Shown here one piece after another: positions 1 to 41,597 of a stretch of 41,597 nucleotides of DNA (positions within the stretch are counted from its first letter, which is position 1; each line of letters opens with the position of its first letter). A program made the translations under genes and the position numbers. The DNA lies in the IMG/VR virus record IMGVR_UViG_3300049225_000423, positions 1 through 41,597 of that record; one strand, written 5' to 3'. This DNA comes from a virus. The notes beneath the pieces are model-generated. The model searched no databases and was not told where the DNA came from. It saw only the letters and a program-made list of their open reading frames with translations.

Positions 1-165
1 GACTTTGAATTATTATGTTGGGATTTTGTTTCAACACCTTCTAATCCTGGTTCTTTTATGCATACCCTAAATGAAGGAAAACAAGTTATTACTTATGATT
101 ATACGAATGTTAATAAAGTAGTACATGAAATCCTTTGTTCTAAAGGTTCTTGTCCTATTTTTTAA
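1..165 (+). CDS. 21: Prohead core protease gp21, C-terminal fragment (partial, 5' end outside window)
   Basis: An open frame runs from the first base to TAA at 163-165 and encodes 54 residues. It contains the stretch FVSTPSNPGSFM, which resembles the conserved segment near the C-terminus of T4-type prohead proteases (a hydrophobic strand, then PSNPGAF). The catalytic residues would lie upstream and are not visible. Its position directly before an acidic scaffold gene and the major capsid gene is the T4 order 21-22-23, which supports the call. The enzyme would process scaffold and capsid proteins inside the prohead. The assignment rests on a short motif plus synteny. Confidence 0.65.
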   Translation, partial: DFELLCWDFVSTPSNPGSFMHTLNEGKQVITYDYTNVNKVVHEILCSKGSCPIF

Positions 166-290
166 TTTTTAAGTAATCTACATATACGTATAACCGCAAT
201 GTGCCATGAAACTGAATATGGTACCGATATAAAATTATTCCCTATTACGATTCCTAATAATCGTATTTCACAAATTTAAATTTTGAGATT

Positions 291-1463
291 ATGGCAAACA
301 ATGATTTGTTAAAAGAAGCAATTGCCGATGCTAAAGCTGTTAAAGAAACTGCTATCGCAAATGCTAAACTTGCTCTTGAGGAAGCTTTTACACCTCATCT
401 AAAATCTATGCTTTCAGCAAAATTAGAAGAAATGGACAAAGAAGATGTTGACGAAGGATACGACGAAGACATGAAAGAAGAAATGGACTCTAAAGATGAT
501 ATGAAAGAAGGAGAAGATGAAATGTATGAAGCTAAAGAAGAGCTTGACGAGATTAACCTCGACGAATTACTTGCTGAACTTGAATTGGATGAAGACAAAC
601 GTACAGATGCTGAACAAGAAGGCTATAAGGACGGATTCGAAGACGCTAAAGACGACATCGAAAAAGAACTTAAATCTATGAAAGTATCAGAAGCAAAAGA
701 CGAAGACGACAAAATGGAAGAAGCTAAAAAAGCTGACGACAAAGAAGAAGTTAAGGAAGATGCTAGAACTGATGCCGAAGAAGAAGGCTACAAAGATGGT
801 ATGAAAGACGAAAAAGAAGACATGGAAGATGACATGGACGACGAGGAAATTGACCTTGAAGATATGTCAGAAGATGACTTAAAAGGATTCATTGAGGATG
901 TTATTAAAGATTTAGTAGCAGACGGAACAATTGAAGCTGGTGAGGATTTTGAAGAGGAAGATATTGAAGACGTTGTAGACGTAGAAGATGTTGAAGATGT
1001 AGATGTTGATGTAGAAATCGACGAAGCAAAAGACATGGACAAAGGTGAAACTGGTGTTGGAAACGAGGATGGAGACAAAGATGACTCCAAAGTTGAAAAA
1101 GAAACCGAAAAAATGAGATTTAAAGAAGCATTAGATGAAATCGAAGCTCTTAAAGTTGAATTACAAGAAGTTAACCTTTTAAATGCTAAACTACTTTACA
1201 CAAACAAAGTATTCAAGTCTAAAAACCTAACTGAAGACAAAAAAGTTAGAGTGCTTAAAGCATTTGACAAAGCGTCAACAGTAAAAGAAGCTAAAGTTAT
1301 TTTTGATACATTAAGCGAAGGTTTAGTATCAAAAACAGAAGCTAAAGCAAGACCACAAGGTAGTGCTTCTAAGGCAACTGGAACAATAACTGAAGCTAAG
1401 AAACCAATTATTGAAAGCAATGATGTATACAACCGTATGCGTAAACTTGCTGGATTAATTTAA
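291..1463 (+). CDS. 22: Prohead core scaffolding protein (gp22-like)
   Basis: This 390-residue protein is extremely acidic, with long Asp/Glu/Lys runs from about residue 45 to 280, and is predicted to be helical or coiled-coil. The N-terminus (MANNDLLKEAIADAKAVKE) and a C-terminus ending RMRKLAGLI are typical of T4-like scaffold proteins, which form the internal prohead core and are degraded by gp21. The motif RTDAE(Q/E)EGYKDG occurs twice (about residues 104 and 157), which suggests an internal duplication. It sits between the protease fragment and the major capsid gene, 31 nt before the latter. The ATG at 291 is preceded by TTGAGATT with no Shine-Dalgarno. Two long antisense frames here are by-products of the acidic codons. 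Confidence 0.8.
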   Translation: MANNDLLKEAIADAKAVKETAIANAKLALEEAFTPHLKSMLSAKLEEMDKEDVDEGYDEDMKEEMDSKDDMKEGEDEMYEAKEELDEINLDELLAELELDEDKRTDAEQEGYKDGFEDAKDDIEKELKSMKVSEAKDEDDKMEEAKKADDKEEVKEDARTDAEEEGYKDGMKDEKEDMEDDMDDEEIDLEDMSEDDLKGFIEDVIKDLVADGTIEAGEDFEEEDIEDVVDVEDVEDVDVDVEIDEAKDMDKGETGVGNEDGDKDDSKVEKETEKMRFKEALDEIEALKVELQEVNLLNAKLLYTNKVFKSKNLTEDKKVRVLKAFDKASTVKEAKVIFDTLSEGLVSKTEAKARPQGSASKATGTITEAKKPIIESNDVYNRMRKLAGLI

Positions 1464-1494
1464 AAAATTATTTTAACCCTAAAAAACTAAAAAA

Positions 1495-3174
1495 ATGAGC
1501 TTAAATACTCTTTTAGAAAGCGCGAACCCATACCAGTCTTTACAGTCTGACGCGGCTAGATTAGCTAGCAAATGGGAAAAAACAGGTTTATTAGAAGGTT
1601 TAGGTGGTGCCCAGAAAAATAACATGGGTATGATCCTTGAAAACCAAGCTAAACAACTTGTTGTTGAATCATCACAAACTAGTGGTGGTGTAAGTGGTGG
1701 TGGTACATTTCAGTCACAAACTGGCGTAAACGTTGGTGGACAGTGGGCTGGTGTAGCTTTACCATTAGTACGTAAAGTATTTGGTCAAATTGCTGCACAG
1801 GAATTTGTATCAGTACAACCAATGAATTTACCTTCTGGTCTTGTATTTTTCTTAGATTTCCAATACGGATCTAGTAAAACTCCATTCCAAGCTGGTGATT
1901 CATTGTACGGAGATAAGACATCTGCTGAAAACCCATTTGGTAATACAAATACAGGTGGTCTTTATGGATCTGGTCGTTTTGGATATTCTGTTCAAAATAC
2001 TCAATCACTTGTAACTGGTAATACTTTTGCTAATGCAGATTGGGCTGACTTTAATTTCAATTCTACTTATTCTGCTTCTGCTGTTGCTGGAGATTACCAA
2101 TTAGTAAAAGTACCTGCAGATAAATTAGCTTATGCTGATTTAGAAGGTGTAAAAGGATTCCAATTATATACAGGATCACTTGCTGGTGTAGTACCAACAG
2201 GTAGTACTCAAGCTGGTGTACAAATATCTGAATTTACACATTATGATGCTGTAGGTAACTTTGTAGTATTTGTATGTGAAGATACAGCTATCGAAGCTGA
2301 TAGTGTATGGGTAAATTACCAAATTCAACCTCAAGACAATGCAAGAGGTGATTTTGAAGCTGGTAATGCAACTCCAAACAAATTTAACGATGAAGCAGGA
2401 TGCTGTCCAGACCAAGTTATTCCAGAAATCAACATTCAGATGCAATCATCTGCAATTGTTGCTAAAACTAGAAAACTTAAAGCTGTATGGACCCCAGAAT
2501 TCGCACAGGATTTAAATGCATATCATGCATTGGATGCTGAAGCTGAATTGACTTCAATCTTAAGTGAGTACATTTCATTAGAAATTGACTTAGAGATCTT
2601 AAGTATGTTAATTGATTCTGCTGCTGCAGGAACAGAAACATGGTCTGCTGTAAATAACCAAGCTATCACAGGTGGCGGAAATGGTACTATTTCAGATCTT
2701 GGATTCTACAATTCTCAAGGACAATGGTTCCAAACATTAGGAACTAAAATCCAAAAATTGAGCAACATCATCCACCAGAAAACTCTACGTGGTGGTGCTA
2801 ACTTTATGGTTGTTTCTCCAACTGTAGCTACTATCCTAGAATCTATTCCAGGATTTGCTGCTGACACAGATGGTGATGCTGCTAAAATGAGCTACGCATT
2901 TGGTGTACAAAAAGTTGGTGCTTTAAATAGTCGCCAAAAAGTATACAAAAACCCTTACATGACTGCTAACACAATCCTATTAGGATACCGTGGTACTCAG
3001 TTCTTAGAAAGTGGTGCTGTATTTGCTCCTTACATTCCGTTAATTATGACTCCTCTTGTATACGATCCAGATACGTTCGTACCAAGAAAAGGTCTATTAA
3101 CTAGATATGCTAAGAAAATGGTTCGTCCAGAATTCTACGGAAAAATTAATGTATCAGGTTTAAACACTCTATAG
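1495..3174 (+). CDS. 23: Major capsid protein gp23
   Basis: The 559-residue product matches the T4 gp23 family along its length. The N-terminus has KWEKTGLLEG and MILENQAKQL. Around residue 105 is VQPMNLPSGLVFFLDFQYG (T4: VQPMNSPTG). In the middle is AKTRKLKAVWTPEFAQDL followed by DAEAELTSILSEYISLEI, equivalent to the T4 segment AKSRQLK...ELAQDL...DADAELSGIL. The C-terminal part has LTRYAKKMVRPEFYGKI. By analogy with T4, where gp21 cuts after Glu65, the likely maturation cut here is after LVVE (Glu58), just before a Gly/Ser-rich stretch. A strong terminator follows at 3202-3227. Confidence 0.96.
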   Translation: MSLNTLLESANPYQSLQSDAARLASKWEKTGLLEGLGGAQKNNMGMILENQAKQLVVESSQTSGGVSGGGTFQSQTGVNVGGQWAGVALPLVRKVFGQIAAQEFVSVQPMNLPSGLVFFLDFQYGSSKTPFQAGDSLYGDKTSAENPFGNTNTGGLYGSGRFGYSVQNTQSLVTGNTFANADWADFNFNSTYSASAVAGDYQLVKVPADKLAYADLEGVKGFQLYTGSLAGVVPTGSTQAGVQISEFTHYDAVGNFVVFVCEDTAIEADSVWVNYQIQPQDNARGDFEAGNATPNKFNDEAGCCPDQVIPEINIQMQSSAIVAKTRKLKAVWTPEFAQDLNAYHALDAEAELTSILSEYISLEIDLEILSMLIDSAAAGTETWSAVNNQAITGGGNGTISDLGFYNSQGQWFQTLGTKIQKLSNIIHQKTLRGGANFMVVSPTVATILESIPGFAADTDGDAAKMSYAFGVQKVGALNSRQKVYKNPYMTANTILLGYRGTQFLESGAVFAPYIPLIMTPLVYDPDTFVPRKGLLTRYAKKMVRPEFYGKINVSGLNTL

Positions 3175-3201
3175 TAGGTACTTAATATTTCTTAATAAAT
3201 T

Positions 3202-3227
3202 AACCCGGTCTTTGACCGGGTTTTTTT
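3202..3227 (+). terminator. Rho-independent terminator after gp23
   Basis: AACCCGGTC (3202-3210) pairs perfectly with GACCGGGTT (3214-3222) around a TTT loop, followed by a T run to 3227. It lies 28 nt past the gp23 stop and ends the head-gene transcript. Confidence 0.9.
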
Positions 3228-3236
3228 ATGTTTTTC

Positions 3237-3250
3237 ATATGTATAATAAA
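3237..3250 (+). promoter_or_regulatory. Putative late promoter box (ATATGTATAATAAA), upstream of phoH
   Basis: This is a G-variant of the recurrent ATAT(T/G)TATAATAAA box. It starts 10 nt after the gp23 terminator and lies 120 nt before the phoH start. The long leader holds small palindromes, for example ACAAC-A-GTTGT at 3323-3333. Confidence 0.5.
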
Positions 3251-3369
3251 ATGCGTTATATCGAAACTATATTTATCTCATTATATAGCTATATTAAAAT
3301 TTCCACGTATATTAACGTATTTACAACAGTTGTGTTTAATCAATGTGTAATCCCTAATTTCAAGAATTT

Positions 3370-4107
3370 ATGGCAAGTAAACCCCATACGGATGATGTAT
3401 ATCGTCCTAAGAGAATTCCTAAAAACCCAATTAAGTTCAAACTCCAACTTAATGAAGAACAAAAAGACGCTAAAAAACACATCCTGGATAATACAATTAC
3501 CCTCTTGGGAGGGGGTGCAGGTAGTGGAAAAACATTACTTGCATGTAATGTTGCCCTAGATGGTCTGTTACGAAGACAATATGATAAAATTATAATAACT
3601 AGGCCTACTGTATCAAAAGAAGAAATAGGATTTTTACCTGGTGATTTAAGAGAAAAAATGGATCCTTGGGTTCAACCTATTTATCAAAATTTTTATCAAT
3701 TATATGATAAAACTAAAGTAGAAAAACTTATTGAAGATGGTAAAATAGAAATTGTACCTGTATCCTTTATGAGAGGTAGAACATTTTTAGATTCAATGAT
3801 TATAGTTGATGAAGCCCAAAATGTTACTCACGAACAAATGGAAATGATTACTTCACGTATTGGTTTAAGAAGTAAAATGATGGTATGTGGAGATGCTCAT
3901 CAAACTGATTTAAAGAAAAAATCAGACTCTGGATTTAAATTTCTATATTCTGCAGCAAGAAAAATAAAAAACTTAGAGGCTATTACATTAACCACTAATC
4001 ATAGAAATGAAATAGTTGAAGATTTATTAGATTATTATAATAATGCAATTGATAAAGGAGTAAGTATTACTACTTCTGGATCATATATTTATAATAGTAA
4101 GAATTAA
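3370..4107 (+). CDS. phoH: PhoH-like P-loop ATPase
   Basis: This 245-residue protein has a Walker A motif GAGSGKT (residues 49-55) after a QxD/E-rich helix, a conserved RPTVSKEEIGFLPGD segment, a Walker B strand MIIVDEAQN (about 143-151) and a GDAHQTDL sensor motif. These define the PhoH family of ATPases with helicase superfamily-like folds. PhoH is common in marine phages and its function in infection is unsettled. The start at 3370 (TTTATGG) gives the usual N-terminus. A longer overlapping frame from 3212 lacks family similarity and was not used. Flanking late-type promoter boxes suggest late expression alongside virion genes. Confidence 0.93.
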   Translation: MASKPHTDDVYRPKRIPKNPIKFKLQLNEEQKDAKKHILDNTITLLGGGAGSGKTLLACNVALDGLLRRQYDKIIITRPTVSKEEIGFLPGDLREKMDPWVQPIYQNFYQLYDKTKVEKLIEDGKIEIVPVSFMRGRTFLDSMIIVDEAQNVTHEQMEMITSRIGLRSKMMVCGDAHQTDLKKKSDSGFKFLYSAARKIKNLEAITLTTNHRNEIVEDLLDYYNNAIDKGVSITTSGSYIYNSKN

Positions 4108-4111
4108 CATC

Positions 4112-4125
4112 ATATTTATAATAAA
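4112..4125 (+). promoter_or_regulatory. Putative late promoter box (ATATTTATAATAAA)
   Basis: This is an exact copy of the recurrent box. TATAAT at 4117-4122 is only 11 nt before the ATG at 4134, so the mRNA leader would be just a few nucleotides. A near-copy (ATATTTATAATAGT) lies 27 nt upstream, inside the end of phoH. Confidence 0.65.
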
Positions 4126-4133
4126 ACAGAATT

Positions 4134-4676
4134 ATGGCATTATGTACCCCTACAGGTTCATTAGAAGTATTTATACGAGAAAGTATAACGCTCCCAAATG
4201 GTAATGAAGAAATAGCAACTAATAAAATTAAAATTCCTGGTGTAAATCAATTAGTAAGAAGAATTGATACCATTTCTGTTAATTGGGAAGATACTGGAGT
4301 TGAACTTTTAAGATTTGTAGATGATGAAGCATCTCAAGTTGCTGGTTCCTTTGTTAGAGATACAGTAAAATATTTAAGATTTACTAATTTAGATTGTGAC
4401 AATTATCTTTCTCTATATCTTATTCAAAATAGCCCAGATGCACAAGCACCCAATACAGATAACTTTAATTCAGGAGATGAAGGTGTATTTAGAATAGATC
4501 CTGGTAAATCAATGATGCTATCTAATGCTCAATTTGAAAGTAGTAATTATTATGATTATGTAGTAGAAGGATATGTAGATTTACAATATTATTCATCATT
4601 TGCCTCTTTATATAGTATAAAAGCAAAAGCAAACGCAGCAGATATTAGAATAGAGTACCTTGTAGGTTCTTCTTAA
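4134..4676 (+). CDS. Hypothetical virion-associated protein
   Basis: This 180-residue protein is not recognised. It is rich in predicted beta strands (for example SLEVFIRESITLPNG near the N-terminus and YYDYVVEGYVDLQYYSSF near the C-terminus). It has no signal peptide, membrane segment or catalytic motif that I can see. It has its own late-type promoter box and sits between phoH and a fibre-like gene, before the neck genes. A structural role in the head or in a decoration is plausible but is inferred from position only. Confidence 0.55.
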   Translation: MALCTPTGSLEVFIRESITLPNGNEEIATNKIKIPGVNQLVRRIDTISVNWEDTGVELLRFVDDEASQVAGSFVRDTVKYLRFTNLDCDNYLSLYLIQNSPDAQAPNTDNFNSGDEGVFRIDPGKSMMLSNAQFESSNYYDYVVEGYVDLQYYSSFASLYSIKAKANAADIRIEYLVGSS

Positions 4677-4689
4677 TATTTATAACAAA
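4676..4689 (+). promoter_or_regulatory. Putative late promoter box, variant (ATATTTATAACAAA)
   Basis: This differs from the consensus at one base (TATAAC for TATAAT). It begins at the stop codon of the previous gene and is 17 nt before the ATG at 4706. Confidence 0.45.
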
Positions 4690-4705
4690 ATAAATTAAAT
4701 AAAAA

Positions 4706-5269
4706 ATGGCATTAACGTATAGAACAGGTTCAGGTGAACATCCAGGTAAGGGTTCAGCTTTAACTATTGAGGAACTAGATAACAATTTTAGACACTTTAC
4801 AGGATCACATTCAATAACTGGTTCCCTTATTATTTCAAGTAGTTTAATAGTAAGTGGAAGTATGGGTATATCAGGAAGTATCATACCAGATGGTGCTGGT
4901 GTACACTCACTAGGTAGTGCCGATAATTATTTTAAAGATTTATATCTTTCTTCTGATTCATTAATTTTTGTTAGTGGTTCAACTAGCAGTTCATTTTCAA
5001 TAGATCCTAGTGGGTCTTTATCAGGTTCATTTGATGGAGATTTTACTGGTTCGTTTACGGGATCTGGAGAAGGTGATTTTACTGGATCATTTATTGGATC
5101 AGTAGATACACAATTTAACTCTGGCTCATGTTTAATAGGTTGTACTAGCTCAGTAGCTCCAACAGGTACTAGACAAGAAGGAACCTTTGAATTTGTAGCA
5201 AGTGGTAGTGGTGAAAACTTTATATTTGTTTATTTAGGTGGAGCTTGGAGATCAGGTTCATTATCATAA
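4706..5269 (+). CDS. Small fibre-like structural protein
   Basis: This 187-residue protein begins MALTYRTGSGEHPGKGS and continues IEELDNNFRHF, an N-terminal pattern common in phage fibre and appendage proteins. Two-residue Gly-Ser steps recur every 5-8 residues (GSLIISSSLIVSGSMGISGS, then FTGSFTGSGEGDFTGSF), a periodicity expected of a trimeric beta fibre. The segment LGSADNYFKDLYLSSDSLIF is the widespread fibre motif seen in tail-spike stems. A terminator follows. It is likely a head or tail appendage. The attachment partner is unknown. Confidence 0.6.
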   Translation: MALTYRTGSGEHPGKGSALTIEELDNNFRHFTGSHSITGSLIISSSLIVSGSMGISGSIIPDGAGVHSLGSADNYFKDLYLSSDSLIFVSGSTSSSFSIDPSGSLSGSFDGDFTGSFTGSGEGDFTGSFIGSVDTQFNSGSCLIGCTSSVAPTGTRQEGTFEFVASGSGENFIFVYLGGAWRSGSLS

Positions 5270-5297
5270 TAATTAAAGTTTTTTAAATAAAATTATA

Positions 5298-5323
5298 GGG
5301 ACTCAACTTGAGTCCCTTTTTTT
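5298..5323 (+). terminator. Rho-independent terminator
   Basis: GGGACTC (5298-5304) pairs with GAGTCCC (5310-5316) around AACTT, followed by seven T. It separates the fibre-like gene from the neck operon, whose promoter box starts two bases later. Confidence 0.9.
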
Positions 5324-5324
5324 C

Positions 5325-5338
5325 ATATTTATAATAAA
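5325..5338 (+). promoter_or_regulatory. Putative late promoter box (ATATTTATAATAAA) for the neck operon
   Basis: This is an exact copy of the recurrent box directly after a terminator. TATAAT at 5330-5335 is 15 nt before the ATG at 5351, and no other signal lies between. Confidence 0.7.
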
Positions 5339-5350
5339 ACTAATTATAGT

Positions 5351-6550
5351 ATGAATATTCCAATTTATGATGGTAACCCGCTTTGGAACCCAGATGCAAC
5401 CGCTTTTGGATTTTACAATAATGATATTGAATTTCAAAATGATTGTATTAAAGTAGCAAAATTTGTAACTACACGTTTAGGATATCCTTTAATGGATGTA
5501 GAATTACAAACATCTTCTATATTTACAGCATTTGAAGAAGCAATTACAATGTATGGGAATGAGTTATATGCCTATTTAATAAGAGAAAATGTATTAGATC
5601 TTACTGGTTTACCTTATGAAAATGTAGATTTAAGTGAAGTTATAGTTCAACCTAATTTTGATACTATAATTAGACTATCAGAACAATATGGTGAAGAAGC
5701 AGGTGTTGGTGGTAATGTACCTTGGTATAAAGGGCATGTTCCTTTAACTTCAAGTGTACAAGATTATGATTTAAAAATTTGGGCTAAACAACAAGGCATA
5801 TCCAGTAGTATAGAAATAAAAAGAGTATTTTATCAAGAACCCATACCCGCATCCGCAAGATATTTAGCCCCATTTGATGGGTTTGGATTTGGAGGTGTAG
5901 CTGCTGCTGGATTAATGGAAATGGGTGGATTTGGTGGTTCAATGGGTTTTTTAATGATGCCTCTAAATTACGATATGCAAGTTATTCAATCAATTGAAAT
6001 GAATCAAATGGTTAGAATGTCTAATTATAGTTTTGAAATACATAATAATGTAATTAGAATATTCCCCATTCCAGGACCATATGAAATTAGTGGAGTAGGA
6101 GATATTGCTGAAGATATAGATGGTTCATGTAATTGTGGCAATTTATGGTTCGAGTATATCATACGAGATGAACGATTAGAAAGCAGTTTAATTTGTGCCG
6201 AAGATAAAATTACAAATGTTTCTAATATGCCATATCAAAACCCTGTATATTCACTAATCAACTCCGTAGGTAGACAATGGATATTTGAAATGACATTGGC
6301 AATTTGTAAAGAAATTTTAGGATATGTTCGCGGTAAATATAGTACAGTACCTATCCCAAATGCGGATATGACATTAAATCAGGCTGATTTATTAGCTGCG
6401 GCAACTGCAGAAAAAACAGCTTTATTAGAAAGATTAAGAGCATATTTTGATGAAAATTCACGTGCTTCATTATTAGAAAGAAAAGTAAGAGAAGCGGATG
6501 CAGTATTAAAAGAATTGGATCAAGTTCCAAGAGTAATTTATATAGGATAG
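5351..6550 (+). CDS. 13: Neck protein, gp13-like
   Basis: This 399-residue product carries a head-completion-type N-terminal helical region (VTTRLGYPLMDVELQTSSIFTAFEEAITMYGNELYAYLIRENV) and a C-terminal helical region (about 330-390). A Gly/Met-rich insert lies near residues 176-200 (FGFGGVAAAGLMEMGGFGG). It is followed without a gap by a gp14-like and a gp15-like gene, the T4 order 13-14-15. In T4, gp13 and gp14 form the neck that joins the filled head to the tail. At 399 residues it is longer than T4 gp13 (309). The call rests on synteny and weak pattern similarity. Confidence 0.65.
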   Translation: MNIPIYDGNPLWNPDATAFGFYNNDIEFQNDCIKVAKFVTTRLGYPLMDVELQTSSIFTAFEEAITMYGNELYAYLIRENVLDLTGLPYENVDLSEVIVQPNFDTIIRLSEQYGEEAGVGGNVPWYKGHVPLTSSVQDYDLKIWAKQQGISSSIEIKRVFYQEPIPASARYLAPFDGFGFGGVAAAGLMEMGGFGGSMGFLMMPLNYDMQVIQSIEMNQMVRMSNYSFEIHNNVIRIFPIPGPYEISGVGDIAEDIDGSCNCGNLWFEYIIRDERLESSLICAEDKITNVSNMPYQNPVYSLINSVGRQWIFEMTLAICKEILGYVRGKYSTVPIPNADMTLNQADLLAAATAEKTALLERLRAYFDENSRASLLERKVREADAVLKELDQVPRVIYIG

Positions 6551-6551
6551 T

Positions 6552-7115
6552 ATGGCAATGTTTGCAAGACGGAGAGATGTCTCTCTGGTAAGACACTTAA
6601 ATAGAGAAGTTATGGGTAATGTTATTACCCAACAAGCGGCTTTCTATCAGTTTAAATTAGAAGAAACGAAAGTTAATATCTATGGTGAAGCTGCAGCTGA
6701 AAAATTTTACAATGGTCCTTTTTTATTTAACTGTTTAATTAATAGATCAGCTCAAGAATATCCTGAAGATTCTGAAGGAATACAATTTCAACAATCTATT
6801 GATTTCTATTTTTTAAGAGATGATTTAAAAGCTGTTAGACCTGGTTACCCAAATGGAAACCCAGAAGCAGAAGTAGTCCCAGATGTTGGAGATATAATTT
6901 TATATCAAGAAGGATATTATGGAGTACAAAGTGTAGTAGCCAACCAATATTGGAGTGGTAAAAACCCTGATTACCCTAATAATAATTCAGATGGTACTGA
7001 TAATCCATTAAACCCTAATTTAGATTTATTTGGAACCAATTTATCAATATTATGTTCAACTTATTATATCCCAGCTGACAAAGTTGCGATTTCACCTTAT
7101 AAAGAAAGATTTTAA
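6552..7115 (+). CDS. 14: Neck protein, gp14-like
   Basis: This 187-residue product begins MAMFARRRDVSLVRHLNREVMGNVITQQAAFYQFKLEETKVNIYGEAA. The order helix, LEETKVNIYGE, then NCLINR is the pattern of T4-type gp14 neck proteins. The start follows the gp13 stop by one base, and the stop overlaps the next ATG (TAATG), so translation is probably coupled. It is expected at the connector-tail junction. Confidence 0.72.
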   Translation: MAMFARRRDVSLVRHLNREVMGNVITQQAAFYQFKLEETKVNIYGEAAAEKFYNGPFLFNCLINRSAQEYPEDSEGIQFQQSIDFYFLRDDLKAVRPGYPNGNPEAEVVPDVGDIILYQEGYYGVQSVVANQYWSGKNPDYPNNNSDGTDNPLNPNLDLFGTNLSILCSTYYIPADKVAISPYKERF

Positions 7116-8101
7116 TGCCGCAGTATAGAAAACCCATACCAAAAACCCAAAAAGAAATCAGTATTGATCAACAAAGACCAACATCTGAAAGGTATGGTAA
7201 TCCTAATATTCCATCACCCTCAAATGAAAGTCAAACAGGTATTTCATTTAATAGATCAGAAAAATTATCTTGGAAAGGAGATACAAATAAACCTTTTTCA
7301 ATTGGTATTCAAGATTTAGATGAAGCAGTATTTTATTATTTTCAAAATGTAATAAAACCTTTTGTTTATCAAAATGGCGAAAGAAGAGAAGTACCAGTAA
7401 TATATGGTTCTCCTGAAAGATGGAAATCATTTCAAAGAGATGGATATTATAGAGATAAAAAAGGTGCTATTATGTTACCTATAATTGTAGTTAAAAGAGA
7501 TACTATAACTAAAGATAGAACTGTTTATAATAAATTAGATGCTAATAGTCCTAATTTATATGGTACATTTCAACGGGGTTATAATCCAAAAAACTTTTAT
7601 AGTAATTGGGCAGCTATTCAAAATAAAATACCTGCTAAACAGTTTTATGCCGTAGCAGTTCCGGATTTTGTTAATTTAGAATATAGTGTAATTGTTCAAA
7701 CCTATTACATGGAACAATTAAATAAAATAATTGAATCTTGTGAATATGCATCTGATGCTTATTGGGGAGACCCCGAAAGATTTAAATTTAGGGCTTTTAT
7801 TGATAGTTTTTCAACCGCAACTGAATTAACAGCAGGTAGAGATAGATTAGTAAAAGGAACATTTAATATTAGATTAAGAGGATATATTATCCCTGATACA
7901 ATACAAAAAGACTTAAATTCTATTTCTAAATACAATTCTAAATCTAAATTTATAATACAAATGGAAACTACATCTAATTCAGAAATATTTGATGTTGATG
8001 TAACTAAAACAAGAGATGGTAGAACAAGAAGACAAAGAGAAGACCAAGGTGAAATATCTAATATATCTGACATAAACCCAGGTACAGAATTAAAAAATTA
8101 A
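7115..8101 (+). CDS. 15: Tail sheath stabiliser / completion protein, gp15-like
   Basis: The 328-residue product follows the T4 gp15 pattern. A strand-rich start with (R)REVPVIYGSPERW corresponds to the T4 segment IRVPITYASKEHF. Then come IMLPIIVVKRD, YSVIVQTYYMEQLNKIIESC (T4: MIYELSIFTRYEDDMFQIVEQ), and RAFIDSFSTATELTAGRDRLVKG followed by FNIRLRGYIIP (T4: AIDEAIDGDNLSRRRIEWSLTFEVNGWMYP). gp15 caps the tail tube and sheath and joins the tail to the neck. The N-terminal about 60 residues are polar and probably disordered. It ends the neck operon, five bases before the next small gene. Confidence 0.8.
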   Translation: MPQYRKPIPKTQKEISIDQQRPTSERYGNPNIPSPSNESQTGISFNRSEKLSWKGDTNKPFSIGIQDLDEAVFYYFQNVIKPFVYQNGERREVPVIYGSPERWKSFQRDGYYRDKKGAIMLPIIVVKRDTITKDRTVYNKLDANSPNLYGTFQRGYNPKNFYSNWAAIQNKIPAKQFYAVAVPDFVNLEYSVIVQTYYMEQLNKIIESCEYASDAYWGDPERFKFRAFIDSFSTATELTAGRDRLVKGTFNIRLRGYIIPDTIQKDLNSISKYNSKSKFIIQMETTSNSEIFDVDVTKTRDGRTRRQREDQGEISNISDINPGTELKN

Positions 8102-8105
8102 AAAA

Positions 8106-8495
8106 ATGGCTAATAATGTAAGATTTGTAGATTCATTAAAAGTTGGTGCCTATCAAACCGAAGGTTCCAGTGGAGGAGGTAGTGGTATTACTATTAATAA
8201 TAATGTAAATAATTATTTATTAAGTGCTACTGGAAATCCTAGTGTAATTAATGGAGAATCCAATTTACAATTTGATGGAGCTAGTTTAAGTATAGGAGGA
8301 GCCCCATCAGGTCCTAGATTAGAAATAACTGATAATGGATCGGGTCAAGATCTTTTATTAATAAAAAATATTGATAACCATGGAATAAAAGTAACAAATG
8401 AAGGAATATTTCAATTAATTAACTTTAATTCTTTACCATCAGCTGTAAAGGGGGGGGTTATTTATTCTTCTAATGAATTTTATTTAGGTTTTTAA
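8106..8495 (+). CDS. Small fibre-associated structural protein
   Basis: This 129-residue protein begins MANNVRFVDSLKVGAYQ, has a flexible GSSGGGSG linker at about 19-26, and then has beta repeats ending AVKGGVIYSSNEFYLGF, a typical C-terminus of short phage fibre proteins. It is the first gene of the fibre block and lacks the long Gly-Ser-Ser repeats of the next gene. No catalytic motif is seen. It may be an adaptor or short fibre. Confidence 0.55.
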   Translation: MANNVRFVDSLKVGAYQTEGSSGGGSGITINNNVNNYLLSATGNPSVINGESNLQFDGASLSIGGAPSGPRLEITDNGSGQDLLLIKNIDNHGIKVTNEGIFQLINFNSLPSAVKGGVIYSSNEFYLGF

Positions 8496-8513
8496 TTCTA
8501 AGCTAAAAATATA

Positions 8514-8527
8514 ATATGTATAATAAA
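8514..8527 (+). promoter_or_regulatory. Putative late promoter box (ATATGTATAATAAA)
   Basis: This is a G-variant of the recurrent box. TATAAT at 8519-8524 lies 21 nt before the ATG of the first Gly-Ser-Ser repeat fibre at 8546. Confidence 0.6.
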
Positions 8528-8545
8528 ATAAAAAATTAATATAAA

Positions 8546-9673
8546 ATGGCAAATTGGAAAAAGGTAGTAGTTAGTGGATCAAATGCAGAATTAGCACAGT
8601 TATCCCTATCAAATTTATCAACACAGGGGAGTGAGGAAACTGTATTAGTAATTAGTCCTGCTGGAGTAGTTGGTACTAGAGAAAATGCTGCAAGTTCTGG
8701 CTCTTCCGGTTCAAGTGGCTCATCAGGTACTTCAGGAAATTCAGGTTCATCAGGAACTTCAGGTTCAAGTGGCTCTTCGGGTTCATCAGGTACTTCAGGA
8801 AATTCTGGTTCATCTGGTACAAGTGGTTCATCTGGTTCTTCAGGTTCATCAGGAACTTCAGGAGCATCAGGATCATCAGGAACTTCAGGTAGTTCTGGAT
8901 CATCTGGTTCAAGTGGTTCATCAGGAACTTCAGGAGCATCTGGTTCATCAGGAACTTCCGGTTCAAGTGGTTCATCTGGCTCTTCAGGCTCTTCAGGTAC
9001 ATCAGGAGCATCTGGTTCTTCGGGAACATCAGGTTCATCTGGAACATCAGGTTCAAGTGGTTCTTCGGGAAGTTCAGGTTCTTCAGGTACTTCAGGAACA
9101 TCAGGTTCATCTGGTACAAGTGGTTCATCTGGTTCTTCAGGTTCATCAGGTAGTAGTGGAACAAGTGGTGTAATCAATGTACAAAACTCGGGAAATAATA
9201 GAATACTTACTGACATAGATGGTACTAGTGCTAATGCTGAACAAAGATTAACATTTGTTAGTGATGGAGGATCAGAACCAAACACAGGTTTATTAACTGT
9301 AACTGGTGATGTTATCATATCAAATGATTTATTTGTTGATGGTACTGCTTCATTTAGAAACACTGAAAACTTATTAGTTAAAGATAGATTTATATTACTT
9401 GGGTCAGGTTCAACAACTGTTGGAGATGGTGGTATTGTTATACAACAAACTGAACAGGATTTTGGAGATGCTTTTGCTTATGATGGTTTATCTACTGGAA
9501 GATGGGGTGTAACTAGTTCATTTGATGCTAGTTTATCTTCATATACTCCAGATGCATTTATGGCTGCTGTAGTAGTAGGAACTACTAATGATCCAGATGA
9601 TGCCCCATCTAAATATGATAAAGAAGGAAATATATTTGTAGCAAGTAACGAAGATATTTATATTTATTCGTAA
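8546..9673 (+). CDS. Collagen-like (Gly-Ser-Ser)n repeat fibre protein, short paralogue
   Basis: This 375-residue protein has three parts. Residues 1-50 (MANWKKVVVSGSNAELAQLS and onward) form an N-terminal module shared with the giant fibre at 10201. Residues 52-208 are Gly-X-Y triplets, almost all GSS with GTS, GNS and GAS variants and no proline. Residues 209-375 are a beta-rich domain with LFVDGTASF, LLVKDRFILLGSGS and GDGGIVIQQ, a pattern of marine phage fibre proteins. The protein is probably a trimer anchored by the N-terminal module. The Ser/Thr-rich repeat is a candidate substrate for the glycosyltransferases downstream. Antisense frames over the repeat have no stops only because of the repeat composition. 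Confidence 0.8.
   Translation: MANWKKVVVSGSNAELAQLSLSNLSTQGSEETVLVISPAGVVGTRENAASSGSSGSSGSSGTSGNSGSSGTSGSSGSSGSSGTSGNSGSSGTSGSSGSSGSSGTSGASGSSGTSGSSGSSGSSGSSGTSGASGSSGTSGSSGSSGSSGSSGTSGASGSSGTSGSSGTSGSSGSSGSSGSSGTSGTSGSSGTSGSSGSSGSSGSSGTSGVINVQNSGNNRILTDIDGTSANAEQRLTFVSDGGSEPNTGLLTVTGDVIISNDLFVDGTASFRNTENLLVKDRFILLGSGSTTVGDGGIVIQQTEQDFGDAFAYDGLSTGRWGVTSSFDASLSSYTPDAFMAAVVVGTTNDPDDAPSKYDKEGNIFVASNEDIYIYS
8699..9169 (+). repeat. In-frame (GSS/GTS/GNS/GAS)n triplet repeat
   Basis: 9-base and longer units encode Gly-Ser-Ser-type triplets. Serine codons vary freely between AGT, TCA, TCT, TCC and TCG, so the protein repeat is far more regular than the DNA. Confidence 0.95.
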
Positions 9674-9713
9674 AAACTCAAAAAAATTGTTTTATAATAT
9701 ATTAAAAAGGTTT

Positions 9714-9920
9714 ATGGCATTTAAAACTAAAAATGTAGTTGTAGGGGGAAAAGATATAAATTCTAATCCCTCTACACTTAACATTGAATTAACCCCCAAA
9801 CAAATAGAATTTTTACTTGTAACTATTAAAAATAGTTTATTTAAAGGTGAATATGTAGAAATATGTTATAATACTACTTTAAAACTTCAAGAAAAATATC
9901 AAGAATCAATTAAAAAATAA
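9714..9920 (+). CDS. Small hypothetical protein
   Basis: The product has 68 residues from ATG 9714 (MAFKTKNVVVGGKDINSNPS and onward). An upstream TTG at 9687 would add nine residues but is less likely, since ATG preceded by TTT matches other starts in this window. The centre, LTPKQIEFLLVTIKNSLFKGEYVEICYNTTLKLQEKY, looks like a helix-strand-helix fold. Similar small proteins occur among fibre genes of marine phages. I recognise no function. Confidence 0.5.
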   Translation: MAFKTKNVVVGGKDINSNPSTLNIELTPKQIEFLLVTIKNSLFKGEYVEICYNTTLKLQEKYQESIKK

Positions 9921-9925
9921 TAGTT

Positions 9926-10114
9926 ATGTCTTATAATTTAACAAACCTTTCTTTAAGAGAATTACGTGCTCTTAGAAAATCAACTGATTATATTCCAATT
10001 ACAGGTATTGATGCTATCTTTATAGGTACTATACAAGTAAAGTTAAATCAAAAAATTGAAAGTATTGAAAAACAAGAAGAGGAAAATCAAATTCCTCCTC
10101 CTCCTGTTAAATAG
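9926..10114 (+). CDS. Small hypothetical protein with Pro-rich C-terminus
   Basis: This 62-residue protein is mostly helical (LSLRELRALRKSTDYIPITGID, then IQVKLNQKIESIEKQEEEN) and ends in PPPPVK. It starts five bases after the previous gene and precedes the promoter of the giant fibre. No known domain is recognised. It could be a chaperone-like accessory of the fibres, but that is a guess from position. Confidence 0.45.
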   Translation: MSYNLTNLSLRELRALRKSTDYIPITGIDAIFIGTIQVKLNQKIESIEKQEEENQIPPPPVK

Positions 10115-10128
10115 AAAAAATTTAAAAC

Positions 10129-10142
10129 ATATTTATAATAAA
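10129..10142 (+). promoter_or_regulatory. Putative late promoter box (ATATTTATAATAAA) for the giant fibre
   Basis: This is an exact copy of the recurrent box. Unlike most copies it lies 58 nt before its gene, leaving a leader of about 50 nt with a GC-rich hairpin. Confidence 0.65.
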
Positions 10143-10146
10143 TATT

Positions 10147-10176
10147 ACGGCCCTTCGGGGAAGTGGGCACTTTGTG
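10147..10176 (+). promoter_or_regulatory. GC-rich structured leader with UUCG hairpin before the giant fibre gene
   Basis: CCC (10151-10153), TTCG, GGG (10158-10160) forms a UUCG-tetraloop hairpin. Alternatively GCCC (10150-10153) pairs with GGGC (10165-10168). A second small stem CAC-TTT-GTG lies at 10168-10176. It lacks a T run, so it is not a terminator. Nothing else in the non-coding part of the window is this GC-rich apart from terminators. Possible roles are mRNA stability or translation control. Confidence 0.45.
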
Positions 10177-10200
10177 TAACCAACCTAATAAGAAATTGAT

Positions 10201-13200
10201 ATGCCAAATTGGAAAAAAGTAGTACTTAGTGGAAGTAACGCTGAGCTAAATGAACTTAAATTAACAGGTCTTTCTACCCAAGGATCTGAAAACACAACAC
10301 TTGTAATTAATAGTGCCGGAGAAGTAGGTACAAGAGAAAATGCAGCATCCTCTGGTTCAAGTGGATCATCAGGTTCAAGTGGATCAAGTGGTTCTTCAGG
10401 ATCATCAGGTACTTCTGGTTCTAGTGGTTCTTCAGGCTCAAGTGGTTCTTCGGGTTCATCAGGTACTTCAGGTGTAAATGGAGGTACAATAGCAAGATTT
10501 AATGGATATGATGATGGTACTTTAAATACTACTAACTTTTCTACAGTTAATACAACAGCTTTTGTAAAGGTATCACATACCCAGTATGGTTTAGACCCTT
10601 CTATTAATACAAATTATTATACCCATACTAATGATAGTGATACAATTACTATTGATAATGATGGTTATTATATAATTAGTTCTAATGTTAATTTTTTAGT
10701 AGCAAATAGAGGTTCCTTAAGATCATCTATGCAGCAAAACCTTTTAATTAATGGTACAGCTGTTGACTCTTCTAAATCAGATACTTACTCAAGAGGTAGT
10801 GGTTATAATGATGAAGTTAATACATTAACAACACTATATGCTTACTTAAGTGCTAATGACACAGTAAAAATTGAAGTTGATGCTCATAAAATGGACACCT
10901 CAGGTACTGGGAGTGTTACTATACAAGATGCAGTAATTAATATTGCATTTATAACTGGAACAGCCGCTGCTGCTGGTAATGATGGTTCATCAGGTACTTC
11001 TGGTAGTTCAGGTTCAAGCGGTTCATCAGGATCAAGTGGTACATCAGGTAATGATGGTGATGATGGTTCATCTGGTACTTCTGGTTCTTCAGGTTCAAGT
11101 GGCTCTTCAGGTTCATCAGGTAACTCGGGATCATCAGGAACTTCAGGTAGTTCTGGATCATCTGGTTCTAGTGGCTCTTCAGGTAACTCAGGATCCTCAG
11201 GAACTTCAGGTTCAAGTGGTTCAAGTGGTTCATCAGGATCAAGTGGCTCCTCGGGTAACTCAGGTTCATCAGGAACATCTGGTTCTTCTGGTTCTAGTGG
11301 TTCTTCAGGATCATCAGGATCATCAGGTTCATCAGGTAACTCAGGTTCATCAGGAACTTCAGGTTCAAGTGGCTCATCAGGTTCTAGTGGTTCATCAGGA
11401 AATTCAGGTTCATCAGGAACTTCAGGATCATCCGGTAGTTCAGGCTCAAGTGGCTCAAGTGGTTCATCAGGCTCAAGTGGCACATCAGGTAATGATGGTG
11501 ATGATGGTTCATCTGGTACTTCCGGTTCTAGTGGCTCTTCAGGTTCTAGTGGCTCTTCAGGTTCAAGTGGCTCAAGTGGTTCATCAGGTTCCTCTGGTAC
11601 ATCTGGGCAAGATGGTAATTTTGGGGGTGCATCATTTGATTATACTTTTAGTACTTCTACTACAATTACAAATCCTGGAGGGGGCAATATAAGATTAAAC
11701 AACTCAACCCAATTTTCAGCTACATCAATGGCGATTAGTGAGGTTGATGACCAAGGGGAAAGTATTCAAAGTTTCTTACAAACAGTAGATAGTTCAACAT
11801 CAGCTGTAAAAGGTCACGTTAGATTATCTGATAAAGATGATGCAGGTGATTTTCTTTTATTTGCAATATCTGATTTAACAGACAATGGAGCTTGGTGGAC
11901 AATTAATATTAGTAATGAAGCATATGGGGGTAATAGTTTAACTAATGGTGAAGATATTATAGCATCGTTTGTAGTAACGGGTGATAAGGGTGATAGTGGC
12001 TCCAGTGGTACATCTGGTTCATCGGGCTCAAGTGGATCTTCAGGCTCAAGTGGTTCTTCAGGTTCTTCAGGTAACTCAGGCTCATCAGGAACTTCAGGTT
12101 CAAGTGGTTCTTCAGGTTCTTCAGGTTCATCAGGTTCAAGTGGAAATTCGGGCTCATCAGGAACATCAGGCTCTTCGGGTAGTTCAGGCTCTTCAGGCTC
12201 AAGTGGCTCTTCAGGTAACTCAGGTTCATCAGGAACTTCAGGATCATCAGGTAGTTCAGGCTCAAGTGGCTCCAGTGGCTCTTCAGGTACATCTGGTAAC
12301 TCAGGCTCATCAGGAACTTCAGGCTCATCAGGTAGTTCAGGTTCATCCGGTAGTTCAGGCTCAAGTGGTTCATCAGGAACTTCAGGATCATCAGGTTCTT
12401 CAGGCTCAAGTGGTTCTTCAGGTTCTTCAGGTAACTCAGGATCATCAGGAACTTCAGGCTCAAGTGGTTCTTCAGGTTCTTCAGGTTCATCAGGTTCAAG
12501 TGGTTCTTCAGGCAACTCAGGTTCATCAGGAACTTCAGGCTCAAGTGGCTCTTCGGGATCAAGTGGCTCATCAGGTTCTAGTGGTTCATCAGGAAATTCA
12601 GGTTCATCTGGTACATCAGGCTCTAGTGGCTCATCAGGTACTAGTGGATTATTGTCTTTAACAGGAACTACAAACAATGGTATAATTACTTATGATAGTA
12701 CAACGGGAGGTGGTAATGTAGAAGTTAATGTTACAGCTACTGCTGCAACATTCTGTTCACAAACCACTGCTTTTAATGTAACAGCCCAAGGTGCTAATTT
12801 CTGTACAGATCAATCAATTTTTGGTTGTAATAATAACTTTGGTAAAATAATTATTGCAGATGATTATTATGGGGGTGAATTAGCTATACTGACTGATAAT
12901 GATTATATCATTGGAGGACAAGTAGCTAATTGTGAAATGTCATATGCAGGAGTTGATCCATATAATGGAACTATAAAAGCTAATTTCCAAAATAGAACTG
13001 TTTGTCTAGGATGTACAAATTGTCATATTGTTGGAAGTAGTTATTCAACAATTGCAGGTGGAGTTTGTAATAAAAGTAATGGTTTAAATTCTTTTATTGG
13101 AGCAGGTATTCTAAATACATCATCAGCAGCTGATAGTTTTATAGGTGCAGGAAAGAACAATGAAATTACTGGTGTATGCGCAGCAATAGTAGGTGGTGAA

Positions 13201-14865
13201 GGTAATGAAAATGCTAGTATTAGAGGGTTTATAGGTGCGGGTAATGGAAATTCATTATTTACTAATGGTAGTGTAATAGTAGGAGGTAAAGGTAATTTTT
13301 CAAAAGGAGGAGATGCTTTTGACTTTATAGGAGGGGGTTTTAACAATTGTATAATTCCTTCCCTAAGTACTGCTTGTGGTAATGTTATTGTTGGTGGTAT
13401 GTGTAATAATAATACTAATGACTCCCATGTTTCATTCCTAGGAGGGGGTTTAGAAAATTGTACTAACGCCTTTGCTCAAGTTATTGGTGGAGGTACGAAT
13501 AATACTCCATTTGGAGAATATGATGTTATTGTAGGGGGTAAAGGAGGTTATTCAAAAGGAGGTAATTATTCTTTTATAGGTGGAGGTGCAGGTAATTTTA
13601 TAGAAACTGCTGGTTGCTCAGTTGTTGTTGGTGGTGAAACAAACTGTATAACAAATGGTATTTATTCAACTATTGGAGGTGGTCAAGGAAATAAAATCGA
13701 GTCAAACAGAGGATTTATAGGAGGAGGAGCTAGTAATAGAATTTGTACTAATTCTCATTGTAGTACTATTGGGGGAGGTTATTCTAATGAAATTGGTGCA
13801 AGCGATTGTTGGGGAACCATTGCTGGTGGATGTGATAATTCAGTCCAACAAGATTATGGTACTGTTGCAGGAGGTCGTCAAAACTGTGCAAGGGGTTCCT
13901 ATTCAACTGTTGGTGGTGGTTATAGTAATGACTCATCAAATCAATATAGTGTAACAGCTGGAGGACGTGACAACTGCTCCAATGGTAACTACTCCAGTAT
14001 TGGTGGTGGGTATGATAATTATGTTTCTAACACTTATGGTACAGTAGCTGGCGGTTATGGTAACTGTGCTAGAGGTGCTTGTAGTTCTGTTGGAGGAGGA
14101 TTTAGTAATGATACTCAAGGAACAGCCTCTCCTATTGGTGGAGGAAATGATAACACAATTTCCTCAGGAATTTCTCAAGCTGTTATTGCAGGGGGTGGTA
14201 AAAATACTGTCTCTGCTAATGGTGGGGCAATATTAGGAGGATGTTCAAATACTGTTTCATCAGGTCAAGGATTTATAGGGAGTGGGTGTGCAAATACAAA
14301 TAATGGTTGTATGAGTGGTATCATATCAGGAAAAAATAATAATATAAATAGCAAAACCTGTTCCTTTATTATTGGTACCGATATTACAGCTTTATCAAAT
14401 TGTACTACTTTTGTAAATAATTTTGCTTTCCATGCACATAATAATCAAACACCATATTTAGGAACTGCTGCTACCGCAGGTGAATTAATTTATATAGGTT
14501 CTTCAAGTGTGACAGCAGGAAATCTTTATTATTTATTAGAACCAGTATCAGGTACATCTTCATGGACCTTAGCGGATGCAGACGCAGCTTCTTCTTCAAC
14601 AAATATGCTCGCAATAGCTGCGGGAACTGGAAATTCAAATGCTGTAGGTATGATGATAAGAGGATTTGCTAGATTTACTTCAGTATTCAATCTTACAGGA
14701 GGAACTATAGGTCAACCATTATATGTTCATACAACAGCAGGAGCAATTACTCAAACTGCTCCTTCGGGAACAGGAGATGTTGTAAGAGTAGTAGGACATT
14801 TAATTGATGATTCTACTGAAGTAATTTACTTTAACCCAGATGGAGCTTGGGTAGAAATATCTTAA
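10201..14865 (+). CDS. Giant modular fibre: (Gly-Ser-Ser)n repeats, C1q-like domain, Cys-rich beta-roll, receptor-type C-terminus
   Basis: This is a 1554-residue mosaic. Residues 1-50 are the N-terminal module shared with the 8546 protein. GSS triplet tracts are at 52-91, 259-472 and 594-816. Residues 92-258 look like a C1q/TNF-type jelly roll (TITIDNDGYYIISSNVNFL, NLLINGT, VTIQDAVINIAFI). Residues 473-593 are a domain typical of phage collagen-like proteins (TNPGGGNIRLNN, then WWTINISN, leading to GDKGDSG). About 940-1395 is a YadA-head-like beta-roll of IGGG-x2-N and AGG-x2-N repeats with unusually many Cys. About 1415-1554 is the common fibre C-terminus (GQPLYVHTTAG, TGDVVRVVGH, IYFNPDGAWVEIS). 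It is probably the main trimeric adhesin and a candidate glycosylation substrate. Confidence 0.88.
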   Translation: MPNWKKVVLSGSNAELNELKLTGLSTQGSENTTLVINSAGEVGTRENAASSGSSGSSGSSGSSGSSGSSGTSGSSGSSGSSGSSGSSGTSGVNGGTIARFNGYDDGTLNTTNFSTVNTTAFVKVSHTQYGLDPSINTNYYTHTNDSDTITIDNDGYYIISSNVNFLVANRGSLRSSMQQNLLINGTAVDSSKSDTYSRGSGYNDEVNTLTTLYAYLSANDTVKIEVDAHKMDTSGTGSVTIQDAVINIAFITGTAAAAGNDGSSGTSGSSGSSGSSGSSGTSGNDGDDGSSGTSGSSGSSGSSGSSGNSGSSGTSGSSGSSGSSGSSGNSGSSGTSGSSGSSGSSGSSGSSGNSGSSGTSGSSGSSGSSGSSGSSGSSGNSGSSGTSGSSGSSGSSGSSGNSGSSGTSGSSGSSGSSGSSGSSGSSGTSGNDGDDGSSGTSGSSGSSGSSGSSGSSGSSGSSGSSGTSGQDGNFGGASFDYTFSTSTTITNPGGGNIRLNNSTQFSATSMAISEVDDQGESIQSFLQTVDSSTSAVKGHVRLSDKDDAGDFLLFAISDLTDNGAWWTINISNEAYGGNSLTNGEDIIASFVVTGDKGDSGSSGTSGSSGSSGSSGSSGSSGSSGNSGSSGTSGSSGSSGSSGSSGSSGNSGSSGTSGSSGSSGSSGSSGSSGNSGSSGTSGSSGSSGSSGSSGSSGTSGNSGSSGTSGSSGSSGSSGSSGSSGSSGTSGSSGSSGSSGSSGSSGNSGSSGTSGSSGSSGSSGSSGSSGSSGNSGSSGTSGSSGSSGSSGSSGSSGSSGNSGSSGTSGSSGSSGTSGLLSLTGTTNNGIITYDSTTGGGNVEVNVTATAATFCSQTTAFNVTAQGANFCTDQSIFGCNNNFGKIIIADDYYGGELAILTDNDYIIGGQVANCEMSYAGVDPYNGTIKANFQNRTVCLGCTNCHIVGSSYSTIAGGVCNKSNGLNSFIGAGILNTSSAADSFIGAGKNNEITGVCAAIVGGEGNENASIRGFIGAGNGNSLFTNGSVIVGGKGNFSKGGDAFDFIGGGFNNCIIPSLSTACGNVIVGGMCNNNTNDSHVSFLGGGLENCTNAFAQVIGGGTNNTPFGEYDVIVGGKGGYSKGGNYSFIGGGAGNFIETAGCSVVVGGETNCITNGIYSTIGGGQGNKIESNRGFIGGGASNRICTNSHCSTIGGGYSNEIGASDCWGTIAGGCDNSVQQDYGTVAGGRQNCARGSYSTVGGGYSNDSSNQYSVTAGGRDNCSNGNYSSIGGGYDNYVSNTYGTVAGGYGNCARGACSSVGGGFSNDTQGTASPIGGGNDNTISSGISQAVIAGGGKNTVSANGGAILGGCSNTVSSGQGFIGSGCANTNNGCMSGIISGKNNNINSKTCSFIIGTDITALSNCTTFVNNFAFHAHNNQTPYLGTAATAGELIYIGSSSVTAGNLYYLLEPVSGTSSWTLADADAASSSTNMLAIAAGTGNSNAVGMMIRGFARFTSVFNLTGGTIGQPLYVHTTAGAITQTAPSGTGDVVRVVGHLIDDSTEVIYFNPDGAWVEIS
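10354..10473 (+). repeat. First (GSS)n tract of the giant fibre
   Basis: These are Gly-Ser-Ser/Gly-Thr-Ser triplets directly after the N-terminal module, encoding residues 52-91. No proline is present. Confidence 0.95.
10975..11616 (+). repeat. Second (GSS)n tract of the giant fibre
   Basis: This encodes residues 259-472. It is mostly GSS with spaced GTS and GNS, and twice has the interruption GNDGDDG, as in phage collagen-like proteins. A higher-order unit of about ten triplets (GNS-GSS-GTS-GSS...) recurs. Confidence 0.95.
11980..12648 (+). repeat. Third (GSS)n tract of the giant fibre
   Basis: This encodes residues 594-816. It opens with GDKGDSG, the classic entry into phage collagen-like repeats, and then has higher-order GNSGSSGTSG units separated by runs of GSS. 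Confidence 0.95.
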
Positions 14866-14875
14866 AAATAATTTT

Positions 14876-15541
14876 ATGGCAGGATTTGACACAGGATATA
14901 AAGAAAGATCTCTTACTTTCGAAAGTGATAAAATTAAATATTCTAAAGACGGTAAAGAGTTTAACGTAATGATGGATTGGGAAACCCCAATCATGAAAAG
15001 ATCTGCCGAATGGGTTACTAATGGAGGTAGAGCAGAAAGCGTATTAGAATTAGGTTTTGGTATGGGTATATCAGCAGGATTTATACAAAACTTCCAACCA
15101 GACCAACATACAATAATAGAATTGCACCCAAATATAGTAGAACGAGCAGAAGAATATGCTACTCAAAGAAATAAGTATTATAGTAGGTCCAAAGCAACAG
15201 CTCATAAAAGAGTAACTATTTTAGGAGGTAAAAACTGGTATGATGAATTTGGAAAATCTTTTGAAAAATCAGGTTTACAGGAATTTGATGCTATTTTTAT
15301 AGATACTTATCAAGATACAAAGTTACATGAATTTAAAAACTATATCACTAAAATGTTAAAAAAAGGAGGCAGAATGACTTGGTGGAATCCAATGGAAGAT
15401 TTCATTCCAGACGAAACTACTAAAAATAGAAGAGGAGTTAGCTATGAATTAATTAGATTAAGTGATCATAAAATTAAGATTCCACAAAATGCATACCATA
15501 ATACAGATAAGTATTATATGCCAATGTATATAAGACAATAA
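14876..15541 (+). CDS. SAM-dependent methyltransferase of the GAMT/RMT2 type
   Basis: This 221-residue class I methyltransferase has MMDWETPIMKRSAEWVT, motif I VLELGFGMGIS (about 56-66), an IIELHPNIVERAEEYA segment (about 80-95), and FDAIFIDTYQ (about 137-146) followed by a KKGG turn. The same set of motifs (MMDWE, GFGMGI, IIEAHP, FDxIFxDT) characterises guanidinoacetate N-methyltransferase and the yeast arginine methyltransferase Rmt2. The gene lies ten bases downstream of the giant fibre and shares its transcript, which suggests a virion or fibre-related target. The real substrate is unknown, and a protein side-chain or a small guanidino compound are both possible. Confidence 0.8.
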   Translation: MAGFDTGYKERSLTFESDKIKYSKDGKEFNVMMDWETPIMKRSAEWVTNGGRAESVLELGFGMGISAGFIQNFQPDQHTIIELHPNIVERAEEYATQRNKYYSRSKATAHKRVTILGGKNWYDEFGKSFEKSGLQEFDAIFIDTYQDTKLHEFKNYITKMLKKGGRMTWWNPMEDFIPDETTKNRRGVSYELIRLSDHKIKIPQNAYHNTDKYYMPMYIRQ

Positions 15542-15545
15542 AATT

Positions 15546-16232
15546 ATGCCATCAGTAAGTCCAGAAAATACATCAGGAGAAGTTCGAATAAATTTAGACG
15601 CTACTTCTTATACTTGGGAAGATACAAGAAATGCTTCTACTGGCACATTTGCATACGTAAATCAACAAACAGTAGGTGTTTTTGCTGATTACACAGGTTT
15701 AAGAGGTAATACATATAGAATATCTAGAGGTTATCTAAATTTTGATCTTTCTTCAGTTAGTGGAACAATAACAGCTTTAAGTTTAAAGTTGGTTACAGCA
15801 AATTTGAGTACTACAAGAGATATCATAATTGTAAAATCTACTGCACCTGATGGTTCAAATATTGCGACTAGTGACTTTGGAGATGCATTACTTGATACTG
15901 CATATTCATCTAATTTTACTACTTTTAGTAATACAGCAGGAACAGTAAATACTATAACACTAAATAGCACAGCAATATCTGATGCTAATCTTGATTCCGA
16001 ATTAATTTTAGCGGTAGTAGACTATGATTATGACTATTCAAACACACAACCTTCATCAGGGGCACAACTTTCATTACAATATGTCCTTTCTTCTATTACA
16101 GAAACCCCAACATTAGAATATACTGCAGTAACCGGATATGGAAATACTGTAGCAGGTGTAATATCTGCTAATATAGGGAAGATAACAGGAGTAGCTACGG
16201 CGAATGTTGGAAAAGTAACAGGTATATCTTAA
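15546..16232 (+). CDS. Beta-sandwich (DNRLRE/CBM-like) virion or fibre protein
   Basis: This 228-residue protein contains ISRGYLNFDLSSVSGTITALSLKLV (about 58-82), the RG-x-L-x-FDLS-x-I pattern of DNRLRE-type carbohydrate-binding jelly rolls. It ends in a short tandem motif, (A/G)NIGKI-TGVA-x-ANVGKVTGIS, which is a repeated segment of marine phage structural proteins. It starts four bases after the methyltransferase stop, so it belongs to the fibre operon. It may be an adhesion module or decoration. No catalytic motif is seen. Confidence 0.55.
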   Translation: MPSVSPENTSGEVRINLDATSYTWEDTRNASTGTFAYVNQQTVGVFADYTGLRGNTYRISRGYLNFDLSSVSGTITALSLKLVTANLSTTRDIIIVKSTAPDGSNIATSDFGDALLDTAYSSNFTTFSNTAGTVNTITLNSTAISDANLDSELILAVVDYDYDYSNTQPSSGAQLSLQYVLSSITETPTLEYTAVTGYGNTVAGVISANIGKITGVATANVGKVTGIS

Positions 16233-16233
16233 T

Positions 16234-16262
16234 TTGGAATTTAGTAAATAAATTCGTATATT
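16234..16262 (+). promoter_or_regulatory. Putative early/middle promoter (TTGGAA-N17-TATATT)
   Basis: TTGGAA (16234-16239), 17-base spacer and TATATT (16257-16262), with TTCG directly before TATATT. The -35-like half starts just at the stop of the previous gene, and the glycosyltransferase start follows 23 nt after TATATT. Three other sites in the window share this layout. Confidence 0.5.
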
Positions 16263-16285
16263 ACTAGTACTAAAAATAGGTTTTA

Positions 16286-17515
16286 ATGAATAATAAAATT
16301 AGTTGTACTATTGTATCTATTATTATAGGTAGAGAGTTTTCTATAGATAAACTCCTAGACTATTTTTGTAAACTAACCATACCTAATCAAATAAGTCATC
16401 TTAATTTAAATTTAGTTCTAGGTTGTAGTAATAATTTTACAAAACAACTTAAAAGTAAAATTAAAGAACTAAACCTATCTGACAAATATAATAAAATATC
16501 TTTTATAGAAGGTAATAGAAGGTGTCACCCTGATTTAAACTGGGAAGAATGGGAACAATATACCCGCAAAAAAGACACGCTTGTTAAACATGATTCTGCT
16601 CTACAAAATATAAATATAGGATTGCAATCGGTAGTAGATGGAGATTTTATCCACTTTGTAGATGATGATACCATTCCACCTTATTTTGCTTTACAAGATC
16701 TTTTTAATGCTTATCATAAAATAGAAAATTGCGGGATAGCAAGCGGAATTTATTTTAATAAAGAATGGTTAGGACCTACTATGGTTACAGAATATCATGA
16801 GACAAAAAGACGTATAGTAGCAAGCGTAAGAAAAGATAAATGGATAGAAACCTCTATAGATGACCTAACATATACAGATTATACAGATATAGGATTTACA
16901 GGAAATGGGTGTATGTTAATTTCAGTAGAGGATACTAAACAAATTTTACCTTTAACAGAAAATAGAGATTATTTTGATACTGATGCCCCCCCTGATTCTA
17001 AAATATGTTATAGAATAAGATTATTAGGGAAAAAAATAAGTATAGTTCCTTCTATAGTTTGTAAGCATTTAGATGGTAAAGGAAAACCAGTGGGGTTGTC
17101 AGAAAAATATTTAAAAAATATTAAAAATTCTGGTAAACCTAAAAAAATTCTTTTTATAAACTTTAATCCTTATGTAAATTATAAAAAACTAAGTTTAAAA
17201 TATGATTATACTATTGTATTAGCATTTGAAGAATTAATTAAGTCTAAAGATATAAATAAATTTAAAAAACTAATAGATTTTGATAATATTAAATTTATAA
17301 AAAAAAGTATAATTAATACAGTAAATAAATATCCCTTAGATTTTAAAATTAAACATGAGTTTAATATATTACTTACTTTACAAGAAATATACTCATATAT
17401 TAGTGATAAAAGTGAATATAAAATTTATTCCCACAGAACCAAACAAAATGATATAAATTTAGTAGCTACATTAGATAGTTCTAAATTAAGAAATTTATTA
17501 AATACAAAAATATAA
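16286..17515 (+). CDS. Glycosyltransferase, GT-A fold (GT2-like)
   Basis: This 409-residue protein has an N-terminal Rossmann-like strand (ISCTIVSIIIGREFS), a nucleotide-sugar/metal motif FVDDDTIPP (about 124-132), a central IGFTGNGCMLI acceptor region, and ICYRIRLLGKKISIVPSIVCKHL (about 243-265), typical of family 2 enzymes. The last about 130 residues are Lys/Ile-rich and not recognised. It opens the glycosyltransferase block and has its own non-late promoter motif. Donor and acceptor are unknown. In context it could extend a glycan begun by the heptosyltransferases. Confidence 0.75.
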   Translation: MNNKISCTIVSIIIGREFSIDKLLDYFCKLTIPNQISHLNLNLVLGCSNNFTKQLKSKIKELNLSDKYNKISFIEGNRRCHPDLNWEEWEQYTRKKDTLVKHDSALQNINIGLQSVVDGDFIHFVDDDTIPPYFALQDLFNAYHKIENCGIASGIYFNKEWLGPTMVTEYHETKRRIVASVRKDKWIETSIDDLTYTDYTDIGFTGNGCMLISVEDTKQILPLTENRDYFDTDAPPDSKICYRIRLLGKKISIVPSIVCKHLDGKGKPVGLSEKYLKNIKNSGKPKKILFINFNPYVNYKKLSLKYDYTIVLAFEELIKSKDINKFKKLIDFDNIKFIKKSIINTVNKYPLDFKIKHEFNILLTLQEIYSYISDKSEYKIYSHRTKQNDINLVATLDSSKLRNLLNTKI

Positions 17516-17516
17516 A

Positions 17517-17774
17517 ATGGTAATAGGTGATCAAAAATTAACAAAAGAAGAATTTGATATTGGAAATTCTTTACATAATAAAAAATTAAAGTATTTAGTA
17601 CAATTAGGAGAAATTAAACTAGCTGAATTAGAAAATGAACGTCAATTAGAAGAAGTTTATACTAATATAATTGAATTAAATACTAAAGAAAATTTATTTC
17701 AACAAGATATGTTTAATAAGTATGGAAAGGGTCAAGTTGATTTAGTAAACCAAGTATATATAAAAAGTAATTAG
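17517..17774 (+). CDS. Small coiled-coil protein, paralogue of the gene at 22315
   Basis: This 85-residue protein is helical with heptad-like spacing (about 22-60) and ends KYGKGQVDLVNQVYIKSN. The protein at 22315 ends KYGEGNIDLETGEFTLTE and has the same length and layout, so the two are paralogues flanking the glycosyltransferase block. The start follows the previous stop by one base. Function is unknown. A small virion or assembly protein is plausible. Confidence 0.6.
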   Translation: MVIGDQKLTKEEFDIGNSLHNKKLKYLVQLGEIKLAELENERQLEEVYTNIIELNTKENLFQQDMFNKYGKGQVDLVNQVYIKSN

Positions 17775-17800
17775 GATAAGTAAATAAACCTTTGTATATT
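17772..17800 (+). promoter_or_regulatory. Putative early/middle promoter (TAGGAT-N17-TATATT), overlapping a late box
   Basis: TAGGAT (17772-17777), 17-base spacer and TATATT (17795-17800), with TTTG before TATATT. It overlaps the late-type box at 17796-17809, making a composite promoter. Confidence 0.4.
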
Positions 17801-17809
17801 TATAATAAA
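17796..17809 (+). promoter_or_regulatory. Putative late promoter box (ATATTTATAATAAA)
   Basis: This is an exact copy of the recurrent box. TATAAT at 17801-17806 is 17 nt before the ATG at 17824. It overlaps the TATATT of the other promoter class. Confidence 0.65.
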
Positions 17810-17823
17810 TAAAATATTTCAAC

Positions 17824-18135
17824 ATGCAACATACTTGGTCAATAACTAATTTAGAAAGAAACTTAAATACTGGTTTAATTACAACAGCTTCATACTCTTG
17901 TAACACAACTTGTTCAGGGTCTATGCAAAGAAATGTAGGGGAATCCTCACTCCCTTACAAATCTCCATCAAATCCAGATTTTGTAGCTTATGAAGATTTA
18001 ACAGAAGAAATGGTACTTACTTGGGTAACAGGAAGTATAGATTATTCAGCTATAGAAACATCCAACTCAGCTTCGGTTGCAGAACAAATTAATTATGAAC
18101 AAAGTAAAACCACGGATGATGGTGTTCCTTGGTAA
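17824..18135 (+). CDS. Conserved small phage protein ending in GVPW
   Basis: This 103-residue protein starts MQHTWSITNLERNLNTGLITTASYSC and contains YEDLTEEMVLTWVTGSIDYSAIE and a C-terminal GVPW. The pattern W-x-I-xx-LER, beta strands, DLTE-xx-V-xx-WV and a final G-(L/V)-PW is shared by a widespread family of small T4-like marine phage proteins of unknown function, which I recognise from memory. It has a composite promoter of its own. Confidence 0.6.
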   Translation: MQHTWSITNLERNLNTGLITTASYSCNTTCSGSMQRNVGESSLPYKSPSNPDFVAYEDLTEEMVLTWVTGSIDYSAIETSNSASVAEQINYEQSKTTDDGVPW

Positions 18136-18175
18136 TCAAAATATAAAATAGTTATTTAATTTAAAAAACAAAGTT

Positions 18176-19048
18176 ATGAACATAATATTCCAGATAGATG
18201 GAGGTTTAGGTAAATCTATTATGGCAACAGCCATGGTGCAGGTTATAAAGAAACGATATAAAAATTCTAATTTAATAGTTGTAACTGCTTACCCTGATGT
18301 ATTCTTAAACAACCCCCAGGTTAATAAAATATATAGACCTGAACAAATGAATGGGGCTTATCTTAAATATATTAAAGATCAGGATTGTAAAATTTTTATA
18401 GAAGATCCTTATCGCAATAATTCTTTTTTAACAGACAAAGAACATTTGTTTAAAACTTGGTGTAAAATTTATGGGTTACATTATAATAATGAACAACCCA
18501 AAATCTATTTAACACAACCCGAGTTAGATTATTTTTCTCCTTTTTATAAATTAGATAAACCTATTTTAGCCATACAAACAAATGGAGGACCTCAAGGTCA
18601 AGGTTTTCAATATTCATGGACAAGAGACATACCAGAACCTACTGTATTAAATGTTATTGATTATTATAAAAATGATTATACAATTATTCATATTAAAAGA
18701 AAAGACCAATATACCTATCCTGATACAATGCAAGCTTTAGATGGTTTTAGAAGTATTGCTATCTTACTTCAAATGTCTTCTAAGCGTTTATTAATAGATT
18801 CATTTTCTCAACATTTAGCAACAGCTATGAATATGAAATCCACTGTATGCTGGGTAGCTACTAAACCTAAAGTGTTTGGATATGAAATGCATGATAATAT
18901 CTTAGCAGAACCTTTTACAAAAGAACCAACATTACAAAACTCAGTTTATCAACCTTTTAATTTGGCACAAGATATCCACTCTATACCTTATAATAATTTA
19001 AGTGAAGTATTTGATGTAAATAAAATTATAACATCACTTAATAATTAA
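18176..19048 (+). CDS. GT9-like (heptosyltransferase-fold) glycosyltransferase with altered catalytic loop
   Basis: This 290-residue GT-B-type protein starts MNIIFQIDGGLGKSIMATAMVQVIKKRY, then has VVTAYPDVFLNNPQVNKIY (about 36-54), the N-terminal pattern of GT9 heptosyltransferases. It later has LQMSSKRLLIDSFSQHLATAMN (about 200-221), equivalent to the nucleotide-binding region. At the position of the GT9 catalytic Asp (S-L-G-D) it has Lys13 (GGLGK), so it may be inactive, use another base, or be a divergent subgroup. It precedes the large fusion enzyme by 51 nt and is part of the same block. Confidence 0.65.
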   Translation: MNIIFQIDGGLGKSIMATAMVQVIKKRYKNSNLIVVTAYPDVFLNNPQVNKIYRPEQMNGAYLKYIKDQDCKIFIEDPYRNNSFLTDKEHLFKTWCKIYGLHYNNEQPKIYLTQPELDYFSPFYKLDKPILAIQTNGGPQGQGFQYSWTRDIPEPTVLNVIDYYKNDYTIIHIKRKDQYTYPDTMQALDGFRSIAILLQMSSKRLLIDSFSQHLATAMNMKSTVCWVATKPKVFGYEMHDNILAEPFTKEPTLQNSVYQPFNLAQDIHSIPYNNLSEVFDVNKIITSLNN

Positions 19049-19099
19049 AAATATTTTAATGTGTATATAACGGTAAAAACGTGTAAAATTTAAAATAAA

Positions 19100-21373
19100 A
19101 TGATAAAAACACCTAAAATATTTGCACATGGTAGTTATGTAGGAACTACAGGTTATGCTAATCATACAAGAGCATTTTATAGAGAACTTTCTAATCTTTA
19201 TAACTTAAAAATAAGAAATTTTACAGTAGGTAAATCATGGGATGGCTATAAAGATGAACCCCATAACGGGGAAGAATATTTTGATGGGTTAGATAAAAAA
19301 TTACTTACTTCACAATATTTGTGGGAAGATGATAATTTAATTCATAAAGATATTTATACTAAATATCCTAATAATTTTGATCATAATGTCAATTTAGTTT
19401 TGTGTGAAACAAACCACCATGTATTTTACCAAGATTATCAAGGTCCAAAAATAGCTTATAATGTATGGGAAACAACTCGTCAACCTAAAACATTTTTTGA
19501 TCAATTATCTACATTTGATCAAGTTTGGGTTGCTTCTAAATGGCAAAGAGACTGTACTATTGAACAAGGAATCTCTCCAGATAAAGTAAAGGTTATTCCT
19601 GAAGCAGTAGATTCTACTATTTTTCACCCAAATAAAAAGGCTACACTTCCTGAATATGACGACGGGAGGTTTAAATTTACAATGTTTGGTCGGTGGGATT
19701 ATAGAAAATCTACTAAAGAGGTTATTGAGTCTTTTTTAGAAGAATTCGGTAAAGATGAACCCGTAGATTTAATATTATCTATAGACAATCATATGGCTAA
19801 GGATGATTTTGAATCTACTGAAGAAAGACTTAAACATTATGGTTTAGTTGACCCAAGATTAAAAATAAAACATTTCCCAACAAGAGAAGAATATATTAAG
19901 TACTTGCAAAAAGGTCATGTATTTTTATCTTGTGCTCGTGCTGAGGGATGGAATTTACCTTTAATTGAAGCAATGGCTTGTGGTACCCCTTCTATTTATT
20001 CAAATTGTAGTGCTCAATTAGAATTTGCAGAAGGTAAAGGATTGCCCGTAAAAATTAAAGGAACCATTCCTGCAATAGGAGGAGAATATAGTACATTTTC
20101 CCAATCTGATTTACCAGGGGAATTTTATTCACCTGATTTTAATGATTTAAAAAGAGTAATGAGGGATGCTTATGTTAATTATAAACAACATAAAAAACAA
20201 GCAATAAAAGAATCAGTTGAAATAAGAAAAAAGTTTACTTGGGAAAATGCCGCCCAAATAGCTAAAAAAGAAATAGATTATTTAGTAAATAATATACCTC
20301 CTAATAATATTGAAATTAGTTTTAATGAAGGTCCTAAAGTAGAAATTAAAGGGTCTAATTTTGAAAAGTACAAAGTAGAATTTATAAATGGAGAGACAAA
20401 TGAAATAATTCATTCTTCTACTATTACTAATAATATGTGGGCTAAATGTAATAAATCTTATTTTATTCCCTGGGTTATCAAATTAAATGGTAAAGTAATT
20501 CATAAATTAGATCTTAAAGATAAAAACGTAAAAATAACTTTAGATTCAAAATCAATTGGTGACACAATAGCATGGACCCCTCAAGTTATAGAATTTGCTA
20601 AAAAACATCAATGTAAAGTTATAGTTAGTACCTTTCATAACAATTGGTTTAAAAACCTCCCAGAATATAAAAATATTAAATTTATCAAACCTGGGGAATC
20701 TTGTTCTGCCTATGCTCAATATAAAATAGGATGGTTTAAAAATTTAGATGGTAATTTTAAAAATTTTGATGATCACCCAACTCAACCAAATACAATTCCT
20801 TTGATACAAACATCAACTGATATTTTAGGGTTAGAATATAAAGAACTTAATTATGGGGTTGATTTTAACATTGGTGAAAAACCTATCCAAGGAAAATATG
20901 TAGTATTTGGTCCTCAATCAACATCGGGGTGTAAAGAATGGACTTATGATAATTGGGTTGAATTAGCTAAAATGTTTAAAAATAAAAACTACCAAGTAGT
21001 TATACTTTCTTCAACCCCATATACTATCCCAGGTACAACTAATATTCAAGGTAGACCATTAGATACAGTAGCTACTTATTTAACTTATGCTGATAAATTT
21101 ATTGGATTAGGATCAGGTTTATCATGGTTAAATTGGGCTTTAAAAAAACATACAATTATGATTAATGGGTTTAGTGAAAGAGATCATGAATTTACTTCTT
21201 ATATTACTCGTGTAATGAATGATAATGCATGTATTCCTTGTTGGACTAATCCTAATTTTACATTTGATCCTGGAGATTGGGATTGGTGTCCTATTTGGAA
21301 AGGAACAAATAAACAGCATATTTGTCAAAAATCTATTACCCCTACTCAAGTATTCAATTCAAGTAACATATGA
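19100..21373 (+). CDS. Fusion glycosyltransferase: GT4 domain + TibC/Aah-type autotransporter O-heptosyltransferase
   Basis: This 757-residue protein has two enzymes in one chain. Residues 1-400 form a GT4-type GT-B domain with IPEAVDSTIFHP (about 167-178), FGRWDYRKS (about 195) and the E-x7-E motif EGWNLPLIEAMACGTPS (284-300). Residues 402-757 match the autotransporter strand-loop-strand O-heptosyltransferase family, with NNMWAKCNKSYFIPWVIKL, GDTIAW (Asp488 in the conserved loop), VIVSTFHNNWF, PLIQTSTDILGLEY, FIGLGSGLSWLNWAL and GDWDWCP. The iron-finger cysteines are Cys711, 714, 730 and 742. TibC uses ADP-heptose to modify Ser in repeat proteins. It overlaps the next gene by ATGA. Confidence 0.87.
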   Translation: MIKTPKIFAHGSYVGTTGYANHTRAFYRELSNLYNLKIRNFTVGKSWDGYKDEPHNGEEYFDGLDKKLLTSQYLWEDDNLIHKDIYTKYPNNFDHNVNLVLCETNHHVFYQDYQGPKIAYNVWETTRQPKTFFDQLSTFDQVWVASKWQRDCTIEQGISPDKVKVIPEAVDSTIFHPNKKATLPEYDDGRFKFTMFGRWDYRKSTKEVIESFLEEFGKDEPVDLILSIDNHMAKDDFESTEERLKHYGLVDPRLKIKHFPTREEYIKYLQKGHVFLSCARAEGWNLPLIEAMACGTPSIYSNCSAQLEFAEGKGLPVKIKGTIPAIGGEYSTFSQSDLPGEFYSPDFNDLKRVMRDAYVNYKQHKKQAIKESVEIRKKFTWENAAQIAKKEIDYLVNNIPPNNIEISFNEGPKVEIKGSNFEKYKVEFINGETNEIIHSSTITNNMWAKCNKSYFIPWVIKLNGKVIHKLDLKDKNVKITLDSKSIGDTIAWTPQVIEFAKKHQCKVIVSTFHNNWFKNLPEYKNIKFIKPGESCSAYAQYKIGWFKNLDGNFKNFDDHPTQPNTIPLIQTSTDILGLEYKELNYGVDFNIGEKPIQGKYVVFGPQSTSGCKEWTYDNWVELAKMFKNKNYQVVILSSTPYTIPGTTNIQGRPLDTVATYLTYADKFIGLGSGLSWLNWALKKHTIMINGFSERDHEFTSYITRVMNDNACIPCWTNPNFTFDPGDWDWCPIWKGTNKQHICQKSITPTQVFNSSNI

Positions 21374-22254
21374 GGAGAAAAGTTTTAGTTAATATATTAT
21401 CAAATTCCTTAGGGGATACAATTATAGCTATTCCCTATATAAATCAATATAGGTTAGATCAAAATTGTGATGTTTATGTTAAAGTAAATCCTAAGTTTCA
21501 ATTTTTATTTAAAGAATCTTACCCAAACTTAAATTTAACAAATACAACAGAAGGATTTGAGGAAATAATTCCAGTAGATTATAATTTTAAAACTAATATT
21601 CAAGAAGGGTTTGCTTTAGATTTAGGTTATAAAAAATGGAATTACATTCAACCTAAATTAAATATTACCCCTAAAAAACGTCCCATAAAAGGAAAATATG
21701 TTGTTATAAGTGTGCATTCTACTTCACAATTAAAATATTGGAATCACCCTAAAGGAAAAAGTGTACAGGGTACTCCTCTTTATTGGACTGAATTGTGTAG
21801 AATATTAAGAAAAAAAGGTTTTACTCCTGTAGTAGTAGAACGTGACGAATTATTTGGGTTAGCCCCTTATTGGAACGGGCTACCAAAAAAGTCTAATAAT
21901 AAAACACAAGTATCTTTAGAAGATACTGTTAATTATATACAACATGCCGAATTTTTTATAGGACTATCATCAGGTTTAACTTGGTTAGCTCATGCCCTAG
22001 AAAAAAAAGTAGTAATGATATCTAATTTTACAGAAGATTGGCATGAAATTCCTTTAGATTATCCTAATTATAAACGAATTACCAATAAATCAGTATGTCA
22101 TGGATGTTTTAACAAAGTAGGAATTGAGCATAACTTTGATTTTGGAGATTGGTATTGGTGTCCTAAACATAAAAATACACCACGCCAATTTGAATGTCAT
22201 ACTTCAATAACCCCAAATATGGTTATAGAACAAATAGATGATTGGTTAGAGTAA
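21370..22254 (+). CDS. TibC/Aah-type protein O-heptosyltransferase, free-standing
   Basis: This 294-residue protein has VNILSNSLGDTIIAIPYI (Asp16 in the catalytic loop), VVISVHSTSQLKYWNHPKGKS, LEDTVNYIQHAEFFIGLSSGLTWLAHAL and GDWYWCP. Four cysteines (243, 246, 264, 276) have the spacing of the iron finger of autotransporter heptosyltransferases. It is shorter than TibC because it lacks the N-terminal beta-rich thumb. The ATG overlaps the stop of the fusion enzyme (ATGA), so the two are translationally coupled. It likely transfers heptose to a protein acceptor. The Ser-rich phage fibres are the obvious candidates. Confidence 0.87.
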   Translation: MRRKVLVNILSNSLGDTIIAIPYINQYRLDQNCDVYVKVNPKFQFLFKESYPNLNLTNTTEGFEEIIPVDYNFKTNIQEGFALDLGYKKWNYIQPKLNITPKKRPIKGKYVVISVHSTSQLKYWNHPKGKSVQGTPLYWTELCRILRKKGFTPVVVERDELFGLAPYWNGLPKKSNNKTQVSLEDTVNYIQHAEFFIGLSSGLTWLAHALEKKVVMISNFTEDWHEIPLDYPNYKRITNKSVCHGCFNKVGIEHNFDFGDWYWCPKHKNTPRQFECHTSITPNMVIEQIDDWLE

Positions 22255-22291
22255 AATTAACATAAAAAAACAATTAATAATAAACAATTTA

Positions 22292-22305
22292 ATATTTATA
22301 AACAA
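22292..22305 (+). promoter_or_regulatory. Putative late promoter box, variant (ATATTTATAAACAA)
   Basis: This is a variant of the recurrent box (TATAAA for TATAAT), 9 nt before the ATG at 22315. Confidence 0.4.
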
Positions 22306-22314
22306 AAATTCAAA

Positions 22315-22569
22315 ATGAGTAAAACAATTAAGTTATCAGAAGAAGAACTAAAAGTTCTTAGAGGTTACCAACAAGAACAAAACCAAATTACTTTTAATTT
22401 AGGTAATGTTGATATTCAAAAAGCAATATTAGAAGGTCAAAGAAGCCAAATTTTAGATGGGTTGGCTAATTTACAAGAAAAATCTAATAAAACAGCTAAA
22501 GAACTCCAGGATAAGTATGGTGAGGGAAATATTGATTTAGAAACTGGAGAGTTTACTTTAACAGAATAG
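22315..22569 (+). CDS. Small coiled-coil protein, paralogue of the gene at 17517
   Basis: This 84-residue protein is helical (LSEEELKVLRGYQQEQNQI, then AILEGQRSQILDGLANLQEK) and ends KYGEGNIDLETGEFTLTE. The end matches the protein at 17517 (KYGKGQVDL). Proteins of this size and layout occur near sheath genes in marine T4-like phages, but I know no function. It lies between two late-type boxes. Confidence 0.6.
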   Translation: MSKTIKLSEEELKVLRGYQQEQNQITFNLGNVDIQKAILEGQRSQILDGLANLQEKSNKTAKELQDKYGEGNIDLETGEFTLTE

Positions 22570-22588
22570 TTTTTTGAAAAGTTTTTTA

Positions 22589-22602
22589 ATATTTATAATA
22601 AA
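22589..22602 (+). promoter_or_regulatory. Putative late promoter box (ATATTTATAATAAA) for the sheath gene
   Basis: This is an exact copy of the recurrent box. TATAAT at 22594-22599 is 27 nt before the sheath ATG at 22627. Confidence 0.7.
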
Positions 22603-22626
22603 ACAATATTAAAATAACATAACAAA

Positions 22627-25296
22627 ATGGCAGAAACATTAATATCTCCAGGTGTAATAGCAAGAGAAAACGATCAATCTTTTGTTACTTCACAGCCCAT
22701 TGAAAGAGGTGCGGCAATTATAGGACCAACTGTAATTGGTCCTGTAGAAAGACCAACTCTAATTAGTTCATTTAGTTCATACCAAGCATTATTTGGTGGG
22801 GCTCTATTAAGTGGTTCTAACGAGTACACATATCTTACTTCTATTGCAGCAAACCAATATTTTCAAAATGGTGGGACTTCACTTTTAGTAACAAGAGTAA
22901 CTTCGGGATCTTTTAGCTCAGCTACTTCTACAACAATTCAAAATAATTTAGAATCTCCAACTGGTGGATTAATTGGAAATATCTTTAGTGGATATAAAAC
23001 CTCAACAGGTGGAGGTAGTGGTTCATCAGCCCCTGGAACTTATACAAATGTTCCATTAGTAACAGATACAGGAGCTGGATCAAGCGCTGAAGTAACAGTA
23101 ACAACTAGTAATAGTAATGGTATTTTATTTACTGGTACTCCTTTTACCTCCATAATTGTACAATCAGGTTCAAATATGGTAGCTGGACCATATACTGATG
23201 TATCAGGTACTGGTGGAGATGGAACAGGTGCATTATGGGATATTACAGTTAGTACAGGAGATACATTTTTACCCGGAGCTGAAGTAACAGCTGGTGGTAC
23301 TACAATTACTGGGGTTACTCCTTCTACAACTACTACAAACATTAACGTATCTGATTTAATTTCAAATGGTGGTAGTGTTTCAGGTGGTGGATCTGGAGGT
23401 GTAGTAACCGTAACCAGTGATGGTGCAGGCGAAATTACAAAAATTACACTAGTATCTGGAGGATCTAGTTATACAAATACTTCAGTTATTAATGTTACGG
23501 CTGCAGGTATTAATGCTTTAGCAGGCGCTCCTTTAGGATCAGGTGCTGCAGGTGGTGCTGCAACATTTTCTATCCAAAATGCTGATTTAGCAGGAACAAT
23601 TAACGCAGGTGATATTACACTAGATGCTGGTAATACTACTTTAGGGTCAGGATATAAAGTTGGAGATCAAATCTCAATCCCAGCTACAAGTTTAGGTGCT
23701 TCAAGTGGAGATGCTCTTATTTTCCAAATCACCCAACCTCAAATATTAACTGAGATTTCAGGTGTTTCAATCACAGAAGATGGATTAGGTTATGCAGATG
23801 GTGATGAAGTAAGTATTGCAAGTGGGACAGCTGGTGTATTTTCAACAGATCCCGTTTTTGTGTTAACTGATGCAATGATTGAAAATCAAACAGCTTTTGT
23901 ATTAGAAACAATTTCTGAAGGTGAAATTATGAATAATACATACCCTGCTGGGTCTGATACAAGTGGTCTTGAAATAGCAGGTGGAGCTTTAACTAGTGGT
24001 TCATCTCTTAACGTAAGATGGGAAATTACAAGTGTTAATACATCTTCAGGTGTATTTTCATTAGCTATTAGAAGAGGTAATGATAATACTAATAATAAAG
24101 TAGTATTAGAAACATATAATAATATTTCATTAGATCCATTTTCTCCAAATTATATTTCAAGAGCAATTGGTGATATATCTACTAATCTAGTAACAGAAGG
24201 AGTAGATACCTTTTTACAAGAATCAGGTTCATTTGCGCAAATTTCTAACTATGTTAGAGTAAGACAAGTAAATACCCCAACACCAAACTATTTTAATAAT
24301 GATGGAACTGCAAAATCTGAATATACAGCTTCTTTACCTATTATAGGATCAGGTTCATTTGATGGAGCTGTTGGTAGAAATATTCCTGTAGGAAGAGCAG
24401 CTAATTTTTATCAAGATATTAATAATATTGATACTCAAGGATTAATAGGATCCGATTATAATAATGCAATTGCTTTATTATCTAGTCAAGATGATTACCA
24501 GTACAATGTACTATCAGTACCTGGTTTAACTAATCAAGACCATGCGGGTCAAATCACTACTGTAATGAATAATTCAATTACACGAGGTGATAATATTGCA
24601 GTAATTGATCTAGTAAGATATAACCAACCAATTGCTACAGTAACAAACCAAGCAGGAGGTATTGATAATAGCTATACAGCTACCTATTGGCCATGGTTAC
24701 AAACAGTTGATCCAAATTCTGGTCAATTAGTTTATATACCTGCTTCTACGTTTATACCAGGAGTATATGCGTTTACAGATGCTTCAAGTGATCCATGGTT
24801 TGCACCCGCAGGTATTACTAGAGGTGGAATGGGACAAGTTGTTCGAGCTGAAAGAAAATTAACTTCTAATAATAGAGATACTTTATATGAAGCAAATGTT
24901 AATCCAATTGCTACATTCCCACAACAAGGAGTAGTAGTATTTGGACAGAAAACATTACAAAAAGCTGCTTCTGCATTAGATAGAGTAAATGTACGTAGAT
25001 TATTAATTACACTTAAAGAATATATTTCTCAAATTGCAGATAATTTAGTATTTGAAGCTAATACAATTGCAACTAGACAAAATTTCTTAACCCAAGTTAA
25101 CCCATATCTAGAATCAGTACAACAAAGACAAGGATTATATGCTTTTAAAGTAGTAATGGATGAAACAAACAATACACCAGATGTAATAGATAGAAATGAG
25201 TTAGTAGGACAAATTTTCTTACAACCAACTAGAACAGCTGAATTTATTATGTTAGATTTCAATGTATTACCAACTGGAGCAACTTTTCCAGCATAA
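22627..25296 (+). CDS. 18: Tail sheath protein gp18 with a large surface insertion
   Basis: The 889-residue product has the family N-terminus (LISPGVIARENDQSFV, then GAAIIGPTVIGPVERPTLISSF and the ANQYFQNGGTSLLVTRV region). Its C-terminus is also typical (NVRRLLITLKEYISQIADNLVFE, RQNFL, LVGQIFLQPTRTAEFIMLDFN). It forms the contractile sheath. T4 gp18 has 659 residues. The excess is a Gly/Ser/Thr-rich beta insertion at about 117-425 with a repeated Y-x(2-4)-GD-x-(V/I)-x-I unit (SGYKVGDQISIPA, LGYADGDEVSIAS), presumably on the outer surface of the tail. Confidence 0.95.
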   Translation: MAETLISPGVIARENDQSFVTSQPIERGAAIIGPTVIGPVERPTLISSFSSYQALFGGALLSGSNEYTYLTSIAANQYFQNGGTSLLVTRVTSGSFSSATSTTIQNNLESPTGGLIGNIFSGYKTSTGGGSGSSAPGTYTNVPLVTDTGAGSSAEVTVTTSNSNGILFTGTPFTSIIVQSGSNMVAGPYTDVSGTGGDGTGALWDITVSTGDTFLPGAEVTAGGTTITGVTPSTTTTNINVSDLISNGGSVSGGGSGGVVTVTSDGAGEITKITLVSGGSSYTNTSVINVTAAGINALAGAPLGSGAAGGAATFSIQNADLAGTINAGDITLDAGNTTLGSGYKVGDQISIPATSLGASSGDALIFQITQPQILTEISGVSITEDGLGYADGDEVSIASGTAGVFSTDPVFVLTDAMIENQTAFVLETISEGEIMNNTYPAGSDTSGLEIAGGALTSGSSLNVRWEITSVNTSSGVFSLAIRRGNDNTNNKVVLETYNNISLDPFSPNYISRAIGDISTNLVTEGVDTFLQESGSFAQISNYVRVRQVNTPTPNYFNNDGTAKSEYTASLPIIGSGSFDGAVGRNIPVGRAANFYQDINNIDTQGLIGSDYNNAIALLSSQDDYQYNVLSVPGLTNQDHAGQITTVMNNSITRGDNIAVIDLVRYNQPIATVTNQAGGIDNSYTATYWPWLQTVDPNSGQLVYIPASTFIPGVYAFTDASSDPWFAPAGITRGGMGQVVRAERKLTSNNRDTLYEANVNPIATFPQQGVVVFGQKTLQKAASALDRVNVRRLLITLKEYISQIADNLVFEANTIATRQNFLTQVNPYLESVQQRQGLYAFKVVMDETNNTPDVIDRNELVGQIFLQPTRTAEFIMLDFNVLPTGATFPA

Positions 25297-25311
25297 AAAA
25301 TAAAAAGACGA

Positions 25312-25325
25312 ATATTTATAATAAA
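25312..25325 (+). promoter_or_regulatory. Putative late promoter box (ATATTTATAATAAA) for the tube gene
   Basis: This is an exact copy of the recurrent box. TATAAT at 25317-25322 is 16 nt before the ATG at 25339. Confidence 0.7.
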
Positions 25326-25338
25326 ATAAAAAAATAAA

Positions 25339-25827
25339 ATGGCAGTATTAAACCCAAACGAAATATTTTTCACAGCATTTGAACCAAAACAAAAGAATAG
25401 ATTTATCTGTTTTGTAGATGGATTCCCTGCTTACATTATGAAAGGTGTAGGAGCTGTAACTGTATCACAAGGAACAGTACCTTTGAATCACATTAATGTT
25501 CAAAGATTTGTAAAAGGTAAAACAACTTGGGGTACCATTCAGTTTACATTATTTGACCCAATCACTCCATCTGGTGCACAATCAGTAATGGAATGGGTTA
25601 GATTACACCACGAATCAGTAACTGGTAGAGATGGTTATAGTGATTTCTATAAGAAAGATCTTACAATCAATGTACTAGGACCTGTAGGTGATATTGTATC
25701 AGAATGGATCATCAAAGGAGCAATGATTACAGAAGCTTCATTTGGAGATTTCAACTGGGATACTGAAAATGCTGCTCAAGAAATTACAATGACTGTACAA
25801 CCAGATTATTGTGTATTAAATTTCTAA
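25339..25827 (+). CDS. 19: Tail tube protein gp19
   Basis: This 162-residue protein is close to the T4 gp19 length (163). It has PKQKNRFICFVDGFPAYIMKGVG near the start, INVQRFVKGKTTWGTIQFTLFDPI in the middle, WVRLHHESVTGRDGYSDFYKKDLTI, and a C-terminal EITMTVQPDYCVLNF, all typical of T4-like tube proteins. It directly follows the sheath gene as in T4 and has its own late box and a terminator, consistent with high expression. Confidence 0.95.
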   Translation: MAVLNPNEIFFTAFEPKQKNRFICFVDGFPAYIMKGVGAVTVSQGTVPLNHINVQRFVKGKTTWGTIQFTLFDPITPSGAQSVMEWVRLHHESVTGRDGYSDFYKKDLTINVLGPVGDIVSEWIIKGAMITEASFGDFNWDTENAAQEITMTVQPDYCVLNF

Positions 25828-25856
25828 AAATTTTACCCACCCCTAATTTGAAAAAT

Positions 25857-25883
25857 AGCTTGGCTTCGGCCGAGCTTTTTTTT
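25857..25883 (+). terminator. Rho-independent terminator with UUCG loop after gp19
   Basis: AGCTTGGC (25857-25864), TTCG, GCCGAGCT (25869-25876) with one G-T wobble, followed by a run of T to 25883. Confidence 0.9.
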
Positions 25884-25929
25884 ATATTAATATGTATCAA
25901 CGTAAAAACGTTTTAATTAAATAAAGATT

Positions 25930-26658
25930 ATGGCTGAATTTAAATTTCCAAGCGAAGAAGTAGAATTACCTTCTAAAGGTTTAATATATTCTAAAGATCA
26001 TCCCTTATCAAGCGGTAAAGTAGAAATTAAATATATGACTGCTAAAGAAGAGGATATTTTAACTAATCAATCTTATATCCAAAAAGGAACAGTATTAAAT
26101 AAATTATTAGATTCTGTAATTTTAACTGAAGGAGTTAAACAACAAGATTTAATCTTAGGAGATAAAAATGCAGTACTAATTGCTACTCGTATACTAGGTT
26201 ATGGTGCAGAATATAAATTTACTTACAGAGGAGAAGAAAAAGTTATTGATTTATCTACTTTAGAAAATAAAGAATTTGATGAATCGTTAATAACCCCTGG
26301 TAAAAATGAATTTTCTTTTACTCTTCCTCATTCTAAAACACCTATTACATATAAGATTCTAACAGGAGTAGATGAGAGTAAAATTGATAGGGAATTAGAA
26401 GGATTAAAGAAAATTAATAAAAATTCTTCTCCTGAGTTAAGTACAAGATTAAAATATATAATTACATCGGTTAATGGTGAAACTGGAGCTAAAGAAGTTA
26501 GAGAATTTGTTGATAATTTCTTATTAGCTATAGATTCTAAAGCATTAAGAAAACACCTTAGAGAAACTCAACCTGATGTAGACCTTCGTTATATAGACGA
26601 AGATGGGAAGGAGGTAGCCATCCCCATTGGGATTAGCTTTTTTTGGCCTGAGCTCTAA
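25930..26658 (+). CDS. Baseplate hub / tail-assembly chaperone (T4 gp26-like family), frame-0 product
   Basis: This 242-residue protein starts with FKFPSEEVELPSKGLIYSKDHPLSSGKVEIKYMTAKEEDILTNQSYIQKG (about 4-53), the hallmark of the T4 baseplate/hub-assembly family that includes gp26. It ends ISFFWPEL. The gene lies between the tube gene and the tape-measure gene, where contractile-tailed phages keep tail-assembly chaperones, often made in a short and a frameshifted long form. A second open frame (gp51/T-domain-like) overlaps its end in the +1 frame with no ATG of its own. The short form is therefore probably one of two products. Confidence 0.8.
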   Translation: MAEFKFPSEEVELPSKGLIYSKDHPLSSGKVEIKYMTAKEEDILTNQSYIQKGTVLNKLLDSVILTEGVKQQDLILGDKNAVLIATRILGYGAEYKFTYRGEEKVIDLSTLENKEFDESLITPGKNEFSFTLPHSKTPITYKILTGVDESKIDRELEGLKKINKNSSPELSTRLKYIITSVNGETGAKEVREFVDNFLLAIDSKALRKHLRETQPDVDLRYIDEDGKEVAIPIGISFFWPEL

Positions 26659-26938
26659 AATAGCACCTCAATTTAGGGTAGGGTTATTTACTCAAATACA
26701 CTCTATATTATTTCATGGTAAAGGTGGATATGATTACCATACTGTATACAATATGCCAGTATGGTTACGTAAATTTACTTTTAAACAAATATCTGACTTT
26801 TATGATGAAAAAAATAAAGCACAAAAAACAGCACAAACTTCAGGTAAAACTTCATTAGTAGGGGAAGATGGTAAAGTTAATGCACCCGCATTTAAAAATG
26901 CTTCTAAATCATATCAAAATAAAAGCAGCTATAAATAG
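26627..26938 (+). CDS. C-terminal extension of the tail-assembly chaperone, probably made by ribosomal frameshifting
   Basis: The frame is open from 26618 (after TAG at 26615) to TAG at 26936. It has only a TTG at 26627 near its beginning, and the first ATG is at about 26753. The encoded RVGLFTQIHSILFHGKGGYDYHTVYNMPVWLRKFTF is a coherent conserved-looking domain that would be cut by starting at the ATG. It lies +1 relative to the upstream gene. Shift sites could be the T7 run at 26638-26644 or CTC-TAA at 26653-26658, which would join FFWPEL to KIAPQFRVG. A homopolymer indel in the source data cannot be excluded. Confidence 0.65.
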   Translation: MGLAFFGLSSKIAPQFRVGLFTQIHSILFHGKGGYDYHTVYNMPVWLRKFTFKQISDFYDEKNKAQKTAQTSGKTSLVGEDGKVNAPAFKNASKSYQNKSSYK

Positions 26939-26949
26939 TTGCTTTTTTT
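26921..26949 (+). terminator. Rho-independent terminator overlapping the chaperone stop
   Basis: AAAAGCAGCTA pairs with TAGTTGCTTTT (one wobble) around a short TAAA loop, then T to 26949. It includes the TAG stop of the extension frame and ends two bases before the next late box. Confidence 0.75.
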
Positions 26950-26950
26950 A

Positions 26951-26964
26951 ATATTTATAATAAA
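26951..26964 (+). promoter_or_regulatory. Putative late promoter box (ATATTTATAATAAA) for the tape measure
   Basis: This is an exact copy of the recurrent box between a terminator and the ATG at 26975. TATAAT at 26956-26961 leaves 13 nt to the ATG. Confidence 0.7.
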
Positions 26965-26974
26965 ATAAGTATTA

Positions 26975-29167
26975 ATGGCTACACCACAAGAAATCCAAAA
27001 ACAACTAGAACGTATAGCAAAACTATATGAGCAATTAGGTGAAAAAAACCCATTTGCTGGTGCTGATGCTTCTAAACTTTCTCAATCTGAAGCCGAAGTT
27101 AAAAAATTAAGTGATTCCTTAAATGGTGTAAATAATAAACTTAAAGAAATTAATGAAGACGCAGAAGGATTAGTAGGGGCTTTTAAAGCTACTATAGATG
27201 AAATATCGGGTGTTAAATCCGGATTAGTAGATTCTAGAAAAATATTTAAAGAATTAACTTCTGTAGCTGAAAAATTACAACAAGATCAAGCAGGCATAAC
27301 AAACCTAAATGAAAAGGATTTAGATGTTTTAAGACAAAAATTTGATATAAATAAAAAGGATTTAAAAACTGCCGAGGATAGTCTTAATAGACAAATTGAT
27401 GAATTATTAGCAAAAGATAAATTAACAGCTGCTGAAGGCAGAAAATTAGATTTAGCAGAAAAGTCATTAAATACAATAATAGCACAAAAGGATGAACAAG
27501 ATTCTTTACTTAATATCTTAGATGAAGAACTTAAAAAAAGGGAAGAATTAGAAAATGCTACAGGTAAAAACCTAGGGGTTGCTGGGGGAGCTTTAGGAGG
27601 ATTAGAAGGTGTTTTAGATAAAGTAGGTGGGGGTAAATTTGGTAAAATGCTTGGCATTGAAGATGCTATGAAAGCCGGTACTAAAGAAGCTAAGCGTTTA
27701 GCTAATCCTAAAATAGGAGGTAAAGCTGGTAGTTTAGGTAACCAATTTAAAGTAGCAAATAAAATGATTGGCACAATGGCTAAATCATTAATGAAAGCTT
27801 TAGGACCAGTAGCTATTATAGCTGAATTGGTTAAAGGATTATTAGCTGCGGATAAACAAACCAATGAGTTAGGTAGGTCAATGATGATGACCAAAAATGA
27901 AGCTAGAGGATTCTCAGCTAATATCTCAGCAGCTGCAAGATCTAATTATCAAATGGGTATTACGGGTACAAAAGTACTTGAAAATGTAACTAAATTAAAC
28001 AAACAATTTGGTTTTATAACTGAGTTTAGTGGAGAGACTTTAGTCAGTATGACTAAATTAACTTATACTCTAAAAATCGGAGAAGAAGCTGCAGGTAATT
28101 TAGCAGCAGCAGCTGAAGCAACTGGACAAAATTTCGAAGATAATTACAAAAATATTCTTGCTGCAAGTTATGAATTACAACAACAAGCAGGAACTCAAGT
28201 TGATTTAAGAGCTGTACTTGAAGAAACAGGTAAAGTAACGGGTCAAATTAGAGCTAATATGGGGGGTAATACTGTTGAAATAGCAAAAGCAGTTACAAAT
28301 GCTCGTTTATTAGGTGCTGAAATGGGAACTATAGCAGCAGCTGGAAAGCAACTTTTAGATTTTGAAAGTTCTATATCAAAGGAAATGGAAGCAGAGTTAT
28401 TACTTGGTAGAGATATAAATCTTGAAAGAGCAAGAGCAGCTGCTTTAACAGGAGATCAAGTAACACTCCAAAATGAATTAGCTAAAGAGATGGGTTCATT
28501 TGAAGATTTTACTAAAATGAATGTTATTCAACAAGAAGCTTTAGCAGGTGCTTTAGGAATGAGTGCTGATCAAGTTGCTGATATGTTATTTAATCAAGAA
28601 ACAATGAATAAATCAGCTAAAGAATTACGTGCTTTGGGCAAAGATGAATTAGCAAATAGATTAGAACAAAAAACAGCACAAGATAAAATGAATGCCGCTA
28701 TGGCAGAACTAAAACAAGTTTTTGTTGATTTAGGAACTGCATTATCTCCTATATTAAACATACTATCTGTTGCAGCTGGTATTATTTCAACTATAATTGG
28801 CTTTACCCAAGATTTATTAGGATTTATAAACCCATTTGGAGATTCATTTGGTAAAATAGACTTTGAAAGTTCTGCTGGTGTTGGGGCAGCTAAAGGATTA
28901 GGAAAGAGTATTGGGATAAAAGATGGTGTTATAGGCCCCAGTGGAGATCTAATTACAACTGCTCCCGAAGATTTTCTTATTGCTACTAAAGACCCGCAAC
29001 AAATGGTTTCAAATGTAGCATCAAAATCAACTCCCCCAATTGATACATCAAAGTTAGAAAGATTACTAGAAGCATCCCTTAATAAAAAATCCCCAGCCCC
29101 AGTAATAAAAATGAATGATGTAAAATTAGGTACTGCTGTAGATATGGGTGCATTTTCTATACAATAA
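26975..29167 (+). CDS. Tail tape-measure protein
   Basis: This 730-residue protein has a long coiled-coil N-terminal half (about 1-200), hydrophobic segments at about 262-285 (MAKSLMKALGPVAIIAELVKGLLA) and 590-618 (LGTALSPILNILSVAAGIISTIIGFTQDLLGF), and a C-terminal IGIKDGVIGPSGDLITTAPEDFLIATKDPQ, a motif common at the end of phage tape measures. It follows the chaperone genes as expected. In T4 the equivalent role belongs to gp29 (590 residues). It sets tail length and fills the tube before DNA ejection. Confidence 0.85.
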   Translation: MATPQEIQKQLERIAKLYEQLGEKNPFAGADASKLSQSEAEVKKLSDSLNGVNNKLKEINEDAEGLVGAFKATIDEISGVKSGLVDSRKIFKELTSVAEKLQQDQAGITNLNEKDLDVLRQKFDINKKDLKTAEDSLNRQIDELLAKDKLTAAEGRKLDLAEKSLNTIIAQKDEQDSLLNILDEELKKREELENATGKNLGVAGGALGGLEGVLDKVGGGKFGKMLGIEDAMKAGTKEAKRLANPKIGGKAGSLGNQFKVANKMIGTMAKSLMKALGPVAIIAELVKGLLAADKQTNELGRSMMMTKNEARGFSANISAAARSNYQMGITGTKVLENVTKLNKQFGFITEFSGETLVSMTKLTYTLKIGEEAAGNLAAAAEATGQNFEDNYKNILAASYELQQQAGTQVDLRAVLEETGKVTGQIRANMGGNTVEIAKAVTNARLLGAEMGTIAAAGKQLLDFESSISKEMEAELLLGRDINLERARAAALTGDQVTLQNELAKEMGSFEDFTKMNVIQQEALAGALGMSADQVADMLFNQETMNKSAKELRALGKDELANRLEQKTAQDKMNAAMAELKQVFVDLGTALSPILNILSVAAGIISTIIGFTQDLLGFINPFGDSFGKIDFESSAGVGAAKGLGKSIGIKDGVIGPSGDLITTAPEDFLIATKDPQQMVSNVASKSTPPIDTSKLERLLEASLNKKSPAPVIKMNDVKLGTAVDMGAFSIQ

Positions 29168-29169
29168 TA

Positions 29170-29183
29170 ATATTTATAATAAA
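29170..29183 (+). promoter_or_regulatory. Putative late promoter box (ATATTTATAATAAA) for the baseplate operon
   Basis: This is an exact copy of the recurrent box. TATAAT at 29175-29180 is 28 nt before the ATG at 29209. No further box is seen until 36 kb, so the baseplate genes may form one transcript. Confidence 0.65.
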
Positions 29184-29208
29184 TGTTTAACAATTAAAAC
29201 TTACAATT

Positions 29209-29391
29209 ATGACTTTAATTAACAAATTTGAAAAAGAAGGGAGTACTTTAACCCCCTTAAGAGGCGAACAACCTTCAGCTCCATTAAAATCAGGAGGAAC
29301 TATTCCTGTAAATAATACTTTTTCACAAGGTACTTACCAAAATTTTGTTTCTGATGCTCCTAGATCTAAGGATGCAACCGGGAATGTATAA
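29209..29391 (+). CDS. Small hypothetical protein at the head of the baseplate operon
   Basis: This 60-residue protein begins MTLINKFEKEGSTLTPLRG, is polar, and is probably mostly disordered. A similar start (M-x-L-I-x-x-F-E-x-x-GS) is found in small proteins before baseplate genes of marine T4-like phages. It ends 16 nt before the next start. No function is known to me. Confidence 0.55.
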   Translation: MTLINKFEKEGSTLTPLRGEQPSAPLKSGGTIPVNNTFSQGTYQNFVSDAPRSKDATGNV

Positions 29392-29407
29392 TTTAAAAAC
29401 TTAACTA

Positions 29408-31561
29408 TTGCCTAAGTTATTAAATATAAAAACAGATCTTTCTAGCTATACATCTGCACAATATGGATATGATAGACGTGGATCAGGTCCTCGCAATACT
29501 AATGCGAGTGGGCAACCCTATGAAATTGAAGGACTCCCAAAAAGAAATTTTAATGAAAAAGACTTTAATAGTGGAATTGGTCCTAAACAAGCCGAAGATT
29601 TTATATTAAGAGGTGGACAACTTCTCCCTGAAACAGTAGCAAAAGATACTTCTAGATTAGCTAAAATGTTTGTTGATTTAAAATCCCCAAATGGGCTTTT
29701 ATTTACAGCTAAACAAGAAGTTTTATCAAGAACTGGAGTTAATATTTTAGCAACATCTGGTGGAACTAATGATAATCCTAATAATAGATTACCATTAAAT
29801 GACGGTATATATTTACCTACCTCTACTTTAGCACAATCTGCTGTTAACCCTTTTGGAGGGCATTTATTAAAACAAGGAATTAATCCTATTTTTGATACAA
29901 GTGAAGCAGCTGCTCGAGGTAATAGAGGTGGACTATTCTCTTTTATAACTGGTAATAGTTTACCACTTTCTAATCCTATTTATTTTGAAACTTCTGCTTT
30001 TAGTGAAAGAATTAGTAATTCCCCTCAAAGTAGATTAACTCAATTTTTAGAAAATAAAATAAATTCTCAAACAAATAGTAATGAATTATATTCATACTCT
30101 GGAGGTCCAAATTCTGTTTTAGGGGTAGGAAAAACTGTAATAAGTGCTTTACCTGATCAAAGAACAGGATTAAATAACCCCCAATTAATAAGTAGTGGTT
30201 TTTTTTCAACTGGAAAAACCCCTAATACTAATTTTGGTTTTGATTATAATGTTTTTAAAGGAGGAACTTCAAATTCAAATTTTGAAACTTTTAGAGGAGG
30301 TACATACTTTGGTAACCTTCAATCATCAGGCTCAAAGTCAGTAACAGGAAAATATTCAACTCAAACAAATACCCCTTTATCAAATCTTTTAAACAACCAG
30401 TTTAAAACAACTAATGATAAAATAAATGGTGGGTACATAAGTGATGTAGGCCAAAGTGTTTACCAGCCTGGAGGATTTCAAAACAATACAGCAGGTGTAA
30501 CAGGACTTGGTAATTCTCTAAATTATAACCAGTTAATGTCTGCTAAAGGTACTGATGTTGTTGCTGTTGGCAATGGCAATAATGACTACCCACAGGCTGA
30601 AATTCTTCAAGATTTTAGAAAAAATACTAGTGCTGATTCTGCTGATAGTCCTGATTATACAATCCCCACAAATAGATATGAACAAAGAGTAAATTTAGGA
30701 GATGCTGGGGCTAAAAATGTAACAACTAGCTATGTAGCTGGTAATAATAAAGCTTTAGATAATATAAACTCATTACAAATATATAAATCAAGTAATGTAG
30801 ATTTATCTAAACCTATAAATGATTTATGTAAATTTAGAATTGGGGTAATAGATAATGATAATCCTAATTTAAAAACATATATACACTTTAGAGCATTTTT
30901 AGATGAAATGAGTGATAGCTTTAATGCAGATTGGACAGCACAAAAATTTGCTGGTAGAGCCGAAAATTTATATAATTACCAAGGATTTGATAGAAAATTT
31001 AGTTTAGGTTGGACTGTAACTGCCCAATCAAAACAAGAATTAATGCCGATGTATCAAAAACTAAACTATTTAGCTTCAGTATGTGCCCCTGATTATTCTA
31101 AAGATGGATATATGCGAGGTAATTTAATAGAATTAACAGTTGGAGGATACTTATTCAATCAGGTTGGAATAATGACAGGAATTAATTATACTGTACCTAT
31201 GGAATCACCATGGGAAATAGCAATTAATGAAACATCTAATACGGGCATAACTAAAAGTGATCAAAGTGTTAAAGAATTACCTTTTATGATAAAAATTTCA
31301 GGATTTAATTTTATACCAATTCATGATTTTGTACCAAATGTGCAGAAAAATATTTTTGCTGAAACTAATCAAGCAGGTCCTGGTACATTAGGTGATTTAT
31401 CTACATTTGGTCCCGAAAAGTATATTGCGTTATCTAATGGTTTCTATGGTGATGGTTATGTTAATGCCCAACAACAAAAACAAAAAGAAGAAGCAAATGC
31501 TTTTGTAGGATCACAACAAGGACAACAAACTTTAGATGCAATTTCAAATATTTCTTTTTAA
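29408..31561 (+). CDS. Baseplate protein (tail-tube-cap/initiator class), TTG start
   Basis: The frame gives 717 residues. No ATG occurs in frame before residue 88, and the TTG at 29408 gives a sensible start (PKLLNIKTDLSSYTSAQYGYD) 16 nt after the previous stop. The first about 450 residues are Asn/Gly/Ser-rich. The C-terminal part, about 470-670, contains CKFRIGVIDNDNPNLKTYIHFRAFLDEMSDSFNADW, KFAGRAENLYNYQGFDRKFSL, QKLNYLASVCAPDYSKDGYMRG, and a final FMIKISGFNFIPIHDFVP. This is the pattern of a conserved baseplate protein placed like T4 gp48/gp54. The exact equivalent is uncertain. Confidence 0.7.
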   Translation: MPKLLNIKTDLSSYTSAQYGYDRRGSGPRNTNASGQPYEIEGLPKRNFNEKDFNSGIGPKQAEDFILRGGQLLPETVAKDTSRLAKMFVDLKSPNGLLFTAKQEVLSRTGVNILATSGGTNDNPNNRLPLNDGIYLPTSTLAQSAVNPFGGHLLKQGINPIFDTSEAAARGNRGGLFSFITGNSLPLSNPIYFETSAFSERISNSPQSRLTQFLENKINSQTNSNELYSYSGGPNSVLGVGKTVISALPDQRTGLNNPQLISSGFFSTGKTPNTNFGFDYNVFKGGTSNSNFETFRGGTYFGNLQSSGSKSVTGKYSTQTNTPLSNLLNNQFKTTNDKINGGYISDVGQSVYQPGGFQNNTAGVTGLGNSLNYNQLMSAKGTDVVAVGNGNNDYPQAEILQDFRKNTSADSADSPDYTIPTNRYEQRVNLGDAGAKNVTTSYVAGNNKALDNINSLQIYKSSNVDLSKPINDLCKFRIGVIDNDNPNLKTYIHFRAFLDEMSDSFNADWTAQKFAGRAENLYNYQGFDRKFSLGWTVTAQSKQELMPMYQKLNYLASVCAPDYSKDGYMRGNLIELTVGGYLFNQVGIMTGINYTVPMESPWEIAINETSNTGITKSDQSVKELPFMIKISGFNFIPIHDFVPNVQKNIFAETNQAGPGTLGDLSTFGPEKYIALSNGFYGDGYVNAQQQKQKEEANAFVGSQQGQQTLDAISNISF

Positions 31562-31563
31562 TT

Positions 31564-31866
31564 ATGGGAAGATATACTACAATACCAGAAAGAGAAACAA
31601 ATAAAGGAAAAAGATATAAATCTACAGTTAAATATCCAGACATTCCTTTAGGTTTCGAAGATATTTATGCTTACACAGATGAAGGAGATCGATTTGATAT
31701 TTTGGCTCAAACCTATTATGGTGATCCTAGTTTATGGTGGGTAATATCTATTGCTAACCCTCAATATAATCAAAATTCTATGTTTCCCCCTTTAGGAGTA
31801 CAAATTAGAATACCAGGTAATGTAGGGGCTATAATTACCGATTATCAACAATTAAATGCAAATTAG
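31564..31866 (+). CDS. 53: LysM-like baseplate wedge protein (gp53-like)
   Basis: This 100-residue protein contains DRFDILAQTYYGDPSLWWVISIANP (about 41-65) and then LGVQIRIPGN, a LysM-like fold pattern (D-x-LA-x-x-YYG-x-x-x-WW-x-I-x-x-AN) shared by T4 gp53 and other tail proteins of the LysM class. gp53 connects wedge subunits around the hub in T4. It starts two bases after the previous stop and ends two bases before the hub gene, within the operon. Confidence 0.75.
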   Translation: MGRYTTIPERETNKGKRYKSTVKYPDIPLGFEDIYAYTDEGDRFDILAQTYYGDPSLWWVISIANPQYNQNSMFPPLGVQIRIPGNVGAIITDYQQLNAN

Positions 31867-31868
31867 TT

Positions 31869-34800
31869 ATGGCAGGAAATATAATTGGAGAACCAATAAA
31901 ACCTATAATTGGGGAACAAGTTAAATTAAGACAATTAGTCCATGGCTCAGGTTATAATGAAAATTCTATTCAAAGATCTCCTGAGGTATTAAACTTTTTA
32001 AATAATAAGAATTCTTGGATTAAATTTGCTTCCGGTGTTAGTTTAGATGATGGTTATAGATTAAAAGATTTAGCTAAATTTGAAACTTCTAATTATTTTA
32101 CCGAAAATGATATAGATTCTTTATTAGGAAAAAATCTAGCTAAGAATTATATTTTATTTAACACAATGCAATCCTTAACCCAAGGAGCAGAACTTACTAC
32201 TACAGGTGAGGGAAAAGATGCTGTAACCACTCAAACAAGAGCAGCTACATACCAAAAAAGAAGCGGTGTAAGAAATACTAATAGCTGGGATGGAAGTAAT
32301 GGTAAGATGTATGGAGGAATAGGAGGTAATAGTAGAGGACTACAACCCTCTCCTGGGATAACAGGAATAACAGTTGAATCAGTAAATAGAGGATCTATTA
32401 GAAAAGCAACTGTTACTTTAAAAGCATATAATAAATTTCAATTTGGTATTATTGAAATTCTTTATTTACGACTAGGGTATTTAATGATGCTAGAATGGGG
32501 ATGGGATAAATATATAGATTCAATAGATGAAAATAATAAACCTATTATAAAAAATGTAGAATCTACTGTTATAGAAAATACTTGGTTTAAAGATAAATAC
32601 TATACTCAGCTAGAAATGTTACAAAATATAAATGGTTTTGTAGACAGATATAAAGGTAACTATCAAGGATTTTTTGGAAAAGTAAATAATTTTACCTGGA
32701 ATTTAAATGCAGATAACACATATGATATTACAGTAAATTTAATTAGTTTAGGAAGTGTAATAGAATCTTTACAGGTTACAGTTCCCTCTTCTCCAATGAC
32801 TACTTCTCAATTAAACGAAAGGAAAGAGGCACTAAAAAAGATATACCAAATTAACTCAGATGAAGGTGAAGAACAATATGGGGACAACTCAGTACTTACT
32901 AATTTAGGGTCAGATAGATTAACAAATTTTGTTGCACAACAAATTTCAACTTTTTTTACTCAAAATTTAGGAAAAAATAAAAATTATTATTACTTTCCTA
33001 ATGCTGTAGGTTTATCTAAAAAAGATAGTGATAAAAAAAATATTAGCACTAATAGAAAAAAGATACCTCCTTCTTCAAGATACTATATTAGGTTTGGAGA
33101 ATTATTAAAAGAAATAGAAAACAATGTAATATTAAGGGTTGTAAATGGTGATGCTTTTAAAGAATCTAAAATTACATTTGAAAGATCAGAAAAGCATACT
33201 AGAATTAATTACGAACCTAATTTAATCCCTTTAGATCCCTCAATTTGTATATTTAAACCTATTTATACCGAAGAGTTAGGGATTACAGATACTATAAATG
33301 TTCCTGCTTTTAAAGGGTTAAAAGATTTTGTAGTAGAAAAGGATAATGTTTATTATGGTCAATTAATGAATATTTATCTTAACTTAGATTTTGTATCCAA
33401 TACTTTAAATTCTAATAAAAATGATAAAAATGAATTAGATTTATTTAATTTTATGCAAAAATTACTTAGCGGAATTAATAGATGCATGGGTAATGTTACA
33501 GAACTTACTACTAGTATAAAAGATGATAGAATAGTTTATATTTTAGATGAAAATCCAATCACAGGGTATGATATAGTATACCCACCAAAAAATAAAGAAG
33601 TAGAATTTAATATAATAGGGTATACCCCTAATAGTGGTTCTTCATTTGTAACAGATTTTAATTTTCAAACAAAAATAACTCCTAAGTTAATGACCCAAAT
33701 TTCAATTGGAGCAACAGCAGCTGGATCAGAATCAAATTCTTTAGATGCTGTAGGTTATAAAAATTGGAATAAAGGACTTAAAAATAGATTTGAAGAAAGA
33801 TACGAAGCAGGTCCCATTACACGGTATGTTGCTCCTACTCAAGAATCTGTTGCTACTGAAGAAGAAACTTATTATACTAATTTATATGATAAATTTAAAG
33901 AAGAAAGTAGTTGGAGATTAATACCTCCTTCTTATGAATGGACTTATAAGGGCTTTACAAAATCTTATGGTACTGATTCTACTTCTTTTTGGAATAGTAG
34001 AACAACTAATATGAATGACACTCAATTACAAATCCAAGTTAGGGATTCGATTGAGAATATTGATCAAGAAATTGCTAATAGGGGGATCGAATTAATTACA
34101 GAAGGAGAAAAAATGAATGATTATCCAACTTATTTATTAGATGGGTTTGGAGGAACTGGTACTAAACAAGTAGAAGTAAAAGTATCTAGAGCTGAAAGAG
34201 ATGCAAAACTAAGAGAAAATAGAAAAGCAAAAAGAGAGGGAACATTAACAGGTTCAATATCACAAGGAGAAGGACTAAAAACAAAAATAGTAAACCAAGA
34301 GGTAAACACAGGAGACGCCCTATATTGGTACTCATCTGATAATTCAGATTTTGTAGAAAGAGGTTATAATACTTTTAAACAATATAAAACTACTTTAGAC
34401 CAATATCAATATGAAGTATCAGATGTAACATCTGGGGGGACTGGTTTTATTCCTGTTACTTTAGGACTAACATTTGAAGGATTAGGTGGAATTAAAATTT
34501 ATAATAAATTAAAAGTAAATCAAACTGCACTTCCTGCTTCCTATCCTTCGGCATTAAAATTTATTGTAGACGGAATAAACCACGAAATATCAGAAAATAA
34601 ATGGGTAACAAATGTAACTACAATATCGCAACCCAAAACCTCAAAACCCGTAAAAAGAAAAATATCCCCATCAAAAACAATTGAAGTTAATAAAAAAGAA
34701 GTTAAAGAATTTACAGGCCCACAAGAACAAGCTGTTTCTTTACTAAAAAAGATACCTTTAACAGCCCCAACTAATAATGGATTAATATATTACCCTAAAG

Positions 34801-35501
34801 AGACTCCTAAAATTCAAATTGTATTACATCATACTGCTATATTTGGGGCATCTATTGAAAATGTAATTAAAAGTTGGGGAAAAAGAAGTGACCATGTTTC
34901 TACACACTTTATTATACAAAGAGATGGTGATTATGATCAATTATTTCCTTTAAAATATTGGGGTAATCATGTAGGAAGTTCATTAAAAGGTAATTCTTAT
35001 TTACAAAAAAGTACAATTTCTATTGAATTAGAAGCCTTAGGGTATTTAAAATACATAAATGGTACAGGAGCATTATCAAATGGTTCCTTTAGAGATACTG
35101 CAAAGTTTAAACAGGGTAGTAGGACATATACATACCAACAATTAAAACAAGGCTACCCAGATGAAGCAGTAGCACGTCCCTATAAAATAAAAAAAGATGG
35201 AAGTTTATCAAAAGTACCATCATATAAAAACTATTCTTATTATCATGCATATACAAAAGCCCAATTAGCTACCTTAAAAAAGGTATTAAACCAAATTAAA
35301 TCTGAATACCCGAACATTTCTATAGGATCTCAATATAGTGGGGCAAATGGTTTTTATGAACAATTTCCAAATAAAAAGAGTGTTGCATCAACTGCTTTTA
35401 AATTTAACCAAGGTATTTATACACATAATTCCTATAGAACAGATAAAAGTGATGTTTTTCCACAAAAAGAATTAATAGAATTATTAAAAGAATTTAATTA
35501 A
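31869..35501 (+). CDS. Baseplate hub protein with C-terminal N-acetylmuramoyl-L-alanine amidase
   Basis: This is a 1210-residue protein. The N-terminal part carries GLQPSPGITGITVESVNRGSIRKATVTLKA and QFGIIEILYLRLGYLMMLEWGWDKY (about 157-216), a hallmark of marine myophage hub proteins. About 980-1205 is an Amidase_2 domain, with IQIVLHHTA (His987/His988), THFIIQRDGDYDQLFP, WGNHVG (His1034), ISIELEA, and near the end THNSYRTDKSDVFPQ supplying the later metal-ligand-type His and Asp. It thus combines the roles of T4 gp27/gp5: a hub with a cell-wall hydrolase for penetration. The chemistry is amidase rather than lysozyme. Confidence 0.82.
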   Translation: MAGNIIGEPIKPIIGEQVKLRQLVHGSGYNENSIQRSPEVLNFLNNKNSWIKFASGVSLDDGYRLKDLAKFETSNYFTENDIDSLLGKNLAKNYILFNTMQSLTQGAELTTTGEGKDAVTTQTRAATYQKRSGVRNTNSWDGSNGKMYGGIGGNSRGLQPSPGITGITVESVNRGSIRKATVTLKAYNKFQFGIIEILYLRLGYLMMLEWGWDKYIDSIDENNKPIIKNVESTVIENTWFKDKYYTQLEMLQNINGFVDRYKGNYQGFFGKVNNFTWNLNADNTYDITVNLISLGSVIESLQVTVPSSPMTTSQLNERKEALKKIYQINSDEGEEQYGDNSVLTNLGSDRLTNFVAQQISTFFTQNLGKNKNYYYFPNAVGLSKKDSDKKNISTNRKKIPPSSRYYIRFGELLKEIENNVILRVVNGDAFKESKITFERSEKHTRINYEPNLIPLDPSICIFKPIYTEELGITDTINVPAFKGLKDFVVEKDNVYYGQLMNIYLNLDFVSNTLNSNKNDKNELDLFNFMQKLLSGINRCMGNVTELTTSIKDDRIVYILDENPITGYDIVYPPKNKEVEFNIIGYTPNSGSSFVTDFNFQTKITPKLMTQISIGATAAGSESNSLDAVGYKNWNKGLKNRFEERYEAGPITRYVAPTQESVATEEETYYTNLYDKFKEESSWRLIPPSYEWTYKGFTKSYGTDSTSFWNSRTTNMNDTQLQIQVRDSIENIDQEIANRGIELITEGEKMNDYPTYLLDGFGGTGTKQVEVKVSRAERDAKLRENRKAKREGTLTGSISQGEGLKTKIVNQEVNTGDALYWYSSDNSDFVERGYNTFKQYKTTLDQYQYEVSDVTSGGTGFIPVTLGLTFEGLGGIKIYNKLKVNQTALPASYPSALKFIVDGINHEISENKWVTNVTTISQPKTSKPVKRKISPSKTIEVNKKEVKEFTGPQEQAVSLLKKIPLTAPTNNGLIYYPKETPKIQIVLHHTAIFGASIENVIKSWGKRSDHVSTHFIIQRDGDYDQLFPLKYWGNHVGSSLKGNSYLQKSTISIELEALGYLKYINGTGALSNGSFRDTAKFKQGSRTYTYQQLKQGYPDEAVARPYKIKKDGSLSKVPSYKNYSYYHAYTKAQLATLKKVLNQIKSEYPNISIGSQYSGANGFYEQFPNKKSVASTAFKFNQGIYTHNSYRTDKSDVFPQKELIELLKEFN

Positions 35502-36343
35502 TGTATTATCCAAAGTCACAAATAACCCCAAATTTATATACTAATGGTAAAGAATTTGTATATTCTAATACTGAAAAAGAATATATAGGTTTTTATTTCC
35601 AAACCTCAGATGGTAAATATTTTACAGGTAAAAACCCAAATGACCCCCCGGTACAAGAAATTAAAATACCTAAAGATTCTAGGTTAGATGATGCAGAAGA
35701 AGGAGCAATAGGTTCATATACAGAAGATGCTTTATTGTATTTAGTTCCCGACGCTTATGCTAATGCCCAAAATATGAGTGTAGATGATATTCCACCTGCA
35801 CCACCAAAACAAACTATTACTTTACCCACTAAAAAAAATTATAAACTAGGTGAGTATCAAAGATATTTTGCTTCTAAAAATAATGAAATTAAATTTACTG
35901 AAATTAATTACGACCAATATTCAAAATTTATTGACCAAGAACCTGATGTAGACTATTCACTTTATACAGCATTTTCATTTCCTTGGCTTATTACCGGAAA
36001 TAGAAATAATGTTATAAACGTAAATAAAAAAACTATAGAAAGAGTCCAAAATAATTTAAACTTAATAGGATTTAACTCTTATTTTACAAATAAATATGAT
36101 CAATATTTTAAGTATTCTAAAAATGAAAATTTAAAAACAGATGGAAGTGAATTTTTAGATGCAACAACCAATCAACCTTATAGTGGTTTATACCATATCC
36201 ACCCCGAAAAAGGACCAATGGTAGGAGCACAACATATTAATTCACCACATAATTATTTAATACCTATAAGTGGGTCTAATATAGAATATAAAATAAATAA
36301 AGTAGAAACTCAAAGAAATAATAAAATAGGTGGAGGTTACTAG
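35501..36343 (+). CDS. Conserved virion protein of unknown function
   Basis: This 280-residue protein begins MYYPKSQITPNLYTNGKEFVY, has YIGFYFQTSDGKYFTGKNPND (about 28-48), a Pro-rich linker (IPPAPPKQTITLP) near 97-109, and a C-terminal GLYHIHPEKGPMVGAQH (about 229-245) with conserved His residues. I recall proteins of this layout next to baseplate genes in marine phages, without a function. Its ATG overlaps the hub stop (TAATG), so it belongs to the baseplate operon. A wedge or fibre-attachment role is possible. Confidence 0.6.
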   Translation: MYYPKSQITPNLYTNGKEFVYSNTEKEYIGFYFQTSDGKYFTGKNPNDPPVQEIKIPKDSRLDDAEEGAIGSYTEDALLYLVPDAYANAQNMSVDDIPPAPPKQTITLPTKKNYKLGEYQRYFASKNNEIKFTEINYDQYSKFIDQEPDVDYSLYTAFSFPWLITGNRNNVINVNKKTIERVQNNLNLIGFNSYFTNKYDQYFKYSKNENLKTDGSEFLDATTNQPYSGLYHIHPEKGPMVGAQHINSPHNYLIPISGSNIEYKINKVETQRNNKIGGGY

Positions 36344-36358
36344 ATAGGTTCGTATATT
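36330..36358 (+). promoter_or_regulatory. Putative early/middle promoter (GTGGAG-N17-TATATT) for the polymerase-like gene
   Basis: The -10-like TATATT (36353-36358) is preceded by TTCG exactly as at 16257 and 39947. The -35-like half (GTGGAG, 36330-36335) overlaps the end of the previous coding region and matches only at the GGA core. The gene starts 18 nt downstream. Confidence 0.4.
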
Positions 36359-36376
36359 AGGGTAAAATAAGGTTAT

Positions 36377-37648
36377 ATGTACTGGCTTGTAGAAGACGAG
36401 GAGCAGTTAAATGTTTTAATAAATAGTGGTTATAAAGAGGCTTTCATTGAGGTAATACCTTATAATGACACAATACACCCCGTACAAAATCATGTTAGTT
36501 TAGTGTATATTAGACCGATTGAAGCGAGTAAAGGCTTTATGGTATGTATTACGCATAGTGAATGTTTGAATGCATTAAACACGCGTATAAACGATTTACT
36601 AAACAAATTTGAAGTATTATATTGTCGTGATAAAAAGGAAATATTACACTATTTTCCAATCAAAACTCTTTACGACATAAACACACCCCCTACTACGTAT
36701 ATACGACCCACAACACAAACACATGATTTATACTATCGTGAACACAAAGATAATCCGGAGTTAAATTTAATTATACCGATTGTTAAACATTATGAATTGT
36801 GTGAGACGATTTTTAGAGATCTAAAAGCGAATATTAACATAGAAAAAACAAAATATGATGAATTCTTTAACAGTAGAGTATCCGTGGTATTCAACGCCAT
36901 CGAGAGAAGTGGCATACGTATACACAATGATACCTTCAGTGAATACTTCCACGCAGTTGACGGTGAATACGTCAACACTCAGTTCAACTTAAAAACAACA
37001 ACAACAAGACCATCAAATAAATTTAATAATGTAAATTATGCGGCACTTAATAAAGAAAATGGTTGTAGAAAAAGTTTTATACCACGTAATAATAGGTTTG
37101 TGGAAATTGATATTAGCGCTTACCACCCTAGCTTGTCTGCTCGTCTTATTGATTATGATTTTGCCGGGGTTGATATTCACGCTCATTTTGCGTCCCTATA
37201 TGGAGTGGATTATAAAAAATCGAAGGAACTTACCTTCAAGCAGCTCTATGGAGGTGTTTTTGACAATTACAAAGGCCTGGAATTCTTTCAAAAAATTGAG
37301 AAATACGTAGGAGAAATTTGGAGTAAGTTCCAAAGCGATGGGTTCGTAGAATGTAAGGTTTCTGGATATAGGTATGAAAAAGAAAACTTGGATAATATGA
37401 ATCCGCAAAAGTTATTTAATTACATTTTACAAAATTTAGAAACGTCTACAAATGTGTTGATATTGTGGGATATACTTTGTATATTGAGAAAATATAAGAC
37501 GCAGCTTGTACTATACACATATGATTCGTTTTTATTAGATGTGGATGATGAAGAAGTAGAAGTTTTAGAAGAGATTAGAGAAGTATTTAAAAAGTTTAAA
37601 TTAAACATAAAAGAAATAGAAGGTTATGACTACGATTTTACAGAATAA
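36377..37648 (+). CDS. Short family-A-like DNA polymerase (palm/fingers, no exonuclease seen)
   Basis: In this 423-residue protein the second half holds the three PolA motifs. TTTRPSN...NYAAL leads to motif A EIDISAYHPSLSARL (Asp245). Motif B is KKSKELTFKQLYGG (Lys283 to Gly293). Motif C is LYTYDSFLLD (Asp383; YD instead of the usual HD). The first about 190 residues are not recognised, apart from a PolA-like FNAIERSGIRIHNDTF. At 423 residues it is much shorter than T7 polymerase (704), and no 3'-5' exonuclease motif is visible. T4 itself uses a family B polymerase. CG-containing codons are commoner here than in neighbouring genes. Confidence 0.7.
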   Translation: MYWLVEDEEQLNVLINSGYKEAFIEVIPYNDTIHPVQNHVSLVYIRPIEASKGFMVCITHSECLNALNTRINDLLNKFEVLYCRDKKEILHYFPIKTLYDINTPPTTYIRPTTQTHDLYYREHKDNPELNLIIPIVKHYELCETIFRDLKANINIEKTKYDEFFNSRVSVVFNAIERSGIRIHNDTFSEYFHAVDGEYVNTQFNLKTTTTRPSNKFNNVNYAALNKENGCRKSFIPRNNRFVEIDISAYHPSLSARLIDYDFAGVDIHAHFASLYGVDYKKSKELTFKQLYGGVFDNYKGLEFFQKIEKYVGEIWSKFQSDGFVECKVSGYRYEKENLDNMNPQKLFNYILQNLETSTNVLILWDILCILRKYKTQLVLYTYDSFLLDVDDEEVEVLEEIREVFKKFKLNIKEIEGYDYDFTE

Positions 37649-38093
37649 TCCCAATATGTATAATACAGAATATGATATCATATCAGATATTAAAATATTA
37701 GGAGATTTGAATAATAAATTATTTTGCACATTCACTGATTTAAATGGATTAGATGCACTTATTGAGGATATAAAAAACAAGTATGATATTATATACAATA
37801 AACTTTTTGTACTAGAGATAGTAGGAAAAGATGAATATGTAATAACATATAATGTTGACCAAACTAACTTAAATTCAATTCCAGATAATACTATTTTGGT
37901 GCATCGTAAAAAGGAATCTAATACCTTATACACTATTAATGCTTTAAACGAACTTATTAAAAAGCTTAATGGTGGTGTTGTTGATACAAATTATAAAGTA
38001 GATTGGCAACATTATCGAAATTGTGTTTTACTTACACAACACAATGAATTAAATCAATTAAATACAAAAATATATAAAATTATAGAGTTATAA
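37626..38093 (+). CDS. Hypothetical protein
   Basis: This 155-residue product starts at ATG 37626, overlapping the polymerase-like gene by 23 nt. A second ATG at 37656 would give a seven-base gap instead and is also plausible. The protein has alternating strands and helices (YVITYNVDQTNLNSIPDNTILVHRKKESNTLYTINALNELIKKLNGG at about 79-125). No motif is recognised. Its position between polymerase-like and nucleotide-sugar genes does not indicate a function. Confidence 0.6.
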   Translation: MTTILQNNPNMYNTEYDIISDIKILGDLNNKLFCTFTDLNGLDALIEDIKNKYDIIYNKLFVLEIVGKDEYVITYNVDQTNLNSIPDNTILVHRKKESNTLYTINALNELIKKLNGGVVDTNYKVDWQHYRNCVLLTQHNELNQLNTKIYKIIEL

Positions 38094-38106
38094 AGTAAAA
38101 AAGGTT

Positions 38107-38499
38107 ATGAAAATTTGGGTAAATGGTTGTTTTGATATTCTTCATAGAGGACATTTTGAATTATTTAATTTTGCAAAATCATTAGGTGATATATTAATCG
38201 TTGGGATAGATTCTGATGAAAAAATAGCTAGTGATAAAGGTCCTAATAGACCCTACAATAATCTAGAAGATAGGGTTTATGCTTTAGAAAGTTTAAAAGC
38301 TATAGATAAAGTAATGGTCTTCGATAATCGTGAACATTTAGAATGGTTAGTATCTTCTGTTTCTCCTGATATTATAGTAGTAGGAAGTGATTGGAAAGGT
38401 AAAGAAATAGTAGGAGGAGATCATGCTCGAGAAATTATATATTTTGATCGTATAGGTAATTATTCAACAACAGACATTTTATTAAATGAGAGAAAGTAA
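38107..38499 (+). CDS. hldC: Heptose-1-phosphate adenylyltransferase-like (HldC / RfaE domain II)
   Basis: This 130-residue nucleotidyltransferase has VNGCFDILHRGHFELFNFAKSLGD (about 4-27, with the HxGH motif as HRGH), LIVGIDSD, GPNRPYNNLEDRVYALESL, DIIVVGSDWKG and a C-terminal YSTTDIL. This corresponds closely to the C-terminal domain of HldE (NGVFDILHAGH, SRPVNPLEQR, STTNII). It would join D-glycero-D-manno-heptose-1-phosphate to AMP, giving ADP-heptose; CDP- or GDP-linked products cannot be ruled out. It is the first gene of a four-gene overlapping cassette. Confidence 0.83.
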   Translation: MKIWVNGCFDILHRGHFELFNFAKSLGDILIVGIDSDEKIASDKGPNRPYNNLEDRVYALESLKAIDKVMVFDNREHLEWLVSSVSPDIIVVGSDWKGKEIVGGDHAREIIYFDRIGNYSTTDILLNERK

Positions 38500-38836
38500 A
38501 TTACACTCAGAAGGACAGCAAAAAGCTTTTGTTGATATAGATGAAACGATATGTTTTTATAAAGATAAAAGGATATATGAGTTAGCTATCCCTAATAAAA
38601 CAAATATTAATAAAATTAACAAACTTAAAGAAAAAGGATGGCATATAACTTACTATACTGCCAGAGGAGGCGCAAGCAAAATTGATTATACTAAATTAAC
38701 TTTAAAACAATTAAAAGAATGGGGATGTTTTTTTGATGATCTTGTGGTGGGTTATAGAAAAGATATTACATTACCAGTAAAACCATCTTATGATCTAATT
38801 ATAGATGATAAGGCAAAACGTATAGAAGAATTATGA
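38486..38836 (+). CDS. HAD-superfamily phosphatase, candidate heptose-bisphosphate phosphatase step
   Basis: This 116-residue minimal HAD protein has the nucleophile motif FVDIDETI (about 15-22), a motif-II-like YYTARGG (about 57-63), a Lys in VVGYRKDITLPVKPSYD, and the acidic LIIDDK (about 105-110). The DxDxT start and C-terminal DD identify a phosphatase or related HAD enzyme. GmhB, the phosphatase of ADP-heptose synthesis, is also a HAD enzyme, so a role there fits the neighbours but is inferred. It overlaps the preceding gene by 14 nt and the next by 4 (ATGA). Confidence 0.72.
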   Translation: MRESKLHSEGQQKAFVDIDETICFYKDKRIYELAIPNKTNINKINKLKEKGWHITYYTARGGASKIDYTKLTLKQLKEWGCFFDDLVVGYRKDITLPVKPSYDLIIDDKAKRIEEL

Positions 38837-39195
38837 TTATACAACCTAAAATAGTACAAAAAGGGTGGGGTGAAGAAGTTTGGATCCATAATGATGAAGA
38901 ATATTGTGGTAAACTACTTAGATTTTTTAAAGCAGGGAATAAATTTTCTTTACATTACCATATTATTAAAAAAGAATCATGGTATGTAGGTAAAGGTAGT
39001 TTTGAATATATTAAATTAGATACTGAAAAAGGAATAGAACATAGTACTATCATTAAAGAAGGAACTTGTTTAACAATTGAAAGAGGATCCCCACATCAAT
39101 TAATAGCCTTAGAAGATATGTCAGAAATATTTGAAGTATCTACCCAACATTTTGACGAAGATAGTTATAGAATTAGAATAGGAAATACGTTATGA
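38833..39195 (+). CDS. Cupin-fold protein (sugar isomerase/epimerase-like)
   Basis: This 120-residue cupin begins MIIQPKIVQKGWGEEVWIHNDEEYCGKLLRFFKAG, continues SLHYHIIKKESWYVGKGSFEY (the His-x-His...Glu metal motif and G-x6-G turn, about 36-56), and has a second box GSPHQLIAL. It resembles cupins of the mannose-6-phosphate isomerase type 2 group that often accompany nucleotide-sugar genes. It is coupled to both neighbours by ATGA overlaps. Its reaction is unknown. It might act on heptose phosphates. Confidence 0.7.
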   Translation: MIIQPKIVQKGWGEEVWIHNDEEYCGKLLRFFKAGNKFSLHYHIIKKESWYVGKGSFEYIKLDTEKGIEHSTIIKEGTCLTIERGSPHQLIALEDMSEIFEVSTQHFDEDSYRIRIGNTL

Positions 39196-39935
39196 GAATA
39201 TTAGTAATAGGCGATAGTTGTCTTGATAAGTTTATTTATGGTGAATGTAATCGAATATGCCCTGAAGCACCCGTTCCTGTATTTAATCCTATTAATTCTA
39301 CTAAAAATGAAGGAATGGCTAAAAATGTTTTTAATAATTTAAAAAGTTTAGCCCCAAATTGGGAAATTGATTTTATTACAAATCAATCCCCAGCAGTAAA
39401 AACCCGATTAGTAGATATAAAAACTAATCAAATGTTAGTTAGAATTGATGATAATGATAAATGTTCTAGATTTAGTGGGTTAAATAAGTTAGAAGAGTAT
39501 GATATTGTTATTATTAGCGATTATGATAAAGGATTTTTAACTAAAGATGATATTAAATACATTTTAGATAAATACCCTTTAACTTTTATTGATTCCAAAA
39601 AAATATTTGGAGAATGGGTTATGAATGCTTCATTTATAAAAATTAACCAACCAGAATACGAAAAAAATAAGGATAATTTAATTGATTATAAGGGTCAATT
39701 AATCGTTACACTTGGAGAAAAAGGGGTTCAGTGGGGTGATATGATACACCCCCCTTCTAGGAAAGCTGAAGTATCCGATTTATCAGGAGCTGGAGATACA
39801 TTTTTTGCTGCTTTTATATATTATTATTTATCCCACCAAAGTGTAAGTAAAAGTATACATTTCGCACAAAATTGTTCTCTTGAAGTTATAGAAAAAAAAG
39901 GTGTAGTAGTAGTAGAAAATAATTTGGATGTCTAA
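39192..39935 (+). CDS. hldA: D-glycero-D-manno-heptose-7-phosphate kinase-like (HldA / RfaE domain I, PfkB family)
   Basis: This 247-residue PfkB-type kinase begins RILVIGDSCLDKFIYGECNRICPEAPVPVF, almost the signature of HldE domain I (GDVMLDRYWYG, RISPEAPVPV). It also has GMAKNVFNNLKSL, VRIDDND, VIISDYDKGFL, and the C-terminal catalytic loop DLSGAGDTFFAAF (about 196-208). It would phosphorylate heptose-7-phosphate to the 1,7-bisphosphate. It is shorter than the usual about 310 residues, mainly in the middle, but all key motifs remain. In bacteria HldA and HldC are often fused as HldE; here they are separated by the HAD and cupin genes. Confidence 0.83.
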   Translation: MRILVIGDSCLDKFIYGECNRICPEAPVPVFNPINSTKNEGMAKNVFNNLKSLAPNWEIDFITNQSPAVKTRLVDIKTNQMLVRIDDNDKCSRFSGLNKLEEYDIVIISDYDKGFLTKDDIKYILDKYPLTFIDSKKIFGEWVMNASFIKINQPEYEKNKDNLIDYKGQLIVTLGEKGVQWGDMIHPPSRKAEVSDLSGAGDTFFAAFIYYYLSHQSVSKSIHFAQNCSLEVIEKKGVVVVENNLDV

Positions 39936-39952
39936 TTTACATTTCGTATATT
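39924..39952 (+). promoter_or_regulatory. Putative early/middle promoter (TTGGAT-N17-TATATT) for gp32
   Basis: TTGGAT (39924-39929), 17-base spacer and TATATT (39947-39952) preceded by TTCG. This is the same arrangement as at 16234-16262. The gp32 ATG is 43 nt downstream. Confidence 0.5.
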
Positions 39953-39995
39953 TAGATCATATATAAACAGTTATAATTAAAAATAAGTTACATTT

Positions 39996-40832
39996 ATGGA
40001 TTTATCAATGCTTAAACAAAAATTGGATACCCTCCAATCAAAACCAAAGGGTGGTCAAAAGACCGATTACTCAACTATTTTTTGGAGACCTACAGTAGGT
40101 AAACAACAAATTAGAATTGTACCATCTGCGTTCAATTCAGCTAACCCATTTACAGAACTTAAGTTCTATTATGGTATTACAAATAAGGTTATGATTTCAC
40201 CACTTAATTTTGGTGATAAAGACCCTATTGCTTTATTTGCTCAAAAACTTCGTGAAGGTGAGTATAATAAAGAAAATTATGTACTTGCTAAAAAGCTGGA
40301 TGCTAAAAACCGTACCTTTGTTCCTGTTGTAGTGCGTGGAGAAGAAGATAAAGGTGTTAGACTATGGCAATTTGGAAAACAAGTATATGAAGAATTACTT
40401 GCACTTGCTGTAGACGATGAAATTGGTGATTACACTGATATTGTAAATGGTAGAGATATTACAGTAGAAACTGTAGGACCGGAATCAACTGGAACCCCTT
40501 ATAATAAATCATCAGTACGTGTTAGATTAAAAACTTCACCTCTTAGTGAAGATGCTTCATTAGTAGAAAAATGGACAAATGAGCAACCAAACCCAACAGA
40601 TGGTTTATTTAAACGTTATTCATTTGATGAAATGAAATCTGCTCTAGAAAAATGGTTATCACCAGAAGAAGATTCTGAAGAAGTTGTAGCAGCTCCTGTT
40701 GCATCGACTCCAAAACAACCAACAAATTTTAGTTTAGATACTACAAAAGCTAAACAAAGTAAAGTAGATCAATTTGATTCTTTATTTGATAGTAAAGATA
40801 GTACTAATAATGGTGATGATCTACCCTTCTAA
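39996..40832 (+). CDS. 32: Single-stranded DNA-binding protein gp32
   Basis: This 278-residue protein begins MDLSMLKQKLDTLQSKPKGG, then has TIFWRPTVGKQQIRIVPSAF and PFTELKFYYGI, typical of T4-like gp32. An OB-fold-like core follows. The C-terminal tail is acidic and ends DDLPF, the type of tip that recruits replication partners in SSB proteins. The Cys/His zinc knuckle of T4 gp32 is not evident, as in many marine relatives. It is followed directly by uvsX. Confidence 0.9.
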   Translation: MDLSMLKQKLDTLQSKPKGGQKTDYSTIFWRPTVGKQQIRIVPSAFNSANPFTELKFYYGITNKVMISPLNFGDKDPIALFAQKLREGEYNKENYVLAKKLDAKNRTFVPVVVRGEEDKGVRLWQFGKQVYEELLALAVDDEIGDYTDIVNGRDITVETVGPESTGTPYNKSSVRVRLKTSPLSEDASLVEKWTNEQPNPTDGLFKRYSFDEMKSALEKWLSPEEDSEEVVAAPVASTPKQPTNFSLDTTKAKQSKVDQFDSLFDSKDSTNNGDDLPF

Positions 40833-40834
40833 AT

Positions 40835-41597
40835 ATGGCGAAAAAAGCATCAAAGTCTCTCTCGGCAGCAGTGTCTGCCGAGATTAAGAGCAAATTTGAT
40901 CTTAATAAATTTAAATCATCTAAAGGTTTAAATAAAAACGTCAAATTTAAGGACCAACAATGGATACCATTATCTCCTGCTTTTCAAAAAGTAGCTGGTG
41001 TTCCTGGTATACCAATGGGGCATATTTCACTACTTAGAGGGCATTCTGATACAGGTAAAACAACAGCTTTACTTGAAGCAGCAGTATCAGCTCAAAATAT
41101 GGGTATACTTCCAGTTTTTATTATTACAGAGATGAAATGGAATTGGGAACACGCAGCCCAAATGGGGTTAGAAGTTAATCTAATTAAGGATGATGAAGGT
41201 AATGTTGTTGATTATGAAGGCAATTTTATCTATGTTGATAGAGAAACTTTACATACTATTGAAGACGTAGCAGCATTTATTATGGATCTACAGAATGAAC
41301 AGAAAAAAGGTAATTTACCTTATGATTTAGCATTCTTCTGGGATTCAATTGGATCTATTCCTTGTGCAATGTCAGTTGAAAAACTGAAAAATAATAATGA
41401 ATGGAACGCAGGGGCAATGTCAACTCAATTTGGTAATACAGTAAACCAAAGTATTGTAATGTCCCGTAAAGAATCATCACCGTATACTAATACATTAATA
41501 GCAGTTAATAAAGTTTGGACAGCAAAAGCAGAATCACCTATGGGTCAACCTAAAATGATGAACAAAGGTGGGATGGCAATGTGGTATGATGCAACAT
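40835..41597 (+). CDS. uvsX: UvsX RecA-like recombinase (3' end outside window)
   Basis: The start ATG 40835 lies two bases after the gp32 stop. About 254 residues are visible. The Walker A motif is GHSDTGKTT (about 69-77), followed by ALLEAAVSAQNMGILPVFIITEMKWNWEHA, a Walker B-like LAFFWDSIGSIP, and GNTVNQSIVMSRKES, leading to the L1/L2 region (LIAVNKVWTAKAESPMGQPKMMNKGGMAMWYDA). This is the T4-like UvsX pattern. It performs strand exchange in recombination-dependent replication. The coding region continues beyond the window. Confidence 0.93.
   Translation, partial: MAKKASKSLSAAVSAEIKSKFDLNKFKSSKGLNKNVKFKDQQWIPLSPAFQKVAGVPGIPMGHISLLRGHSDTGKTTALLEAAVSAQNMGILPVFIITEMKWNWEHAAQMGLEVNLIKDDEGNVVDYEGNFIYVDRETLHTIEDVAAFIMDLQNEQKKGNLPYDLAFFWDSIGSIPCAMSVEKLKNNNEWNAGAMSTQFGNTVNQSIVMSRKESSPYTNTLIAVNKVWTAKAESPMGQPKMMNKGGMAMWYDAT
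40860..40883 (+). other. GC-rich hairpin inside the 5' end of uvsX
   Basis: TCTCGGCAG (40860-40868) and CTGCCGAGA (40875-40883) are perfect inverted repeats around CAGTGT, starting 25 nt after the uvsX ATG. There is no T run. It could slow ribosomes, terminate or stall replication or transcription, or bind a regulator. It may also be chance. Confidence 0.5.

What the first reader, a model, noticed from the sequence alone, without database searches (positions are those of the whole stretch)
10201..39935. Phage-encoded O-heptosylation system: Ser-rich fibres + TibC-like heptosyltransferases + ADP-heptose genes
Three parts fit together. (1) Two fibres carry long Gly-Ser-Ser/Gly-Thr-Ser tracts. 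(2) Two enzymes at 19100-22254 match the autotransporter O-heptosyltransferase family (TibC/Aah), including the four-Cys iron finger; known members transfer heptose from ADP-heptose to Ser in repeat proteins. (3) A cassette at 38107-39935 encodes HldC- and HldA-like enzymes with a HAD phosphatase and a cupin. I know of no described phage with such a self-contained set. Glycosylation could stiffen or protect the fibres, shield them, or tune receptor binding. GmhA and HldD equivalents are not in the window and may come from the host or elsewhere in the genome. The link between parts is inference.
Basis: partly seen in the sequence, partly recalled or inferred. Interest (0 to 1): 0.95.

Follow-up and report, generated by a model that had tools for sequence, protein, structure and literature searches.

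The report
Phage enzymes that sugar-coat tail fibres
A marine T4-like phage carries relatives of a bacterial enzyme that hangs heptose sugars on serines, next to fibres made of serine-rich collagen-like repeats, and the same pairing recurs in many other phages and even in bacteria, which points to sugar-coated phage fibres and suggests what phage heptose genes may be for.

Summary
Both genes at 19100-22254 score above the curated cut-off of the TibC/Aah O-heptosyltransferase family (223.4 and 207.1 bits; cut-off 200) and keep the catalytic Asp and the four-Cys iron finger; the first is predicted to fold like TibC. Both fibres carry long Gly-X-Ser tracts, which Pfam reads as collagen-like. The 38107-39935 cassette encodes heptose-kinase- and heptose-adenylyltransferase-like enzymes, both below family cut-offs.

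The new evidence is comparative. In a scan of viral contigs for Gly-(Ser/Thr)-(Ser/Thr) tracts, 20 of 50 records carry a TibC-like gene, against 0 of 44 records found with a Gly-Pro-X pattern. In 7 of 8 bacterial loci that look chromosomal, found without selecting for tracts, a TibC-like gene lies within 1 kb of a gene for a secreted- or lipoprotein-looking Gly-Thr-Ser-repeat protein. This makes the tracts the likeliest acceptors.

"Self-contained" is overstated: GmhA is absent, the cassette is rare among TibC-positive phages, and cyanophages carry its kinase without TibC. Arg286, the adenine contact of TibC, is replaced in both window enzymes, and the oligomerising thumb is not recognisable in the first. 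Some TibC-positive phages show no tract. No chemistry has been shown. I rate it a new variant of a known kind.

The parts
8546..9673 (+). smaller fibre with a G-X-Ser tract (53 triplets); candidate acceptor
10201..14865 (+). large fibre, 1554 aa, G-X-Ser tracts (14+72+75 triplets) and a C-terminal glycine-rich repeat that looks like a beta-roll (by eye); candidate acceptor
14876..15541 (+). putative O-methyltransferase (PF01596 E 9e-4, below cut-off); possible glycan modifier
16286..17515 (+). protein without a Pfam match; glycosyltransferase only by eye
   Evidence: no match; inference
18176..19048 (+). GT9-like protein: no Pfam or NCBIfam match, Foldseek tops are GT9/WaaF/WaaC, but the model is poor (pLDDT 57)
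19100..21373 (+). GT4-type domain (res 188-308) fused to TibC-type heptosyltransferase domain (res 401-753)
21370..22254 (+). second TibC-type heptosyltransferase, aligning from TibC residue 97, so without the N-terminal beta-barrel
22627..25296 (+). tail sheath: context, places the enzymes in the structural module
38107..38499 (+). heptose-1-phosphate adenylyltransferase-like (HldC-like)
38486..38836 (+). HAD-type phosphatase-like; no GmhB model matched
38833..39195 (+). WbuC-like cupin (29.7 bits, cut-off 42)
39192..39935 (+). heptose-7-phosphate kinase-like (HldA-like), 247 aa against a model of 315 positions

Best explanation
The phage encodes its own glycosylation module for its collagen-like fibres. 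The two TibC-type enzymes transfer a sugar, most likely heptose from a nucleotide-heptose, to Ser in the Gly-X-Ser tracts of the 8546 and 10201 fibres in the host cytoplasm before virion assembly. The GT4 domain fused to the first enzyme, the GT9-like protein at 18176 and the methyltransferase-like protein at 14876 probably extend or cap the glycan. The hld-like cassette boosts the nucleotide-heptose pool; the host supplies the missing steps. The sugar probably stiffens and solubilises a proline-free collagen-like shaft. Shown by computation: family, predicted fold, most active-site residues, the iron finger and gene association. Inferred: acceptor, sugar, extension and function.
For: Family. 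TibC as nearest structure by sequence and, for the first enzyme, by fold (4rb4, E 4.9e-26, TM 0.80 of the target). In 67 distinct phage TibC-type domains the Asp110 position is Asp in 66 (one gap), Thr226 is Thr or Ser in 67, Lys230 and Trp305 are kept in 67, and all four Cys in 58. Association: 20 of 50 tract records against 0 of 44 control records (Fisher 4e-7). In T4-like records chosen by capsid protein: TibC+tract+ 6, TibC+ only 2, tract+ only 2, neither 21 (Fisher 9e-4); both tract-only records end in the fibre or at most 1.8 kb after the stretch seen. Of eight records of 19 kb or more found by TibC similarity alone, seven hold a tract match, two of them a single one. A tract ORF lies within 5 kb of TibC in 12 of the 20 TibC+ tract records (crude expectation 5.4). 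Bacteria: 7 of 8 loci judged chromosomal have a tract ORF within 1 kb of TibC, where the partner has a tract but no phage fibre head. The tract criterion finds 0 of 79 control viral loci. The TibC paper reports Ser, not Thr, as the modified residue (PMC4358343, passages).
Against: No chemistry. Arg286, which contacts the adenine in TibC and is needed there, is Val/Thr in the window and Arg in only 6 of 67 phage domains. The thumb needed for the TibC ring is not recognisable in the first enzyme. Of 31 TibC+ records among 35 searched, 11 hold no tract match: G003, G012, G019, G026-G032 and W03; some are fragments, but G032 (77 kb) and W03 (636 kb) are long. Two more are in the capsid-chosen set. 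In all 13 sheath-bait loci that show both the 7115 homologue and a TibC gene before the sheath, that interval holds no tract ORF (the 10 kb flank shuts out loci with long fibres). Of the tract records 30 of 50 have no TibC match; many are fragments. hld-like genes are rare among TibC+ records. Records are related, so p-values overstate independence.
Confidence: 0.68

Rival explanations
1. The enzymes act on host lipopolysaccharide or O-antigen, changing the surface during infection to exclude other phages.
For: Print already reads glycosyltransferases near tail fibres of pelagimyophages this way, and lists rfaE among their LPS-type genes (PMC7029224, passages). GT9 is the LPS heptosyltransferase family. 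Kinase homologues sit in 35 phage records, mostly cyanophages, and TibC matches only 4 phage records, two of them shared.
Against: Both enzymes score far better as TIGR04414 than as LPS heptosyltransferase I (29.5 and 26.6 bits against cut-off 185.3) and keep the iron finger. TibC genes track Gly-Ser tracts in viruses and bacteria.
Confidence: 0.12
2. The acceptor is not the Gly-X-Ser tract but another virion part: the beta-roll-like repeats at the end of the 10201 fibre (closer to the strand-loop-strand acceptors of TibC), another S/T-rich repeat protein, or the sheath near the genes.
For: TIGR04414 is named for strand-loop-strand acceptors. In many sheath-bait loci a TibC-type gene lies a few genes or less upstream of the sheath, also where no tract is seen. 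A TibC+ contig without tracts, G032, encodes a different S/T-rich repeat protein.
Against: The bacterial partners whose sequence I read have G-T-S or similar tracts without such glycine-rich fibre heads, and tracts are absent from 79 control loci. The S/T-rich example would widen rather than replace the acceptor class.
Confidence: 0.13
3. The enzymes do glycosylate the tracts, but with a donor other than ADP-heptose (another nucleotide or another sugar).
For: Arg286, the adenine contact, is lost in 61 of 67 phage domains and in 9 of 15 loci of the genome scan; most TibC+ records show no hld-like gene.
Against: Thr226, Lys230, Trp305 and Asp110 are kept. The window and a few relatives carry hld-like genes. 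The STTR5 motif tied to CDP-/UDP-heptose synthesis is not in the window's HldC-like protein (sequence), though says it is not strictly needed.
Confidence: 0.2
4. The hld-like cassette is unrelated to the TibC enzymes and serves another need; the pairing in this window is coincidental.
For: It lies 16 kb away next to gp32 and UvsX; 33 of 35 phage records with the kinase have no TibC match; it is not clearly commoner in TibC+ than in TibC- tract records (kinase 2 of 20 against 1 of 30; transferase 2 of 20 against 2 of 30).
Against: In L097 HldC-, HAD- and HldA-like genes lie directly between the TibC gene and the small ORF before the sheath; in G003 a TibC gene and hld-like genes share a 45 kb contig; LR756501 has TibC and a kinase match.
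Confidence: 0.4

Closest known systems
BAHT family: TibC (4rap/4rb4) and AAH, TIGR04414
   Same: family score over cut-off, fold (first enzyme), catalytic Asp, Thr226/Lys230/Trp305, four-Cys iron finger, gene near a repetitive Ser-rich protein
   Different: phage-encoded, fused to GT4, paired in tandem; Arg286 lost; thumb not recognisable in the first; second copy has no beta-barrel; partner is a collagen-like fibre, not an autotransporter
Virion glycosylation of mycobacteriophages (Freeman 2023, seen only as cited in PMC12619734)
   Same: glycans on capsid and tail proteins of phages
   Different: there the C-termini of capsid and tail-tube subunits; enzyme class not compared here
Viral NDP-heptose enzymes (Tang et al., seen only through PMC11461863 and PMC11573728)
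   Same: virus-borne heptose kinase and nucleotidyltransferase type genes
   Different: no role was known in viruses; here a candidate acceptor and transferase lie in the same record
Riftia cuticle collagen (stability tied to glycosylated Thr; as cited in PMC11766948)
   Same: a sugar at the helix-stabilising positions in place of hydroxyproline would be the same trick
   Different: animal collagen, galactose-type sugar (recalled), Thr not Ser

Membership tests
BAHT / TIGR04414 | score over curated cut-off (200 bits) | tested here: met
   223.4 and 207.1
BAHT / TIGR04414 | TibC fold | tested here: met
   19100 model against 4rb4/4rap, E 4.9e-26, 27% identity, TM 0.80 of target; 21370 not modelled
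BAHT / TIGR04414 | four-Cys iron finger (Cys339/342/358/370) | tested here: met
   both window proteins; 58 of 67 phage domains
BAHT / TIGR04414 | catalytic Asp110 and Thr226, Lys230, Trp305 | tested here: met
   both window proteins
BAHT / TIGR04414 | Arg286 (adenine contact) | tested here: not met
   Val and Thr in the window; Arg in 6 of 67
BAHT / TIGR04414 | beta-hairpin thumb with hydrophobic tip (Phe265, Val266) for the dodecamer | tested here: not met
   gap in the first enzyme; the second keeps a longer loop, inconclusive
BAHT / TIGR04414 | N-terminal beta-barrel | tested here: met
   19100: strands 403-469 in the model, PF21129 E 3.6e-4 below cut-off. Not met in 21370, which aligns from TibC residue 97
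BAHT / TIGR04414 | neighbouring autotransporter partner | tested here: not met
   where a repetitive partner was seen it is a collagen-like fibre or a secreted-looking repeat protein
BAHT / TIGR04414 | transfer of heptose to Ser | not testable with these tools
   needs biochemistry
ADP-heptose pathway | kinase (TIGR02198) and adenylyltransferase (TIGR02199) over cut-off | tested here: not met
   119.9 of 345 and 107.8 of 181.5; clear relatives all the same
ADP-heptose pathway | isomerase GmhA | tested here: not met
   0 in the window; 2 of 20 records searched
ADP-heptose pathway | phosphatase GmhB | tested here: inconclusive
   HAD protein present, no GmhB model rings
ADP-heptose pathway | epimerase HldD | not tested
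   may not be needed: TibC itself uses ADP-D,D-heptose (PMC4358343)

The most novel reading that the evidence does not exclude
TibC-type enzymes are, over much of their range, not autotransporter enzymes but the glycosylation arm of proline-free collagens: phages and Gram-negative bacteria both pair them with Gly-X-Ser repeat proteins, and the sugar at the Y position takes the place of hydroxyproline in holding a triple helix together. Phage heptose genes would then exist to build virion fibres.
Probability: 0.35. Interest if true: 0.92.

Novelty: new variant of a known kind. Interest (0 to 1): 0.8.

Why it matters
A commentary by the discoverers of viral nucleotide-heptose enzymes says their role in viruses is unsolved (PMC11573728, section read). 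This locus offers a concrete, testable role: building a glycan on virion fibres. It also moves a transferase family known from virulence autotransporters into phages and into methanotroph loci with a new kind of acceptor, and suggests how collagen-like phage shafts without proline could be made stable. My paper searches (open-licence PMC only; listings capped, titles and abstract openings seen, passages of a few) showed no report of heptosylated phage fibres or phage-encoded TibC-type enzymes.

Tried and rejected
CDP-/UDP-heptose supply by the STTR5 motif: considered because Arg286 is lost, then dropped, since the published motif is (F/L)XXGRSTT and the window's HldC-like protein reads NYSTT there. 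A Y-position difference between TibC+ and TibC- tracts: none evident; Ser dominates Y in most loci of both groups. Sheath insert length as a TibC correlate: no consistent pattern by eye. Fold of 18176: model too poor (pLDDT 57) to name beyond GT9-like. Mel-JY01 639 aa 'cytidylyltransferase like protein' as an HldE: only a borderline PF01467 match, and neither hld model rings in that genome. Phage Thanatos paper: its heptosyltransferase is the host's receptor gene.

Rows dropped before counts. One search listed 80 of 120 stretches. One search also listed 80 of 120; the controls are all 44 new rows of at least 20 kb. L111 appears in both scans; it is TibC+ and was counted with the tract set only. 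The control pattern is its own reverse complement and I did not check its reading frame. The 50-triplet split (19 of 35 against 1 of 15) was chosen; 31 of 80 loci, those of at least 20 kb, with L418 dropped as a likely copy of L417; three of the 31 records (G001, G016, G023) were already known. In one search identical and partial domains were dropped. 'Judged chromosomal' for eight of the 15 loci (L493-L498, L500, L502) is by eye from neighbours; L490-L492 show fibre, sheath or other phage-like genes, and L499, L501, L503 and L504 were unclear or phage-like. L500 is a 4.9 kb MAG contig. L496's tract fails the strict pattern but passes the one. 'Secreted- or lipoprotein-looking' is by eye from the N-termini. 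The cluster count (21 of 32 clusters with a tract within 5 kb) includes loci chosen for tracts and is not an unbiased rate.
Full report
What the window is. It is a 41,597-base IMG/VR virus record, probably a fragment. It reads as the structural module of a T4-like myovirus: gp23 capsid (PF07068), sheath, gp32-like (PF08804), and PhoH-, tube- and UvsX-like genes that I named by eye. The closest named capsid proteins are from Flavobacterium phage immuto, 55.8% identical, so a Bacteroidota host is likely but not shown.

The enzymes. The product of 19100-21373 has a GT4-type domain (PF00534, residues 188-308) and then a TibC-type domain (TIGR04414, residues 401-753, 223.4 bits). The product of 21370-22254 is a second TibC-type enzyme (207.1 bits). 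The curated cut-off is 200. TibC is the best hit among solved-structure sequences (1.3e-36 and 4e-33). An AlphaFold2 model of the first protein (mean pLDDT 80.8) matches TibC chains at ranks 1 to 21; the best has 380 columns, 27% identity and TM 0.80 of the target. The eLife TibC paper (PMC4358343; passages) names Asp110, Thr226, Lys230, Arg286 and Trp305 as catalytic or ligand-binding, Cys339/342/358/370 as the iron finger, and a thumb (Phe265, Val266) that builds the ring. I aligned 67 distinct phage domains, the window's two among them, with TibC. Asp110 is Asp in 66 and a gap in one; Thr226 is Thr or Ser in 67; Lys230 and Trp305 are kept in 67; all four Cys are kept in 58. Arg286 is Arg in only 6; in the window it is Val and Thr. 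That residue contacts the adenine, so the base specificity of the phage enzymes is open. The position that sets stereoselectivity (Pro300 in TibC, Ser in AAH, which takes both ADP-heptoses) is Gly and Ser in the window. The thumb is not recognisable in the first enzyme.

The fibres. Both are collagen-like by Pfam. Their G-X-Y runs hold 53 and 161 triplets with Ser at Y in 98% and 94%; proline is not among the residues listed at X or Y.

Do tracts and enzymes belong together? I made four tests. First, I scanned viral contigs for a DNA pattern of eight G-(S/T)-(S/T) triplets and searched 50 records of at least 20 kb for TIGR04414: 20 of 50 match, 19 over the cut-off. A scan for a Gly-Pro-X pattern gave 44 control records of at least 20 kb: 0 of 44 match. 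Of records whose fetched stretch holds 50 or more in-frame triplets 19 of 35 match, of the others 1 of 15 (threshold chosen afterwards). Second, in 12 of the 20 a tract ORF lies within 5 kb of the TibC gene, against about 5.4 expected from contig lengths (crude). Third, among T4-like records chosen by capsid similarity only, 6 have both, 2 have TibC only, 2 have tracts only and 21 have neither. The two tract-only records end in the fibre or at most 1.8 kb beyond the stretch seen. Fourth, I searched bacterial and archaeal genomes with a pattern drawn from the iron finger, not from tracts: 15 loci. Eight look chromosomal, and in seven of these (L493, L495, L496, L497, L498, L500, L502) the TibC gene lies 13 to 962 bases from an ORF for a secreted- or lipoprotein-looking protein with GTSG-, GSSG- or GTAG-type tracts. 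Six of these seven enzymes (not L496) were scanned and score 301.8 to 327.3 bits in TIGR04414. The tract criterion finds nothing in 79 control viral loci and in the more distant 55 of 80 T4-like loci, and 10 of all 80. The records are related to each other, so I read the p-values as strong ordering, not as exact odds.

Exceptions. In the first set of 35 records, gathered by TibC and sheath similarity, 31 have TibC and 20 have tracts; all 20 tract records are TibC+, 11 TibC+ records have no tract match, and the 4 TibC- records have none. Seven of the 11 (G026-G032, e.g. L085, L088, L099) belong to T4-like phages with a single-domain TibC gene before the sheath; in the loci I read, a separate GT4 gene precedes it. 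In all 13 sheath-bait loci that show both the 7115 homologue and TibC, the interval has no tract ORF; six loci with that interval and no TibC have none either (loci with long fibres exceed the 10 kb flank). G032 encodes at its contig end a different Ser/Thr-rich repeat protein, 64% Ser+Thr, near a GT9-like gene. So the acceptor class may be wider than G-X-Ser. Of the tract records 30 of 50 showed no TibC match.

The heptose cassette. 38107 and 39192 are clear but divergent relatives of HldE's two halves. The kinase has relatives in 35 phage records, mostly cyanophages; TibC matches only LR756501, LR756503, LR756504 and Microcystis phage Mel-JY01. Among TibC+ relatives the cassette is rare: the kinase model rings in 3 of 35 records (G003, G031, W02) and in 2 of 20 TibC+ against 1 of 30 TibC- tract records; the transferase model in 3 of 35 (one weak, G032) and 2 of 20 against 2 of 30. 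But in L097 (G031) the order is TibC, HldC-like (81% identical to the window), HAD (77%), HldA-like (44%), small ORF, sheath, and G003 holds TibC and hld-like genes in one contig. GmhA is absent from the window and found in 2 of 20 records searched. So the phage seems to top up a host pathway rather than carry it whole. TibC uses ADP-D,D-heptose, so HldD need not be missed.

How it probably works. Late in infection the TibC-type enzymes load sugar on Ser of the fibre tracts; fused or neighbouring enzymes finish the glycan. Relatives support a longer glycan: the Mel-JY01 protein joins GT4 and TibC domains and is annotated 'methyltransferase FkbM', though Pfam finds no such domain in it; another GT4-TibC protein (L371) does have an FkbM domain and a 1240 aa one (L074) a PIG-L deacetylase domain. 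Glycosylated threonine is reported to dominate the helix-stabilising positions of Riftia cuticle collagen (cited title in PMC11766948), which is why I favour shaft stability over shielding; this is inference.

Filing. By score, fold, iron finger and four of five active-site positions the enzymes belong to the TIGR04414 sequence family. Arg286 and the thumb, which the TibC paper calls conserved and needed, are not met, and the partner is not an autotransporter. I therefore say they work like BAHT enzymes and are divergent relatives, not canonical members.

Noticed in passing
L039 6815-8453 (L045 and L046 look like copies): In T4-like relatives without TibC, the slot between fibre and sheath holds a sulfotransferase, an APS kinase and a nucleotidyltransferase-like gene (domains tested on L039 only): perhaps a different, sulfate-based fibre or glycan modification.
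   Followed up: partly
L386 18039-19265 (-), L488, L489: S/T-rich repeat protein of the type STTTTFNTSRTTYFNTSQ at the end of a TibC+ contig; three loci found in viral contigs, one of them the same contig.
   Followed up: partly
L022, L027, L029, L030, L058, L066, L071, L072, L376: Nine phage TibC-type domains have lost all four iron-finger cysteines together while keeping Asp110, Thr226, Lys230 and Trp305.
   Followed up: no
L074 1807-5526: GT4-TibC fusion of 1240 aa with a C-terminal PIG-L type deacetylase domain, which suggests an N-acetyl sugar in the glycan.
   Followed up: no
window 22627-25296: The sheath protein varies from about 570 to 889 aa among close relatives, apparently through an insert of variable length.
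   Followed up: no
window 31869-35501: Protein of 1210 aa, by position in the baseplate region, with an Amidase_2 domain near its C-terminus.
   Followed up: no
LR756504 (W03) 430182-430640: A huge-phage genome with a TibC match also has a GmhA over its curated cut-off, but no kinase or transferase match.
   Followed up: no

Follow-up and report, generated by a model that had tools for sequence, protein, structure and literature searches.

What would a phage glycosylate with a single chain that joins a GT4-type enzyme to a TibC-type heptosyltransferase domain, and whose gene overlaps that of a second TibC-type protein? Such a pair is present in the 41.6 kb viral record analysed here (the window, by which we mean the whole stretch). 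The record comes from a T4-like myovirus; a major head protein, PhoH, tail fibres, sheath, tube and baseplate hub are recognised among its products. Among cultured phages, Flavobacterium phage immuto has the sheath closest to that of the window, which makes a Bacteroidota host likely. The pair and the genes around it are the following:

8546-9673, plus strand: tail-fibre protein of 375 aa with 53 Gly-(Ser/Thr)-Ser-type triplets, candidate acceptor
10201-14865, plus strand: long tail-fibre protein of 1554 aa with 163 Gly-(Ser/Thr)-Ser-type triplets, candidate acceptor
14876-15541, plus strand: methyltransferase-like protein in the cassette (PF01596, below cut-off)
16286-17515, plus strand: possible GT2-type glycosyltransferase (PF13641, E 0.04, weak)
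18176-19048, plus strand: phrog_8954 protein, GT9-like by eye only (N-terminal GGLGKS-type start), no Pfam or NCBIfam support
19100-21373, plus strand: fusion of a GT4 part (aa 1-395) and a TIGR04414/TibC-type domain (aa 401-753), from Pfam, TIGR04414, motif and model
21370-22254, plus strand: second TibC-type protein of 294 aa, without N-terminal barrel and with the thumb insertion retained, from TIGR04414, model and overlap
22627-25296, plus strand: tail sheath, conserved downstream neighbour and alternative acceptor

A DUF7936 protein is encoded at 17824-18135, among the glycosyltransferase genes, and homologs of it lie near the fusion in contigs L113 and L144.

The GT4-TibC chain and the overlapping second gene

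That one chain joins a GT4-type to a TibC-like enzyme had been proposed in an initial annotation, and Pfam, TIGR04414 and structural matches all bear this out. The 757-aa product of the ORF at 19100-21373 has the features of a GT4 enzyme, namely a predicted GT-B fold, an E-x7-E motif and an above-cut-off match to Pfam group 1, with PF00534 spanning aa 188-308; the motif lies at 282-290 and not at 284-292 as first given. TIGR04414 (hepto_Aah_TibC), whose curated cut-off is 200 bits, matches aa 401-753 with 223 bits. The TibC_1st barrel domain at aa 401-462 reaches 21 bits with PF21129 (cut-off 27), and strands are present there in the model. The second protein scores 207 bits with TIGR04414 (curated cut-off 200), and its match starts at model position 83, so that the barrel is absent, in agreement with the earlier remark that this copy lacks the N-terminal beta-rich part. 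The cysteines had been numbered correctly in both proteins (Cys711/714/730/742 in the TibC part of the fusion and Cys243/246/264/276 in the second protein).

GT-B folds, whose absence had been named as grounds for rejecting the annotation, are predicted for both proteins. The AlphaFold models reach a mean pLDDT of 88 with a pTM of 0.69 (fusion) and of 91.6 with a pTM of 0.91 (second protein); since the former pTM is modest, the position of the two enzymes of the fusion relative to each other is only loosely predicted. TibC is the best structural match of both models (fusion: E 1.4e-25, TM 0.78 over the target; second protein: TM 0.87, rmsd 2.1), with SdgB among the matches of the fusion and GT9 LPS heptosyltransferases next in line for the second protein.

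The TibC residues D110 (catalytic), T226 and K230 (phosphate-binding) and W305 (donor) are retained in both domains together with the four cysteines, whose conservation suggests an iron site. Score and catalytic residues place both in TIGR04414, with Arg286 as the exception. This residue, which contacts adenine and is needed in TibC (PMC4358343), is replaced by Val in the fusion and by Thr in the second protein. It also varies in bacterial TIGR04414 members above cut-off, including members beside GTS proteins, which rules out its loss as a phage-specific trait; judging from these sequences, its presence is no marker of the HMM family. The beta-hairpin thumb is absent from the fusion, and an insertion at the same position is retained in the second protein. 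Thumb loss is not peculiar to the fusion either, being seen in many bacterial members. Deletion of the barrel or mutation of the thumb abolishes TibC activity (PMC4358343), and as both elements are essential there, the phage chains must work somewhat differently from the TibC homododecamer.

A frameshift artefact, the other ground for doubt raised with the initial annotation, is ruled out as the cause of the fusion by dozens of intact fusions. A TibC-domain search gathered 80 viral loci, and 36 non-redundant full-length fusions of the same GT4-TibC layout were recovered from viral contigs, with a mean column identity of 71% across 38 aligned fusions. An initial genome scan using fusion-only patterns found no relative, but a broader alignment did. 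Compared with the near copy L003, dN/dS is 0.05 in GT4, 0.09 in the TibC part and 0.07 in the second protein, and all three domains are under purifying selection. A phylogeny of the two heptosyltransferase domains, proposed earlier as a check, separates fusion-type and second-type TibC domains into two old clades, each supported at 100/100 on a long stem, which rules out a recent tandem duplication; on whether the two belong to one clade, the AU test gives p 0.12.

The idea that the fusion is a compact glycan-assembly unit is supported because in relatives the chain is extended by FkbM or PIG-L modules. One chain (L025) has GT4, FkbM and TibC parts, Mel-JY01 (L098) carries GT4 and TibC parts within 1234 aa, and L143 (49-3765) and L147 (46-3768, minus strand) each encode a single chain of about 1240 aa with GT4, a TibC-type domain, an unassigned GT-like region and a C-terminal PIG-L deacetylase domain. 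The PIG-L module suggests that the finished glycan may contain an N-acetylhexosamine. Among 12 proteins (L142 and 11 from contigs found through the repeat described below), ten have GT4-type Pfam matches and ten have GT9 matches.

In line with the hetero-oligomer suggested in the initial annotation, the second protein could be a structural or regulatory partner in a mixed ring, giving the thumb while the fusion gives the barrel, and we regard this as a serious but minority possibility. The complementary losses of the two proteins would suit such a ring, as would the gene overlap. The fusion stop overlaps the ATG of the second gene, as had been described, through ATGA in the window, and a 4-nt RTGA overlap recurs in every fusion and second-protein pair seen (all seven loci examined), the second protein directly following the fusion in L003, L075/L088/L090, L085, L086 and L092/L093. 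A pair of a longer, barrel-containing protein (421 aa) and a barrel-less one (301 aa) is found again in the distant contig G467. Against the ring, the second protein retains the complete catalytic residue set and is present in just 5 of the 80 fusion loci, most fusions being without it. Fused and stand-alone forms, whose co-occurrence was another suggested check, do recur as pairs, yet the barrel-less type also stands on contigs without a fusion (G008 and G040, near queC, and the 202 kb G447), so pairing with the fusion is not obligate. In L145 and L146 a barrel-less TibC-type gene adjoins queC, with no fibre repeat on the contig; in L145 it additionally adjoins an HldD-like epimerase gene.

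Gly-(Ser/Thr)-Ser repeats and TIGR04414 genes

The triplets of both fibre genes just upstream of the cassette are nearly all Gly-(Ser/Thr/Asn)-Ser. These repeat fibres, which were not part of the initial annotation, are the probable acceptor. An NCBIfam scan of seven long window proteins gave no match to autotransporter-type repeats, and in phage papers the repeat, looked for by text search, turned up as unrelated linkers only.

TIGR04414 and Gly-(Ser/Thr)-Ser repeats are linked in genomes in both directions. Of 21 viral records that carry TIGR04414, 14 have a six-triplet DNA pattern, against 0 of 13 without TIGR04414 (Fisher p 1.6e-4), the latter set being mostly cyanophages and rhizobial phages with one Flavobacterium phage, and relatedness not being fully controlled. 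The exact repeat is absent in the other 7 of the 21, including two contigs with the barrel-less type only. In the reverse direction, TIGR04414 is found above cut-off in 19 of 46 contigs of at least 30 kb picked solely for a ten-triplet repeat (21 of 48 including two known before), while 50,697 phage records include just 4 with a homolog; these two figures stem from different collections, and a p value between them is not used as a test. The idea of a link came from the window and the fetched loci, and the reverse sample and one bacterial genome (G359, below) came later. Because the repeat pattern was itself selected with the window in view, a joint chance figure that ignores this is not used either. 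At the level of single loci the reverse link is not significant (6 of 80 repeat loci versus 1 of 80 Gly-Pro-X control loci, p 0.12).

The same association is seen in cells. Five cellular genomes of 1.7-9.2 Mb (Methylomicrobium, L105; the gammaproteobacterial MAGs L109 and L114; a Schekmanbacteria MAG, L111; and a Nitrosotalea MAG, L115, whose contig may be cellular or viral) have the exact repeat solely at sites no more than about 6 kb from the TIGR04414 gene. In L107, L110 and L112, looser GTS/GTA/GTT repeats are found 25-56 bp from this gene. An independent draw of 369 genomes of one class yielded a single additional full TIGR04414 gene (G359), which again has a gene for a GTS-repeat lipoprotein at a distance of 0.5 kb.

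Bacterial TIGR04414 genes adjoin genes for small secreted proteins or lipoproteins that consist largely of GTS/GSS-type repeats, in L105, L107, L109, L110, L112, L114 and L161. Such proteins apparently constitute an unnamed partner family of bacterial TIGR04414.

Possible heptose donor and proposed target of glycosylation

Candidate heptose-nucleotide genes downstream of the pair, not mentioned in the initial annotation, overlap in an operon-like manner at 38107-39935:

38107-38499, plus strand: HldC-like nucleotidyltransferase (TIGR02199, 108 bits, cut-off 181.5)
38486-38836, plus strand: HAD-like protein, homolog of cyanophage T4-GC 306
38833-39195, plus strand: cupin protein
39192-39935, plus strand: HldA-like PfkB-type kinase (TIGR02198, 120 bits, cut-off 345)

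Heptose families are the best-scoring ones for the HldC- and HldA-like genes, which fall short of the equivalog cut-offs and are hence called 'like'. Their cyanophage homologs are annotated as heptose kinase/adenylyltransferase, and TIGR04414 is present in 6 of 15 contigs fetched through the HldA-like kinase. HldD-like epimerases lie beside the kinase in G001 and beside the second-type gene in G040. HldA and HldC matches are both absent from the larger fusion-bearing contigs G003, G004 and G005, where the donor may thus come from the host. The phage records searched yielded no GmhA-type isomerase. Given the HldA/HldC-like genes in the window, heptose is a plausible donor, though Arg286 is missing. 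The HAD-like gene at 38486-38836 is homologous to a cyanophage gene annotated as 'phosphoheptose isomerase' (T4-GC 306; L149, 11972-12283), an annotation that looks doubtful.

We propose, with a probability of roughly 0.6, that the phage O-heptosylates its own tail fibres and that the GT4 enzyme extends the glycan. The fusion and the second protein would together act as an O-glycosylation machine in the cytosol, with ADP-heptose as the probable donor, partly made by the HldA-/HldC-like enzymes of the window. The TibC-type domains would place heptose on serines of the Gly-(Ser/Thr)-Ser repeats in the two upstream fibre proteins (TibC itself acts on serine, not threonine, in protein; PMC4358343), and the fused GT4 domain would add a second sugar onto the new O-linked heptose. 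The barrel-less protein, made via translational coupling, may serve as a partner subunit or as a second transferase on the same repeats. Several observations speak against this proposal: Arg286 is replaced in both proteins, the phage records searched lack a gmhA-type isomerase, the fusion is without the thumb and the second protein without the barrel, each required in TibC, a third of the TIGR04414-bearing viral records (7 of 21) are without the exact repeat, the reverse link is weak at locus level, and the most conserved neighbour of the fusion is the sheath.

The sheath, or another virion protein, might accordingly be O-glycosylated in place of the fibre repeats, which we consider unlikely. 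A sheath gene lies downstream in 79 of 80 fusion loci at a median of 303 bp (each locus with at least 2.5 kb downstream, near-identical contigs included), an unfused TibC-type gene sits about 0.1 kb upstream of the sheath in phage contig L108, and the N-terminal third of the window sheath is S/T-rich. However, adjacency can stem from conserved phage gene order, and the Gly-(Ser/Thr)-Ser link holds too in cells without a sheath. Less likely again is that host surface glycans (LPS or capsule) are modified, for instance to exclude other phages. Glycosyltransferases and rfaE of pelagimyophages have been read that way (PMC7029224), and LPS heptosyltransferases of the GT9 type follow TibC among the structural matches of the second protein, but both domains score above the protein O-heptosyltransferase cut-off and far below the LPS heptosyltransferase cut-offs, the four cysteines of the finger are retained and the genes sit in a virion structural cluster. 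Transfer of sugars to modified bases of phage DNA seems very improbable: phage GT4-type enzymes can glycosylate DNA according to work cited in PMC12619734, and the barrel-less type adjoins queC in two contigs, but no base-modification gene was recognised beside the pair in the window, the TIGR04414 acceptor is a protein, and the repeat link would be left unexplained.

Further genes were noted around the sheath. L108 and L113, binned in bacterial MAGs (Winogradskyella; 'bacterium Cli_8'), look like phage contigs, with a TibC-type gene upstream of sheath and tube. A serine-repeat protein of the SSSYA/SSSVA type, another possible acceptor, lies between the fusion pair and the sheath in L075 (8638-9498), and the stretch between fusion and sheath in L043 (8811-10658) encodes a protein of 616 aa that has an NTP_transferase domain as well as regions which, judged by eye, resemble HAD and kinase domains.

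Relation to known glycosylation systems

Tail-fibre heptosylation would give a concrete acceptor to a widespread group of phage glycosyltransferases whose targets are commonly taken to be LPS or DNA. The family, which owes its name to autotransporters, would gain a second class of acceptors. Should this hold, tail fibres would be heavily glycosylated in many aquatic phages, with consequences for adsorption and fibre stability. We hold it to be about an even bet that TIGR04414 enzymes generally, in phages and bacteria, serve such a second class, comprising Gly-(Ser/Thr)-Ser triplet-repeat proteins (phage fibres, and secreted proteins or lipoproteins of methanotrophs and other bacteria), with the phage versions in multi-domain glycan-assembly chains fed by phage heptose-nucleotide genes. 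The class is not named in the literature searched.

SdgB and GtfA/GtfB are GT4 enzymes that glycosylate serine-repeat adhesins. The proposed phage system resembles them in the cytosolic glycosylation of long Ser repeats with a GT4 enzyme, and differs in that priming is expected from a TibC-type domain which forms part of that chain. Cyanophages (T4-GC 304/305/306) and pelagimyophages (rfaE) have genes homologous to the HldC-, HAD- and HldA-like genes of the window, although the cyanophage records are without a TibC-type match and the pelagimyophage rfaE has been read as LPS-related (PMC7029224). Glycans on virion proteins are known from mycobacteriophages, where capsid and tail tube carry them (Freeman 2023, as cited in PMC12619734); the acceptor proposed for the phage analysed here is another one. 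The closest relatives are the TibC/AAH autotransporter heptosyltransferases of bacteria (TIGR04414; PDB 4RAP and 4RB4; PMC4358343), with which the phage proteins share the predicted fold, the catalytic Asp, the phosphate-binding Thr/Lys, the donor Trp and the four cysteines of the finger, and the fusion apparently also the barrel. In contrast to these, the phage enzyme is fused to GT4, the thumb is missing from the fusion and the barrel from the second protein, Arg286 is absent, and its partner is probably a fibre with Gly-(Ser/Thr)-Ser repeats rather than an autotransporter.
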